DNA of 64,000 nucleotides. Source: Isoetes taiwanensis. Its lineage: Eukaryota > Streptophyta > Lycopodiopsida > Isoetales > Isoetaceae. The stretch spans positions 124,001 through 188,000 of the forward strand of contig JAJEKV010000138.1 in NCBI GenBank assembly GCA_021234155.1, given 5' to 3'. Position 1 is the first letter of the stretch. Every line of letters begins with the position of its first letter. A program made the position numbers and the translations under genes. Positions 1-64,000 of the stretch are shown in pieces. Below the pieces are notes generated by a model, which was given only the letters and a program-made list of their open reading frames with translations, was not told the origin of the DNA and did not search any database.

Positions 1-233
1 TCTTATGCCTTCTTGTTTTTGAAGCTTCTCATTCGGTTTTTGTTTTCGATTCCGGCTCTAAGCGCCTCGACCTTAGCTTTGGCCAGCGCCCTAGCGCCCT
101 AGCGCCTCGCGCCCTAAAGCAACCCCTTCACCGTCCTTTTTTCGCGTGTTTTACGGAGCCATTTCCCCACAGTTCAGCGCCTCAACACATCAAGCTACAC
201 ACCAGTTTTCGGACCAAATTCAAGGCGCTCGAA

Positions 234-3200
234 ATGGAAATCGACAATTCTGGAGCACCTCAGAATGTGGAGACAGCGGCTAGCGCACCTCAAGGGACAG
301 GTATGTCATCTACTTGCATTGCTTTGTTTGGGCTAAATGGCGCCACCGCGCCATTTTAGATCTTAATTAACCGATTTAGGGTCTTATAGTTGACAAATGG
401 CGCCATGGCGCCATTTGGATGCCTGGTAGGCAGTTTAGGTCTTATAGTTGACAAATGGCGCCATGGCGCCATTTGGATGCCTGAGTGCACTTTAGGAGTC
501 AGCTTTCTTTAGGAGTCAGCTTTCTTTAGGATGCCTGGTTGCTTACCACAGGGCCTTGTTGTTAGCAAATGGCGGCGCCATTTGATGTCTATTAGCTTAC
601 CATAGGGCCTTGTTGTTGGCAAATGGCGCCATGGCGCCATTTGATGTCTATTAGCTTACCATAGGGCCTTGTTGTTGGCAAATGGCGCCATGGCGCCATT
701 TGATGTCTATTAGCTTACCATAGGGCCTTGTTGTTGGCAAATGGCGCTATGGCGCTATTTTTATCTGCGTCCAGTCCATTAACACTAATGGAGTCATTCG
801 CATATGTATTCTCCTACAAATTACAGGTGCCTCGACCCAGTCAGAGCCACTCTCCTTCCAACCATCTTCCGCGAATATTTGGAAGGGGAGGGGCTCGGAC
901 TGGGTGGAGGCCTCTGCGACCAAACGCATAGATTAGCATACGAACTGCTTTCATGTGATTATGCACAGACTCAGATGCAAATGGCGCCACGGCGCCATTT
1001 GCCTGCCACAACTGATTGTCTGCCTGCTTGTTAAAACCATTTACCGATGCCTCTTTGTTACTGATGCCCCTTTGTTGCAGCTATCTTACGTGCAGAAACA
1101 CAATTTCAATCCGACCAGACTATCATGCTGATAGACAATCGGGTGCATGGAAGTACGCGGGTGAGCCCCCTATCGCTACATGTGCTCGAAGGAGATCGCA
1201 GAAGAGAGCTCTGCCTCCTTATAAGGGAGACAGACCCAGAAACAGCCGGAATTTACCAGCCAGGTATCTTGGTCCACATGAAGATGGTTGTCAAGAGCGG
1301 TCGCGACGATTGGATCCGGGTGGTATGTGAGGATACTTTGAAGCAGAGAATAATTGTCTACTATGTGGATTGGAAGTTTTATGATCCCACTGTAATGTCT
1401 GCTAGCATTGCAAATGTAGCTGGTTCGGCGAAGAAGCAAGGTCCGGCTGCCGCTGCCGCGACAAATGACTTTGAAGAAGCTGACATCAAAGGCCCACAAG
1501 AAATCTTGAGGGGCTTTATGATTCTTCGAAATCGGATGAACGAGTCGAAAAACTCGCCTTCATTCGTTGTCAAAGCATTAGCCCAGCAGAAACTACCCGC
1601 CATTGTTGACACGGCCTGGCTAAAAACAGTTAGCAAGAAGAAGACAAGACAACCTAAGGAGACACCTGCAGCCGAGAAAGACTCCTCATCTTCTACTGAG
1701 GATGTTGTCCAGGAACCTGAGGAAGGAAAGGCGGCGGGCAAGAGGAAAGTTAAGAGAAAGAAGAGGCAAACGAAGAAGGAAGAGAAGGAAGAGGAGGAAG
1801 AGGAAGAGGAAGAGAAGGAAGAGAAGGAAAAGGAAGAGAAAGATAAGAAGGAAAAGAAGGAAAAGAAAAGGGAAAGGAAAGAAAAGGATAGGGAAGGCAA
1901 GGGGCAGAAGGAAGGAAAGGCGAGACAGGAAAAGGAGGGAAAGGAAGTGGAGACAGAGGAAATGGGTGGGAAAAAGAAGAAGCAAAGGCTGGAGACCTCT
2001 GAGAAGGAGAGGACACCTAAGAAACAAAGGAGAGCGACTCGGACTCCAAGTCCTGTTGGAAGTCCTAGAAGTGGTGGTGAACCTCCGAGCCCAAGGCATA
2101 GCCCGGATCCTGCGACCACACCGGCCAAAAGGGTCCCCATTAAGAAGACAGAGCCAAAGAAGCTCACCTTAAGAATAGCTCAGCACTTGCTAGAGGTGCC
2201 TTCAAATCTTAAGGTGGAAAGGTTAGAAGAGGAAAAGACGGCAGAGAATACACTGCAAAAAATTTACGATCACCGGCATCTGTTTCCTCTGGGTGTCACA
2301 TTTATAAAAAAAATAGACGTGTTCAAACTATATCAAGGGCCAGCAAATCTGACATCTAGACCACGGAATATGGAGCACGTCAAAACATTAGTGGAGTCCT
2401 TTCAGAGAGACCCACATCCAGTTTTCACTCCCGCCGATGTGATTCCATTCAATCCCCTCACAAACAAACTGGTCGCTTGGAAAACCGAGGATGACCTCAT
2501 GGGGATGCACTATTATATAGTGAATGGCAATCATTCAGTTATGGCTGCTCAGCTTGTATGTAGAAGACTCGGCACAACAAAGTCCCAAGAGCAAATGTCA
2601 AAGATTTACCTTCAACGGAATTGCCGAGTCTTATCTGGCACAGTCAACGAACAGGAATGCCTGCAGCTAAGTTGTGAAGTCAATGATATCACTGCGAAGA
2701 CTATTTTCAAAGAGCCCTTCATTGATAACATAACCCACCTGCGGCAGCAATATGCTCTATGCGGGAAGCCTGATCCATCGGGACGCGGGCAGTCACGCTC
2801 TGAACCATACAAGGTACATACTGTTGTAATCTTGGCAAGATTAGCAAATGGCGCCGCGGCGCCATTTGCTCACTAAATGTCGTTCAAGGCTAACTTCTTG
2901 TTGTTTCCAGCGTTATTTGGCTTTGGCTGAAGTTACCATGCGTGGTAAGCATCCAAAAGATTTCAACCAGTGGGTCTTCATGCCAGAGGATATTTTTCAG
3001 TTATTCATGTCCCTATGGAACTTGTGGAAATCTTGCAAGCTGCAAGATAACAAGGGACAAACTATTACTTGTAACTGGGCAAAAGATCATGACTACTTCA
3101 ACCCCGGTCGGACCCGAGGTGCATGAGGGGTCTCGACTACGAAGACTGTCGGGTTTTGTTCCAGGAAGTGCTGGATGGGAAGACCTTCGTCAAGGTCACC

Positions 3201-4500
3201 AGTGATTATACAGGTAAGCAATTCTTCAAGGCAAGGGCAAAGACACTAAGATCCATATCTTTCTTGAAGAAGGAGATTTTTGAATACGTGAAGGAAAATT
3301 TTCCGAGGAAGTTTAAATCCTTCACTGATCTCAGTACTGCAGTGCCGGGCTTCGAGGATGCCGACCTGATTTCTATGGCCACCTTGCATAGTAAGTGGGT
3401 TGAAACTGGAGTGGGCAAGGAAGGCGTTTTCGGTAACGTGCCACCAGCATTGGCAAGATTCATACGCAATGCTGTCTTGCAGAGAGAGGATACTGAAGAC
3501 TTCCGTCGCGGTTGAACTAACGCATGCCAGGGGCAAGTTGTTTGCACTCTGCATAAAGATCCTTGATTGCCCCGACACTAGAGGGATATTTCCAATGTGG
3601 GACAAAACCACATTATCTAATTTCTTTAATACATTACCGTAAAGAACACCCACGGTGATTCTTTCGGATAGTGGTCTTTGCAAGGCCGAGCATAACTTTT
3701 GATTTCATCCGTGTTGGATGATCCGGATTCCGGATCCGAGTTTTTATTGGCACGTATGAGGGCTAATACAAAAATCCGGCTCCCCTGGAGTTGGAGGTCC
3801 ATGCATTAGTGTACGCCACAAAAATTCAAGGCCACCGCAGTCATCCCGTCGATGAAATTGACCTCAAATTTCCCTTCAACGATCATCCTCAAGAACTGCC
3901 ACCAGTTCCTGTGCCTAACGAAGAAGACGAAGAGGTGGAGAGCGAGGCTATGGCAGGAAAGCTCGAATTGCCAGATTCAGTGTACGGTTGGCAAGGCTTG
4001 CGGGGGACATAATCTTTGGGGCTGCCACATGTTCCTACCTCGCGCGAAAAAATGGTACCGCCAGAAAGTGGGTGTTTGATTACTTTCTCCGTGGTTCTTT
4101 TGGCCGGGCTTCATTGATGAATAAAAGATTTTGCATTGTGTTCGAAAGTGACCCGGTTAACAGATCGCCTAAGGGGATTCTTGATAGGCTTGACCGCCTG
4201 CTGAATCCTATCATCGCAGCAGTTCCTACAGAGACAAAAGGTGCTGTTGTTGAAGAAGCTGTCGATCCACCTAATCCAGAGATGCCCGAAGCTCCACCCG
4301 ATGTGGACTATGATGTGATCAAGAACACCCAATTCGATCTGGACTTTCTTAGTGATCCCAATTTCACCGCCCCACGCTGCTCGAGAGCTTTTCGGGGAGA
4401 TCCTATGGTTGCTTCTTCTAGCCATGGGCCATCAATGGAACCCGCCCCCGATGTGGAACCCGATCCCGATGCGGAACCCGATCCCCGAGCGGAGCCCTGA
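234..4500 (+). CDS. ParB-like / putative DNA methyltransferase-like protein, multi-exon
   Basis: Exon 1 is 234-300, starting at the ATG and ending ACAG|GTATG. Exon 2 is 1081-2813, after TTTGTTGCAG; the phase-1 join is in frame. Exon 3 starts at 2911. The N-terminal part is unrecognised. A Lys/Glu-rich charged tract lies at about 1735-1990. Then comes NGNHSVMAAQ (about 2523-2552), which resembles the NG-H-R-xAA core of ParB/sulfiredoxin-type domains. From 2911 the reading frame shifts by one base near 3120, 3480-3515, 3645, 3715, 3780 and 4000, yet protein-like sequence continues. ILDCPDTRG followed by a WDKTTL segment (about 3560-3610) and WVFDYFLRGSFGRASL with CIVFESD (about 4066-4150) resemble motif IV and the later FxGxG motif of beta-class DNA methyltransferases. 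An acidic Pro/Asp-rich tail ends at 4500. The ParB assignment is moderate. The methyltransferase assignment is inference, and DPPY is not intact. The shifts may be sequencing errors. Confidence 0.6.
335..760. repeat. GGCGCC palindrome minisatellite in intron 1
   Basis: Seven copies of a 20-24 bp palindrome, with AAATGGCGCC arms around a central ATG, lie at about 335-357, 394-417, 452-475, 565-584, 620-643, 679-702 and 738-760. From about 586 they sit in a roughly 60 bp tandem unit that also contains TTACCATAGGGCCTTG. Single further copies occur at 977-1003 (intron 1) and 2843-2870 (intron 2). Confidence 0.9.
824..920. mobile_element. Foldback MITE-like element, copy 1 (in intron 1)
   Basis: This stretch is an imperfect hairpin. 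One arm reads CAGGTGCCTCGACCCAGTCA and continues through GCCACTCTCCTTCC. The other arm is its approximate reverse complement, ending GGCCTCTGCGAC. The same element recurs inverted at 55897-55997, and half of it at 56158-56190, so it is a dispersed element. It lies wholly inside intron 1 of the ParB-like gene. Confidence 0.8.
2843..2870. repeat. GGCGCC palindrome in intron 2
   Basis: A single GCAAATGGCGCC palindrome centred on GCGG sits in the 97 bp intron 2814-2910 of the ParB-like gene. It has the same arms as the array in intron 1. Confidence 0.85.
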
Positions 4501-7500
4501 ATTTTGTGTGATTGTAATTTAAATTGTACAATAATCCTTTTGTAAACAGACTCTCTCTTTCGAGTCATTGCCTGTTGTGGCAAATTTTTTGATATGCAAA
4601 TCTATGAATTTGGAATTTTTAACTAATTTTGTGATGTTTTGTTTCTTTAGCTTCATTATATGCACTCTTAGTATTTTTAATGGCGCCAATAAATGACGTT
4701 TTAGAGGCATATTTTTTCTAATCATTAGAGGAAATTTGAGATCTCATTTTATCCCCATAAGAATCCTCCAATGGAATGGCTACCCTCTATTAACTGCAAT
4801 TAATGCAGCACCAACGACTTCATTGCTGTTGTTTTTCCCCTATAACTTTTGATCCACTTGTCAAAATGTTGCGGCGTTTGTTGCATTAGATGCGGAATGA
4901 AAAGATCTTTCCAATGATATATGGTTGTGATGTATTTCAATATGGTCATATGCATTAACCTTAAAAAAATATGATTTTTTGCTTATTTCTTATATATTTA
5001 TATCGTAAAAGATGTATGAATGGGTTATCACTAGATAGATCTTGTGAAGACGAATCCATTGCTATAAAAAGTTTTTGAATCGGAGTTCTGGATCAAAAGT
5101 TATAATGAAAAAATGATACTACAGAAGTTAGTTGTAGCTGCATTAATTACAGGCTGCCACATAATACTGGAATAAGATATACTGGAGCTCTTCTCTTATT
5201 GGACAGTTTAAAAAGCTGACATGGCATTTTAAGCATCCCTTAATGGGACAAAATGTGATCTCATTTTTCCTCTAATGTGGCGCCATAATTGCTCAAAAAA
5301 TTGGCATAAAATGGACTAAAAAGGATTTTTGTTCCTAATTGGAATCACGAAATTTCTCATTTTAATGAAATTGTGCTTTAAATGGCAAAGCGGCAATGCA
5401 TGGTCTGTGGTGCTTTTGTGTTGTGATATTGGTCAACATTATGCAATTTGTTGACGTGATAGTAGGCATCTACTAAAATCTAATGTGACCACACTTTTGC
5501 AATTCAAATGTCTTGTAAGTGTTTACTCCATGCCCTTCGATTTTTAGAATTCTTGAAGATTTAGCAAAGGTGTATGCATAACCCATGTCCTTAGACTTTT
5601 AGAATTCCTGAATGATTTGGCAAACGTATATGCATACATGCGGAGGCTCTAGTTAGATATATGTGTATCATGGTGTGTGCGTGATTGTACAGGGTAAAAC
5701 TTATATTAATAGGGGAATTGAGCTTTAAAGCCGTGTGCACATGAACATTGGGTTTGTATGTGTATTGGTACAAAACATTGTCATATAGAAAACATCGTAG
5801 TTCTATTTTTTATAAAACAAAAATAACAAAACTCTCGTTATACTATCTTGAATTTAGCATCTAGGTAAGGGCCAGGTAACATGGCTAGGTCAATGGACCA
5901 TGATATGTCCATCGGCAATAGAGCCTAATGAAGATTTTTCAAGCCCTTATTAAGTGTAATGGCATAAGGAGGAATAATTTCCTATATGTAACCTTGTGGC
6001 CTAGGTGAATTTCACACTGATATGACATTACTTCAAAATTACACATTGGTTGTCCTTTTAAATGCAAAAAATTATAATACTGGAGTTGAGCCCAGCATTT
6101 AAAATGTCAAGGGTCTTTTGCTCTCATATAGTTTTCGGCAATGCTTTATGTCCATTAATTTTATAACAGCTTTAGTTTGTGGAAGCTTTGTCCATAATCA
6201 AATAAATCAAGCGTAATTCATTTTTTTGAAATTATAGCATGATTGATTTTTGAAATTATGTGACTTCAGATGTTGCTTATGCATCTAGAATATTTTGTAA
6301 GGTGTCATTATTTATTATCCTCAAGTTGAGTGCTTTGTGCTATGATAACGTTGTTCTATGTTTGATATTTTGCCATTTTAACGCCTTCAATGTTTTATAA
6401 TTTGGTTTTTTTTTTTGCATTGGTCATTCAGCAAACACTTCGACTCAAGAAAAGAATTCCAAAAATACAATCAAGCGTATCAAGCTTCTAATAAGTACAC
6501 GTACAATAAGTGATGCATTAAGTCATGTTCCATTCAAGAAAGTCGGAATGGTGCATCAACATCTTTAACCTCTCCTACGACCGAACCAACCTGAAATGGC
6601 AGAAATTTTGTGCCAAAGAAATTTTGTGCACAAATTTTTATAATTTAGCTTCTGCTTTAATATTCAGAAGGTTTGTGAAATGGATGCACCTTCTCCTTGC
6701 GCATGCCGAATTTGAGCTTAGACTTTTTGTCTACCAATTACATTTAAGTCACTGGTTGTACTGCCTCCGAATTTGAGCTTACACTTTTTGTCTACCAATT
6801 ACATTTGAGTCACAATAGTTGTACTGCCTTGTAAGAACTATGACTGCAAGAGGGGATGCATTAAAAGGAATGAAGAGTACGATTCAAATACTATTGGGTG
6901 CTACAAATGCTGACATGCGCTTCTATAATCACCCATTTGTCATGCCATATGCTCGAGCATATCTCGTTGCTGCAACTATTTCATTGATTCTATAATCCTC
7001 AATGGCAGACCTACTTCTTCACATGTACTTGCAAAGGGCCCATAGTCATAAACGATAATATTTATGATGCTACCACAGGAACCTCAAAAACAAAAATATT
7101 TTCTACTTCCATGTCCTTATGCCAGGTAATATAAATAGGAATTCCTCTAGTATTGAACCTAGTTATATCGCAGTAGACAGGCTTGTGCCAAATGCACAAA
7201 GTGTTATTTTTGAAGAACATAATGCAATTTCTATGAGGTATTCAGCCAGATCAAACGATGCAATTATAAAAGAGAGAAACTTTTGGAGGTTAGATGTTGC
7301 TTTTACAAAATTTTGTAAGCTCCAAGTGTAAGAGTTGGGGCAAGGACAATATGCCTATAAACTGATGGAATGTAGAACTGAAATCCATAGCATGGCAAAC
7401 AGAGTCAAGGCCATGTGGGAGAATGGCACCCTCAGAGGAACTTGCACAATGACTTGTTGTTAAACCTTATATACTAACATGCTGCAATTGCAAATTTATG

Positions 7501-7974
7501 AGAAGTGACTGCATACCATGGTTTATATGGAAGAACAAATTCCTTCCTGCCAGCTCTCCAAATTGTCACACTATTTGGAAAATTCCTGCTAAAATAATAA
7601 AGATCACATGATTTTTATCGATGATCCTCTTATGCCATCAAAAATCTAAGCTAAGAGAAATTATGGGCCAAAAATTGACAGATGTTGCTTGCCTTTATGA
7701 AGAAGGAACCTATAATTGTTCTTCTGCCGCAAGAGGAATGATCTGATTCCCTCTCAGTTTTCAAATGAAGAAGCGAATGGAGCCATCATTGCCACCTTTT
7801 CTTCAAATTAAGAGCTTAGATCTTCTTCTATCTCGTACTTCAATATTATGTCAGTCTACAAACACAAACGGTAGTCAGAAACAATATAACCTATGACGGG
7901 ATCGAAATTATTCCAAATAAACTAAATAGCTAGGATGCATGTTCTTGTCCACCTGAGCCAATCTTGGCGCTTTA
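4501..7974. other. Gene-poor AT-rich stretch
   Basis: No convincing gene is seen here. ORFs of 83 and 70 codons at 6525-6776 and 7119-7331 lack splice context or recognisable motifs. The phrase ATAACTTTTGATCCA (about 4849 and, in a variant, 5090-5105) also occurs near 39824, which suggests old dispersed repeats. Confidence 0.6.
6711..6835. repeat. Two-copy tandem duplication, about 65 bp
   Basis: GAATTTGAGCTTA and the following CTTTTTGTCTACCAATTACATT segment through GTTGTACTGCCT occur twice in succession with few differences. Confidence 0.85.
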
Positions 7975-8000
7975 GGGTGAAAGCATGTTGTAGTGGAACA
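7974..8000 (+). repeat. Left terminal inverted repeat
   Basis: These 27 bp are the perfect reverse complement of 30010-30036. They define the left end of the large DNA transposon. Confidence 0.92.
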
Positions 8001-8249
8001 CCCTGGGTGTCCCCCCTGTCCCCCCTAAAAATGTGGTGGGAGATATCAAATTTGTGGTGCGATTTTAAATGTTTATTTGGCGCCTAGTGCATGTACTGCC
8101 CGGATTCAATCATTTCTTGAACTGCAATAACCCAATTCCTACGCCACCCGTCCCATTCCAATTTCCTACGCCACCCGTCCCATTCCAATCTCCACCGAAC
8201 CGATTTCTAAACCCACGACCCACCCGCGCCTTTCCTGAAGCACACGGCT

Positions 8250-9867
8250 ATGGCGCTTAATCCGGTTGTGGATCAATCCGGTTCATACCTTCAATCATTT
8301 AATTTGGAAGCAAATCGCCTAAAATCTCAAACCGGAACACGGGTAAGAGAAAGAGAACTCTCGAACAAGAACGGGATCATAAAAGGCGCCAAAGGAAAAG
8401 ACAAAGGGAAGCTAAAGAAGAATTAGCAAAAAATTGCATCGCAAGAGAGGGAGGATCCACTTAAGCGGCCTCTACTAGGCGCCGGATGGTATTAAAATTG
8501 TTATCTTCATTTCATAGCACCACTAAAGGCTTGTCTAACGGCCCGATAAGAAAGAGGTTTTACTAGATTATCTGCGAGGATGACACAATGGACCGGCGTA
8601 CTTGGCTAAGAAGATTTGAAAGATTTGCAAGCCAAGAGCATTGTGGTCAGCAACCTCGGGGGCTTCCATTCAACTTGTGAAGAAGTCTAACAAAGAATGA
8701 CAGTTTAGCAGCCAAGAGTAGTTGCCTTGCTATGGCCGTAAGAGGAAGCATTAATACCTAAAAGTGCTAATCCTGTCGGTGCTTTCGGGGTTTTGGTAAA
8801 CTTCTTTGGGTGTTCATCCTAGGAATCTTACCAAAGCAAAATTGAAGAGGGAAGATATAGATTGCAAAGGGGGAAATGGGTTTTGTACAAAAGAGTTAGA
8901 AGAGCAGATGCAATTCCCAATTTCTGTCATAGAACTTGTGCAAAAGCAATTTTGGACGAAAAAACAAGAGGGTCTCTCCAAATGCAAAGGATGTTAAGTT
9001 CGAGAAGATTGGAGCGAAATGTAAGAGAGGATCATGCCACTCACTATCCGGAAGAATCACAAGGTTATTTCATTTCTTCATCTTCACCACATTTTTTATT
9101 GTTAATGTGGTATGTGGTATGTGGTTAGTGATTGCTTGTGATATGTGGTTGCTGTGGTGAGGCACGTGGTGTGAAATAAATGATGTCAATATATGCTTTG
9201 TGGTGCCTAGTGTGGTGAATAAAATGGTGTAAAATACATCTTTGTAATATATGCTATGTGGTGCCTAGTGTGGTGAATAACATGGTGTAAAATAAATCTT
9301 TGTAATATATGCTATGTGGTCCCTAGTGTGGTGAATAACATGGTGTGGTGCCTAGTGTGGTGTCTAGTGTGGTGCCTAGTGTGGTGCCTAGTGTGGTGAA
9401 AAATATGGTGTAAAATGAATTCTATGTGGTGCCTAGTGTGGTGAATAAAGAGGTGTAAGATGAATGTCTGTAATATATGCTATGTGGTGCCTAGTGTGGT
9501 GAAAAATATGGTGTACAATAAATTATGTAATATATGCGTTGTGGTGCCTAGTGTGGTGAATAAGGAGGTGTAAGATGAATGTCTGTAATATATGCTATGT
9601 GGTGCCTAGTGTGGTGGAAAATGTAGTATGCAATCAATATGCTGATCACCTTGTTATCTTCCTTGCAGTTGCAATTGTTCAGGAAATTCAAGACGGAACA
9701 TCCTAGTGTTATGATCAAACAGAGGATGTTTGAAAAGCTGAAACCATGGTTTGTTGTAAAATTAAAGGACTTCAATAGTTGCTGCTGTATATACCATGTT
9801 AGAATGCAGATGCTAATAGATGGCTTCAATAGTATGAGAACTAAGCACCCGAAAAGCTGCAGCTGCA
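8250..9867 (+). CDS. DDE transposase-like gene, 5' half (split by gypsy insertion)
   Basis: The putative start at 8250 opens MALNPVVDQSG. A basic, coiled region follows (RRQRKRQREAKEEL, about 8383-8425). Around 8810-9057 an exon encodes an LGVHPRN segment, then SVIELVQKQFW and, after a one-base shift, VSPNAKDVKFEKIG-like sequence. This matches the N-terminal half of a transposase-like family that I recall from animal genomes. An intron with a TGTGGTG tandem array ends at TTCCTTGCAG (9668). The next exon, 9669-9867, encodes KTEHPSVMIKQRMFEKLKPW and a CCCIYHVRMQML cysteine/histidine motif. It stops at the LTR boundary. The gene resumes at 20941. The exact 5' exons are uncertain. Confidence 0.65.
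9081..9640. repeat. TGTGGTG tandem array, about 58 bp unit, inside the transposase intron
   Basis: Roughly seven degenerate units contain TATGTGGTGCCTAGTGTGGT, GAATAACATGGTGTAAAATA and TTTGTAATATATGC. Within it the CTAGTGTGGTGC subunit is itself amplified several times near 9345-9400. The motif is shared with other arrays in this transposon. Confidence 0.9.
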
Positions 9868-10458
9868 TGTTTGGGGTCTGGGTTCGGGAACTCCTGGAAG
9901 ACAACCCTCTGTGAGGACCCGTGGATCTAACAGGAGAGTCCGGGGGACTATGTCACGCGGGATTTGCAAGAAGAGAAGAAGAAGAAGAAAACAGAACAAA
10001 TGAGAGAAAGATGATAAGCTTCCTTGATATCAATGATGAAAATACATGAGCTCTCACAATAGAGAGAAAACTGAAAGGAGACAAGACTCAAAACTCATCT
10101 AAAAACTCATGTGCTAACTCTACTCATATATATAGTACAATGGCCTTGGGCCCAATATAGACACTCGACCGATCTACAGGTGCCGACTCACGGAAGGAGG
10201 CCCTGATTTGCGGTGAATGTTGGCGGTGCCTCTTGAAGTGCCTAGAATCCTGACGCCGACGCGAGGCGGTGGACGGGCATCACTTGTCCGAAGCGGCGCC
10301 CTTGTTGACGACCCACGTGCTTTGACTGCGTGGTCTCTGGCCGCTTGGTCTTCATGGAGCCTTTGATGACCTGACCCGCGGGCGATCGAGGATCCTTGAG
10401 CTTGACCTGGTCTGTCGTGGTGCATGAATAGTCCCGCATCAGAGGCACAGGACTAACA
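9868..10458 (-). repeat. 3' LTR of the gypsy element
   Basis: On the plus strand it starts TGTTTGGGGTC and ends GGACTAACA. It pairs with 20357-20940. The half from 9910 to about 10170 is nearly identical to the other LTR. The GC-rich half, about 10175-10440, differs by many small indels. A TATATATA box on the minus strand lies near 10127. Confidence 0.93.
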
Positions 10459-10472
10459 CTCCCCCCCACCAA
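10459..10472 (-). promoter_or_regulatory. Polypurine tract next to the 3' LTR
   Basis: On the minus strand GGTGGGGGGGAG directly precedes the LTR start TGTTAGTCC, the expected place for the plus-strand primer of an LTR retrotransposon. Confidence 0.8.
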
Positions 10473-10933
10473 ACGACACTCAGAGTGAAGAAAAGGAGGA
10501 AGTGTTTCTGAGGGCGGGAAGCCATCTGTCTGAAAGTGATCCTCACGGGAGTGAGGACGGGCACCATTATGGTAATCGGCTTATGAGATCCCCGGGCGTG
10601 TTTGAAGAGCAGGAGGAGTGTTTTGGGCAAAGGGCGGGATCCGCATCAATAAGAAAGCGCAGAGCCGCACCATGTCTTCAAGGGCGCGTGGGCATGCCCA
10701 AGAAATGTAACCGACATTCCATGAGGAGACAGGTCTGAAGGCCAAAGGCACTGACACTGGCATTCGGATTGCAGTGAAAAATGGGACGCTGCCGATTTAA
10801 GGAGCTTAGCAAAATGCATTTGAGAGCAGCGCAAAATCCCCTTTGAAGATGGACAAGGATCGTGAGGTGGAGGCATTCTGCAAGAATGTGTCAAGACCAT
10901 GAAGCGCATCCGCCGCCTTTGCCAACCACGCCA

Positions 10934-13429
10934 TTAGCAATGTAGATCCAATTGGTGGTGGTGTCCGAGTGGCACCTTCTTCCCAATGTGAGCGGCGAAC
11001 AAAACGTGGATCCCACCGGAGATCCGCCGAGATCCGAGGTGGTGTCCATCCCGCATGACCATCCATGACCTTGGTCCAAAAGGAAGGCGCCAATCAGAAG
11101 TCAGGGAACCCGGGGCGTGGAGGTACACCCTGTGGAAGCATAGGGAGAAGGAACCCGTGGGCGTGGGTTGCTTTGGCGGTCCCCCGAATTGACCGACAAG
11201 ATCCGGATCAAGAGCCCGACACCAACGATCCCAAAGAGAAGCGTAGAGTCGAGAGTTGACCGGAGGGCTATCCCATCCCGTGGGGACCGCCTTGCTATCC
11301 AACGAGCTTGTGGCGATTGTAACCGGGCGAGGTGTCAGATATAAATTTGTGCATAGGGAAGATCTGGGATGCCCGAGATACTTCGGATTTGTTCTGGCCC
11401 GCTTCCGCTTGCCGAGAGACAAATGATTGGCAAGCTCGGGCATGTACCCTCGATGAAGAGTTTGGGTCCGGAAAGGATCCGCAAGATATGGATTGTTATC
11501 CCGAGCACCCATTGCACAGTGGGGTCACCCGAAAAAGTCGGGCGTGGCCCATTTCCAAAGTGTTCCCGTGTATCACCCGGATAGAAATCATGAAAGATGT
11601 AAGCCATGGGCTGAACCACTGAAGGTGATAAAGTCCGGATCGGCACGTTGTATGAGATCAAAGACCACAAGGGCACAAAGACAACCCCTTTGTCTTCAAT
11701 GGAGAGTTCGCCAAACCAAGAAAAAAATCGCAGACCGCCGGGGAATATCCACAGTCCATCTCGCCGCATGCCCGCCGAAAGGAAGAGGTGGCGTCGAGCA
11801 ACCACATAATCGTGATAGCAGGAAGGAACTGGGAAGTCAACAGCATTCGTTAAGAATGGCGGTATGGGCGCCAAGTTTTGCACGAGCCTCATCGGCCAGA
11901 TCGAATAGCTTTGCTGCATTTGTTGTTCAAGATCTCGGATCCGGTTGTCCCTTTCAAGCAAAGAAGCGGATCGGGTCACGGACCCGTTTACGAAGTGTTG
12001 ACCGGGAGGAGGATTTCGAGTATTGAGACGGGAACGCGGCAATCTCGCGTCATCCAAGATCTTCGCGTTTACGCACCTCGTAGCCGATCTTGAAGAGAGG
12101 TGAGCCGAGAGGTCTGCGGTCGAAAAGCTGAGCCGTCAAGGAGGCAACTTGAGCGCCCCGCGCTGAAAGGTTTTGAACTTGAGTGCTGAAATTTTCCACG
12201 CGGGGAGTACAAGGCATTGAGCTTAGCAATATCTGGCGCCCTTGGTACTTTCGGGAGAGCGGCTTTGGACTTGTTGTGCTCCAATAAAGTCTGAATTTGA
12301 CTGGAGCCGAGCCTCTGATCCGCGAAGTTGGCTGACTTGAGCTTGTGCACTTTTGAGATCTGCATGAGCCCGTAAGAGAGCTTCATGCTTGTCTTGAAGT
12401 TTGGCCTCCAAAGTTGCAACTTGGGCGATTGCGCCTTGGAAGGTCCCGTGTACCGCATCGAGGCCTCTAGTGCGTTGAACCCCGCTCATAAGAGCCGCCT
12501 TGGGATTCTTGTAACTTGAGAGTAGCAGCTTGAGCATCTTGTCGATAATCGATACAACAACCGCCGAGGGTGTTGTGGTGGTGGAGCCGGGCCGTTGCCC
12601 GGGTTTGGGATGTTTGGGAAAAATGGTGTGAAGTGGATGGTGTAGCGGAGGAGGAGACAGTGACATGGGTGTGCTGACTGTGGACATGACCAGGGGAAGA
12701 CGGGCGTGAAGTGCCAGCTTGGTGAGTTATTGGAAGGGAGCGCTGAGTGGAATTATGAGAATTTGGTGGTGTGGGAGGGAAGTAATGACGGATGAGGGCT
12801 TGAAAGTGGCCTCCCACAGAAACTTCAGAAATGGAAGTGGTACCCCTAAGGCGGTCCATTTCTTGGAGAAGACGATAGAACATCATTTGGGGCCAATCTA
12901 TGTGGTGTTTGGAGTGTGTAGCAGTGAGGACCAGGTTATAGAAAGGCTTATTGATATGGGTGTTCTTGATAGAATACCCAAGGAACTTGCGCCACAGAAA
13001 TTTAACAAAGGTTTCGTGAGGCTTGTCGATATTGGTCAGACGATGGACATTGGCATGATAAGCAGGTGCACCAAACTCTGTGACATCGAGATCCTGTATA
13101 GCAGACCATGATACACAAGGGGTGTGCAAGGGAATATGAAATACCTCAGAAATCAAATGTTGAGTCAACGAAATGGTGGTGCCATCGACCACAGTGGTGT
13201 AGCCTTGCGGGCTGTTAACGATATTGGCGATGAACTGCTTCAACTGGTCAGGATTTGGAGCCGGAAGTTCCATTTGAGAGAATTCGTAAAGCTGGTGTCG
13301 TTCAGCGACTTCTTTATTTGGGCCAACAAGGGCTTCACGGAAAGTGGGCGTCAAGAAGGATACAGATGCAAAAAGGGCCGGATCCTTGGGAGCAGTAGCT
13401 TGAAGTGTAGAAAATCTTGGGGCAGCCAT
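10934..13429 (-). CDS. Extra long ORF between integrase and 3' LTR of the gypsy element
   Basis: The likely start is the ATG at 13429-13427 (MAAPRFSTLQ). An open frame follows to about 12467, with a globular part (TISLTQHLISEVFHIPLHTP, WRKFLGYSIKNTHINKPFYN) reminiscent of the plant retroelement ORFs often labelled putative plant transposon protein. A Ser/His/Thr-rich stretch comes next, then a coiled-coil-like segment (VATLEAKLQDKHEALLRAHA, about 12430-12370). Further pieces in shifted frames at 12057-11335 and 11512-10934 contain LWDRWCRALDPD and GELSIEDKGVVFVPLW. Together they suggest a protein of about 830 residues interrupted by frameshifts. I see no clear transmembrane segments or signal peptide, so envelope-like function is not supported. 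The position resembles the 3' ORF of Athila elements. Confidence 0.55.
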
Positions 13430-13729
13430 GGTAACGATGTGCAGAAACGAAGAGTGATTCCAAAGGCGGAAGACGAAAGTCGAGCACGGAGGACAAAGGC
13501 GCAGAGGAACGAAAAGGTTTGTTTTAGGGCTTAACAACCGAGGCTTAAGAGGTATGAAGAGTGCGAAACTGGAACCGTTGATGGTGCCAGGTGTCAAAAG
13601 ATGCCAAGAAGGGTATTGAGAGGCAAAAATTTGGCTAAGTCCCAAAAAACGTAAGGGAGAAGCAATGAACGGTGAGGATGAGACGTGAAAGAAGGATCGG
13701 ATGTGACAGGTGGCAAAGGACACACATTA

Positions 13730-14372
13730 ATGTTCGACGGGCGTGAAAAGAAGGAATGGCATTCAATGCTGGCAACTCAAAGTGGGATATCATTAAAAGG
13801 AATGTGTCAGAAGGTACCATGGCTAGATATGCGGCGGGAGAAAAGATTCTCATTTTAGAAAAACAAACCTTGCATTGCAAACACGTTGGCGATTTATTGT
13901 GATTGGTCCACGTCGACAAGGAGTTCCGCAGTTGGCTATATAAGACGAACCGAGAGTAACAAAGGCATCCGATGGCGCTCAGTATGGCTGCTGCTGGCTT
14001 GAACGAAGACTGCACGATGCCCACTAACTGTCAGGAGTGGATCACTTGCAAGATGAATTGTGCGGATCTCGGGCCGCCACAACCGTGGCATTCGAATGGA
14101 CTACCGGTGTGCGGGATGGCTGAACATCCCGACCAAGACCAAGCGGGATGGAGGTGGTTCGCACCTTATTTGGGATCCGAGCAGAACCTCTACCATCTCC
14201 TCTCGCATCACCCTCGCCTCCGAACCCGAGTAGAGGGTTTTTCCTCGTAGGACTTAGTAGATAGGGCTCTGAGCCCGTTTTTGTATATAGGGCAGTGCCC
14301 ATAGCGGAAATAGCTGGGCTGCGCCCACATTTTGTAAAACAAATCTCCACTATAATATAATATACCGCCTTT
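13730..14372 (-). other. Spacer between integrase and extra ORF with promoter-like signals
   Basis: There is no sustained coding frame on the minus strand here. CTTATATAGCC (about 13946-13936) followed by GACCAATCAC suggests a TATA-type promoter, or a remnant LTR, upstream of the extra ORF. Confidence 0.35.
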
Positions 14373-15640
14373 CTAGTCACTTTCTGTGGTGTTTGCTTCT
14401 TGAACATGCTCTGTGTGTTGATGTTCACTTTCTGTGTGATGAAATGCTTTGAGACGAAAACCATTAACCAATGTAGGTAATGGAGTGCCATCTAACTCAG
14501 CCAGTTGGAAAACACTTGGTCTAACCACTTGAACAATTTGATAAGGGCCAAGCCAACGAAACTTGAGTTTACCCGGAAAATTTTTGTGCCTGGAATCATA
14601 AAGAAGAACCAAATCGCCTTCTTTGAATGTTTTTGTCTTCAGACGTTTGTCATGTAAAGATTTTTGCAACTGTTGTCCATGAAGAACACGAATATAAGCA
14701 TCCCGTCGGGTTCATCCAACTGTTCTAATTGATAGACCCTTTCTTTGAGTGCAAAGCAGGTGGATTATGAGCAAGAGCAGTTGAAAAAGCGAGTGTTGGA
14801 AGGATGTATTCAAACGGCATGAGAGCTTCGACCATAAACCAATTTAAAAGGAGTGTGACCAGTAGCAATCTTGAAACAAGTATTGTAGGCCCAAAGAACA
14901 ATTGGGAAGTTTTATCCGCTAACTGTGCGGGAAGCATCACAAATTTTCTTGAGAATGGTGACCGCGTTTTGTTGGTGCTTTACGCCAAACCATTACCTTG
15001 AGGATAGTAAGGTGTGCTCTTGTGATGATGTATGAGGAGATAATCCATCGGCTCCTTGATAGTATGATTGATGAAATGAACACCACGGTCAGCGACCAGC
15101 TCAGGTGGGGCAGCCAATCGCGTGATAATTTGTTGATAGAGGACTCTAGCCGTGTTTTGCGGCGGTGTTGTGCGGAAGTGCACAAGCTTCCGCCCATTTG
15201 GTGGCGTGGTCGGTGAGAGAACCGGAATGTATCGCACGAGTGTGTCGCGCAGAGGATCTATAGGTCCCACAAAGTCCATTCCCCATTTCTTGAAGGGAAG
15301 TGGCGTGGCGGCCGGCGGCCAATGGAAGAGCGCCACGGGTCGGGGGCGTCCCCCCCGGCCGGCAAGCGCCACACGCGGCGGGCGGGCGTGAGCATCTTTG
15401 AAGAGCGTGGGCCAATAATACCCCCGCGAAGGATTTTTTGCGGCCGTGGTGTCACCATGAAAATGACCACCACCGAGCCCTTGATGAGCTTCTCGAACAA
15501 TATCCGGAACTTCATGAGGTAGAACACGTCGGAAGGATGGTGTCCTTACCCTTTTGGTAGAGATGTCCCGCAACCATGGTGTAGTCCACGGACCTCGGCG
15601 GAGAAATTGATGGCGGCGGGATTGTCGCCATGGCGAGAGA
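14373..15640 (-). CDS. Integrase of the gypsy element (frameshifted)
   Basis: Read on the minus strand, the catalytic core includes MDFVGPIDPL, then DHATKWAEA, then PELVADRGVHFINHTIKEPM with the second Asp, and PYYPQGNGLA before the expected Glu region. The final open piece, 14669-14373, ends the polyprotein with FKEGDLVLLYDSRHKNFPGK and a FRWLGPYQIVQVV segment, typical of plant gypsy integrase tails. No chromodomain follows. At least two one-base shifts separate the pieces. The upstream HHCC zinc region is expected near 15500-15400 (ARPPRVALAGRG area) but is scrambled by shifts. Confidence 0.85.
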
Positions 15641-15769
15641 GGCGTCGCCGTCTTACGGTGGAAGAGCACCGTAAGGAGATACTGCTGAAAATCATGGAAC
15701 CAATGTGGTGTTGCCGTGACTAAAAAGAGCTGAGCATCAGGAAAGGCGCCCGAGACTCCGGTTGAGGGA

Positions 15770-16432
15770 TCATCCGTGGTGGATGCGTGAAAGATAATCC
15801 GGAACAACATGAGATTTGCCGGCCTTATGAACAATTTCAAAAGAAGCAAATTCTTGGAGAAGAAGGACCCAACGAGCAATGCGGCCCGTGGGCGTGGACT
15901 TGTTGATTAAATATAGGAGTGCTTGGTGGTCCACAAAGAACTTGATTTGACTGCCTAAAAGGTAATGACGGAAGCGTTGGACACGTAAAATGAGACCCAA
16001 AGCTTCACGCCCGTGGCGAGAATAGTTGCGCGCCGCCAGAATTGAGTTTTCGGCTGGCGTAGCGATTTGGTTTGTCAGTGTGCGCATCATATGCTTGAGA
16101 AAGAACAGCTCCAATAGCAAACGCCGAGACATCGACATGAACGTGAAAGGGCTTGTCCCATTGAGGAGGAACAAGAACCGGTGCTCGAGTAAGCAAAAGC
16201 TTCCAACTTTTGAAAGCGGAATTTCCGCTGGGAATTCCAAGCCAGGTGGATTCACACCCGTAAGTTTATGAATGGGATCTGCAATGGCGGCCCGGTCCCG
16301 TATGAAGGTGGAGTAATAATTGACCTTACCGGTGAAAGAGCGTGTCTCCTTGATATTGGCTGGTGCTTGAGCCTTGAGCACCTGGCCCGATTTTGGCGGG
16401 GATCGATGGTGATACTGCTTGGTCGACAACAT
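15770..16432 (-). CDS. RNase H domain of the gypsy element
   Basis: The frame encodes KETRSFTGKVNYYSTFIRD, the connection region after RT. In a second frame (16196-16005) PPQWDKPFHVHVDVSAFAIG contains the first RNase H Asp (DVSAFAIGAVLSQ). The main frame then gives FRHYLLGSQIKFFVDHQALL with a later catalytic Asp, and VPDYLSRI, the usual end of plant gypsy RNase H. A one-base shift lies between the two frames near 16200. Confidence 0.88.
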   Translation of the reverse strand: MLSTKQYHHRSPPKSGQVLKAQAPANIKETRSFTGKVNYYSTFIRDRAAIADPIHKLTGVNPPGLEFPAEIPLSKVGSFCLLEHRFLFLLNGTSPFTFMSMSRRLLLELFFLKHMMRTLTNQIATPAENSILAARNYSRHGREALGLILRVQRFRHYLLGSQIKFFVDHQALLYLINKSTPTGRIARWVLLLQEFASFEIVHKAGKSHVVPDYLSRIHHG

Positions 16433-16435
16433 GGC

Positions 16436-17095
16436 CTAATGAACACCGGAGGAGGCCTTAAAGGTGCATTTCTGCGGATTGAGACTAATGCGGGACTCAT
16501 CACATTTTCGGAAGACGAGTTCCAATTTATCCAAGTGGTCAGCCATGGAACTCAGAGGGCGAGAAGTCATCTTGAAAAATTTGCAAGAAGGATTTTCCTT
16601 CATGAAATCATGAAAACCGAGAGCATGATGCGTTGAAACGTTGATGGAGAGTTGGATAATCCAAAAGGAACCACCTTGTAGGCAAAAGTGCTTACCGGGT
16701 GGTGAAAGTGGTCTTGAGTTGATCAGATTCTTTGATTGAGATCTGATTGTAGCCGAAAAACCATCCATAAAGGAGTACATCTCATGTCCGGCCACTTCTT
16801 CCGTAACCTGGTCCGTGAAGGAAGTGGAAAATGATCACGCCCGCAGGGTCGATTGAGTTTCCGATAGTCCACACATGGCACTGACGCGGATCTTACCATT
16901 GTGCTTAAGGGCAATGACGATGGGGCTCACCCATTGAGAATGTTTGACCTCATAGATCAAACTGCGGCAAACGCTGAAGGAGTTTGTCAATTTCGCCTTG
17001 ACGCTTTGGCGATCCGCGGTAATTAGGGTTGAGCACATCTTGTCGTTGCTACAGTGGGTCGTGCATCGATTTGGTAGGAATGGTGAGTTCCCCAA
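16436..17095 (-). CDS. Reverse transcriptase of the gypsy element (frameshifted)
   Basis: Pieces in several minus-strand frames read in RT order. SQWVSPIVIALKHNGKIRV is the start of the fingers. CVDYRKLNRPCGRDHFPLP and YSFMDGFSA carry the first catalytic Asp. IFQDDFS, at about 16585-16565, is in the position of the YxDD motif. SRISLNPQKCTFKAS is the thumb entry. About four single-base shifts interrupt it. Function in the sequenced copy depends on whether those shifts are real. Confidence 0.88.
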
Positions 17096-17622
17096 GCTTT
17101 TGTTGATTCCCGAAGATTTTTTGTAACTCGATTTGGAAAATGTGTTTGAATTTTTTGAGCGGCTTGACGGCCATTACGATAAGGAGCCGGAAGATTTCAA
17201 GAATGCGACAGGTTGATTGTTGCCGGCGTCCACAATCTCGACTTACGAGTCCGAATATGGGGTATTACTTGAGTATCCTGGACAATGTGTGCGGGAGGTT
17301 GGAGCATAACCGGATCGTGGCACTGCGTGGTGTAAAGAGAGGTTGCTCGGTTTCATCCAAAGAGAGGTTGCTTCATGACGTGTACATCAACGAAGGAGTT
17401 GCGAGGAGGTGTAGCATCCGAAAAGTGATCAAGCGTTGGATTGATTGCAAGGAGCCGGTAGGGGTCAAGCACCATTACACCGGGTCCGATCAAGAGTCAT
17501 TTCTCCCCAAGGATCAAAGATATTGGGGTAGGATGATGAGGCGCACTCTGGGTGGAGCCTGAACTTGATAAATATTCTCGAGCTTCTTGTAATCGCTAAT
17601 TCCGAGAGAGGGTTCCGCATTG

Positions 17623-18497
17623 TCAACAGAAATGATCCCGCTTTGTTTGCAAGTCCATGGTGGCATTGAGATGACCATCATTGATGACTAACCGGTCCGT
17701 GGCCCCAAGAATGGATACTCTTTGCCCGGCGGAGAAAAGGTCGCCGACCAGCATTTCATAGTCACCGGATCTTCGCCCGACTTTCCAAACTCCAAATTCC
17801 ATGGGGAAGCGGAGATCACCAATGTTGATGTGAAGAATAGGTGTGACGCCTTGAGGTCGCGTGATATGGCCATTAGCCAATTTGATGTCATATGGGGCAA
17901 CGAAAGAGTTGTGTGATGCCCATTTGTTTGGCGGAGTTTATCCGTGATGAGATTGATCGCGCTACCTCCATCTATTTGAACATGGTTGACTTGTCGATTG
18001 CCCACCGTGGCATGGACCGTGGGTGTAGAGGTAGCCACAGCCCCAACTAAAGCAGCTTGGGAGTGGTAATCGGTCCTTGAGAGCGGTGACAGAAGTTTTA
18101 AAATGGTTGCCAAGCTTAAAGGAATTTTGATCTTGGCGAGCTCCTCTTGGAGTTCGAGAGGCACATGAGAAAAAGGATCTGCCTGGTTCCATCGGTGGGA
18201 GGCGTGGCGGGGGAAGCAAAGAACTTTTTGAGTAAGTCAACCTCGGCGGCAATATTGGGATATGTCCGAGGCGTGGAGGTTGAGATGTTGAAGGGGTATC
18301 TTGTCTTTGTTGAGCTCTAGTGGTGGCATGAACATTTGCCAATGTGCTGCCTTGCAGCTTTGCATGAGGTTCAAAATGCTTTGGCGTACTTTGGGCATGA
18401 CATGTGGCATGAGCTTTTCCAAGTCAGGTGCAAAGTGAACCTTTTTTTCGTCCTCATGAGGAATGGTGTCAACCGCAAAGGCAAAGCTGCGTGCCAT
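17623..18497 (-). CDS. Aspartic protease region of the gypsy element
   Basis: VNHVQIDGGSAINLITDKL (about 18000-17945) is a retropepsin active site of the DGGSA type found in Athila/Tat-like plant elements. In the next frame MANGHITRPQGVTPILHINI and EMLVGDLFSAGQRV, with VSILGATDRLVI, complete the fold. A frameshift near 17880 separates the two. The upstream region to 18497 is a linker with little recognisable structure. Confidence 0.8.
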
Positions 18498-18499
18498 TA

Positions 18500-20150
18500 G
18501 GAATAATGGTCAAGGGACGTGATGCCTTGGTGCGGCGTGAAACTAAACCAACCCAATTTGACTACTGGATCGGAGGATTAAGTGCCCGAAAAATTTCCTC
18601 TTGGGCTTGTTGATCCGGTGCGGGTTGATTTGCCGGAGCTGGTTGATAGCGTGATTCTTTGGGGCTCTTGGTGGCTTCTTAAGAACCCGTCGGGCCTTGT
18701 TTGCCATTAGCAAGCCGAGTTGGTAAGCCGTGAGGCGGACCGATGTGGTCTGATTTGTGCCGTGAAGTCGTGCACGAACTTGTGGAAGTTGAGGACACGC
18801 CGTGGTGGTATGACCCCATTCTGATGGTGATAACACCGAGCTTTAGAAGGATCAAAAGGAGGACGTTGGTTGGATCCCCGTGGTTGCTCCCGCGGTCGAT
18901 AGAGTTGCGCGGGCTGCACCGGGAAGTGGTGGTCAGCGATAGTGCGATTGTAGCCGAGGTGTGGTTTGCACTTGATAAACCATTTTGTTGCGGAGCGGTG
19001 TGGGATGAGTGCGAGTGCACTCTTCCGTGGCATGATTGCACATGTTGCATCGCTTTGCAATGAGGCGGGCCATTGGTGGAGTTGCACTCATTGGCCAAAT
19101 GGCCTTGGTATTTGCAAATATGGCACCAGATTTGACTCAAGGGGCGTGGATTAGCGTGTTGAGGCTGAACAACCGTTTGTGGAACCATGACAGTGGAATG
19201 AGCGGGGAGCTCTTGAAGAGCCACGGGAGGAAACATTGCCGGAGTGATTGACAAGGTCGATAGCCTTTGCTCCAAAGTCTTTGGACTTGGTATTCATCAT
19301 GAGTCGAATAGCGGGAGGAAGTCCTTGGAGAAACCGGACCAAAATGCCTCGCGGTGGGGTACTCCTTGAGCTTACTTAGCGAATCGTGAAGTCGATCCGC
19401 GAAAAATCCGGGCACTCAGCGGGCTCTTGTTGAAGTTCATTGAGTTGCTTGAGATGAAGTTGATCATCATCCGTGGTCCCGTGAATGAGACGTAAAAGCA
19501 ATCGCATTTCGGACCGATCTTGTTTCCAATGGCTTTTGTTGGACATGAGCCATTGATGAGGAGAAACCGCAGTGGTGGTGGAAAAGATGTGGAATTTCAG
19601 TTGAGGTTGCGCATGACCATTTAGGACAGCTAGAGCCTCAAATTCTTCCATGTGGGCCCGAGCACTTTGGTCTAACGGTTTGCCTTCGTGTTGCCAAAGG
19701 TGGGATAAGTCGATTCAGAGTCCGAAAGGTAGATGAAAGTGTCTTGGGCATGCAGAAAAAGATATAGTGAGGATATGTAGGTTGAGTTGGATGTGGCATG
19801 GTGCCCGAAGGACCACGATGAAGGGGTGATCGCGGTTGAGAAACCGAAGAGCTGGAGCATTGGTTTTGAGATCCGTAAGGTTGTAAAGGAGGAAGAGCAA
19901 AGGGGGAAACGTAGGGAAAGGATATTCCGGGTAGGCATAAAGGAGACATGTGGATAGCCGTGCCCACCGGGGAGATGATGGTTGTGAAGGAAGAGGCGAT
20001 GGCACGAAGAGTGATGGATGTAGGCATGTTTAGGGTGTGAAAGTACCGGTTGAGAAGGTTGAGCCCCGATAAGGCCCCGGATAGTGATGAGGGGACTGAG
20101 GTTGTGAGCAATGTTTGCACGCTTTGGGGGGACTGGGACCAGACCGACAC
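18500..20150 (-). CDS. Gag of the gypsy element with CCHC zinc knuckle
   Basis: The minus-strand frames contain SEMRLLLRLIHGTTDDDQLH, LNELQQEPAECPDFSRIDF and VRFLQGLPPAIRLMM, the usual order of a plant retrotransposon gag domain. CHICKYQGHLANEC (about 19125-19084) is an intact CX2CX4HX4C knuckle. The N-terminal part near 20150-19650 is Ser/Pro-rich and in poorer condition. Several one-base shifts occur. Confidence 0.75.
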
Positions 20151-20356
20151 GAGGGGTGGGTGGCGCTGGACCGAGCCCTAGACCTAAGATGGCCTCCCTC
20201 TATGTCATAAACAGATCCATACATGTCGCCAACAGTTTCGACGCCGATGGCGCTCCTGCCGAGAGGCCGTCGAGAAAGGAGTTCTTCCCGCGTGAAATTA
20301 CGGATGATTATGGCGTAAGAAAGTAGGATAGAATCGCACCGGCAATGCCGGCATGT

Positions 20357-20940
20357 TGTTTGGGGTCGGGTTCGGGAACTCCTGGAAGACAGCCCTCGTG
20401 GAGGACCCGTGGATCTAACAGGAGAGTCCGGGGGACTATGTCACGCGGGATTTGCAAGAAGAGAAGAAGAAGAAGAAAACAGAACAAATGAGAGAAAGAT
20501 GATAAGCTTCCTTGATATCAATGATGAAAATACATGAGCTCTCACAATAGAGAGAAAAACCGAAAGGAGACAAGACTCAAAACTCATCTAAAACTCATGT
20601 GCTAACTCTACTCATATATATAGTACAATGGCCTTGGGCCCAATATAGACACTCGACCGATTCTGCGGCCGACTCTCGGAAGGAGGCCCGATTTGCAGGA
20701 ATGTTGGCGGTGCCTCTTGAAGTGCCTAGAATCACTGACGACGACGCGGTGGACGGGCCGCCACTTGTCCGGCGGGCGCTCTTGTTGACCGGGCCACGGG
20801 CTTTGATCTGCGTGGTCGGCCGCTTGGTCTTCTCATGAGCCTTTGATGACGGCAACCCGCGGTCGATCGAGGATCCTTTGAGCTTGACCTCGGTCTGTCG
20901 TGTGCATGAATAGTCCCTGCATCAGAGGCTGGGACTAACA
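20357..20940 (-). repeat. 5' LTR of the gypsy element
   Basis: It is the partner of 9868-10458, with the same TGTTTGGGGTC...GGACTAACA ends on the plus strand. Transcription of the element would start here and run towards lower coordinates. Confidence 0.93.
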
Positions 20941-22631
20941 TCGCACTTGTCGCCTTTTGTGTGGACATATATATGGTGAATGCAGAGGCGCCCGAATACA
21001 AAAATAAGTAGCACAAGAAGTCCGTGGGTGGAATTTTATGTGAGAAAACTAGCTTCCAACCTTACCATAAGAGGGAATGCATTCGGGTGAGTGTAAAGAG
21101 TGTGGGATTAAGAAGTTCCCCCGCCCACATGAACAATCTAGTGATAGTGGCATGGTGAAGTGGGAATACCTAGACTATGAAAAAACGTATTCGTGAGATG
21201 GCAGCAAGAAGTCTAAGCTCGTTCACCAACACAATGAAACCTAAGTCTTCCACGGGTGAACAAAATATTGGAGAAGCTTCCAAATTTTCCTTTACACAAC
21301 TTCGGATATAAGTGGCGTGCGTGCCAAGACAAAGAACTCCTTGATAACTTGCCTTCGAGATGCTTACCTATCCGTGGTTGACTTCAAGCAGAGAATTATA
21401 CTTTTAAGGAGCAGAATGAAGTTCATCCATGCATACGGGTCAACAATCGATAACTATATTTGTTCAAATAACCTATCGTTGATCCACGCATTTACATCAT
21501 TGAGAAGGAAAAACACTACTATATGTGTGGGATGATAGGGAACATGACACACTTTTTGTTCAACATTGTTTTATGAAACATTTTGAGTACTTAAAGCGTA
21601 AAGGCAATGTCCCCAAACAAAGACTATGTATTTTCAGATGGTGCCGCATCACAATTCAAAGCGACGGATCATTTTATTTTGTTGGAAGGTACAGTTGTGA
21701 TAGAGAGGTCAACATGATGTGGAACTTCTTTGGATCAAACCATGGAAAAGGTGAACATGATGGGAAGGCAGCAGAATTGAAAAGATGGATACGAGGTCTA
21801 CAGCTTAAACATCCTGACATTAAACTAGATAATGCCCATGATGTGGTGAAAATTGCAGAGAAACAATTTCAATGTGGTACATCTGAGTGGACTGAAAATG
21901 GAAGAAAAGTTCGGAGATACTTCTGGGAAATAAAACCTGAGGATATCAACAGGAAAAAGGCTTGGGGTGCAGAGACAATTCCAGAAACCAGGCAAATTCA
22001 TTCAGTCCATGGATTCAAAGATGAAATCCAAACACGCCTACATACCCGAAAAGCTATCATGTTTTTTGCAAAGCAATTGTTTGGATGGAAAATGGGACAT
22101 GTGTGAGAACTAATTGTATGTAGATGAATGGGACCTTGTAGTCGTTGAATCATCCTCCAATGTTCATGCGGATGTGGAAGAGACCCGCAAGTCTACCGTG
22201 CCACTATACTCAACCTTGGCAAATGTACTTGCATAAGCACTTAGAGAAGGAGACAGCTTTTGCGATTCTTTGCACCTAAAGGGAACGAGGAGGATTCTCA
22301 GATTTTGGATGTTGCTATGCACCAAGCCAAAATTTGAAGTTGAAAATGACTTCAAGCGTAATCGAAAACTTGTTTATGAGAGGTGAAACCGTTGTGGAGG
22401 GCATTTACTATAGAAAGAAGCCTCGGTCAAAGGTGATGTATGAGTTGTTGACAAACGAGCCAAAGTCACTTGTATTCTCTACTCAAATTTGTGCTATTCG
22501 AGTTCCCATGCAAAGCAGATCAAGAAAGGTGCTCGAATTTTACATGTGCTAGACCAGCAGATGAGGAAAAGATTCTAGAAAACTTGCTCGAGGTTTTATC
22601 TGATGAAGATAGCATGTCTGATGAAGAATAG
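20941..22631 (+). CDS. DDE transposase-like gene, 3' half
   Basis: The gene continues after the gypsy insertion. It reads CEKTSFQPYHKREC, then ECKECGIKKFP (about 21095-21120; one G missing before it). Next is VDF with ENYTFKEQNEVHP in the adjacent frame (21377-21430), giving the first acidic site. Then EHDTLFVQHCFMKHFEYL, then VFSDGAASQFK (21628-21660), the second Asp. WNFFGSNHGKGEHDG follows at 21719-21763. The C-terminal VVEGIYYRKKPRSKVMYELL comes next, and an acidic tail ends at TAG 22629-22631. These motifs in this order match a transposase-like family I recall as widespread and unannotated in animal genomes. At least three one-base shifts are present, and the third catalytic acid is not identified with certainty. 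Confidence 0.72.
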
Positions 22632-22819
22632 CTGAACACATTCTTACAGGTTAGGAAATGATTCAGAAATTTTGAATATGTTGTTGTGTCTTGCCTTGTT
22701 TGAGAATAATATAAGAAACTCAATTCCATGCTCAATTGTATTTTGATGTCCCTTGTTTCAATGTAATATGTTTGCTTCTGATGTAATATGTAATTGTATT
22801 TTGATGTCCCTGATGTAAC

Positions 22820-22925
22820 ATGCCCCAGGTTCACCACATGTTTCACCACATGTGTTTCACCACATGTGGTGACACATGTGTTTCACTACATGTTTCACCA
22901 CGTGCTTCACTTTTTCGTCTCTTCT
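22820..22925. repeat. CACCACATG short repeat cluster
   Basis: Several copies of TTTCACCACATG and one ACATGTGGTG lie just downstream of the transposase stop. It is the inverted form of the array in the transposase intron. Confidence 0.85.
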
Positions 22926-23048
22926 CGATAACGATAGATCCTTTCGAACTTTTCTCTTGAAATGCTTTCCTTTTCCTTAAATTCTCTCGGTCCCATCAAT
23001 TCCTCTCATCATCCTTTTACCGGCAAAAGTGCATAAAATCATTATGGG

Positions 23049-23835
23049 ATGGCAAAATTAATGACCTCGGGCAACCCAAAAGGCCCGAGATGCCATTCTT
23101 CTTGCTCCCCGGCCGAAGTTTCTGATTTATTACAAGCATTCGAGAGCGCATAATTTGTGGAAATGAGTCCTTGGGAAGGTTCTGATTCTGGTGGGTGGGA
23201 AAGCTTCTGCTTTCTGATTACAGCGGCTACTACTACCGAGACATGGCCAACTTCACCTCTTTGATCTTTTGCAAAAACGATGGAGTGCCGGAATGGGACA
23301 ATGTGACCAGAGAAGAAGAGCCCATAATACCTAGGCGTGCTGTCCCGATTTTCAGCCATGCAGAATGGATGGACATGCTCAGGATACAGAAATTACTCTA
23401 TTCACCGGATGAGAATATGACCACAGAAATGCTGAAAACTCTCACCAGGAGGTTGAATTGTACACCACAGCTCCCAGACCTCTCAACTTACTCTGCCTCC
23501 ACTGAAATTTTTACACACCAGCATCTTTGGCCCGTTCCTCATACTATTGACCAGGATCTACAAAGGTTGAGACCTTTTTTCGCTTAATGGCTACCAAGCC
23601 TTTACGCTAAACAAAGTTCCTCTTTGTTATGATAGGTTGTTTACTGAGGACCAATTCCTTCACTTCGGGGATATGTACTATCATCACAAGGCCTTGCGTG
23701 ATGGACATGGAGAAGTCGCTGCTATTCTCGTTTGGTAACACTCCACCATTATGGTTTTTGCTTTCCCTCCGTATGGGGGAGCAAATAGGCCGGGAAGTGA
23801 CCGGTGGCCACCGACCGGGTGATCATAGAAGATGA
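23049..23835 (+). CDS. Unrecognised transposon gene B, partial or frameshifted
   Basis: A possible start at 23049 (MAKLMTSGNPKG) leads to CSPAEVSDLLQAF, then a shift near 23150. A good frame at about 23195-23587 has a YRDMANFTSLIFCKNDGVPE stretch, MTTEMLKTLTRRLN and IFTHQHLWPVPHTID. After a further shift it reads QAFTLNKVPLCYDRLF and DQFLHFGDMYYHHK up to about 23735. I recognise no family. Its MAK start and PAEV segment weakly recall MAK and PPEVEKLI in gene C. It lies inside the DNA transposon, downstream of the transposase. Confidence 0.4.
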
Positions 23836-24146
23836 CGAGGAGGAGCGGACCCAGATCTCTTTTTGATAGACCCACGTGAATGAAAACAAGTGTATATAAT
23901 CTGAAATGTAACCTTATGTAATCATTTTATATGTTTAATATAAATCTTCACTCTTCAATCTTTTCTTGTTTTAATTGACAAAGGTGAAAGTGACACACGT
24001 AAAAAATTACATTAAGGATGAACGGAATGGGACAGAGAAACACATGATGAAACCCACCACGGAAATCATCACATCAAATGCAAGTTCAATCATTCAAAAG
24101 TCGGGTGCGGCAGAAAGATTGAGGGAAACCCTAAATCTAGTTTTGC

Positions 24147-24795
24147 ATGCGGACATTGGCTTATCCCGATCCAGCTATGGCGGAAGAAAACAGAAGGAGA
24201 ACACGGGCACAAACAATTTCGCCAGTTCAAATGCAGTCGCATCTGGTAAGACCTATACTGGAGCAAATAAACCAGGAACAGAGGCGGATATTAGAGGAGC
24301 GGAGGACCCATGAATTCCGAGGTATTCTAGGCTTAAAACATAGGTTAATTCCCCGATGGGCTTAAAGAATTAGAAGCCAAGGCAAAGTGATAGGCTGGTT
24401 GCCTTTCTTATTACTAATGATGTTGTTTTACACGCATGCGGCCGGGAGACTTAACAGAGCCGGGTGCGGCCGATGTGGTTCCGGGGTGGCGATGATTTCG
24501 AGGATGAGTTCGCAGCTCTCCCCATGCTTGAGGAAGAGGATATGTTCATCGAACTAAAGCAGGAAATGATCCATGCTTCAGCCATTAAAAAGTGCTCAAC
24601 AAAGCCAATTTGCATAGAGACACAACAACCCCGAGACAATACTTTGTGAATCAGATCATAAGTGGGAGCGTAAACAGAAGCTCATGTTTTAGTGTTGCTG
24701 GATTTCACCAACTATTCAGCCAGAAAAACTTGATGAAATCTTGGACATACTTGGAAGAAGAAGAGTTACGATCTCACAATGCAAGATCCGATTGA
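24147..24795 (+). CDS. Unrecognised coding remnant inside the DNA transposon
   Basis: Frames at 24147-24365 (LEQINQEQRRILEERRTHEF), 24464-24649 (DDFEDEFAALPMLEEEDMFI) and 24592-24795 (FHQLFSQKNLMKSWTYLEEE) look protein-like, with acidic and helical composition, but they overlap in different frames. It may be the 3' exons of gene B or a separate gene. No homology is recognised. Confidence 0.3.
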
Positions 24796-24996
24796 GGCCC
24801 AAGAATCAGATGTCATCATTAACCTCTTCAAAACAGCTATTATTATATCTCTATTGCATTTTGATAATACTAGAAGCTCGTGGTTATAGTTTTCCTCGAT
24901 TTTTTCAAGAGATACTTCATTTCATAAGAAGTATGAACTATTCTACCGGTGTGGTAGATTTCCATATGTATTTTTCTCCCTTTGAAATATAAAAAC

Positions 24997-25035
24997 ACAT
25001 TTTTCACCACATTTTTCACCACATTTTTCACCACA
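24997..25035. repeat. TTTTTCACCACA triplicate
   Basis: Three consecutive copies of ATTTTTCACCAC, followed by two weaker ones, match the CACCACA motif spread through the DNA transposon. Confidence 0.8.
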
Positions 25036-25624
25036 GCTTTCACCATAGATTTCACCATAATCAGCCAGGGGCATTGACCATTTTTTGACCCGGTCAGAAA
25101 ATGGAATGGCTCTTAGGATTCCCCGATAGTATCTTGACCGATTTTGGTGACAAAGAATATATGGATCCCAAATTAGGTCCCTGAATTGATATGAGACCAA
25201 AATTCATTGAGCTCTGCTTTGTGCAAAGATTCTTGCAAGGCCACTAACTTTTGCTTCAGGGAATTCTGTGTTTTTCTTTTCAGTTTCTTTTGAACTCTAT
25301 TTCTTTTGAACCCGAGCCACCCATCTCATATTTTCCTATTTGTCGAAAGCTGGTTACCATATTTTGTTAGTGTGCAGATCATAGATTCTCGCGACCTTCA
25401 AATTCCTTTGTTTGCATTTTATAATTAATGACAAAAGTTCAAATTTTAACCGAAAAGAACAAGTGGAAACTCAGAGAACAGTTAAAGCAAAACAAGTTCT
25501 ATTGCAAAACAAGGACTATTGCAAAACAAGTTCTGTCATTAATGAAAAGCCTTTACAAAGAATAGTCACAAGGACTATTGCCAAAAAAATTGAAACCAGG
25601 GATTACAATACAAATCTAAACTAA

Positions 25625-26194
25625 TCAGGCGGGGGCCATCTTGAGCTCTATATGGAGGTCATCCTCGCAGGCATACATCTTCATTTCGAGGAGTCGCTCC
25701 TCGTCATCATAACCTACATGCACCCACTCGAGCACCCGCAACGAAGCGACAGCTTGATGATCCCACGGGGGGTTCACCTTTATCACATGAGCATATGCCA
25801 CCTGCGTGCTTAAAGTGAGAAAAAACACCCCTATATACGTACGCAAAAGTGTTGGAAAAAACCCCTTCCGTGGAAAAAATACACTAGAATGTCAGTAAGA
25901 GGGGGATTTAAACCCCTAGTATACGTACGAAAACGTCGAGAAAAAAACCCCTTCCATGCACTCACTAGGTTTATACGGGTCTTCTGTGTGAATCCCCCAT
26001 GGATGATCCATGATGAGCTTCTCCACCTCTGGTGGAGTGAACTTGGCCACCACTGTAACCGGGCGGCCTCCTCTGGTGGAGGAAGACACGGATCCTCCGC
26101 AGGAAGCCACGGATTCTGACCGTGCTGGCTGCGAAGGAGCAGGCACAATGGCCGGGATAGTGTTCCTGCGGAGTGTAGTCTTGAACTTAGCCAT
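25625..26194 (-). CDS. Gene C of the DNA transposon: two-exon, 140 aa, unknown function
   Basis: Exon 1 is 26194-25949 (82 codons, start MAKFKTTLRR). Exon 2 is 25801-25625 after the acceptor GCACGCAG (58 codons and stop). The phase-0 join reads PSECMEG then VAYAHVIK. Exon 1 has a Ser/Arg-rich stretch and VVAKFTPPEVEKLIMDHPW. Exon 2 is acidic (EWVHVGYDDEERLLEMKMYA). The donor GT and acceptor AG are canonical. No signal peptide, membrane segment or known domain is seen. The intron (25802-25948) contains a near copy of the exon 1 donor region (ACCCCTTCC). Confidence 0.5.
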
Positions 26195-26369
26195 GGCGGA
26201 AGTGAAAGAGATGGACGGAATGGGAAAGGAGTGAAGGAGATGGCGGAATAGACGATGGGGACGGAATGAAGCTGCAGGGCAGAATTTTGGGAATAAAAGG
26301 GATGCAAATCGTAGGCATCCATACGATTTTGGAAATGAGGCAGAAGAGGAAAGGGACGTTTGCATGCAT

Positions 26370-26980
26370 GCCACCTAGGCTCCAACATGCCACAGTAAAG
26401 GGTCAAGCATGCCACATAGACCGAAAGCATGCCACCTAGGCTCCAACATGCCAAGGTGGCTCAAACATGCCACCTAGGCTCCAACATGCCACGTAAGCCC
26501 CAACATGCCACCTATGATTCACCACATGATTCACCACATGATTCACCAAATGCACCACATGATCCACCACATGCACCATTTGCATCACCAAACATGTTGG
26601 TCAATGGAAGTCAAACATGTAACAAAGGTCATGTAAAGGCTCAAGCATGCCAAGGTGGCTCAAATATGCCACCTAGGCTCCAACATGCCAAGGTGGCTCA
26701 AACATGCCACCTAAACATGTTGGTCAATGAAAGTCAAACATGTAACAAAGGTCATGTAAAGGCTCAAGCATGCCAAGGTGGCTCAAATATGCCACCTAGG
26801 CTCAAACATGCCAAGGTGGCTCAAACATGCCACCTAGGCTCCAACATGCCACGTAAGCTCCAGCATGCCACCTATGATTCACCACATGATTCACCACATG
26901 GTTCACCAAACGCACCACATGATTCACCACATGCACCATTTGCATCACCACATCTATCACGACATGTAACACCACATTGT
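26370..26980. repeat. CATGCCACCTAGGCTCCAA / CACCACATG complex tandem repeat
   Basis: Short units (AACATGCCACCTAGGCTCC, AAGGTGGCTCAAACATGCC, GATTCACCACAT) alternate. A longer unit of roughly 120-130 bp, containing TGTTGGTCAATG and GTCAAACATGTAACAAAGG, occurs twice (about 26594-26715 and 26716-26840). Reading frames through it are repeat translations. Confidence 0.9.
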
Positions 26981-27235
26981 CATGAATCTTTGAATACATC
27001 AATTTCTTTCCTCGAGATTTGAACTCCACCGAGTGTTGCTCGGGTCAGCCAGAAAAAAGTCTATTGTATACAATAGTATACAACAATGTACATTAGAGTG
27101 TCAATGAAAGAATAGGTTACAAGAATAACCTCTTTGGTTACAATAATACAAACATGTGATTACAAGTAAAGATCTATTGATCTGTCAACCTCACCCTTCA
27201 TTACTACAAAGAATCGTGCTTCACAACATCAATCA

Positions 27236-29700
27236 TCATTCTCGGCGTGTCCAACATTTCAGAACTAGAAATTGGTACACCCCTGCAACAAACATATCAG
27301 GCCTCACATTGGATGAGTAATACCTTCAAATTCTACTTAACTCACCTTGCATTGGGATAGTATGTCCAAGCCTCAGATTATTGCAGCCACAACATGCTTT
27401 TACAAAGACACATATAGCAAGACACATATATGCTTGAGAATGTCTTGGAGGTGTCTTTTGCTTGGAATTCTGCTCTTGCTTTTTCTCCGAGACACTTCCA
27501 CCTGCAAAAATTTAATGTGATTCGGTAACTATATGGGTCAAATTAAAAAAGAAGACAGCACAAAAGGTTGGAAGTTACCTTGTGACTTACATTCACCAAA
27601 CGATTTGTTCGGGATCATAACCCGATGCATCTGGCCGATTTGGCGTGATTGGTGTGGAGCATGACTTAATGCATCTGGCTGATCGGCGATTGTTGTCCAG
27701 TTGGAGCACCCTATTGGAGCTTGACTTGACTTGGCACTTTAGATACACAAAAAGGGAGAAGCAAAAGAGACTAAGCCAGCCAGGATCTTGTTTTATGTCG
27801 GGGCTTACTCCCTTTTCGAGTTTCCTGCTTGATGTATCTAATTCGCCACCTGAGTGAGCGATGTCATCCTAGGGGGCAAATTAGATGCAACAAACAGAAA
27901 ACGAAGGAGACTAAGCCGCTTACTCTCTTTTCGAAGTTTCGCTTGATGTATCCGTCCCTTACATCAGGCCCTTAGCATGTAAACTAAGCTACCTATAAGT
28001 GCTCACCGTAAGTGCCTCAAGAGCTTGAAGTTGCTTTTGATCCTCCCTACTCACACCTAAGGCTTGTACCCATGTGTAGAGAAAATTCATGACAGCAATT
28101 CTCAATGCAAATGCAGTGATTGCAAATCCTACAAAGAGAACATAAATTTGTCAATGAGAATACAATTATACTAAGCACTTCAGGAATTTTGTTATGAAGT
28201 ACCTCAAGAGGCCGAAAGCGCACTTACCTTAATCAATCACTTTCGATCTTGCCTTTACTTGAATCACTTCGATCTTGTAGAGTTGATCCATTCTCCCGGT
28301 GTCCTGTTGAATTCAACCGAAAGTAATCCAAGGTTAGTACCACATGACACAACAGGCACCACTTTACACACCACAAATTCCATCATGACAAACTTTGCAC
28401 CACAAATGGCGTCATATTCACCACATGTGGTGTGGCATGTGGCACCGTGGTGGCGTCATATTCACCACATGTGGTGTGGTGTGGTGCCACATGACACACC
28501 ACCTATGGCACCACAATGCACCCAAGGCACCACATATGGCAATCCATTGCAAGCACCACAAATGGCGCCAAAGACACCACATGTGGTGCAAAATGTGGAT
28601 CCATAGTGGTGCCACATTAGACACCACATGTGGCACCACAATGCAAAGAAGGCACCACATCCGCAGGGCATCCACCACCCCATATGTGGCGGATAGCGTG
28701 GTGCAATATTTAGCTTTTTAGCTTGGCACCACATATGGCGGATAATCCACCATTCACAAGTATCACCATATCTAACATCACATATGACACTAAGTATAGA
28801 AACATATGGAAGCCAATTCACTATTCAGATAAGGTACCATTGTTTGGTACTATATGTGACATTACATATGCTACAAACTACATTATTAACATATAATTGG
28901 CACCATATGACTGTCCTGTAACACATTTGGAGCTACATACTCCGCGGAACTGAAATTATCCACCACAACTCGAAACTAGCAAAGACAAATTTCCTACACA
29001 TAACTCACAACACACCCAAATGAAGAAGTAAGTGGAAAACCGATTGTTCAAGCTTGCTAGACCTTGCTGGAAAATAACAGTTCCAATATTAAATTGCATC
29101 ATATGGTGGTTCCAGAAGAAGAGGGTTGAAAAGTACCTATTTTTTCAGTGATTTTCCCCGAGATTCTTCTTATAGCTTGAGGAGGCTTGAATTGTGGCCT
29201 AGTCATTTCAAGAGAGGAAGCATCATCTGTGGCAGGTTGCTCTGCTTCCACACTATTTGAAATGCTTGCATGCTTCCTCTTACGTTGGGGACGGAGAGTC
29301 TTTGAGACCCTTTTTCTCTTAATCGTTTAAACTCAACCCGCTTTTATTTCTTTTCCTTTTGTGTGAAGGTAATACGCTTACTTGCCCATAGTCCGTGAGG
29401 CCATGCCTCCCCGTGCACACTTCCTCGCCTGCGGATTTTTGTAAAGGCACATATATTCATTATACCTCTCCTTGCTCGATTCTTCAACCCGCATGATGAA
29501 ACAAAACAATATTATAAACAACAGAGAATCATGGGCATCCCCGAATCTAGAATGCAACCCACCGTAAGTGGATTTTCCTAATACTTTCGGTCCCCCAAAC
29601 GGATTTCGATTTCTTCTTGTGTGGCGTAATGCTTTTCTTGCCTGTACATTTCCTTGTAGGTGTATCCCGTGGCATTCAAGTCCCCAGATGATCGAGCCAT
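27236..29700 (-). CDS. Gene D of the DNA transposon: multi-exon, cysteine-rich C-terminus, unknown function
   Basis: The possible start at 29700 gives MARSSGDLNATGYTYKEMYR. Downstream minus-strand exons are bounded by AG and GT. They are a short one near 29435-29390; one at about 29320-29140 with ATDDASSLEMTRPQFKPP and QAIRRISGKITEKI; 28128-28007 (FAITAFALRIAVMNFLYTWV, then REDQKQLQALEALT); 27501-27346 (SEKKQEQNSKQKTPP, then KACCGCNNLRLGHTIPMQ); and 27283-27236 (VYQFLVLKCWTRRE, stop). The phase at the last join fits. The middle exons are separated by a CACCACATG repeat region. No domain is recognised, and some exons may be missing. Confidence 0.45.
28320..28770. repeat. CACCACATGTGGTG repeat cluster in a gene D intron
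   Basis: Many copies of CACCACATGTGGTG and CACCACA(A/T)ATGGC lie here. ORFs across it on both strands (His/Trp/Met-rich) are repeat translations. Confidence 0.88.
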
Positions 29701-30009
29701 TTCGCGGATCGATCTTCTTGCCGTAAATCGAAATGGTCTTGGCGGATTAAGGGAGCGTGATCGAGTTTTTGAGGGAAAATGAAAATTGAGAATCGAGAAA
29801 TGGTCTTGCGGATTAAGGGAGCGTGATCAGAGTTTTTGAGGGAAAATGATCGTGTACGTTGCTGAATAAGCCTGAATAAGACTGAAAGGACAAAATTTTG
29901 AATAAGTAATCATGTGTATTTTTGAAAAAATAACTCCCTCTCCCACTACAAATTCGGTAGTTCCCACCACACTTAGCACCCAAAAATGTGGTGCTAAAAT
30001 GCACGTTTT

Positions 30010-30036
30010 TGTTCCACTACAACATGCTTTCACCCT
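30010..30036 (-). repeat. Right terminal inverted repeat
   Basis: These 27 bp are the perfect reverse complement of 7974-8000. They close the large DNA transposon. Confidence 0.92.
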
Positions 30037-30855
30037 TTAAGGGGAAGTTCGATCTGCTGTGAAGAAGATGCTTCTGTGGAGACGATTTTGTGATAACTTT
30101 TTTTTTTATCTGCAAAAAATCTTTTTGTAAAATTATCCTGCAAGCTTGAAACCTGCTAAAACCATTATGCAAGCTTGAAAATGCATATCAGAGCCCGAAA
30201 GTAAATAATAGATGACTTGCAGAACATAAACATTTGTAAATAAACACCGATTTGTATAAATCTCTATGTATTCAGCTGCCAAATCCTCTGTTTCCCTTAG
30301 CCTTAAGTTGTTTCTCTCTACTCCTTTTAATGCTGAAACAATACAACCCTAAATCGGTCCCATGTAGATTCCGTAAAACTGAAAAACCTTGCCATAAAAG
30401 TTTAACCTGAGGTATTACCTATGGCTTCTCGAGCTGCAACATCGGAGCGGATCATGGAGTCGAACGGGCAGAGGATAGAAGCTGATTTTTGTTGTTTTAG
30501 ATACGTTAGGTTATTTCGGCGAGTTTGAGCCAAGTTAGACCGTCCATATTTTTCTGTGACTATCTAGCCCATCCGATCTAGGGCTGGATTCAACACAGGA
30601 AAACATTATAATATAAAGATGGTCGGAATCTGAGACATGAACAGGAGTAGAGACAAGAGCTGAATCGGGACGTGGAGCAGAAACATGAATAGCAAGGACC
30701 GAATCAGGAGCCCACGATATTGTACGGACTGAAGTTGATATTGGTGCAGAGGCATGAACTGCACACGAACTGGAACTAGAGCTCGAATCAACAAACCGAA
30801 AGGATCTAGTACGCCAATCAATCTGTGGGTTATGTAGCTCGAGCCAGAGCAGACC
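30037..30855. other. Spacer without recognised gene
   Basis: AT-rich sequence, followed towards 30855 by the decayed 3' continuation of the second gypsy element. I see nothing specific. Confidence 0.5.
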
Positions 30856-32129
30856 CTAGACTACTGGCGCATGTGGGCTAACGATGAGATTGAAGGAAAT
30901 GCTACAAGGAGCTCCCTCGACCAAAACGTGAAGAGGTGCAGTACATTCTGTGACTGCGCCTGAAGCGATCTCACACCTATCAATCACATTAACAAAGCTA
31001 GGATGCTCGACCCTGTTTCTAGGAATGGCGTGCTTAGTAGCGAACATACTATCCATGAAGCAGGCATTCACACCACAATCAAGTTGTGCCAGCGTCTCTA
31101 TCCTCTCAACCTCCGACTCCAATGAAATAGAGATAAAAAATTCTTTACTGACCTTGTCCGAGGGAATAAAACCTTCGTCACATGTGGGACGAGTTGACGG
31201 AATGTCAGGCAACCGTCGAGAGACTCTTACTACTCGGACATGGCTCAAACAGTTTGATCGCTTAATAGGACATCCACAAGCAATATGGCCAGCCCCTCCA
31301 TAATAGAGGTAGAGATTAGCCTCTCTTTGGCGTTGCTTCTCAGCTGCAGACAAGGGACCTCGAACCACACCATCAATTTGTATAGGCACTGGGCCAACTG
31401 ATTCCGAGGACGTGGGCAGTGCAAAAACCGTTGTGATCGCTGGAGCTTGGGGAAGTAAAGAAACATGCTGATTTCCTTTTTCTTGCCTACGCTCAAAAAG
31501 ACGGTCATCACAACGAATCGCAAACTTTATAGCTTCATCCAAGGTTCTGGGATCCTCCATAGTCAGCAACATATCCTTTATATCCTCATGGAGCCCTCTT
31601 CGAAAACAGTCCCGAAGAGCCGCATCTTCCCAGGCTTTGTCTATGGCATTTTGTCGGAACTCAGAAGCATAAACTGAAGCCGGACGAGAACCTTGCTTGA
31701 GGTTGCCAAGCTTGGTTACTGTTGTGCATTGCCGATTAGTATCTCCAAAACACGCCTCAAGTTCAGTAGTAAATAAAGCAAAATTTTGCAACTCGGGAGC
31801 CCTTTTCTCCAGCAGGGGGACAAATTAATTCAAGGCTGACCCAGAAAGAAGAGAGCCAACTAGTCCAACCTGTTCCCGATCTGTAGGATACTGTGAGGGT
31901 GGAGTCGAATAACAAGCCGAATCTGATTCAAAACATCTCGGAGCTTGGATCTAGTGCCATCAAATTTTTCTGGCATGCTGATCTTATGTTCCGATGACCT
32001 CCTTCTAGAGTTAGAAGCTGACTCACGAGAAGCTACCCGTTCCTGGATCTCCTTATTATCCAGCTGCAACTGCTGGCATACCTTAATAAGTTGCTGGACC
32101 TGCTGTAATAAGGATGAGACCTTCTCCAT
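30856..32129 (-). pseudogene. Gag-protease remnant of a second Ty3/gypsy element
   Basis: On the minus strand it opens with a coiled coil (MEKVSSLLQQVQQLIK) and ISMPEKFDGTRSKL. After a shift and stop near 31830 it continues with the gag core (GNLKQGSRPASVYASEFRQN, CFRRGLHEDIKDMLL). YLYYGGAGHIACGC is in the place of a CCHC knuckle but has lost Cys residues. Then LAQLDCGVNACFMDSMFATK is a retropepsin-like site with DCG. No RT follows, so the element is truncated. The gag type differs from that of the intact element. Confidence 0.75.
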
Positions 32130-32204
32130 AGAGATAGGAATCGCCTAGTATGGGTAAAGAAATCCTTAGGATTAGAGCAAGCAAGAACCAGTAAGGGATT
32201 CCAG

Positions 32205-32508
32205 TTCAAACTGTCATGAACCTACGCGAGAACAAGGAAAATATGTGGAAAATATGGAAGAAATATGCCCAGATTGGCAAAGAATCTGATATATGAACAA
32301 GAATCAAGAGTACAATGGCCCAAAGGCAAGCAGGAACACGATGCCTAGAAGGCTCAAGACTGGCATTGAACTGGAATAGTTCGACAAGAAGGAGGTGCTC
32401 CCTTATATATCTAAGCCAACGGTCAGGATCGCGCCACTCCAATGGATGAGATCACGCTAAGTGTCGTGCATACGTGTAGGTTCTAGAGTGTTCTAGAACC
32501 TCCTGGGA
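32205..32508 (-). repeat. Probable 5' LTR of the second gypsy element
   Basis: On the minus strand it starts TGTTCCCAGGAGG and contains an inverted pair around TTCTAGAACACTCTAGAA. TATATAAGGGAGCACC (about 32408-32393) looks like a TATA box. It lies just upstream of the gag remnant. No second copy is present in the window, so the boundaries are tentative. Confidence 0.5.
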
Positions 32509-32543
32509 ACACCCTACATATGAGGAAGACTTTAATAAGTATT

Positions 32544-32618
32544 GGTAGTGCACTTGGCAAAGGTGCTTGACTCTCAACTAGAAAGTTGCGAGTTCAAACC
32601 CTGCTCCATGCAACTACC
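32544..32618 (+). repeat. tRNA-like SINE head candidate
   Basis: GCACTTGGCAAAGGTGC could form a D-arm and serve as a pol III A box. GAGTTCAAACCC fits a B box, 35-40 bp downstream. GGTAGT and ACTACC bracket the stretch. The T-arm and acceptor spacing do not make a proper tRNA, so a SINE head or tRNA-derived relic is more likely. Confidence 0.4.
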
Positions 32619-32640
32619 CTTTTGCATTCATGTGACAACT

Positions 32641-33184
32641 ATATACGAGTATAATGCTCGTATGATACGAATACTCGTATGGTCACATGCTGTGCTCAAC
32701 ATCTCATGCAGGGGCTGGCCAGGACGGACCAGCTCAGCATAGCATGTCCGAATGTCATCATATGCTGGAAAGCTCTGAAGGTGTGGCATTCATCTTCCAC
32801 AGCTCTAACTTGGCAGCGTTTGACAAAGCATCTCCTAGCACGGCTCTCCAATCCATGTTGTCGTCTTAATCTGGAGATGATGTGCCCCTGTGTAGATAGA
32901 GACAATGGATCTGCACTTTTTCATGGGGTAGATGATGCGCAGGTAGCATTGCGGGCCCCGCTCCAGCACGGGATTTATGTGGCATTGGTAATGTGCCGTC
33001 TTGACCTGTTCAAGGGTGTTGGGGCTCCTGCACATTCCATCTGGCCAGTCACTGAGCTCTCTTTTCCCGCCAGCAGGCCTTTAGACGCCGAGGCCCCATT
33101 GGCATAGTGTAAACGAGGTTAGGGAGGCGAGGATCGTCCATACTGACTACCTTCTAGAAGTAGACGACGTGTCGGTCAAGGTCC
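32641..33184. repeat. Segmental tandem duplication, copy 1
   Basis: About 540 bp are repeated with few differences at 33187-33720. Each copy starts with ATACGAGTATAATGCTCGTA, followed by an inverted ATACTCGTAT. The copied sequence is the C-terminal end of the minus-strand LINE ORF. Confidence 0.92.
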
Positions 33185-33186
33185 TT

Positions 33187-33720
33187 ATACGAGTATAATG
33201 CTCGTATGATACGAATACTCGTATGGTCACATGCTGTGCTCAACATCTCATGCAGGGACTGGCCAGGACGGACCAGCTCAGCATAGCATGTCCAAATGTC
33301 ATCATATGCTGGAAAGCTCTGAAGGTGTGGCATTCGTCTTCCACAGCTTTAACTTGGCAGCGTTTGACAAAGCATCTCCTAGCACGGCTCTCCAATCCAT
33401 CTTGTCGTCTCAATCTGGAGATGATGTGCGCCTGTGCGGATAGAGACAATGGATCTGCACTTTTTATGGGGTAGATGATGCGCAGGTAGCATTGCGGGCC
33501 CTGCTCCAGCACGGGGTTTATGTGGCATTGGTGCCGTCTTGACCTGTTCAAGGGTGTTGGGGCTCCTGCACATTCCATCTGGCCAGTCACTGAGCTCTCT
33601 TTTCCCGCCAGCAGGCCTTTAGACGCCGAGGCCCCATTGGCACAGTGTAAACGAGGTTAGGGAGGCGAGGATCGTCCATACTGACTACCTTCTGGAAGTA
33701 GATGATGTGTCGGTCAAGGT
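33187..33720. repeat. Segmental tandem duplication, copy 2
   Basis: Partner of 32641-33184. On the minus strand it reads INPVLEQGPQCYLRIIYP and SLSAQAHIISRLRR, which corresponds to the end of the LINE ORF2 at 47.7-47.9 kb. Confidence 0.92.
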
Positions 33721-34448
33721 TCCCCCTTTGATGAGGCAAGAAACCTGTCTTCTGCAACAGTATATGGTATGGAACTATGGACTTTACCCCTAGGGCCCGT
33801 GCTGAGAAAGCTCACCTGCTCCAGGTCATTCTAAGTGGAGAGGGAAATTACCGGGCCCCAGATCTCAACCCCATACAAAAGCACATGTTCCACTAGTACC
33901 TTGAATAGGTGCGACTGATGGGCCCAATCATACAGCTCTGCCTTGTGGCCATTGTTCTGCATTGCATGGAGTGCCTTCCAACTTGCTGTAGCGCGCAATT
34001 GGATGAAATTGTCCCACTTCATGGCAGATGGGAACTCCACCCCCAAATATTTGTAAGTGGGGACCACTTCAACATTTTGGCCACGATAAATGAGGATTGG
34101 GGCCCTTGCTTGATGTGCGGACGATATGAGGACCACCTTAATCTTGGCCAAGTTGACGCGCATGTCAGTCGTCTGGCAAAATATGTCCAGGGCATCGAGA
34201 TAGCATTGCATGTCTGCTTGAGTGTGAGCCAAGAGGTCCACAGCATAGATCAATTGCGGTTTGGTGGAGAAGTTGAGCCCCATTGCCTCCATTGTCAGCA
34301 AGCCCTCTCTCCAACCGATCAATGTACATGTCAAATAGTATGGGAGAAAGAGGGCATCCTTGGCGGACCCCAATACTGCTCTCGAATAATTGGCCCGCTG
34401 GTTGCATCCGGCCTAAGCATATCTCATATAATCTGTATACCGTGTTCC

Positions 34449-35128
34449 AGGGATAGGTTCAATAGGTATTGCAATCGCACGTTTTATACCTGAATGGCCG
34501 ATGAATTGTATGATCTGACACAAATTTTGTCAGTATAAAACATAAAAATACGGCAAAAAACAATTGTCCCACTTCATAAGATTTTCTCCGTCGCGAAAAC
34601 AACTATATCGGGGGACGCTTCAAAATTTTCGCGTCAGCGAAAACCTTCGAGGAATCGCTGCAGATTGAAACCAAAATTTTTTGATGACGTAAAACAACGC
34701 TACAACAGACGCTGACTTTTTCGCCAAGTTGACGCCGCGATTTAGTTGTTTTTACAGACGCAAAAAATCTTCCGTCCGGAATTGTTTTTGCCGTATTTTT
34801 TGCCGATTTTTTTTTTTGAACACCGCTTTTACAGACGCTGAAATGAAGCGGATAAGCGTCGTGAAAAATTTTCACCAGACGCTTATCACGAACCTTTCAA
34901 GGTTACCCGAATGTCGGGCCCGTCCTTTGTAGGCGATTCTTTCTATTCCAGCGTCTGACGAAAAAAATTCGCGTCAGACGCTTTCCGCGAAGGTTTAAGC
35001 GTCGACGCGAAGATTTTTTTCCGCCGGCGAGGTATTTATCACGTTAACACATTATTTTATTAAAAAATACGTATTTTTTAACTTTATACGTCAGAAATTT
35101 TAATTTTGTACGTATAGAACCTATCCCT
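34449..35128. mobile_element. Mutator-like non-autonomous element inside the LINE
   Basis: It starts AGGGATAGGTTC and ends GAACCTATCCCT. It is flanked by CCGTGTTC on both sides, within a 9-10 bp duplication that has end mismatches (34439-34448 and 35129-35138). A 9-10 bp duplication fits Mutator-like elements. It splits the LINE RT exactly. The interior has many GACGCT/AGCGTC and GCGTCAG motifs but no gene. Confidence 0.75.
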
Positions 35129-35645
35129 GCCGTGTTCTACAGTTCCACGGGGACGTCTAGCTATTGCAATCTTGTCCACACCAGAGGCACAACGTCAAAA
35201 GCCTTGGCGAAGTCTACAAAGCAGTAATACAGATCTTGTCGACGGTTCCTGTTGTCCTCAACCAGAGTTTGCAGCATGAAGATATGATCAATGGTTGAGT
35301 GCCTCGGCCTGAATCTGGCCTGTGTGAGTACCCGCACTTCTGCTGCCTCTGCCCGTCTTGTCAATTCCTGCTCGAGGATCTCGACGAGGAGATTTGCAAA
35401 TACTGCGCTAATCATGATCGTCCAGTAATTAGCCGGGCAGTGCGGGTCTCCTGCCTTGTAGATTGGGACAATCCTACTAGTGATCCACTGCAGGGGGAAA
35501 CCTTCCCTCAATGCCTTCTTGAACATGGCAGTTAGTACCGGTGCCATGGATGGTCCTGCCCACTTGAGCAAATCTGCCTGCATGCCATCGAGGTCTGTCG
35601 CTTTTAATCCATTGGCTAGATGTTACAGCCACTGCTATACCTCCG

Positions 35646-36959
35646 AGGCACTGAAACAATATCAGAGATCGTATTTTTGTGGGGAAAACATTGCAATCTC
35701 TAAGGAATGATGCTTGCGATTCTGCAATACATTGTTTCTAAGTGGGTTGAATCGAAACAGAGTGTCCATGAAATACATGCGATTTTAGACCAATACAAAT
35801 GTAGCACAAATAAGGTGTAAAAGATGTGGAATGGTATTGTATAACCTAGGATTGTGGAAGCTTTAGGAAGTATTCATGGTGTACAAAAGGGGCTTATCAC
35901 ATGTTGGACCTAATGGTTGCAATGATCTTTTTCTTTCTCCTTTTAATGTAGCTGAATTTGAGTGTCACTTTTCGTGCAAGGTAATAATTACAAGAAATTT
36001 ATCGCGGCGGCCTTACGGTCGCCGCGAACATTTCTCTCCTCCAACCTGCTGCAAAAAGAAGTTTTGTGATAAGTCGAATAGTTCTCAATTCTGGACATCC
36101 TCGGGATGCGAAAGGACATGCAGAAGTCGAACCTGCACAATTGCCATCTGTTTTGCGCTCATATGATAGATAGGTGCTATAATCGACTACCATGGATTAA
36201 CATACTACGAAATATAATAATAGGATTAACATACAGATTATTATAAGAACGCGAAAATTTATTTGATTCAAAACTTGTGCAGTTTTCACCTTTATTTAGA
36301 AATTACGCAGTACAATATTTATTTAGTTTAGTCTTTTAAAAAAATGATCATTACTTTTTGTTATTGAAGGCTCACGTGTTCACAGTACATTATTAAACAT
36401 CACATTTAACATCATCTATAACTGAAGATGCTTCATCATCGCTAGGATGATATTTTTGTGAATAATATAAATTATGAAATAAATCCAAAAGGACCTCCAA
36501 TATAGCATTTCTCGACACAAAGGTTAGTGAGTTACCAAAGGTGCTCATCCACCATCCATAAAAGTCACCTAGATTTAGTTCAATGATGTAGTCTTCTTTC
36601 ATCTGTGCCATCTCTGCACACGTCAAAAGATAATTGCAAATCAAATCAAATGCTAGCTATAATATCACACAACGATAGAATCCACAGAAGCTTTAAACTT
36701 ATGGTTATGGCTTTGTTGTTCATGGACCGAAACTTAAATATAAGAAAATGTTGGTCATATCATCTCTTCAAAGTTGTTTCAATGTTCGTATCTGGAGTAA
36801 TAAATGTTACAGTGAACCGAAGCTAAAATGAGCTGGCATAAGGAAGTTGAGTAAGAGTTATATATATAATAGTTGAAAGGGCACTGGTTAATCTATATAT
36901 TGTTCTTATTCTGCAGAAATATTGGTGTAATTTCAAGATTAAACAATGTTTTTGTGCAG
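35646..36959. other. Spacer with a GC-rich short inverted repeat
   Basis: No gene is supported. CGCGGCGGCC (36003-36012) and GGTCGCCGCG (36017-36026) form a hairpin with one mismatch. Otherwise the region is AT-rich. Confidence 0.5.
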
Positions 36960-37060
36960 GTTAACAGCAGTGCTTGGAAGTCTATGAGCCATAATTGGGG
37001 GGCAAGCTGGGATTTTGATGGACCTATTATCGCTCCAGTGTCCTTGTGCCACCCCAAATG
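36960..37060 (+). pseudogene. Expansin-like exon fragment
   Basis: After TTTTTGTGCAG a frame reads VNSSAWKSMSHNWGASWDFD. This resembles the W-x-x-M-x-R-NWGA-x-W block near the start of the last expansin domain (cell-wall loosening proteins of plants). The downstream sequence (GPIIAPVSL then CHPKCC) departs from the family, and no other expansin exon is found nearby. It is likely a captured or decayed exon. Confidence 0.45.
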
Positions 37061-38101
37061 CTGTCGAACATATGATACTGGCGTACATGATATGCCCAAC
37101 ACTATAAAGGAATGGTGTTAGAGCACATCAATATAATTGAATTGGTCTGTCAAAGATCAACAAATCTCCAGACCAGTCAAGATCTTTTCCATAAATTCTA
37201 CTGCAAAAAATACGCAACTAGCTACTACCCTCTGAAACATTCAAGAGGTAAACATTTACATCAGCTTAAACATTTGATTCGAGGATGCCCAACCTACCTT
37301 TGAATGAATAAGCAATTGCTAATCTGTTATCATAGCATATCAGAGAATCTTTTCGAGCAACAAATTAATCAGAAATAACTTAAAGTCCAGTCAATTTTAA
37401 ACAGTAAGTCCAATTACACAGAATCAAAGAAAAGCAAGGGAATTTATAGGCGACATACCTTATATGAACCAGCGCCGTGTATGAAGCATCTCACGGTGAA
37501 TGAACTGAAAACGTTTGGGCAATCTAAGCCTATTTATACCTACAGAAAACTACAAAACAATTTACCGTGATTGACATAAATCTCTTCTTATACCTCTGTC
37601 CAACTGCAATTCATCTGCAGACTGTGGCAGCAAAAGTTCTGCCATGCTATAATCTTCAGAGACTGCCCCAATCTGCAGCAGAGAATCTGTCTGATGTTGG
37701 TTAATCTTAAATGCCATTCTTATCGTATATTACAACTGTCGATAAACAGAAATGAGCTAGAACAACCTACATGAGGTTAGAATCTTCAGCAAGGCATAGC
37801 TATGGCAGACGACCATCGGATTCTGTCTGCCGCAGACCCACCTGCCCACTGGATAAGCCTGGCGCAGAACAGGGCCGCCTCTTTTTCATTTTTCTTCTTT
37901 TTTTTTAAAAGCCACTATTTTTTCCCCTCAGAAATACGTGGCAAATTTAGGAGCAAGCATCAACTCCGAATATGCCTAAAGCATCTTGCCCTTGAGATTT
38001 ATATATGTTAAGATTATGTGGTTAAATGAGTGGTTGATATTTCTTGCATTTGATTATTGATTTCGCATATCCTTTAAAGCGAGTCATGCATTTATATTGC
38101 T
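37061..38101. other. Spacer without recognised gene
   Basis: AT-rich sequence. Short ORFs at 37112-37303 and 37802-38011 have no recognisable features. A pyrimidine run lies near 37881-37907. Confidence 0.5.
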
Positions 38102-38132
38102 ATGGTTCTCTTCTTATATAGAAGAGAACCAT
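38102..38132. repeat. Perfect 13 bp-arm palindrome
   Basis: ATGGTTCTCTTCT and AGAAGAGAACCAT are separated by TATAT. No gene surrounds it. Confidence 0.85.
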
Positions 38133-38439
38133 CATTCTAGGGATAGGGACGCCAGTTTTAGCGCTAGCTTTCTTTTTAGACCCAAGCTTTCTTTGGCACA
38201 AGCCTGCTATAGAGCAAGCTTTCTTTGGCTCTTTCTCCCATAAAAGCCTTGTGTCTTCCTGTATTCCTCATCGGCGTTTCCTCTGAGCTGAATCTTGTTG
38301 TTATAAAGAGTCCCCCCCCTCCCACCTCTTACTCTGGTATATGGGTTTTACTTTTCGTTCAATATTGGCCGATGGGCTTCTGCATTTTTCCCAGCGTAGC
38401 ATGTGGTGCTTCTGGAGGGCACCAAGGGGAAGCCCCCCT

Positions 38440-38862
38440 GGGTCGAGCCTATATTTTCTTATCTCGGCGTAGCCCTGTGGCTTCCGAGGATCCTCATGGA
38501 TCATCTCTTTAATTTTCAATATTGTGCTCTTATATTTCTAGTCCAACTTTATAGCTTGCTGACTTTTGGCTCGTGGATGGCTTCTAACACAGTTGACAGT
38601 CACATATGATTAGGTCTTGCAGTTTGGAGCTCATTGATGTGCATGGTGCTGATTTTTATGCACCTCTGTGTCGAGCCTATATTTTCCTATCTCGGCATAG
38701 CCCTATGGTTTTCGAGGATCCTCAGGGATTGTCTTTTCCATTTTGATATTGTGCTCTTGTATTTCTAGTCCAACTTTGTAGCTTGCTGTCTCTTGCCCGT
38801 AGATGGATCCTAACACAGTTGACACAATCACATATTGTTTGCTCTTGCAGTTTGGAGCTCTC
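38440..38862. repeat. Two-copy tandem duplication, about 230 bp
   Basis: GAGCCTATATTTTC(T/C)TATCTCGGC through CTTGCAGTTTGGAGCTC occurs at about 38443-38630 and again at 38673-38860 with scattered differences. Each copy ends in a polypyrimidine-like CTTGCAG. Confidence 0.88.
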
Positions 38863-39053
38863 TGAAATTCATAAGGTTGCTTTTTATACGAGCGGCCAAG
38901 AGGGACACATGGAGCAGTATCTTAGCGGGACGGATTTGAGTCACTACTTGGATGGGTGGCGCGACCTGACTATTGAAGTTGTTGCAGTTCGGGAACATTA
39001 TAATGTAGCGGCCTGGATTCATTGTACACGATTATCTTATGTATCGGGTGGTC
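38853..39053 (+). CDS. Unrecognised putative exon
   Basis: After GCTCTTGCAG at 38852 there is a frame with good composition (SGQEGHMEQYLSGTDLSHYL, DGWRDLTIEVVAVREHYNVA) before the sequence becomes hydrophobic and simple. It may be one exon of an unknown gene. No partner exon is identified. Confidence 0.25.
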
Positions 39054-39489
39054 TAACCCAGGGTTGTATTTGTTGTTTTACTCATTTGGGGTTTATTATT
39101 TTGTTCCCCTCTTCACTCATTTTGGGGTTCATCAGTTTGTTCCCCTATGGGTCATTGTACTCATTTTTTCATTCAGCTCAATGGAACACCACTTCACTTC
39201 GGATGATGTTATTTGTGCATAAGGACCTTTCCCTAGAATGTAATCTAATATGAAGTGAGCATCCTACAATTTGAGCACAATGGTAATTGCATGTGCACTT
39301 TTTCAATGTTGTAGCTGAACTTGGGTAGTAAATTGCACTACATGTAGCAACTAGGTTGTAATTTTTTGTCTGAATTGTGCTGGCTTTTTTATTTCACATT
39401 CAAATGGGCAACAACTTTGCACTAAGCGATCGAGACATTGCGGGAACTATATGGTATTTGTGGTGATGCTTCTCAACAATTTCGTGAAT

Positions 39490-39620
39490 ATGTAGCATAA
39501 TAACGGGGGGTTTTCTTTGTGTTTTTGTACGTTTTTCACTAAGGTTTTCCTATGATTTCGTGATGTATTCAAATGGATGTACTAATGCGTACATCTAGAG
39601 TGCACCATTTATGAGCCATT
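39490..39620. repeat. Dispersed repeat, copy 1 (partner near 53.3-53.4 kb)
   Basis: TAGCATAATAACGGGGGGTT, TATGATTTCGT and TCTAGAGTGCACC recur in the same order and orientation at about 53305-53440. Confidence 0.75.
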
Positions 39621-39639
39621 GATTTTAGCTTTTTTTTTT

Positions 39640-39755
39640 CCAATGGTCAACAACCAATGGCTCACAACAAAAGCCCTTTTTTTGTGCATGTAGTGCATAA
39701 TGGTCAACAACCAATGGCTCACAACAAAAGCCCTCTTTTTGTGTGTGTGGTGCAT
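39640..39755. repeat. Two-copy tandem duplication, about 62 bp
   Basis: AATGGTCAACAACCAATGGC, followed by TCACAACAAAAGCCCT and TTTTTGTG, appears twice. Confidence 0.88.
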
Positions 39756-40390
39756 AATGGGCACATGAAGGGCTTGAAGGGCGCATGTAGTGCAGTTTCC
39801 CCGCCGGCAACACATTTCTTATCATAACTTTTGATCCAGAGCTCTGTTTGAGATGATTTTTATTGCGTTGGAAAGTTCTCTCCGAGATCTTTTTGATATT
39901 GTATGATATGGATATGTTTGATTAAGTTATCTATGCTAAAACAGCAATTTTTCGGCCGGGTTTGGTAGGCTTTCACATCCTACCAACTGATTAATACAAG
40001 ATTGCGCTATTGGATATTGTTTTATGGCTCATTCCGAATGAAGCTTGCAAAAAATTACCATGCATTTTTAGATTTTGAGGCAGTTATTAAGCAAATTCTA
40101 AGGCTTCTAGATCCTTGTGCTAACAAGCAAAAAAGTTTCCCACTTTGGTTTCTCACCACAAGAATCCATGGAGGCCAAAGGCTGCTGTTAAATTCCAGTT
40201 GAAAAATGAATTTGTGTATGGGTGTTGCAAACTTTATGACTTTCAGAATAATGGGATCAATCTGCTCTATCTTTATGGTAACTTTTACTTATGTTCTATT
40301 TGTTTTGTTGTGATGAAATTCAAAAGCTACAGGTGATGAAAGCTTCAAATGAATTCTAGTTTTTTTCTGGTTTGAATTCTAAAATTTTTG

Positions 40391-40840
40391 TCACACCCGG
40401 GGGGGGGGGGGCGTCCCTAAGGCCCCGAAGGGGCCAAAAATTTTTTTTGCAACCCAAACCATTAACATCCAACATATAAAAATTAAATCCCCCAACACAT
40501 AACAACCATTGACATTAACAACCAACACATAACTACCATTGATATTAATTAACACAACCATTGGGTTCAACACATTTAAATTAAAATCCCCCTTAAACCC
40601 CCCTCATAATTGTATTTTGCACGTATAAAATCAACACCATATAGTATTCCGCTTGAAATCTTATAGTATTTTGCGAATCTTGTTATACAGTATAGCAAAT
40701 TTTGTACTTGCATACCCCACAAACGAGGAACTTTACGTACGGTGTAGATTAAGGAATAAGGGGTGAATATGCCTATCCAACAGCTCTCGTTGCCCGGGGT
40801 CACCCCCCGTGTGAATATGCACCCAAACCAAAATCCTCAG
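40391..40840. mobile_element. Diverged MITE, relative of 54651-55060
   Basis: AAGGCCCCGAAGGGGCCAAA, the AACACAACCATT segment, and the inverted form of the CCGGGCAACGAGAGCTGTTG region and its CGTTTGTGGGGTATG neighbour are all shared with the 54.6 kb element. A 13-base or longer G run starts at about 40399. Confidence 0.6.
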
Positions 40841-41980
40841 GAGACTATTAATGAGGCTAGGGTCATCAATACAACCTTTGATCGGAGGAAGCGAGAGCGG
40901 GAGGCCACTATTATTGCACATCGATCACCCTTTCCTTCTCTATCTACCTCTACACCAGCACTTTCATCTACATTTACACCTACACCCATACTACCTACAC
41001 TGACACCCGCGGCTCTAGCTCCACGTGAGTCAGTTATAGATAAATATTTCAACTTTGTTTCTTTTAGGAATATGCTATATATCTGTTATATATATACAAT
41101 TACTTAAGCACCCCCCTTGTTATATAGAGATTGATCACAACCGTTGATTATGAAATCGATGGTTCTAATGCAGCCACCTCGTTCTGACCTTGTTATGTAG
41201 AGATTGATCTCGGTCGTCGAACGTGCAAGATCGACGGCCCAGATAAAAGCCCCCTTATTTGGGGCTTTTGATTTGGGCCGTCAAATTTCAGGATTTGATC
41301 TCGACCGTCGATAAAAAGTCAAATTAAATGCCACCTTATATGTCTATATTGATTGCATTTAATGCATTTTAATGTACGTGATAAGGTGACATTGCGTGCA
41401 ATAAATACCTTTTGATGAGGCGGCAGAAAAAGATAATGCCACGTTATCATATTGGGAAAAACTACAAAATGCCATTATGTTTTGACGAATTTCACCAAAT
41501 GCCCTTAACTTTTCATAATTTCACCAAATGCCCCTGGTCAATGTACAATGTATCTTGTATATATATATACATACACGTAAGATAGGGGTATCATCTATAG
41601 ACGTTGGAGAAGTGCAGGTAAATATTTTCCACACTTTCATAATAAATTAAAATAATAAACTAATATGTTTGACTTGTAAGTTGGGGTATTTAAGTATCCT
41701 GCAGGCTCTAGGATATTAGAGAGCTCACTAGATGTATCTGTACGGGCAAGCTAAAGTTTGGCGCAGGAGATAGAGCCTTACACTGGACTATAAAAAATAC
41801 AATGCACGGACATTTTTATTGGAAAGCAGCCCACAAGAAAATGAAAGAGCAGGATCTTGAGCACATTGAGCTGATGAAATGCTTTATTCATCATTTCTTA
41901 CGTCAATCGCTCTCTTGGTACTTAGTTAAAAGTGTTTATATCTCATACTTAAATGCAGGTGATACGCAAGGTTAGGAAAA
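40841..41980. other. Spacer without recognised gene
   Basis: AT-rich sequence with a TA microsatellite near 41565. The phrases TCACCAAATGCCC and GATTGATC-CG-CCGT occur in duplicate. An ORF at 40763-41107 is Thr/Pro-rich without family features. Confidence 0.5.
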
Positions 41981-42029
41981 TACATGGGGATGGTATCTTG
42001 GATTCCTTTATATGACACAGGTTATTTGA

Positions 42030-42895
42030 GGTCCAATGGTGTATGGTACCTGCATGCTTGGCTTTGTTTCTGTGCTCAAATTGGCACTTTTCCGGGCTGT
42101 GTGCTAGGGTTTCTGTGGCAACCGGTAGACACTTCCACGGACTGTATCTCTCACATCCGGTGTCAGATTTTCATGTGCTTGGGCTTGTTGGAAAGCTGGT
42201 TCAGAGAGCTTTCCAACGATGTATGATACCTGCATGCTTGTCTTTGTTTCGGTGCTCAAATCTGCACTTTTCCGGGCTGTGTGCTAGGGTTTTTGTGGCA
42301 GCCCTTCTTCTTCCTTCTTTGAGAAGTATAGCCCTCGCCTGATGCCGTTGTTGGCCTTGGCCACGCGGTGTTGAAAGGTGTGCGTTGTACTCTTATTGAA
42401 GGTTACAAGAATGTTTTACTAATTCATACCCTAATTCCTGATGGTGTTGTTGATGAAAGTCCGACACCAATATAGGGATTGGCGTATGTTTTAGTAAGTA
42501 TTCGATTGGTCTCGTCTTGCGACAGAATTTTGATCGGTCATATCTCTCACATCCGGTGTCATATTTTCATGTGCTTGGGCTTGTTGGAAAGCTGGTTCAG
42601 AGATCTTTCCAAGGTGTATGGTACCTGCATGCTTGGCTTTGATTCTGTGCTAAAATTGGCACTTTTCCCCGGCGTGTGCTAGGGTTTACGTGGCAACCCA
42701 GAGACACTTTGCCGGGATCAGTATCTCTCACATCCAAAGGTCGATTTTCATCTGCTTGGGCTTGTTGGAAAGCTGGTTCAGAGAGCTTTCCAACGGTGTA
42801 TGATACCTGCATGCTTGTCTTTGTTTCTGTGCTCAAATCTGCACTTTTTCGGGCTGTGTGCTAGGGTTTTTGTGGCAGCCGGTACACACCAGATA
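42030..42895. repeat. Local repeat array, four units of roughly 180-200 bp
   Basis: GTACCTGCATGCTTG(G/T)CTTTG to GGGCTGTGTGCTAGGGTTT occurs near 42046, 42228, 42617 and 42803. The alternating block CATGTGCTTGGGCTTGTTGG, with AAAGCTGGTTCAGAG, lies near 42172, 42570 and 42750. ORFs here are repeat translations. Confidence 0.85.
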
Positions 42896-43479
42896 TCCAG
42901 GAGTCTATTAGCCACTTTTCTTTTTTTGCCCCCTTTCAGCCCCTTTGCTCCCAACCCTAATTTGGGCAGTCAGAGCATACAAATTAATGTTGAGCTAGGC
43001 TCCAACATCTACCTGACATTGCCATAGCCCAACCAACTGCCTCTTGGCCTTGCCTAGCAGGCCACAAATGCCAGCCCGGCGACACCTAGCCCCCGCTGGA
43101 CCTGATAAGCCCCTGCCATAGCCTACCTAGAACCCTGTTTGACCTGTCGTGGCCCAAGTCATACCCCAAGTTATGGCCACGGAACACGATCCGTGTGTGG
43201 ACCCACACTTGGTTGGTGAGCTACCTCGGACCACACCAACCCATCCTCGGGAAGGCCCAAACACACCAACCACCGGTTGACCCCACGCAGCAGAGCCCTC
43301 AGGGGAAGACCATGAAGCGGGGCCACCAAGGAAGAGGCCCTGGGCAGAGGGGAGAGCGTCTTCCATGAAGAGGGAGGCCGAGCCAAGGCCCGATCGACCC
43401 GGCAGGCGAGGGGCCACACAAGCAATCCGCCCGATCCGAACCTTGGAGCCGTGATCCACGCGAGGGTTGAGGCCAGCGA

Positions 43480-44740
43480 TTGCACGCCTTTGCGGGCCTC
43501 CGGCGAGAGGTGGAGAACATAACATCGGATGTTGCGCGCAGCAGTTGGTGCGTAAAAAATGACGAATCCGTAATTGGAGGATCGCGTCACGACAAGGCGA
43601 TGATAGCATCCACTTGCTACAATTTGACAGACAACAATACCAGCAGGAGCTTGCAGATATGGGGGCGTGTAGACACCGTGTTGGCGCTATATGGAAGCTG
43701 GACTTGGGGGCAGGAACCGGGTAGAGCAGGAGTCACTGTAACCCTGTCCGGATCCGGGCGAGGTTGAGGAGGCTAAGGCCACGGCGACGAGGAGCACAGC
43801 CGCCCTCACATCCAAGGTTCGCGGAGGCCGCCACCGTGAGACAAGGAGTCCAGCCGCTTTGGAAGCTAGCCAGCGTAACCGGCGCGCCGGAGTAAGGATT
43901 TCTTAGCACTCCAGACGGGAGCTACCGGGAGCTTTGGGCTGCCGTTGCCCAGCAAGGCAAGGGGCCTGCTGTGCCGAGGCACATGAGCAACTCTGCCATT
44001 GCACGCTGGAGATGGCAAGACATGACAACGCCTGCAAGAGCCGAGCTCCGCATCCGGAGAACGAGAAACCACAAAGAAAGAACACACCAACCCAGCGAAC
44101 CCACCAACCTATTGTGGCGTCAACCCGCACACTTTCTTTGCGGACACATTAGATCATGCCGGGCCGCCACCACCCGGGCACCGGCCACGACTATGCCTCA
44201 CCCACCTCAACCAACACACAGTGCGGCCCCGGGAACTCGAGAACGCAGACGCCAGAGCCGCGAATGTGGTAGTCGAGGCGACGGAGGAGTCGGGGAGAAC
44301 ATCTCACTTCGGAGCTCCGCATACAAGATCTTGGACGGATGATGTTCCCGGCACTGTGACCATTGGAAAGGCGAGTCGTCATGGAATTGGCGACGATCGC
44401 CCGGATGGTCATCTTCACAGTTGAGAGCGTGCAGGCGGGTGGCCATCCCGTCGAGGGCGGAAGTTGAAGGGCGCGGCTCAGACGTTGAGGGACTTGACCC
44501 CGGCCGCGGTAAAGAGACCCGGCGTGAGTGGCCAAAGTCGGGGGACCGCCGCAGACATGGAGGGGCGGGGCTGGTCGAGGAAGGATGCGGGGGTGAGCAG
44601 CCAAAGCGGGGGATGCGAGCACTCGCCCCCTCGAGTCCCCTCTCGAGCCCCCCCAGCCACGAGGCATCCACATCCGCCGCTCCCCCTGGGACCACCACTA
44701 CCACCGGACCTGAAGTGGCGATGCATGTCACTAAATAGGG
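43480..44740 (+). other. GC-rich 5' region of the LINE, ORF1 not identifiable
   Basis: Very GC-rich with overlapping open frames on both strands, a composition effect. No CCHC knuckle or ORF1 motif is readable. If ORF1 exists here it is scrambled. Confidence 0.4.
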
Positions 44741-44789
44741 ATCGTGCCTCGGCATGGTATCCGGAATTGCCCCGGCTTTCCATGGCGAA

Positions 44790-45420
44790 GGGGGACGATC
44801 TCAATTCCGTCGCCATGGACATGGACCTTATCTTCCTCATGGAAACATGGGAACATCTTTGGTCACAAGGCTACGATTTGCCGGAGGATACGGCGCTACT
44901 CCGTCTTCAATGAGTGCAGGGAAAACGAGGACACCGGAGGAATTGCGTGTTACTACTGCAGCCTTGGCCCAATCGGTCTCCCTGGCAAGGCGTGACAGCA
45001 CAACAGAATGCGGGTACGAAAAGTGCGAAACGGCGATGGCAGCCCTCTCTTTGTGGCGGCTTGCTACTTCCCACATGCCGAGAGCAATTTTTACCACACG
45101 CGGACTTGGATGTGATTGTGCGGGAGCCCTATGTCGATCTATATGATGACATACGGAAGATCTGCATAATTGGGCAAGGTCATGTTGCTTGGAGATTTCA
45201 ACGCGCCGCGAGGTGGGAAAGAGATCCCAAAATTCGCACCTCTAGGCGAGGATGTGTTGCAAATGGACCCCGAGAGATGGTTTGGCCAAGGGCGTCGGAT
45301 GACGACCAGGTGACACGCGGTATGGCCGTATTCTTTGCTGCTAAGGCAATATCTTTGACCTGGTCATTTCTTTGGTCGGCACAAAGGGGGTGGCGCCCTC
45401 CACCGCTTCACTTGTAGGCG
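44790..45420 (+). CDS. LINE endonuclease (EEP) domain, frameshifted
   Basis: MDLIFLMETWEH (about 44820-44855) carries the catalytic Glu region of apurinic/apyrimidinic-type LINE endonucleases. ECRENEDTGGIACYYCS and QSVSLARRDST follow in shifted frames. Then comes PHAESNFYHTRTW, and VMLLGDFNAPRGGKE (about 45182-45225) is the conserved GDFNA block. The order fits a non-LTR element ORF2 N-terminus. Confidence 0.78.
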
Positions 45421-45894
45421 GGGAGAACTAGGGCGGCACCCGGTGTGGTGGATTACGTGCTAGCAGGCGAGCAATGCCTACACTTGATCACTCGCTTCAT
45501 GTGGCGCCGGGACAGGTGGCCGGACGAGGAAGTAGACTCCACCATCAACCCCTGTTTTGCGGATAGATTGGCAGGCCAACCGAAAGCACCCATTGCCCCA
45601 ACACCCCATGTACCACGGTTGCGGCTCGGACTATGATCATGCGGCGGTCTATGCGAGGATGCTTGAGCATGAGCTGCCGGGAGTGCTGCAGACTCCCCAC
45701 ACTTCAACAGCAGACGGCCCGGTGAACCCAGCTTCTTCTCGAGGGTAGGGGATGATGCTTTGGGAGAGGCCACTCTCGACGATCCACGTGGGCTGCAACC
45801 ACCTTCCGCAATCACCGGGTTCGATGACTAATGTTGGGAGTTGAAACGATGGCTCCCGCCAAGTCTTTGGACCCACCATTCGCCCGGAGGCCGT

Positions 45895-47260
45895 CCGTCA
45901 ATACCGCTCCTTCCTCAAGACCAAGAAAGCCAGGTACTTTGCAGAGCACCAGCAACAGATATTCGGTCTACTAGACCACCACCCTAGGACCTTCTGGAGA
46001 AAGGTCTTGAGTAAGCCTGCACAGCCCACAGGAAATATTACCCCAGAACAATGGGTGAGATACTTGCAGCAGCTGTATGACCCAATGGGAAGCCGGGCAC
46101 CAGTACCTCCGCAGACAGGCCTAGCACTGGTCATTACTGAAGGGGATGTCATAATGGGCCTGCAACGCCTCGCTAACGGGAAGGCAGCAGATTTGGATGG
46201 TATGCAGGCAGAGCTTCTCAAGTGGGCCGGGCCCCCAGTGGTGCCGGTTCTCACAGCACTCTTCAACAGGGGCATTGCAAGAAGGCTTCCCCAGCTTGGA
46301 CTACCGGTAGAGTTGTGCCCATATACAAAGCGGGGAGACCCCCACGCCCGACCAACTATCGCGTACCATTATGGTCGGGTTTGTCTTTGCCAAGTTGCTT
46401 TAGGGATTCTTGTGCAAATGGACCGACACTTTGGGCGGAGGATGAAGAAGTGCGGGGCTCTCACGTTGGCAGGCTTCGCCCGGCATTCTACTATTGACCA
46501 TATCTTCACTCTGCGAACACTCATAGAGGATAGCCGGAATCAACGCCAGAATCTGTACTGTTGCTTTGTGGATTTCGCCAAAGGCTTTTGACAAGGTGCC
46601 TCGGGCTAAGTTGTCCGGACAGATTGAGAGCGACTAGGGACCCCCGTCGACTTGCGAGAATGCTATATACGAGACTATCATAAGGAGGCTTGCTCCCGGT
46701 AGTCTCCACACCGTCGGGAGCCCAGTTGTTAGTAGCATTGGGGTGCGCCCGGGCTGCCCTCTATCCCCGGAGCGCTCGGGCTTATACATTGACCAGCTAG
46801 AAGAATGGCTGGCTGAGCACGCTGGGAGGGGGGCGCCAGTTGATGCACCACATAATCCCGGCAACTCATATATGTCGATGATGTTGACCGCCGCGATATA
46901 CCCGGAGGACATGCAACGCCACGGATGCTTTGGACACTTTCGCCAATTCACCGACATGAGAGTTAACTTGGCCAAGACAAGGGTGTTTGCTGGTCCCATC
47001 ATCCCGCACTCCACGCCTTCCCTCATTCACTTACCGGGGCAGGTAGTGGAGGTGGCTCGATCTTATAAGTATTTGGGCATTGAGTTTTCTACTACCACAC
47101 ACCGGGATGCATCCATCAAGTTATGGGTCATCTGCAGGTGGAAAGCCTTGTATGCAATGCAAAACAACAAGATTACAAGGCAGAGCGGTATGCATGGGGT
47201 CACCAGCACACTTGTTCGGGGCCTTGGTTGAACCGGTCCTCCTCTATGGGGCGAAGTGTG
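45895..47260 (+). CDS. LINE reverse transcriptase domain, frameshifted
   Basis: RQYRSFLKTKKARYFAEHQQ leads into WVRYLQQLYDPM, LANGKAADLDGMQAELLKWA, ARHSTIDHIFTLRTL and LYCCFVDFAKGF (about 46555-46590). GVRPGCPLSPERSGLYIDQL and a YVDD at 46871-46882 in its own frame follow. MRVNLAKTRVF and YKYLGIEFSTTTHRD complete the palm and thumb. These are standard LINE RT blocks. Four or more shifts occur. Confidence 0.88.
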
Positions 47261-47960
47261 GGGGCGGTGATATCCCTCACCACTTGGAACGATTTAGAGC
47301 AGGTTGAGAAGGCCTTCTTGGCCGGGCACTTTGGGAGTGAAGTCTACGGTCCCATATCAGATCTTGCTCGGGGAGAGACGGGCTTCCTTCCATTACAGAG
47401 GGTCACTTATTTGGAACGTCACATTATTTACTTCCGGAAGGTGGTGGCTATGGATGAAGCCCCGCTGCCCAACCTTGCTTTGGCAAATGGCGATGGGCCC
47501 CTTGGCGACTCAAAGCCTCTTTGGAAAGACAAGCAAGCCCGGTGGTTCTCGCTATGGAATGTGCGGGGCACACAGATGTGGACCCGGTGCATGCCGAAGG
47601 AACGCTACCGCTTTGAAGCAGTACTTGGATGCTTGCTTCATGGCCAAGCTTTGGGATGCAGAGGCCCCGTCACATGTCAAGGTGGCAAATTATCGACGGC
47701 CGAGGTTAATCCCATGCTCACGAGGGGCCCACACCACTACTGCGCACCCATCTACCCATGAAAAGCGCGGGGTGATTGCTTCCATTCGCGACAGTGCACA
47801 CCACCTCCGCATTGAGGCGCGGGGAGATGGATTCGGGAGCAGCGTGAGGGCGAGTCCGTCCGGTCTTTGTCAACGTGGCGCCATTGAGGATGAAAGTCCG
47901 CCCTCCGGGCTGTCCGGTGTACCCAGCATATCCGGGCTCGGTATGCTCGGTTAGTTGTGC
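47261..47960 (+). CDS. LINE ORF2 C-terminal region
   Basis: Frames read LEQVEKAFLAGHFG, FLPLQRVTYLERHI and INPMLTRGPHHYCAP-like sequence, then HEKRGVIASIRDSAHHLRIE. The last corresponds to the duplicated tail of the minus-strand LINE. No zinc knuckle is readable. Confidence 0.7.
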
Positions 47961-48596
47961 CCCATCGGGCCTTGCATGAGCTACCGAGCCACGGCCTCAG
48001 AGGCTTGTTGGGATCATTACCTCAGGGAGGTAATGGATACGGCGGACTTCGTTATGCCCCCCCGTCCAGGCATTAACCTCATTTTGTACTTGTGATTATG
48101 TATATAAGCGTGCGGTATGTCAACATCCTTATTGCTACTAAGGTTTTCCCAAAACCCTTCGTATGGGGTATTTTAATCCTGGTAGTAATATACCTGCTGC
48201 TCTCTCTTTGTACTTGGGTCCCATAGGCCAGTTGGTCTCCGTGGACGATAAAATCATATTCTATTCTATTCTATTCATTGAAATTCTTATTTTATTAATG
48301 TTCTTATTTTTTTTAGGAGCCATCGTTCTAAGATGAAGAAGGAGGCTAGGAAGCATCTAAAAGGGGAACTTCTAAGCAAAAATGTATCCTTGACAAAGCA
48401 TGGGAGTGGGCCCTTCGAGAGATTGCGGCGGATGATGCAGCACCAGATAGACATGCGCAACAGAAGGATGCCATAGCGTAAATTTGATTTATACTGGGTT
48501 CCATAGACTATTTTTTGTCTCCGTGGGATCAGTCTATATTGTGGAGTGAGCACAATGGCCAACTCAAGACCAATATCTCTTCTGAATATTACAAAC

Positions 48597-49590
48597 TACA
48601 TAAAGGTAAAGGGGGCCACATTTCGGCTTTTTTCAGCCGATTTTAAATCCAGTAATAGTTCTTGTTATGGTCAGTTGATTTAGGGTCACTTGATCAGTTG
48701 ATTTTTATTATTGCAGAAGATAGAAATAGCACACAAATTCAATCCACTGTATGATAGAAATTCAAGAAACACTGATCAAAAACACTGTATTATAGAAATT
48801 CAAGAAACACTGTATTATAGAAATTCAACAAACACTGATCAAAAGCATTAAATTCCACCGATCGAGGAAAATTCCACGGATTTCCAAAAAAGGACGAAAA
48901 TCTAGCTCGAAGCTCATCTCTCGTGTCTTTGGATCGCCATATCTGTTCCCAAAACACCATATCTGTAGCTCGCCAGATCTCCTTCCATATCTGTAGCTCC
49001 TCCGACCATTTTTTTCATAGTTCCATGTCTGTAGCTCTTGGATTGACCCTGTATGGTCGCCAGATATAAGCTAGGCATGTTCTTGAACAGATTTGGCATC
49101 CATGCATGAAGAAATACGCCATGTAGAGAGGTAAAGATAGTAAATAACCCAAAGAAAGGCGTTCTTGTGATGTTACCTTATCAAATCTTTAGAAAAGATC
49201 CTTCCAAATCTATGAGAAAGCAGTAAAGACGGATCTCAGAACTCTGTTATTAGGAGATTAACAGCAAAACTCCAAGAAAAACTCTGAAACCTCTCAAAAC
49301 CTGTGCAAATCAGCTATGGCGACGTCCGGCGATGGAGAAGAGAAAGATCAACCAAAAAGTATGGCGATGCGCCAAAAAATCGCCTCTGGCAACTGCTAAA
49401 GCATGCAAAAATGCTATGGCAACACAAAAACGAAGCCCATGCCAAAAAGATATCGCCATAGCTACGTGATTCGCCATGGCTATGGCGTAAGCATCGCCAG
49501 AAGAAAGGAGGAAAGAAAAAAAAAAGGACTTATATATGTTGCTGACGTGGCATCCAGCTGGCCAAAATGTGGCCCCCTTTACCTTTATGT
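48597..49590. mobile_element. Inverted-repeat element, 27 bp TIRs
   Basis: TACATAAAGGTAAAGGGGGC and on to CACATTT (48597-48623) is repeated inverted at 49564-49590. The interior of about 940 bp has AGAAATTCAA-AAACACTG repeats and many CTATGGCG/CGCCATAG motifs. I see no coding capacity and no clear target duplication. Confidence 0.65.
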
Positions 49591-49592
49591 AA

Positions 49593-49790
49593 GGTAAAGG
49601 CCGTTGAGGCCACTTCTCGTTAATTTGAAAAGGCCCTGGCCGGTGGAGGTTATTTGGCGGCTTGCGTTTCCGCGTTGAGGCCTGATTACATTTTGAAAAG
49701 GCCGGCGGCGGTGAGGTTCTTCCGGCCGCCAAATAACCTCCACACCGCCAGGCCTTTTCAGCCAGAACAGTGGCCTCAACGGCCTTTACC
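49593..49790. mobile_element. Foldback element adjoining the previous one
   Basis: Arms GGTAAAGGCCGTTGAGGCCA... and GAGGTTATTTGGCGGC are repeated inverted to 49790 with a few differences. The GGTAAAGG and GGCCAC words are shared with the TIR of the neighbour, so they may be related. Confidence 0.75.
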
Positions 49791-50312
49791 TCTTACAAGA
49801 TTCTAATTGCGTTGTCGATTTTTAGGAGTTTCTCAAGTGCTTATGAGGACATGGCACATGAAAGATAGGATAGGCCTACTCTTGGTGTATATTTTATTTG
49901 GAAAGCAAGAGGAGGCCATGCTCAGAATGGAAAGATAAGATAAGGCTCTACATATTGACAAGCTCAAGTGTATATTTTATTAAGATGAGACCGTGCCCCA
50001 ATTGAGGGTAAAGAAGATGGTTGGAAAAGGGTAGATAGTGCTAAAATCGTGCGCACCTACTTTCCGGGGGCGGTAAAGGACGCGTTTTTAACCCAAAAAA
50101 GCATGAAAATGAAAGTATATAAAAGGTAAAAAACGCCCGTTATACAAAGTCGGTGCCCTGCTCTTCGTCTTTATATAAGCATTTCACCGGAGTCGCCATA
50201 GCCAGGACCTCGCCAAGAATCGCCATTCCGCATCGAATCCACTGTAATAATCTATCTTTCTGAATCCTTGTCTTGCGTATTATTCCATTTCGGAAAATTT
50301 CCCTTATTTTCC
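49791..50312. other. Upstream region of the first small gene
   Basis: No other gene is seen. Sequence near 50115-50180 (TATATAAAAGG, TTTATATAAGC) offers TATA-like signals 130-190 bp upstream of the start at 50313. Confidence 0.35.
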
Positions 50313-50649
50313 ATGCCCGTTCCAAGTACAATGGCCGCTGTAAGCCCCGCCATGGCCGCCATTACAGAACCCCGCAAGGTGTTTAGGATTTCTAACTACT
50401 GATTATTGCCTTTGTTTCCTGGATTTGGCTTTTGGATTTCATAATTTTTCTTCTTTCGTTTGTTTTGTTAATTTTGTTTCAATCTTGGTGCAGGAGGAGA
50501 TTAAAGACTCCGAAAACTGCAAAACAGCGGCAAATCTTGACGCAAAGAAGGTAAAAATTCGTCCTGAAAGGGGAAACAGAAGAGGATTTCCTCAGCTTGC
50601 ACCTGAGTTCGATGGGCTGCATATTTTTGAGACCTTCATTCGCTCTTAA
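50313..50649 (+). CDS. Small one-intron gene 1, conserved C-terminal EFDGL motif, 73 aa
   Basis: Exon 1 is 50313-50378 (22 codons, MPVPSTMAAVSPAMA). The intron is 50379-50493 (GTGTTT...GGTGCAG). Exon 2 is 50494-50649 (51 codons and stop TAA), joined in phase 0. The C-terminus reads LAPEFDGLHIFETFI. The other gene, at 59264, has the same layout and ends ALEFDGLEFFETII. Small uncharacterised plant proteins with a C-terminal FDGL-x-x-FET-like motif are known to me only vaguely, so no function is given. There is no signal peptide. The middle is basic (KKVKIRPERGNRRGF). Confidence 0.65.
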
Positions 50650-52920
50650 GATAAGGCAGAGGCAGTAATTTTGATGGCCAAAATTCTTTTGCTGTACAGA
50701 TTGTTAGTTTTTTTAACACATTCTCTATTGTGTGCACTGAGGATTCTATTCTTTCTTCATGTCATCTTCTCTTCTCTTGCTGTGCGTCTGCATATCCACT
50801 CGAGAAATTTTGTGAAAATCCTTTATGATGGCTTTGTAATTTAAACAACTGCAAATTTAAGTGAACATACAAGTAGAAGCATTTCTAGTACTCTCTTTTC
50901 CCTTTTCCTTTGTCTCTTTTGCTTGGTGTGTGGGGAAAAAACTTAAATACTTCCTTTTGAGTAGTCATACTAGAAAATTGCCCATCTTTGGTGGGCTTTC
51001 TATGTACTTGGAACACTAATATGTTGTTTATGAATAAGTGATATTAAATTGAAATTTTTTGAGGTTATAACTATTAGATTTTTTATGTGTATATTTGTGA
51101 ATAGGAAATTGAATAATAATTGCTGATACGGAATGTATTGTTTTTAATGTATGGTAAGACATGGTTGTGGAATTTTTGTGTTGGATTTTTGTGTCCTCTC
51201 CTTTGAAAACCTAGTCTGAGTAGTGCCTTCATCTTTAGCTTTGTTTTCGTCCATGCTTGTCTTTGTTGCAAAACTTCTTCTTGTTTGTAAAAATGTAAAG
51301 CACCTTCTTTTCCAAATCATGCTTTTGTTTTCCATGCACATTGCCGGTGTTAATGAATATTTGATGATGTTTCTCTTTCATATGTAAATGAAATCCTAAC
51401 TTGGTTAAAATTTGAAATTTAGTCTCCATCCAGTAACTTGAGCATGTTTACATATGTTAGAATTGGAAACGACTCTAAATTTATTTGCATTCGAATGTTA
51501 ATCTTGTGTGTGCAATTTTTTGGATGCTTGGGCATCTTCTACAGTGACATACTCAGTAATGAGACTTCTTTAGCCAAGCCTACACTCAAAGGTAGCAATT
51601 TGCTCATTAAGTGTTATGAAAGATTATGGTGGAGCAAGGGCAAAATGTTCTCTTCTGCAAGGGCAAAACCCTCAATCTTCTCTATTTAGCATCGGCCATG
51701 GTGGAGAATACCATAGTGTACAAAATTTGGGCAGCAAACATATGAATCATGCTATTATAGTGATTGGGCGGAGATGGACCATGACAACGGATCAAGTCAT
51801 TTTGAGATGCCTTTTCGTCCTGTAAGTGATGTTGCTTGAACGGTGGACAGTCACTGCAGAAAATAGTCATTGCAGAAAATGAGCAGTGACTATAGATTGG
51901 CTTCTTCTGCCAATTACCAAATTCTATCCAGACAAAGAGTTGAAGGCTATTAGGTTCCAAAACTACAGATGCTGGTATTTTGTGAAAACATTAGGGCCTG
52001 ATCTATAAAATAAACCTTTCATAGAAGTACTGCACATTCCTTCCTGGCATGTTTTTCCTAATGGATAAACCAGAAAGCACTGACCACAATTATCGAGAAA
52101 AACTCCAGGTCTGTGAAGCTGGCCACACATAGCTTTGACAGCCACCAATCCATCTATTACAAATCCTGTGGTCATCAATAGAAAACGTACCAGTTAAATG
52201 TTTTCGATGCTGGAGGCTAAATAAGTTTTGTTATTCAGATGATGGAAACATATGCTCAATTTGGACATGGCCTATTAGTTTAAAATTCTTTGTTGAGGCC
52301 AATAGTGATGTCAAAATATTATTTATAGTATTGTTTCAACCGACCATAGAAAGAATTAAAATATGTATTTTATTAAACATTTAGAATATCTAACCTTTAG
52401 TCCATGTGTTTTGGAGGTATCCTATAAGTGATGTTGCTTCAGCAGTGGACAATCCTATGCATTGAGCTGAAAAAAAATAAAAAGCAAAAATGTAAACACA
52501 AAAAGACACATTTATAAACAAAACAAACAGTGCAGAGTTAGAGCTTTACTATGAGCATCTATGGGATACTCAACGAACCTACTATGATTGACAGTTTAAT
52601 CGTGCAAAGATTTAGTTTGGAAAAATGCTTCATATTGCAAAGAAGTAGAAATGGAAAAACTTGAAAATAAATTAACACCTGTTAAGGGCAAGCTCGCATG
52701 CCTGTTTACCAAGAACTTGAGTGGACAAAACCTGCTAACTCTTTGTTATAAATCTAATATAATAAGGCAAATCCCGTAAGACATTATCATTGGATGTGTA
52801 TGTCTGAGGGCTCTCAAAACCTTGAGCCTTTGGACCTTTGGATGTTTATTACAGAGCCATGTGAACTAAACTTGCAAATTAATTGCTGAGTTAAGTGTTG
52901 ATCGTTTGGAGTACAGGCAA
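50650..52920. other. Spacer without recognised gene
   Basis: AT-rich. AAGTGATGTTGCTT followed by GTGGACA occurs at 51821 and 52428, a small direct repeat. GTCATTGCAGAAAAT is duplicated near 51853-51880. No coding region is supported. Confidence 0.55.
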
Positions 52921-52929
52921 ATGTTCGTG

Positions 52930-53205
52930 TACATATGTCCACATAGGTTGGAGATGCTACTATTGTTACTTGATGAGCATTCTTTATGTAATGTTTGCAA
53001 TAAAGTTGCATTGTAGAAGGGTCCTTGCAAATAGATTGCATAATAGAATAGAATAAATTTTTTAACGTCCACGGAGACCAATAGGTCATGGTTATGTCCA
53101 CATAGGTTGGAGATATTGCAAACATTATTTGAAGAATGCTTATCATGTAACAGTAGTAGTTGCATTATAGAAGGGTGCTTGCAAATAGGTTACATTATAG
53201 AAGGG
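52930..53205. repeat. Direct repeat pair split by a LINE 3' tail
   Basis: ATGTCCACATAGGTTGGAGA through GCAAATAG-TT occurs at about 52937-53033 and 53094-53192. Between them, 53041-53093 is the inverted LINE 3' end (GAATAGAATAAATTTTTTAA then CGTCCACGGAGACCAATAGG). Confidence 0.8.
53041..53093 (-). mobile_element. LINE 3' end fragment
   Basis: Read on the minus strand: CCTATTGGTCTCCGTGGACG, then an A/T run and TTCTATTCTATT. This matches the 3' terminus of the LINE at 48228-48278. It is severely 5'-truncated. Confidence 0.8.
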
Positions 53206-53304
53206 TGTCGAAAGACGTTCATAAAAATGGCCTTGTAGTGAAACAACATTATCGAGATTGCATTACTCTAAGGGTGTTGAGAAAAGCAAATAAACAACAA
53301 TATC

Positions 53305-53440
53305 TAGCACAATAACAGGGGGTTATTTTTAAATTTTTATACGCTTTTTCACATGGTTTTTCTATGATTTCGTTGTTGTATTCGTTGAGGTGTACTAAAT
53401 AGTATTTCTAGAGTGCACCCTCTATGGGCCGTTGATTTTC
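53305..53440. repeat. Dispersed repeat, copy 2
   Basis: Same order of blocks as 39490-39620: TAGCACAATAACAGGGGGTT, TATGATTTCGT, TCTAGAGTGCACC. Confidence 0.75.
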
Positions 53441-53467
53441 GTTGGTTGGAACAATCCGAGGGTTGTC

Positions 53468-53612
53468 GTGTTTGTGCATGAACACTGCGCATGTGTATGC
53501 ATGTGCATGTGCATTTGTATGCATATGCATGTGTACTGTGCATGTGCAAGTGCAAGTGCAAGTGCATGTGTGCATGTGTGTGCATGTGCACATGTGCATG
53601 TGTACTTGCCCT
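53468..53612. repeat. TGTGCATG microsatellite
   Basis: Alternating GTGCATGT, GTGCAAGT and GTATGCAT words. The Cys/Val/His-rich ORFs on both strands are translations of the repeat. Confidence 0.9.
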
Positions 53613-54650
53613 CTTGGATTCTTGTTGCCGGAGTGGATTTTTGCTACCACGAGGTGGATTTTTTGCTCACACTTACAAAGGTATTTGTTTTTTAATGTTT
53701 CTTCAGCTAGCATAATGGTTTTTTTTTCCAAGGTATTGGTTTTCTGGTTCTACAATGTAGTGCTGCAAAACCCGCCTCTCTTTCCTTCCCTTTATTTGTT
53801 CTAAAATTTGCTGCAGATTCAAAAAGATTTTAGAGTTTAGGCCTTATGTTTGCTTCCAACTCTTGGATATTCCTGGCCTGCCAGATTGTTTATAGCAGCC
53901 AGCATTTAGCTTCAATTAACAAACGGATTCTTGTGCACCTTTTCTGAGTCATGCAGATCCGTCAAACAATGGCCACAAGAATGCATTTATATTGTAGGTT
54001 TGGAACTTTAATCGAACCAGAAGATGAATCATGCATTAGCTTTAAGCTACAGATGGAGCATCCAAAATTATATGGATTGATAAACAATGGTTTCATTGTG
54101 GAAGAGAAATAGCTATAGCTGAAGTAACAACACGTGGAATGCTAACAGAGCAAGCTTTCTTCAAAACCTCTACCCTTGATCTCGCTTCACCGACCGTTAT
54201 AGGAAACATACTCCACATCACCAAACTGGCTGATTCTCTTCACATGTTAAACCAAAGCCAGGCAACCCGTGAGAAAGTGTCACTCGTTCTTTATGAACCT
54301 CACCAATTGTTACTGCAGAGTAACGTTGATGTTCATGCAATGGTTTGTGAATAAAACATTATTGTAGAGCATATCAATGTCAAAAGCTTTTATTTGATTC
54401 AATTTTATTTAATACATGACATTCCTCCGACATCTGAAGTCAGCACGATGTTGATCCAAACATTATTACTGTACCAGAGGACCCTATAAATGAAGATCAA
54501 CTTCAATTAGTGTCGCCACCATCAGCGCAACCACCATCTGCACATGGCGAAGACCCTGCATAATGATGTATTGTCATTATGGTTGGTTGGATACATCAAC
54601 TTTCTTCATCCATCTCCATACCATCCCCAAGGCCCCGAAGTGGCCAAAAA
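53613..54650. other. Spacer without recognised gene
   Basis: A 71-codon ORF at 54139-54354 (EQAFFKTSTLDLASP) has plausible composition but no family or splice context. Nothing else is seen. Confidence 0.4.
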
Positions 54651-55060
54651 ATTTGTTAGTTAACACAAACCATTATATCCAGCACTTTATATTAAATTCG
54701 CCCTAAAACCCCCTTTGAATTTGGTGCATATTCACACGGGGGGTGACTCCGGGCAACGAGAGCTGTTGGATAGGCTTATTCTTTGATTCGGACCGTAGAT
54801 AGCGATCCTCGTTTGTGGGGTATGCTCGTACAAGTTTTTTTATACTATATAATGAGAGTTATGAAATACTATAAGGTTTGAGGCAAGGTACTCAATTGTG
54901 TTGATTTCATGCATGTATTATACTGTTTTAGGGGGTATAAAAGGGGCTCTCGCTACCCTGGAGTCACCTCCCCCTGTGAATATGCACCAAATTCAAAGGG
55001 GGTTTTAGGGCGAATTTAATATAAAGTGCTGGATATAATGGTTTGTGTTAACTAACAAAT
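54651..55060. mobile_element. MITE with 86 bp perfect terminal inverted repeats
   Basis: 54651-54736 (ATTTGTTAGTTAACACAAAC...) is the exact reverse complement of 54975-55060. Similarity continues a little further inward (GGGGGTGACTCC/GGAGTCACC). The perfect arms suggest recent activity or gene conversion. There is no coding capacity. The outer left flank AAGGCCCCGAAG-GGCC is also present in the 40.4 kb relative. Confidence 0.88.
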
Positions 55061-55896
55061 CTATCATAGAAAGTATACCATGTTCTGTAACTTTTGAAGG
55101 CCGTTTTGGTTTGTCTTATATTTTTTGACAATGTATCTAAGTTGCGGAATAGTCGACGGATGGTATAAGCCCAAGCTTGCAAGTTCAACATCTTAAGTTT
55201 GAACAACCATTTTACATCTCCAACAACTGATTATGATCATGTATACAATATCTATAAAAATGGCTGCCCTTGAAGTGAACGTCCCAGCCTCCGTCATCCC
55301 TTCCAGCCCAAGTTCTGGCAATTTACAGGCGTCGATCTCTTGTCAGTCCTCTTGGCCTTGCACATTGATGTAGAAGAATAATTTGAAACTGACAATTTCC
55401 TGGTGTGATAAAAATTTTCTTTCAACACATCTTCCACATATAAAGTGACATGTCATGGATCTGGGGCAGGAAGATGAGCTAGAAGACATGGGCACTCTTC
55501 ATTGCAGCGTCATGGAGAAGGGATACACAAGGATCGCTTTAACACACGTTTTTGATGGAGATGCCTTGTTGATGCGGCTTGTCAGAAGAAGCAAAGACCC
55601 TCAGAGATGTCGTGGGATCTGTGATACAATGGCCTAAAGAATATTTGCGAGAAGAGGTGATTGCTTACTACTGTTTTATTTGGACGATTGTTTCCTAGGT
55701 CCTGTTAGACATAATGTGGAACTGCTCGAAAGCTCGTTCGATTGGTTGTTTCCTTGTTAAGCATATTTCAGCATCGAACTTTGGGTTGAGAGATGCTGAG
55801 CAAGGGAGCAAGCAATCGAAGTGACTCGCAAATAGCTGCATGTTTTGGTAGTTTGGCATAGTTATTAGAGAGGTGGAATGCATTTTCGAGTGGTTA
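55061..55896. other. Spacer without recognised gene
   Basis: A 60-codon ORF at 55455-55637 (MDLGQEDELEDMG) is protein-like but unrecognised. Nothing further is supported. Confidence 0.4.
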
Positions 55897-55997
55897 GTCG
55901 CAGAGGCCTCTACCTAGTCTGAGCCCCTCCCCTTCGCAATATTCGAGGAAGATAGTTCGAAGGAGAGTGGCTCTAACTGGGTAGAGGCACCTGCGAC
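55897..55997. mobile_element. Foldback MITE-like element, copy 2
   Basis: GTCGCAGAGGCCTCTACCTA... folds on CTAACTGGGTAGAGGCACCT ending GCGAC. It is the inverted relative of 824-920. Confidence 0.85.
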
Positions 55998-56087
55998 TAG
56001 AGACTGGCGAATGCACTAGAGCTTGGGCAGGTCAAGGGAGGATGTGAGATAAGTAGCCTACATTGCTGTGTGTAAGACTCCAGGGCC

Positions 56088-56109
56088 TTCTCGACTCGTG
56101 AGTCGAGAA
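56088..56109. repeat. TTCTCGACTC palindrome, copy 1
   Basis: TTCTCGACTC and GAGTCGAGAA are separated by GT. A second copy is at 62425-62446. Confidence 0.85.
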
Positions 56110-56157
56110 AGCCCTCTAGCCTTCTGTAGAGATGGAGTTCGATTGCATTCCCCTGTC

Positions 56158-56190
56158 GTTAGTCACAGAGGCCTCCACCCCGTCTGAATT
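56158..56190. mobile_element. Half copy of the foldback element
   Basis: GTTAGTCACAGAGGCCTCCA then CCCCGTCTGA matches one arm of 55897-55997. The other arm is absent. Confidence 0.6.
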
Positions 56191-57840
56191 TTTATCGTTT
56201 ACGAAGACAAACAGACTTATGGGACCTAATCAAAGAGCACAAGAAATAATCTTTTTTTTAGTGGCATGCTGTAAGGTTAATTCTTCTTCTTTTAATATTA
56301 TGCCTTTATGACTTCTTTCCTCAATGTTGGCAAGTATGTTATCCATGTCTTTATTATAACCAGAAGTTAATATTCTCCTCGAGGGAGTTATGCAAAATAA
56401 ATCTCAAGGCCATAAGGGCGAGAGGTATAACCCCCGAGAGGAGGAGGTTGACCTCCTTAAACCAGAAGATCCAGAAAACTATCAAGAAATGTCAAGCCCT
56501 AGTTTCTGCAGCAGGCTTTTGCTTTAAATTCACCATGGTTGTGGCTTCATTTTCAAAGTTTTCCAGCTCGTTTTGGATCTCATTCTTGATGAAGCTTCGG
56601 CATTCTGTTGTGTAATTTTATATCAGATTGTTAGGGTTTATGTCAGATAGTCCTAATGCATTGATAAATTGATTGGGCGGAGTTTTTTGTCAAATTTTGT
56701 GTTGGAGTGAAAGTATATGCAGGATTGAGTGCAAATTTTGAACTTGGATTTAAGATTTAGCGGTTGAATTTCATTTTTGGGATCATATTTAGCATTTTGC
56801 AAGGGTATTGTGCATATTGTAAGGAGAAAGGGAGGGCAAAATGCATCAATTTACCACAAAATGAGTGGAGTTGGAGCTTCGGCAGCAGTTGAGCTGTAGT
56901 TTTCTTGTTAACAAAGGGATTTATGTATTTGAGTGGCACTACGCTAGAGTATTGTGATGTGCAGAATAGAAAATGCTATAGTTATACGAGATCTGGAGGA
57001 GAAGATTATCACGAAAATTGTCGTGGAATTAATCACCATGTCCAATTTTTTATGTATATACAAGAATGGCATTCTCACCTGAAAGCACTGCCAGCATGCA
57101 GAGGCACAGGGGCAGTATTGACACATGAGAATGTCACTTAAAGTGATTTTTTGTTACGTGAAATTCACTTATGTTACATTCCATGGGCAGAAAGATGGGG
57201 AAATGTTTGAAATCTTGAGTAAACATGTTGAAATGTTATGTAAAAGTTGAATATAAAATCTGCTATACATTCTTTGAATGATTCAATGCCACCTGTCAGC
57301 ACACTGTTGGCCTATACAACAAAATATAAGATAAGTGGCTTTCACATATATAAGAATGTTGCTTTCGACAACATTTTTATAACGTGAAAACAATATAGAT
57401 AAAATTTTGTGATAGTAAAACTCTTTAAAATTACTGGTAAAGTCTTGAAAATGCGGGATAGATCTTTAGAATTGCTGGATAAAGTGTCGAGAATGCCCGA
57501 TAGGTATCTGATCCGTGTGTAAAACAGTCGGAGCAGCCAAGAAACTCGGCCGCAAGAAGAAACAGAGAAAAAGTGTTCAAATTCAGGGTTTGAATGTGCT
57601 CCACATGGCATGGCACTACTGAACATGAAAGCAAGATTTTATCTAAATTATTTTTACGATATTGATCTTACACCAACTCCTTTGTGCATTATTTATTCTT
57701 TCATGTACGCTAAGTTAGTTAAACACGTATTCATGGACTATAGTGATTGCTTCCCTTATGGATGCTTAAGCATGTACGTTTGGACTAGAGTGAATTGCTT
57801 CCATGGATGTTGATTGCTCCATTAGGGCATGAATGTAGCA
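56191..57840. other. Spacer without recognised gene
   Basis: AT-rich. Short ORFs (56905-57141, 57610-57813) show no recognisable features. GAATTGCTTCCATGGATG-like words recur near 57745-57810. Confidence 0.5.
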
Positions 57841-58059
57841 TCAACCACCGCAAATTAGGTCGAGTGAATTCTTCATATCTAAGATTCCGAAAACTAAGGG
57901 GCATTTGCTTTTAGAAAAAAGCAGCAACATACGTACAAAATGCGGCGCATGCAATTCAAGGTTCGACAAGGAAATGTAGAGATTCGTAAGAGTCAGTTGA
58001 CAGCAAGGGGACACCTTGTGATGCATACATGAAATGCTACAAGGCAACAACAAATGGGA

Positions 58060-58760
58060 CCATGTAATGTGTGCACGAGAATGCTACAGGGCAACAACCA
58101 ATGGGACCAAGCCATGAGGAAGCATAGGATAGTGAGGGGGGACAGCATGCGATGTGCAAGTGAGACTTTACAAGGAAAGAGTGGGAGCCAAGCCATGGGG
58201 AAGCATAGGGACAGGGAAGGGGAGCAGAACCATGTGGAATCAGAGGAGGAGGCCACGCCATGGGGAAGCATAGGAACATGGAAGAGGGGGCAGAACCATG
58301 TGGATTTACGGGAGGAGTTGAGCTGGAAAGTCGCGAGGGTAGCAAGTTGCGAGGAGGATGGTAAATTGGCTTGCCTAATCAGCAGGGGTTGCGCTAAAGG
58401 AGCTGGCTTGGAAAGCCATCCAGGGGAGAGGAATGAGTAATGTGGGTCACATGAGCTGAAAAGTCGCGAGGGTGGTAAGTTGCGAGGAGAATGATAAGGC
58501 TGGGTTCACATGCACCTTCACGACTATCACCATCACGTAAAAGGGCTCACCGTTTTACGCCCACCGTCGCCCACCATCGCCAATTTGCACTTGGCACAAC
58601 AAGCCCCCTCTCGGTCGATGGTTGCATGTGAACCGGTCCTAATGGGGTTGCGCTAGGGAAAGGAGCGGGACTGAAAAGCGAGTGAGATGAGAGGAATGAG
58701 TAATGTGGGTGAGAGGAGGTGGAAAATCGCGAGGGTGGCAAGTTGCGAGGGGAATGACAA
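58060..58760. repeat. Degenerate purine-rich local repeats
   Basis: CCATGGGGAAGCATAGG with CAGAACCATGTGGA is repeated between 58120 and 58310. GTCGCGAGGGT-G-AAGTTGCG is repeated near 58330, 58463 and 58725 with AGGAATGAGTAATGTGGGT. ORFs across it are not supported as genes. Confidence 0.7.
58506..58636. mobile_element. Small TIR element
   Basis: GGTTCACATGCA (58509 on) and TGCATGTGAACC (to 58636) bracket about 130 bp inserted between two copies of the surrounding repeat. No target duplication is evident. Confidence 0.55.
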
Positions 58761-59263
58761 CGGGCGGCCTGCCAGATCATCACGGGTCGGGGTAAGGAGA
58801 GGAGATATTTTTTTTCCACCATACTTTTCTTCTTTTGACCATCTGGCAGACTGGCATCTTTCCACGGAGGATTGGAATCATGTGGGTGAGAAGAAGTCCT
58901 CTAGAGATAGACAGGTATCAAAATCCACGTCAAAGTCTTGGAGGAAGGGAGATGCTTTGTTTCCGAATGCAAGGCACGCTATTAAGTCACTAAAGACCAC
59001 AGAAATTTGCGCCGGTCAAATCCCGACGCGTGGCACCGACTTATTACCGCAGCTTTTCTTGCAGCCTTTCGTGGCAGCAGCTCACCCTGCATCGCATCGC
59101 CGGTCTTAAAATCCCCCTACTTCTTCCATCTAATTTATCCTGTTTTCCAATTCGCCCGCCAATTTCTTCCCAGCTTTTTTCTGATTTCTCCTTTTTGCTG
59201 GAATTTCTGCCTTATCTGCTCGCAATTCCCCTGTTTTTTCTTCATATTTTAGCGTCAGCAGAT

Positions 59264-59732
59264 ATGGAAGGTTTCATGGCTCATTTTGGGCTCAAAACTA
59301 GCTCACATGGCCGGGATTCTTCACAGGTATGTCTGCCGTCTTTTGTTTTGCTTGATTTTGAGTTCTTGATAATAGTTTTGCGCGTTTATGAAATTTAGAA
59401 GTTATGCCTTTATATTACAAGCTACATGTTTTGGCAAAAGCTCTGGCTATGTCGTTTGTCCAGTTTGATTTTGAGTTCTTGATAATGTTTTTGAGCTAGA
59501 GGTTTGTTTCTGAAGGTCTTGTTTCTAAATTGCTTATTTTATGTATTTACAGAATCCGGCTAATGTTTCTTCGTCGGAAGAGGCCACTGTTTCTTGCGAT
59601 TCATCAAAATTTGCATGCAATACTATGCCAAAGACCAAGGCAGCCCCTTGCAAGGCCTTCATACCGGCCTTTGCCTTAGAGTTCGATGGATTGGAATTCT
59701 TTGAAACAATAATTCCCGCATGCAGATACTGA
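59264..59732 (+). CDS. Small one-intron gene 2, conserved C-terminal EFDGL motif, 80 aa
   Basis: Exon 1 is 59264-59326 (21 codons, MEGFMAHFGLKTSSHGRDSS). The intron is 59327-59552 (GTATGT...ATTTACAG). Exon 2 is 59553-59732 (59 codons and stop TGA), phase 0. The C-terminus FIPAFALEFDGLEFFETIIP matches the end of the gene at 50313, and the intron is at nearly the same place. The centre is Ser/Cys-rich (SSSEEATVSCDSSKFACN). The long pyrimidine-rich leader upstream (59060-59250) is typical of a plant 5' UTR. Function is unknown. Confidence 0.68.
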
Positions 59733-60230
59733 TTTTGTTGTAATCTAACACACGGATAGGAAACAAAGGGGGCGAAAAAAAAAACAGGATTCAAAAGGCT
59801 AAAAGCTAGTGTTCTGTGCAGAATTAGGAATTCTGATTTAAGTTTTGTAGCTGATCATTCTTTTGCTCGTGTTTTTGAAGAGCGAGGTAGATGTTGAGGG
59901 GTGAACCTCGCTCAAGAGGATGATCCAATTTATTTCTTATTTTTTAAACTGAAGAACAACTACTTATGGAAAAAATCAACTCACAGATTTTAGTTGATTC
60001 CTGGAAGCTCATTTTGAGCTTATCCAAAACGTGAAAAAAACATATTGTGCCCTTTTGCTGGGTCCTATGTATTTTGGTTGGTAAGTTGTAACATTAAGAC
60101 TGAGATCTGGAGATCTTTGAATATCTAAAATTTTGTGCATATCTGGGTAGGAAGAGGTGTCTTTATAGGTGTATTGTGACCTGACTTTGAATAATAGAAT
60201 TGATCCCGCACTTTAGGAGGGATTTTTTTT
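59733..60230. other. Spacer downstream of small gene 2
   Basis: No gene is seen. This is probably 3' UTR followed by intergenic AT-rich sequence. Confidence 0.5.
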
Positions 60231-60236
60231 TTTGGT

Positions 60237-60322
60237 TGAAATATTCCTCCCTTACAATCACATTAATGATCAACTAGAGGTAAAAATATCCCTCCCTTAC
60301 AATGACATTAATGATCAACTAG
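60237..60322. repeat. Two-copy tandem duplication, about 43 bp
   Basis: AATAT(T/C)CCTCCCTTACAAT and ACATTAATGATCAACTAGA occur twice. Confidence 0.88.
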
Positions 60323-60430
60323 AAACCATGCCCAACGTTTGTTGGGCAATGTTTGGGTTCTTTAAAGAACCTATAAATGATACGCCAAACTCGCCAAGTT
60401 CTTTAAATGTTGGGAACCCATAAATGAAAG

Positions 60431-60603
60431 ACCAAACATCTTTCCTTCAGTTTTAACTAACCCTTTGTAATTTGAAAGTCCCTCTGGAGGTAGAAGCAAA
60501 TCTACTACGACCAAACATCTTTCCTTCAGTTTTGGCTAACCCTTTGTAGTTTGAGAGTCCCGAGCAAATGCAGCTCTGGAGGTAGAAGCAAATCTACTAC
60601 GAG
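60431..60603. repeat. Two-copy tandem duplication, about 80 bp
   Basis: GACCAAACATCTTTCCTTCA through CTCTGGAGGTAGAAGCAAAT and CTACTACGA occurs twice. Confidence 0.88.
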
Positions 60604-60670
60604 TTTTTCCTTACGGCATGCACAATTAATCCAAAGAATCGCGACGCAAAAACATCATGTGCCTTTATGG

Positions 60671-60775
60671 ATAAGAGAAAGCCCTTTTGGGTTTATTTCT
60701 GAATGGGAAAGCAAGTTGACGCGCAAAGCGCGGAGGTCTGCTTGACCATTCAGAAAGAAGGCCAAAAGGGCTTTG
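60671..60775. mobile_element. Foldback element
   Basis: AAGCCCTTTTGG, TTCTGAATGG and AAGCA are matched inverted by TGCTT, CCATTCAGAA and CCAAAAGGGCTT around a GCGCAAAGCGCG centre. Confidence 0.75.
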
Positions 60776-60777
60776 CC

Positions 60778-61048
60778 GCAACGTAAAGGACAGTAGGGCC
60801 CAATCCAGTCGTCCAGCTGTCCATCTGTCCACGTGTCTAACAATCCTGGCATTTAAAATAGAAGTGGCAGATAAAAATAGCAGAAAGGCAAGTAATAATA
60901 ACAAAACGTATGGTAAAAAAAAACTGAAACTCGAGTAAAATACAAGTAAAGTTGTTGCACAACTTCTAGGGATAGAAAATGCAACACATGTTGCTGTTTT
61001 ATTGGATAGGACGGCTGGATTGGGCCCAACCGCTCCTTTACGTTGCAC
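60778..61048. mobile_element. Small TIR element next to the foldback
   Basis: GCAACGTAAAGGA with GGGCCCAATCCAG-CGTCC at 60778-60815 is repeated inverted at about 61007-61048. There is no coding capacity, and no target duplication is seen. Confidence 0.6.
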
Positions 61049-61920
61049 AAACGGCACGTGCCTTTATGCTTGTTCTTCTTAGGCATAAACAAAAGATATA
61101 ATTGTTAAATTTGCGTCCATTCATAAGCATAAACAAAAGTTATAACTTTTAAATATGCTTCCATTTATAGTTTGAGCCGTTTATAGTCTACACCATTTAT
61201 AGTCTGTAGTATTGTAGTATCTCTTTGTTTCCTCATCACAAACCATTATGCTTTCCATTCTGCTTAAGTGCAATGATCTCAGATTGGCAGCAAGGCTTCA
61301 CATCATCGCCAGAGCCATAGATAGCCATGGTTCATTACAAACACCATGCTTCATCAAATCAATAATCATTGACAAAAGAAATTGATCAAAAACACTCACC
61401 GTCTAAAAAGATTTTTGACTAACATGGTATCATTTTCATCGTTGATCCGACATTGACGCTATAACATTATAATATAAGAAGAATATGGTTGTTAAAGCTA
61501 TACCTACTAAATGGGCAATTTTTTTTTTTTTGGTAATCTAAAATTGGAATCGTCTTTCAAAAACGCAACCTTAAAGGCAAAGTGACTTGGAGGGCAAAAT
61601 AAGTACTTTGTATTGGTATACTTCTATGGATTGATGGGTAATAAGTTTATTAAAGTTGTTATCCAATAGATGTTGATGTTCTATCGTTACGTGGCTTAAT
61701 AGCCAAATCTCTTGATAGCCAACTTCGGTCGTTGGTCAAATGCATAATATGGTATATGCCAAAAAATACACAATCTTGGCCACTACCTTGGAAACCCTAT
61801 TTCAAAATACCCAGTGTATAAAAATATTAGACACTAAGTCGTATTTAATTAAAGTGGGACAAATCTCGAATTTTGGGACTCAGACTGGAAATGGAACAAA
61901 TTTTTTTACATTGAATTGTT
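61049..61920. other. Spacer without recognised gene
   Basis: AT-rich sequence with an AAACAAAAG(A/T)TATAA duplication near 61087 and 61133. No gene is seen. Confidence 0.5.
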
Positions 61921-61927
61921 GTTAGAT

Positions 61928-62306
61928 CAGGGGGAGGGGAAGGGGAAGGGGAGAAGTTGGGGGAGAAGTTGAGAGAAGTAATGGAAGGGGATAAGTTAGA
62001 AGAAGGGGGGAGGGAGGAAGTTCAAAAAGGGGGTTGAGAAGGTGGAGAAAGAAGAGTAGGAAGGAGGGGAGACAAGAGGGAGGGAGGGAGGGAGGGAAAG
62101 GCAAAGGAGCACGAGGAGGGCAAAAGGGCAAAAGGGAGGGGAGAGCAAATGGGGAGGCGGGGGGGGGGGGGGGAAGGGCAAAGGGGAGGGGAGGGGCACG
62201 ACATGGGGAAGAGGAGGAGGAGGGGCAAAGGCGGAGAGCAAAGAGGCAAAGGGGAAGAGCAAAGAGGCAAAGGGGGAACATGACAAAAGAAGGAGGGAGG
62301 AGGGTT
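61928..62306. repeat. Polypurine G-rich tract
   Basis: About 380 bp of almost pure purine on the plus strand (GGGGAAGGGGA, GAGGGAGGGAGG, GCAAAGGGG), with a G run of about 15 near 62160-62174. The ORFs across it on both strands are low-complexity shadows. It is a candidate triplex or G-quadruplex former. Confidence 0.92.
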
Positions 62307-62424
62307 CTATAGCTAAACAACCATTTAACAATTAATAAATGTAATTAATTAGATAATATAATTAAATCACTTAATAATATAATTAATTAATTATAAACAA
62401 TAAATAATTAACCATTCTCTTCTC

Positions 62425-62446
62425 TTCTCGACTACCGAGTCGAGAA
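62425..62446. repeat. TTCTCGACT palindrome, copy 2
   Basis: TTCTCGACT, ACCG spacer, AGTCGAGAA. Related to 56088-56109. Confidence 0.85.
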
Positions 62447-63039
62447 TTGGAAAAACAAATTGGAAAACCTGCTCAATTAATTGGAGAGCTCTCATCATCG
62501 TTCTCAGCTTCAAGAATTACATCTCCGTTGTCATAGTTTTTTAGACCCATAGTACACAAAGAGCTTTTCGATAGCAGAGGGCTTATTTCTTAAATAAGGA
62601 CCAACCCATAAATTCAAGCCGTCTTTGTTTAGCGGGAGACTAAACAAAGAAGCCGAGTTGGGAAGTATAGGCTAATCCCTTGCTTCTACTCTCTGCTCAA
62701 TCGCTGCAATCCTCTGTTATTGCATGCATATATGCCAGACTTTCCAGATGGAGGCAATAGCGAGTTTTAAGAGAAAAAGGGAGCAATCGTTTGATTTTTT
62801 CCTATGAAAAATGCATTTTAGAAGCCCTCCCTTCGTCAGGTGCATGCTGTGGATTAAGGCAGTAGACAGGACCGGCAAGAATCAGAGGATTATTAGAAAA
62901 GACAAGGTTCAAGCTCATACAGTGCCCCTTTTTTGGGTTATTTCATACTCTGGCGCCGTGTTCTTGCCTCTCGAGGCATGCTTCGGAGCCTAGAGCCTCC
63001 TTCTTTTAGCCGAAGTTTTGTCGAAGTTGGGAAGTAGCC

Positions 63040-63336
63040 AGGAAGCAAAGCCTCCGAGTTCGAAGGTTTGAAGTAGCCTAAGCAAAGGCTGGAAGAAATA
63101 TGATGAAAACATATGGACGCAGGCTTGGAAGCTTTCTTAGGAGTCGGAGATGGAGCTGGAGGGGCAGAAACAGGGGATTTGGCTGGAGTAGGAACAACAA
63201 GAGGAAGAGGAGTTTTTTTAACAGATTTCTTGGCATTTTGCATTTCTTGAAGGCAAATCCGGCATCTGATATGGGGGCCAGAAAACGCCCAAAAGCTGAA
63301 GCTCGATCTTGGTCAGAGGGCGACCTCTTTGCCATG
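63040..63336 (-). CDS. Putative N-terminal exon, unrecognised
   Basis: On the minus strand it starts MAKRSPSDQDRASAFGRFLA. After a one-base shift near 63245 it continues AKKSVKKTPLPLVVPTPAKS and PTPKKASKP, a basic Pro/Ala-rich segment. Upstream lies GCAAAGAGGT-type sequence with no clear promoter. It may be the first exon of a gene, or only an ORF. No family is recognised. Confidence 0.25.
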
Positions 63337-63428
63337 GATTGAAGCTTGCCCCGCTTTTGCAAAGACTGCGGCAAAGAAGATCCAGGTTCTCTGGCTACAT
63401 TTTCAAAGCAAGGTGCCGAGAAGTTTAA

Positions 63429-63510
63429 AAGAATGGAAGGAATGGAAGGAATGGAATGGATGGAAAGAATGGAAGGAATGGAAGCTTACCGTGAAGGAAT
63501 GGAAGGGCCT
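63429..63510. repeat. GGAAT-type satellite
   Basis: Repeats of GAATGGAAG and GAATGGAT. Frames across it give WKEWKEW-like translations. Confidence 0.9.
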
Positions 63511-63652
63511 TAACTTGAAGCTCGCGATGACGGACTGCATCCGGAACCGCGATATGAAAACAAATCGAAATGGCGGCCCGCTTCTTGAAAACAAATCCCG
63601 TGATCCGGCTCCGCGATCGTGAGAAGAAATGGTTGTTGAAAAGCTCGGCTTC

Positions 63653-63720
63653 CGTGCCATAGCCACGATCTTGGGAGTTCGCCATAGCCACGATCTTGGG
63701 AGTTCGCCATAGCCACAATT
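63653..63720. repeat. Tandem repeat of a 29 bp unit
   Basis: GCCATAGCCACGATCTTGGG AGTTC appears twice and a third partial copy follows. The GCCATAGC word is shared with the 49.3-49.5 kb element. Confidence 0.85.
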
Positions 63721-64000
63721 TCATAAGTGTACCAAATCTCTTCAATTCAAAGGTATGTACCAAATCTCCCCTCTTTTTTCAATTTCAAATTTCAAACTTA
63801 AACATGGGTGGGAGGAAAAAAGTGGAATAATAGGGTGTACATAAGAAAAAATATTTTACGGACATAGCGTGGCCAATGGGTTATTTTTTCTAAGGCCAAT
63901 GGGTATGAAGAATTAAAATATTATTAAATAAATTGACGTCTATTTATACGCCCCCAATTTCACACATTGTGCACATTATGTTGCCATTATAGGGGCACAT

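Follow-up and report, generated by a model that had tools for sequence, protein, structure and literature searches.

A decayed, probably Sola-type DNA transposon with candidate accessory genes in the lycophyte Isoetes taiwanensis

The founding paper of the Sola superfamily of DNA transposons is reportedly that of Bao et al. (2009). In the excerpts of PMC10741241 drawn on here, Sola is defined by a DDD transposase, 4-bp duplications and terminal inverted repeats (TIRs) of 11-1124 bp; its elements are mostly 2-9 kb long, some exceeding 15 kb, and it is known from moss and uncommon in flowering plants. In a dictyostelid, Sola2 encodes a transposase of 888 aa and its 4-bp duplications are AT-rich (PMC3627910, in part). 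Its duplication has been reported as AWWT. Excerpts of three further sources name Physcomitrella Sola1 in a review (PMC9033089), include Sola among the repeats of C-fern (PMC6890710), and assign 56.7 Mb of Cryptomeria to a DNA/Sola-2 repeat class (PMC11539532). The word "Sola" is absent from the main text of the Isoetes genome paper (PMC8566536), and the titles and abstract openings searched describe no accessory genes in plant Sola elements.

Here, we analyzed a stretch of 64,000 nucleotides from Isoetes taiwanensis (hereafter, the window). The DNA transposon in this window is, we consider likely, a decayed cut-and-paste element that belongs to the Sola superfamily (probably to Sola2) and carries two further genes, B and C, Sola having been compared by description only.

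Ends, copies and insertion sites

The following features delimit the element:
7975..30035, no strand: whole DNA transposon, 22,061 bp, of which 10,988 bp remain once the nested LTR retrotransposon is removed
7971..7974, no strand: left target-site duplication TTTA
7975..8000, plus strand: left 26-bp TIR, from the exact repeat and genome copies
30010..30035, minus strand: right 26-bp TIR, from the exact repeat and genome copies
30036..30039, no strand: right target-site duplication TTTA

Comparison within the window sequence showed that positions 7974-8000 and 30010-30036 are reverse complements identical at 27/27 positions, with TTTA on both outer sides, as the first-pass annotation had described. 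Because the target duplication takes in the outermost A/T pair of this match, we set the bounds at 7975-30035; the TIRs are thus 26 bp long (27 with this pair counted), and the termini read GGGTG. Exact 18-mers of the terminal repeat were confined to 7975-8000 and 30010-30035 across the whole window. The annotation's figure of 11 kb holds for the uninterrupted element and not for the actual span of 22,061 bp, since it is the subtraction of a nested LTR retrotransposon (11,073 bp) that gives 10,988 bp.

We searched the host genome (1,658,258,908 bases, 1,110 contigs) for these ends. The inverted repeats are beyond chance because the exact 26-mer end occurred 330 times in forward and 329 times in reverse orientation, against 0 and 0 for the reversed control; allowing up to three mismatches, the 27-mer gave 404 and 393 matches, respectively, and its control none. 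From about 100 places among the 26-mer matches listed, 25 facing pairs were drawn with unconditioned flanks. An identical 4-bp target duplication bordered 23 of the 25 (cross-pair control, 0/600) and was lacking in the other two; in none of the 25 did it extend to 5 bp. Set against the AWWT of dictyostelid Sola2, position 2 was A/T in 18 and position 3 in 19 of the 23 duplications, with any base at the outer positions. Facing pairs were 9.06 to 56.7 kb apart, many near 10-11 kb, and the longer ones presumably contain nested inserts like that of the window copy.

The 26-mer sets were used for the target motif and the 27-mer sets left out of this analysis, because the latter force an end A (in perfect pairs, also a T). 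The duplication was present in 6/7 copies of the forced-end set, including the window, and absent in copy C1033; in a separate 27-mer set, a right end lay within the searched 6-16 kb for 4/10 left ends, and all four of these copies had the duplication. The duplication of copy C1040, from a set with forced outer letters, is TTAA, which we ascribe to chance.

The joined flanks of copy C33 matched nine other places in the genome that differed by 2-3 mismatches, against none for the control; at the 4-bp target, six of these read GTTG and three GATG or ATTG. These are paralogous empty sites, fitting one precise insertion. By eye, the C33 flanks resemble a Copia polyprotein. Of the checks proposed in the first-pass annotation, the search of the host genome for these ends thus found hundreds of copies, and a search for empty sites found those of C33. 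We conclude that this is a real, high-copy, cut-and-paste transposon family.

The transposase gene and superfamily assignment

The transposase gene of the window copy is split as follows:
8250..9050 (end approximate), plus strand: first coding block of the transposase (N-terminal part), frames broken, open in copy C952
9654..9866, plus strand: further coding block of the transposase, as far as the LTR insertion
9868..20940, minus strand: nested LTR retrotransposon, with LTRs at 9868-10458 and 20357-20940 and an RT_RNaseH match
20941..22630, plus strand: continuation of the transposase, frameshifted, including the catalytic DDD domain

The nested retrotransposon, which is not part of the transposon, has LTRs that are 90.9% identical and an additional H2C2 integrase match below the Pfam cut-off. 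Rfam at gathering thresholds returned nothing in the window. The motifs by which the first-pass annotation had recognized a split gene are all present, spread over different reading frames: VVDF at 21371-21385, AENYTFKEQNEV starting at 21388, DYVFSDGAASQFKA at 21622-21663, and MMWNFFGSNHGKG within 21525-22106. The first coding block of copy C952 matches Calypogeia protein P0080 (E 4e-11). Relatives of the transposase are plant and animal proteins; the animal members are many, in agreement with the first-pass description of a family frequent in animal genomes, and the family profile also found Cryptomeria protein P0087. A pattern search matched 7 stretches in virus contigs and 57 in contigs of prokaryote genomes, none of which was confirmed as a relative. 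The DDD triad is conserved (D222, D305, and D346 in P0001 numbering), and the broken gene encodes a transposase with this triad and a predicted RNase-H fold. Ends, copies, predicted domain and conserved triad bear out the original call of a DNA transposon with TIRs; it is present in many copies, and its transposase is of the DDE/D type.

Related sequences are widespread in the host. A 181-aa catalytic piece had at least 151 genome matches (150 of 7,733 first-look candidates scored), which grouped by eye near 95%, 73%, and 61% identity; among the matches listed, the lowest identity was 58% and many were without stops, with open frames of up to 674 aa. Long open frames in the groups near 73% and 61% include those around C1066:2385198 and C1033:1678286.

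We read the family as Sola because a DDD transposase and a 4-bp duplication define that superfamily and because Cryptomeria, in which we found a relative, has Sola-2 among its annotated repeats. The triad appears here both in conservation and in the predicted model, the 4-bp duplication in the facing pairs described above, and the TIR (26 bp) and size (pairs from 9.06 kb, many 10-11 kb) lie within the published Sola ranges. As annotated Sola2 transposases were compared by description only, the superfamily name rests on these defining features and on the Cryptomeria association. The element might instead belong to a separate, unnamed DDD superfamily that has just the 4-bp duplication and the DDD triad in common with Sola. 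This would suit a comparison made by description and not by sequence, duplications that are A/T-rich only centrally, transposase pieces that gave no Pfam family above the cut-off in those tested, a transposase profile that found no match among PDB sequences, and six family peptide motifs for which a literature search found no paper containing them. However, the published Sola features that could be tested are found in this element, and the Sola-2 class occurs in a conifer that itself has P0087; we regard a separate superfamily as unlikely. Assigned to Sola, the transposon type has very probably been described already, and the first-pass suggestion of an undescribed type or new superfamily is not upheld, given that triad, duplication, size, and TIR length fit Sola. 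What is apparently new is the gene set together with the subterminal arrays.

Accessory genes, subterminal arrays and decay of the window copy

The remainder of the element carries the following features, in which the letters B, C, and D denote window ORFs labelled in this analysis:
9130..9638, plus strand: left subterminal array, tandem repeats with TGTGGTG (58-bp spacing in part), repeat family D1
23051..23845, plus strand: probable accessory gene B, disrupted here, its alignment containing 9 stops; at locus L104 the frame stays open for 268 aa
25628..26194, minus strand: accessory gene C, in pieces 26194-26003 and 25786-25628, the intervening stretch being absent from locus L103
26391..26950, no strand: internal direct repeats, families D2 and D9
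29111..29700, minus strand: candidate ORF D, its DNA conserved near the right end

Both B and C recur across the host genome. Gene C, open over 107 aa at L103, had matches of 98 to 63% identity among the full-length rows listed (150 of 1,053 candidates scored), and 129 of the 150 scored rows were stop-free. For gene B, identities ran from 100 to 48% among the rows listed (150 of 1,216 candidates scored), with 74 of the 150 stop-free and open frames of up to 363 aa. Their layout is fixed: in the rows listed, transposase and B within 6 kb of each other were on the same strand in 28/28 pairs (27 at 1.4-2.7 kb), and all 50 pairs of B and C no more than 9 kb apart had opposite orientation (41 at 2.0-2.8 kb, C upstream in one), as did transposase and C in 14/14. 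This count took in 85 of the 151 transposase rows, and its pairs are not all independent because some rows are fragments of one copy.

As point ratios with no significance test, dN/dS was 0.12-0.58 for C (six pairs, four sequences) and 0.64 and 0.45 for B against C952, whose B copy, the source of the lower ratios, has two stops; between L104 and L105, the B ratio was 0.94. dN below dS was seen between more distant copies. Within the subfamily to which the window copy belongs, codon-position tests indicated no constraint, and we consider this test powerless because it was flat even for the transposase. Genome-wide recurrence, fixed layout, and signs of purifying selection, stronger for C, argue from sequence comparison that purifying selection maintains C as a real gene, and probably B as well.

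That the two ORFs are captured host sequence or chance frames, not element genes, seems to us improbable. Such a reading could draw on the stops in half of the B rows listed, the L104/L105 ratio, the flat codon bias, and the lack of a recognizable domain: B and C had no Pfam domain above the cut-off, B had no match among PDB sequences, and an AlphaFold model of B from a two-sequence alignment reached a pLDDT of 31.7. Nonetheless, the fixed strands (some rows being fragments), the many stop-free rows, and the lower ratios for C and for B against C952 speak against it. The first-pass annotation had claimed, without coordinates, at least three accessory genes on both strands. B on the plus strand and C on the minus strand can be retained from this claim, and D stays a candidate ORF: most of its rows listed contain stops, and 20 aligned copies showed no third-position excess.

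TGTGGTG/CACCACA occurs 61 times in the element without the LTR insert, compared with about once in mononucleotide shuffles; there are 4 occurrences in the LTR insert and 8 in the 41,939 bp of window flanks. When seven copies were each oriented by their left end, the last two tenths had the highest density of the reverse motif in 7/7, and the first two tenths that of the forward motif in 4/7; in C306, C1033, and C1040, an inner array was slightly larger in forward motifs than the subterminal one. By analogy with CACTA elements, we infer that the subterminal motifs are putative binding sites.

The window copy is dead because its transposase is frameshifted, an LTR element has inserted, and gene C is broken (interrupted after about residue 64), and the description of it as autonomous must be dropped. 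Assembly noise may account for part of the broken frames: long alignments among the seven copies contain 0.45 gap openings for every mismatch, and 68% of these gaps are single-base; the Isoetes assembly is based on Nanopore reads polished with racon and pilon (PMC8566536, in part). Although such noise in repeats could also be invoked to read the inverted repeats as chance or an assembly artefact, this is refuted by the exact ends, which number in the hundreds, by the exact duplications of 4 bp, and by the empty sites, and its probability is negligible.

Proposed mechanism and comparison with known systems

We propose that a transposase with an RNase-H-like DDD domain would recognize the 26-bp ends and excise the element, which would be joined to a staggered target, yielding the 4-bp duplication with an A/T-rich centre; the duplications and empty sites themselves are observed. 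The family's gene set would include gene B (about 270 aa), which follows the transposase on its strand, and, usually 2-2.8 kb past the start of B, the oppositely oriented gene C (about 107 aa); B and/or C may bind the subterminal TGTGGTG/CACCACA arrays, thereby assisting or regulating transposition. The window copy was later split by the LTR retrotransposon and is inactive. More speculatively, this may be a land-plant Sola-type lineage that turned multi-gene, its transposition requiring that B and/or C bind the subterminal arrays with their dozens of GTGGTG sites, a layout convergent with TnpA/TnpD of CACTA; it might warrant a separate group next to Sola1-3, a view that we hold only tentatively.

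If our reading is correct, a lycophyte genome contains in high copy number a superfamily said to be uncommon among flowering plants, and a Sola-type element is accompanied by two conserved genes and an array resembling a set of binding sites. It would offer a testable case of helper-protein recruitment by large DNA transposons and a probable function for uncharacterized "hypothetical proteins" of plants, conifers, and animals.

CACTA/EnSpm elements are large, encode TnpA and TnpD, and have subterminal repeat arrays, 3-bp duplications, and CACTA ends. The present element resembles them in its large size, its transposase with an accessory protein, and its subterminal arrays, but its duplications are 4 bp and its termini GGGTG, on which grounds we rejected that assignment; no CACTA transposase family was among the Pfam matches of P0001. 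piggyBac and Kolobok, likewise cut-and-paste DDD/E elements, insert at TTAA, and were rejected with TTAA in 0/23 exact duplications. Ginger elements are integrase-derived, with a retroviral-type integrase domain, and make a 4-bp duplication; P0001 has no integrase family among its Pfam matches, but the predicted model matches integrase cores in fold. From Sola2, the element differs in duplications that are A/T-rich only centrally, and from Sola in genes B and C and the subterminal arrays, which the excerpts of the Sola descriptions compared do not mention (PMC10741241, PMC3627910). With Sola2 it shares the DDD transposase, the 4-bp target duplication, the short TIR, and the size range, and with Sola a distribution that takes in moss and, at the level of repeat classes, a fern and a conifer.

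Spread of accessory genes B and C

In the host genome, many matches to gene C, the accessory gene on the strand opposite the transposase, contain no stops, share 75–86% identity and lie at loci without a match to gene B, among the matches listed for both genes (150 of 1,053 candidates for C and 150 of 1,216 for B). Gene C may therefore be more widespread than gene B.

Nested and possible further retroelements

9868–20940, minus strand, nested LTR retrotransposon (two LTRs compared)
30856–31791, minus strand, open frame whose match to Retrotrans_gag is borderline (Pfam search)
44000–48000, GC-rich stretch (GC 0.57)
46007–46591, ORF inside the GC-rich stretch (likeness judged by eye)

When the two LTRs of the nested retrotransposon were compared, their first part was nearly identical, and their GC-rich part contained many short indels, which may be assembly noise. 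The open frame matched Retrotrans_gag just below the cut-off (E 4.5e-5; 24.0 bits, cut-off 24.1) and is perhaps part of another LTR element adjoining the transposon. The ORF looks by eye like a candidate non-LTR reverse transcriptase; a Pfam search of it gave no match at E 0.01.

Other repeats in the window

348–760, tandem repeat of family D6 (spacing ~59 bp, core GGCGCCATTT)
32642–33720, tandem duplication of families D4, D8 and D13 (spacing ~540 bp, identity 96–98%)
54651–55060, inverted repeat with 91-nt arms (99% complementary, separated by 228 nt)

The repeat search of the window also found a further occurrence of arms related to this inverted repeat at 40589–40832.

Protease fusions among transposase homologues

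In the homologues P0126, P0129, P0132 and P0190, this transposase is fused to a cysteine protease domain, either Ulp1-type (PF02902) or OTU (PF02338).
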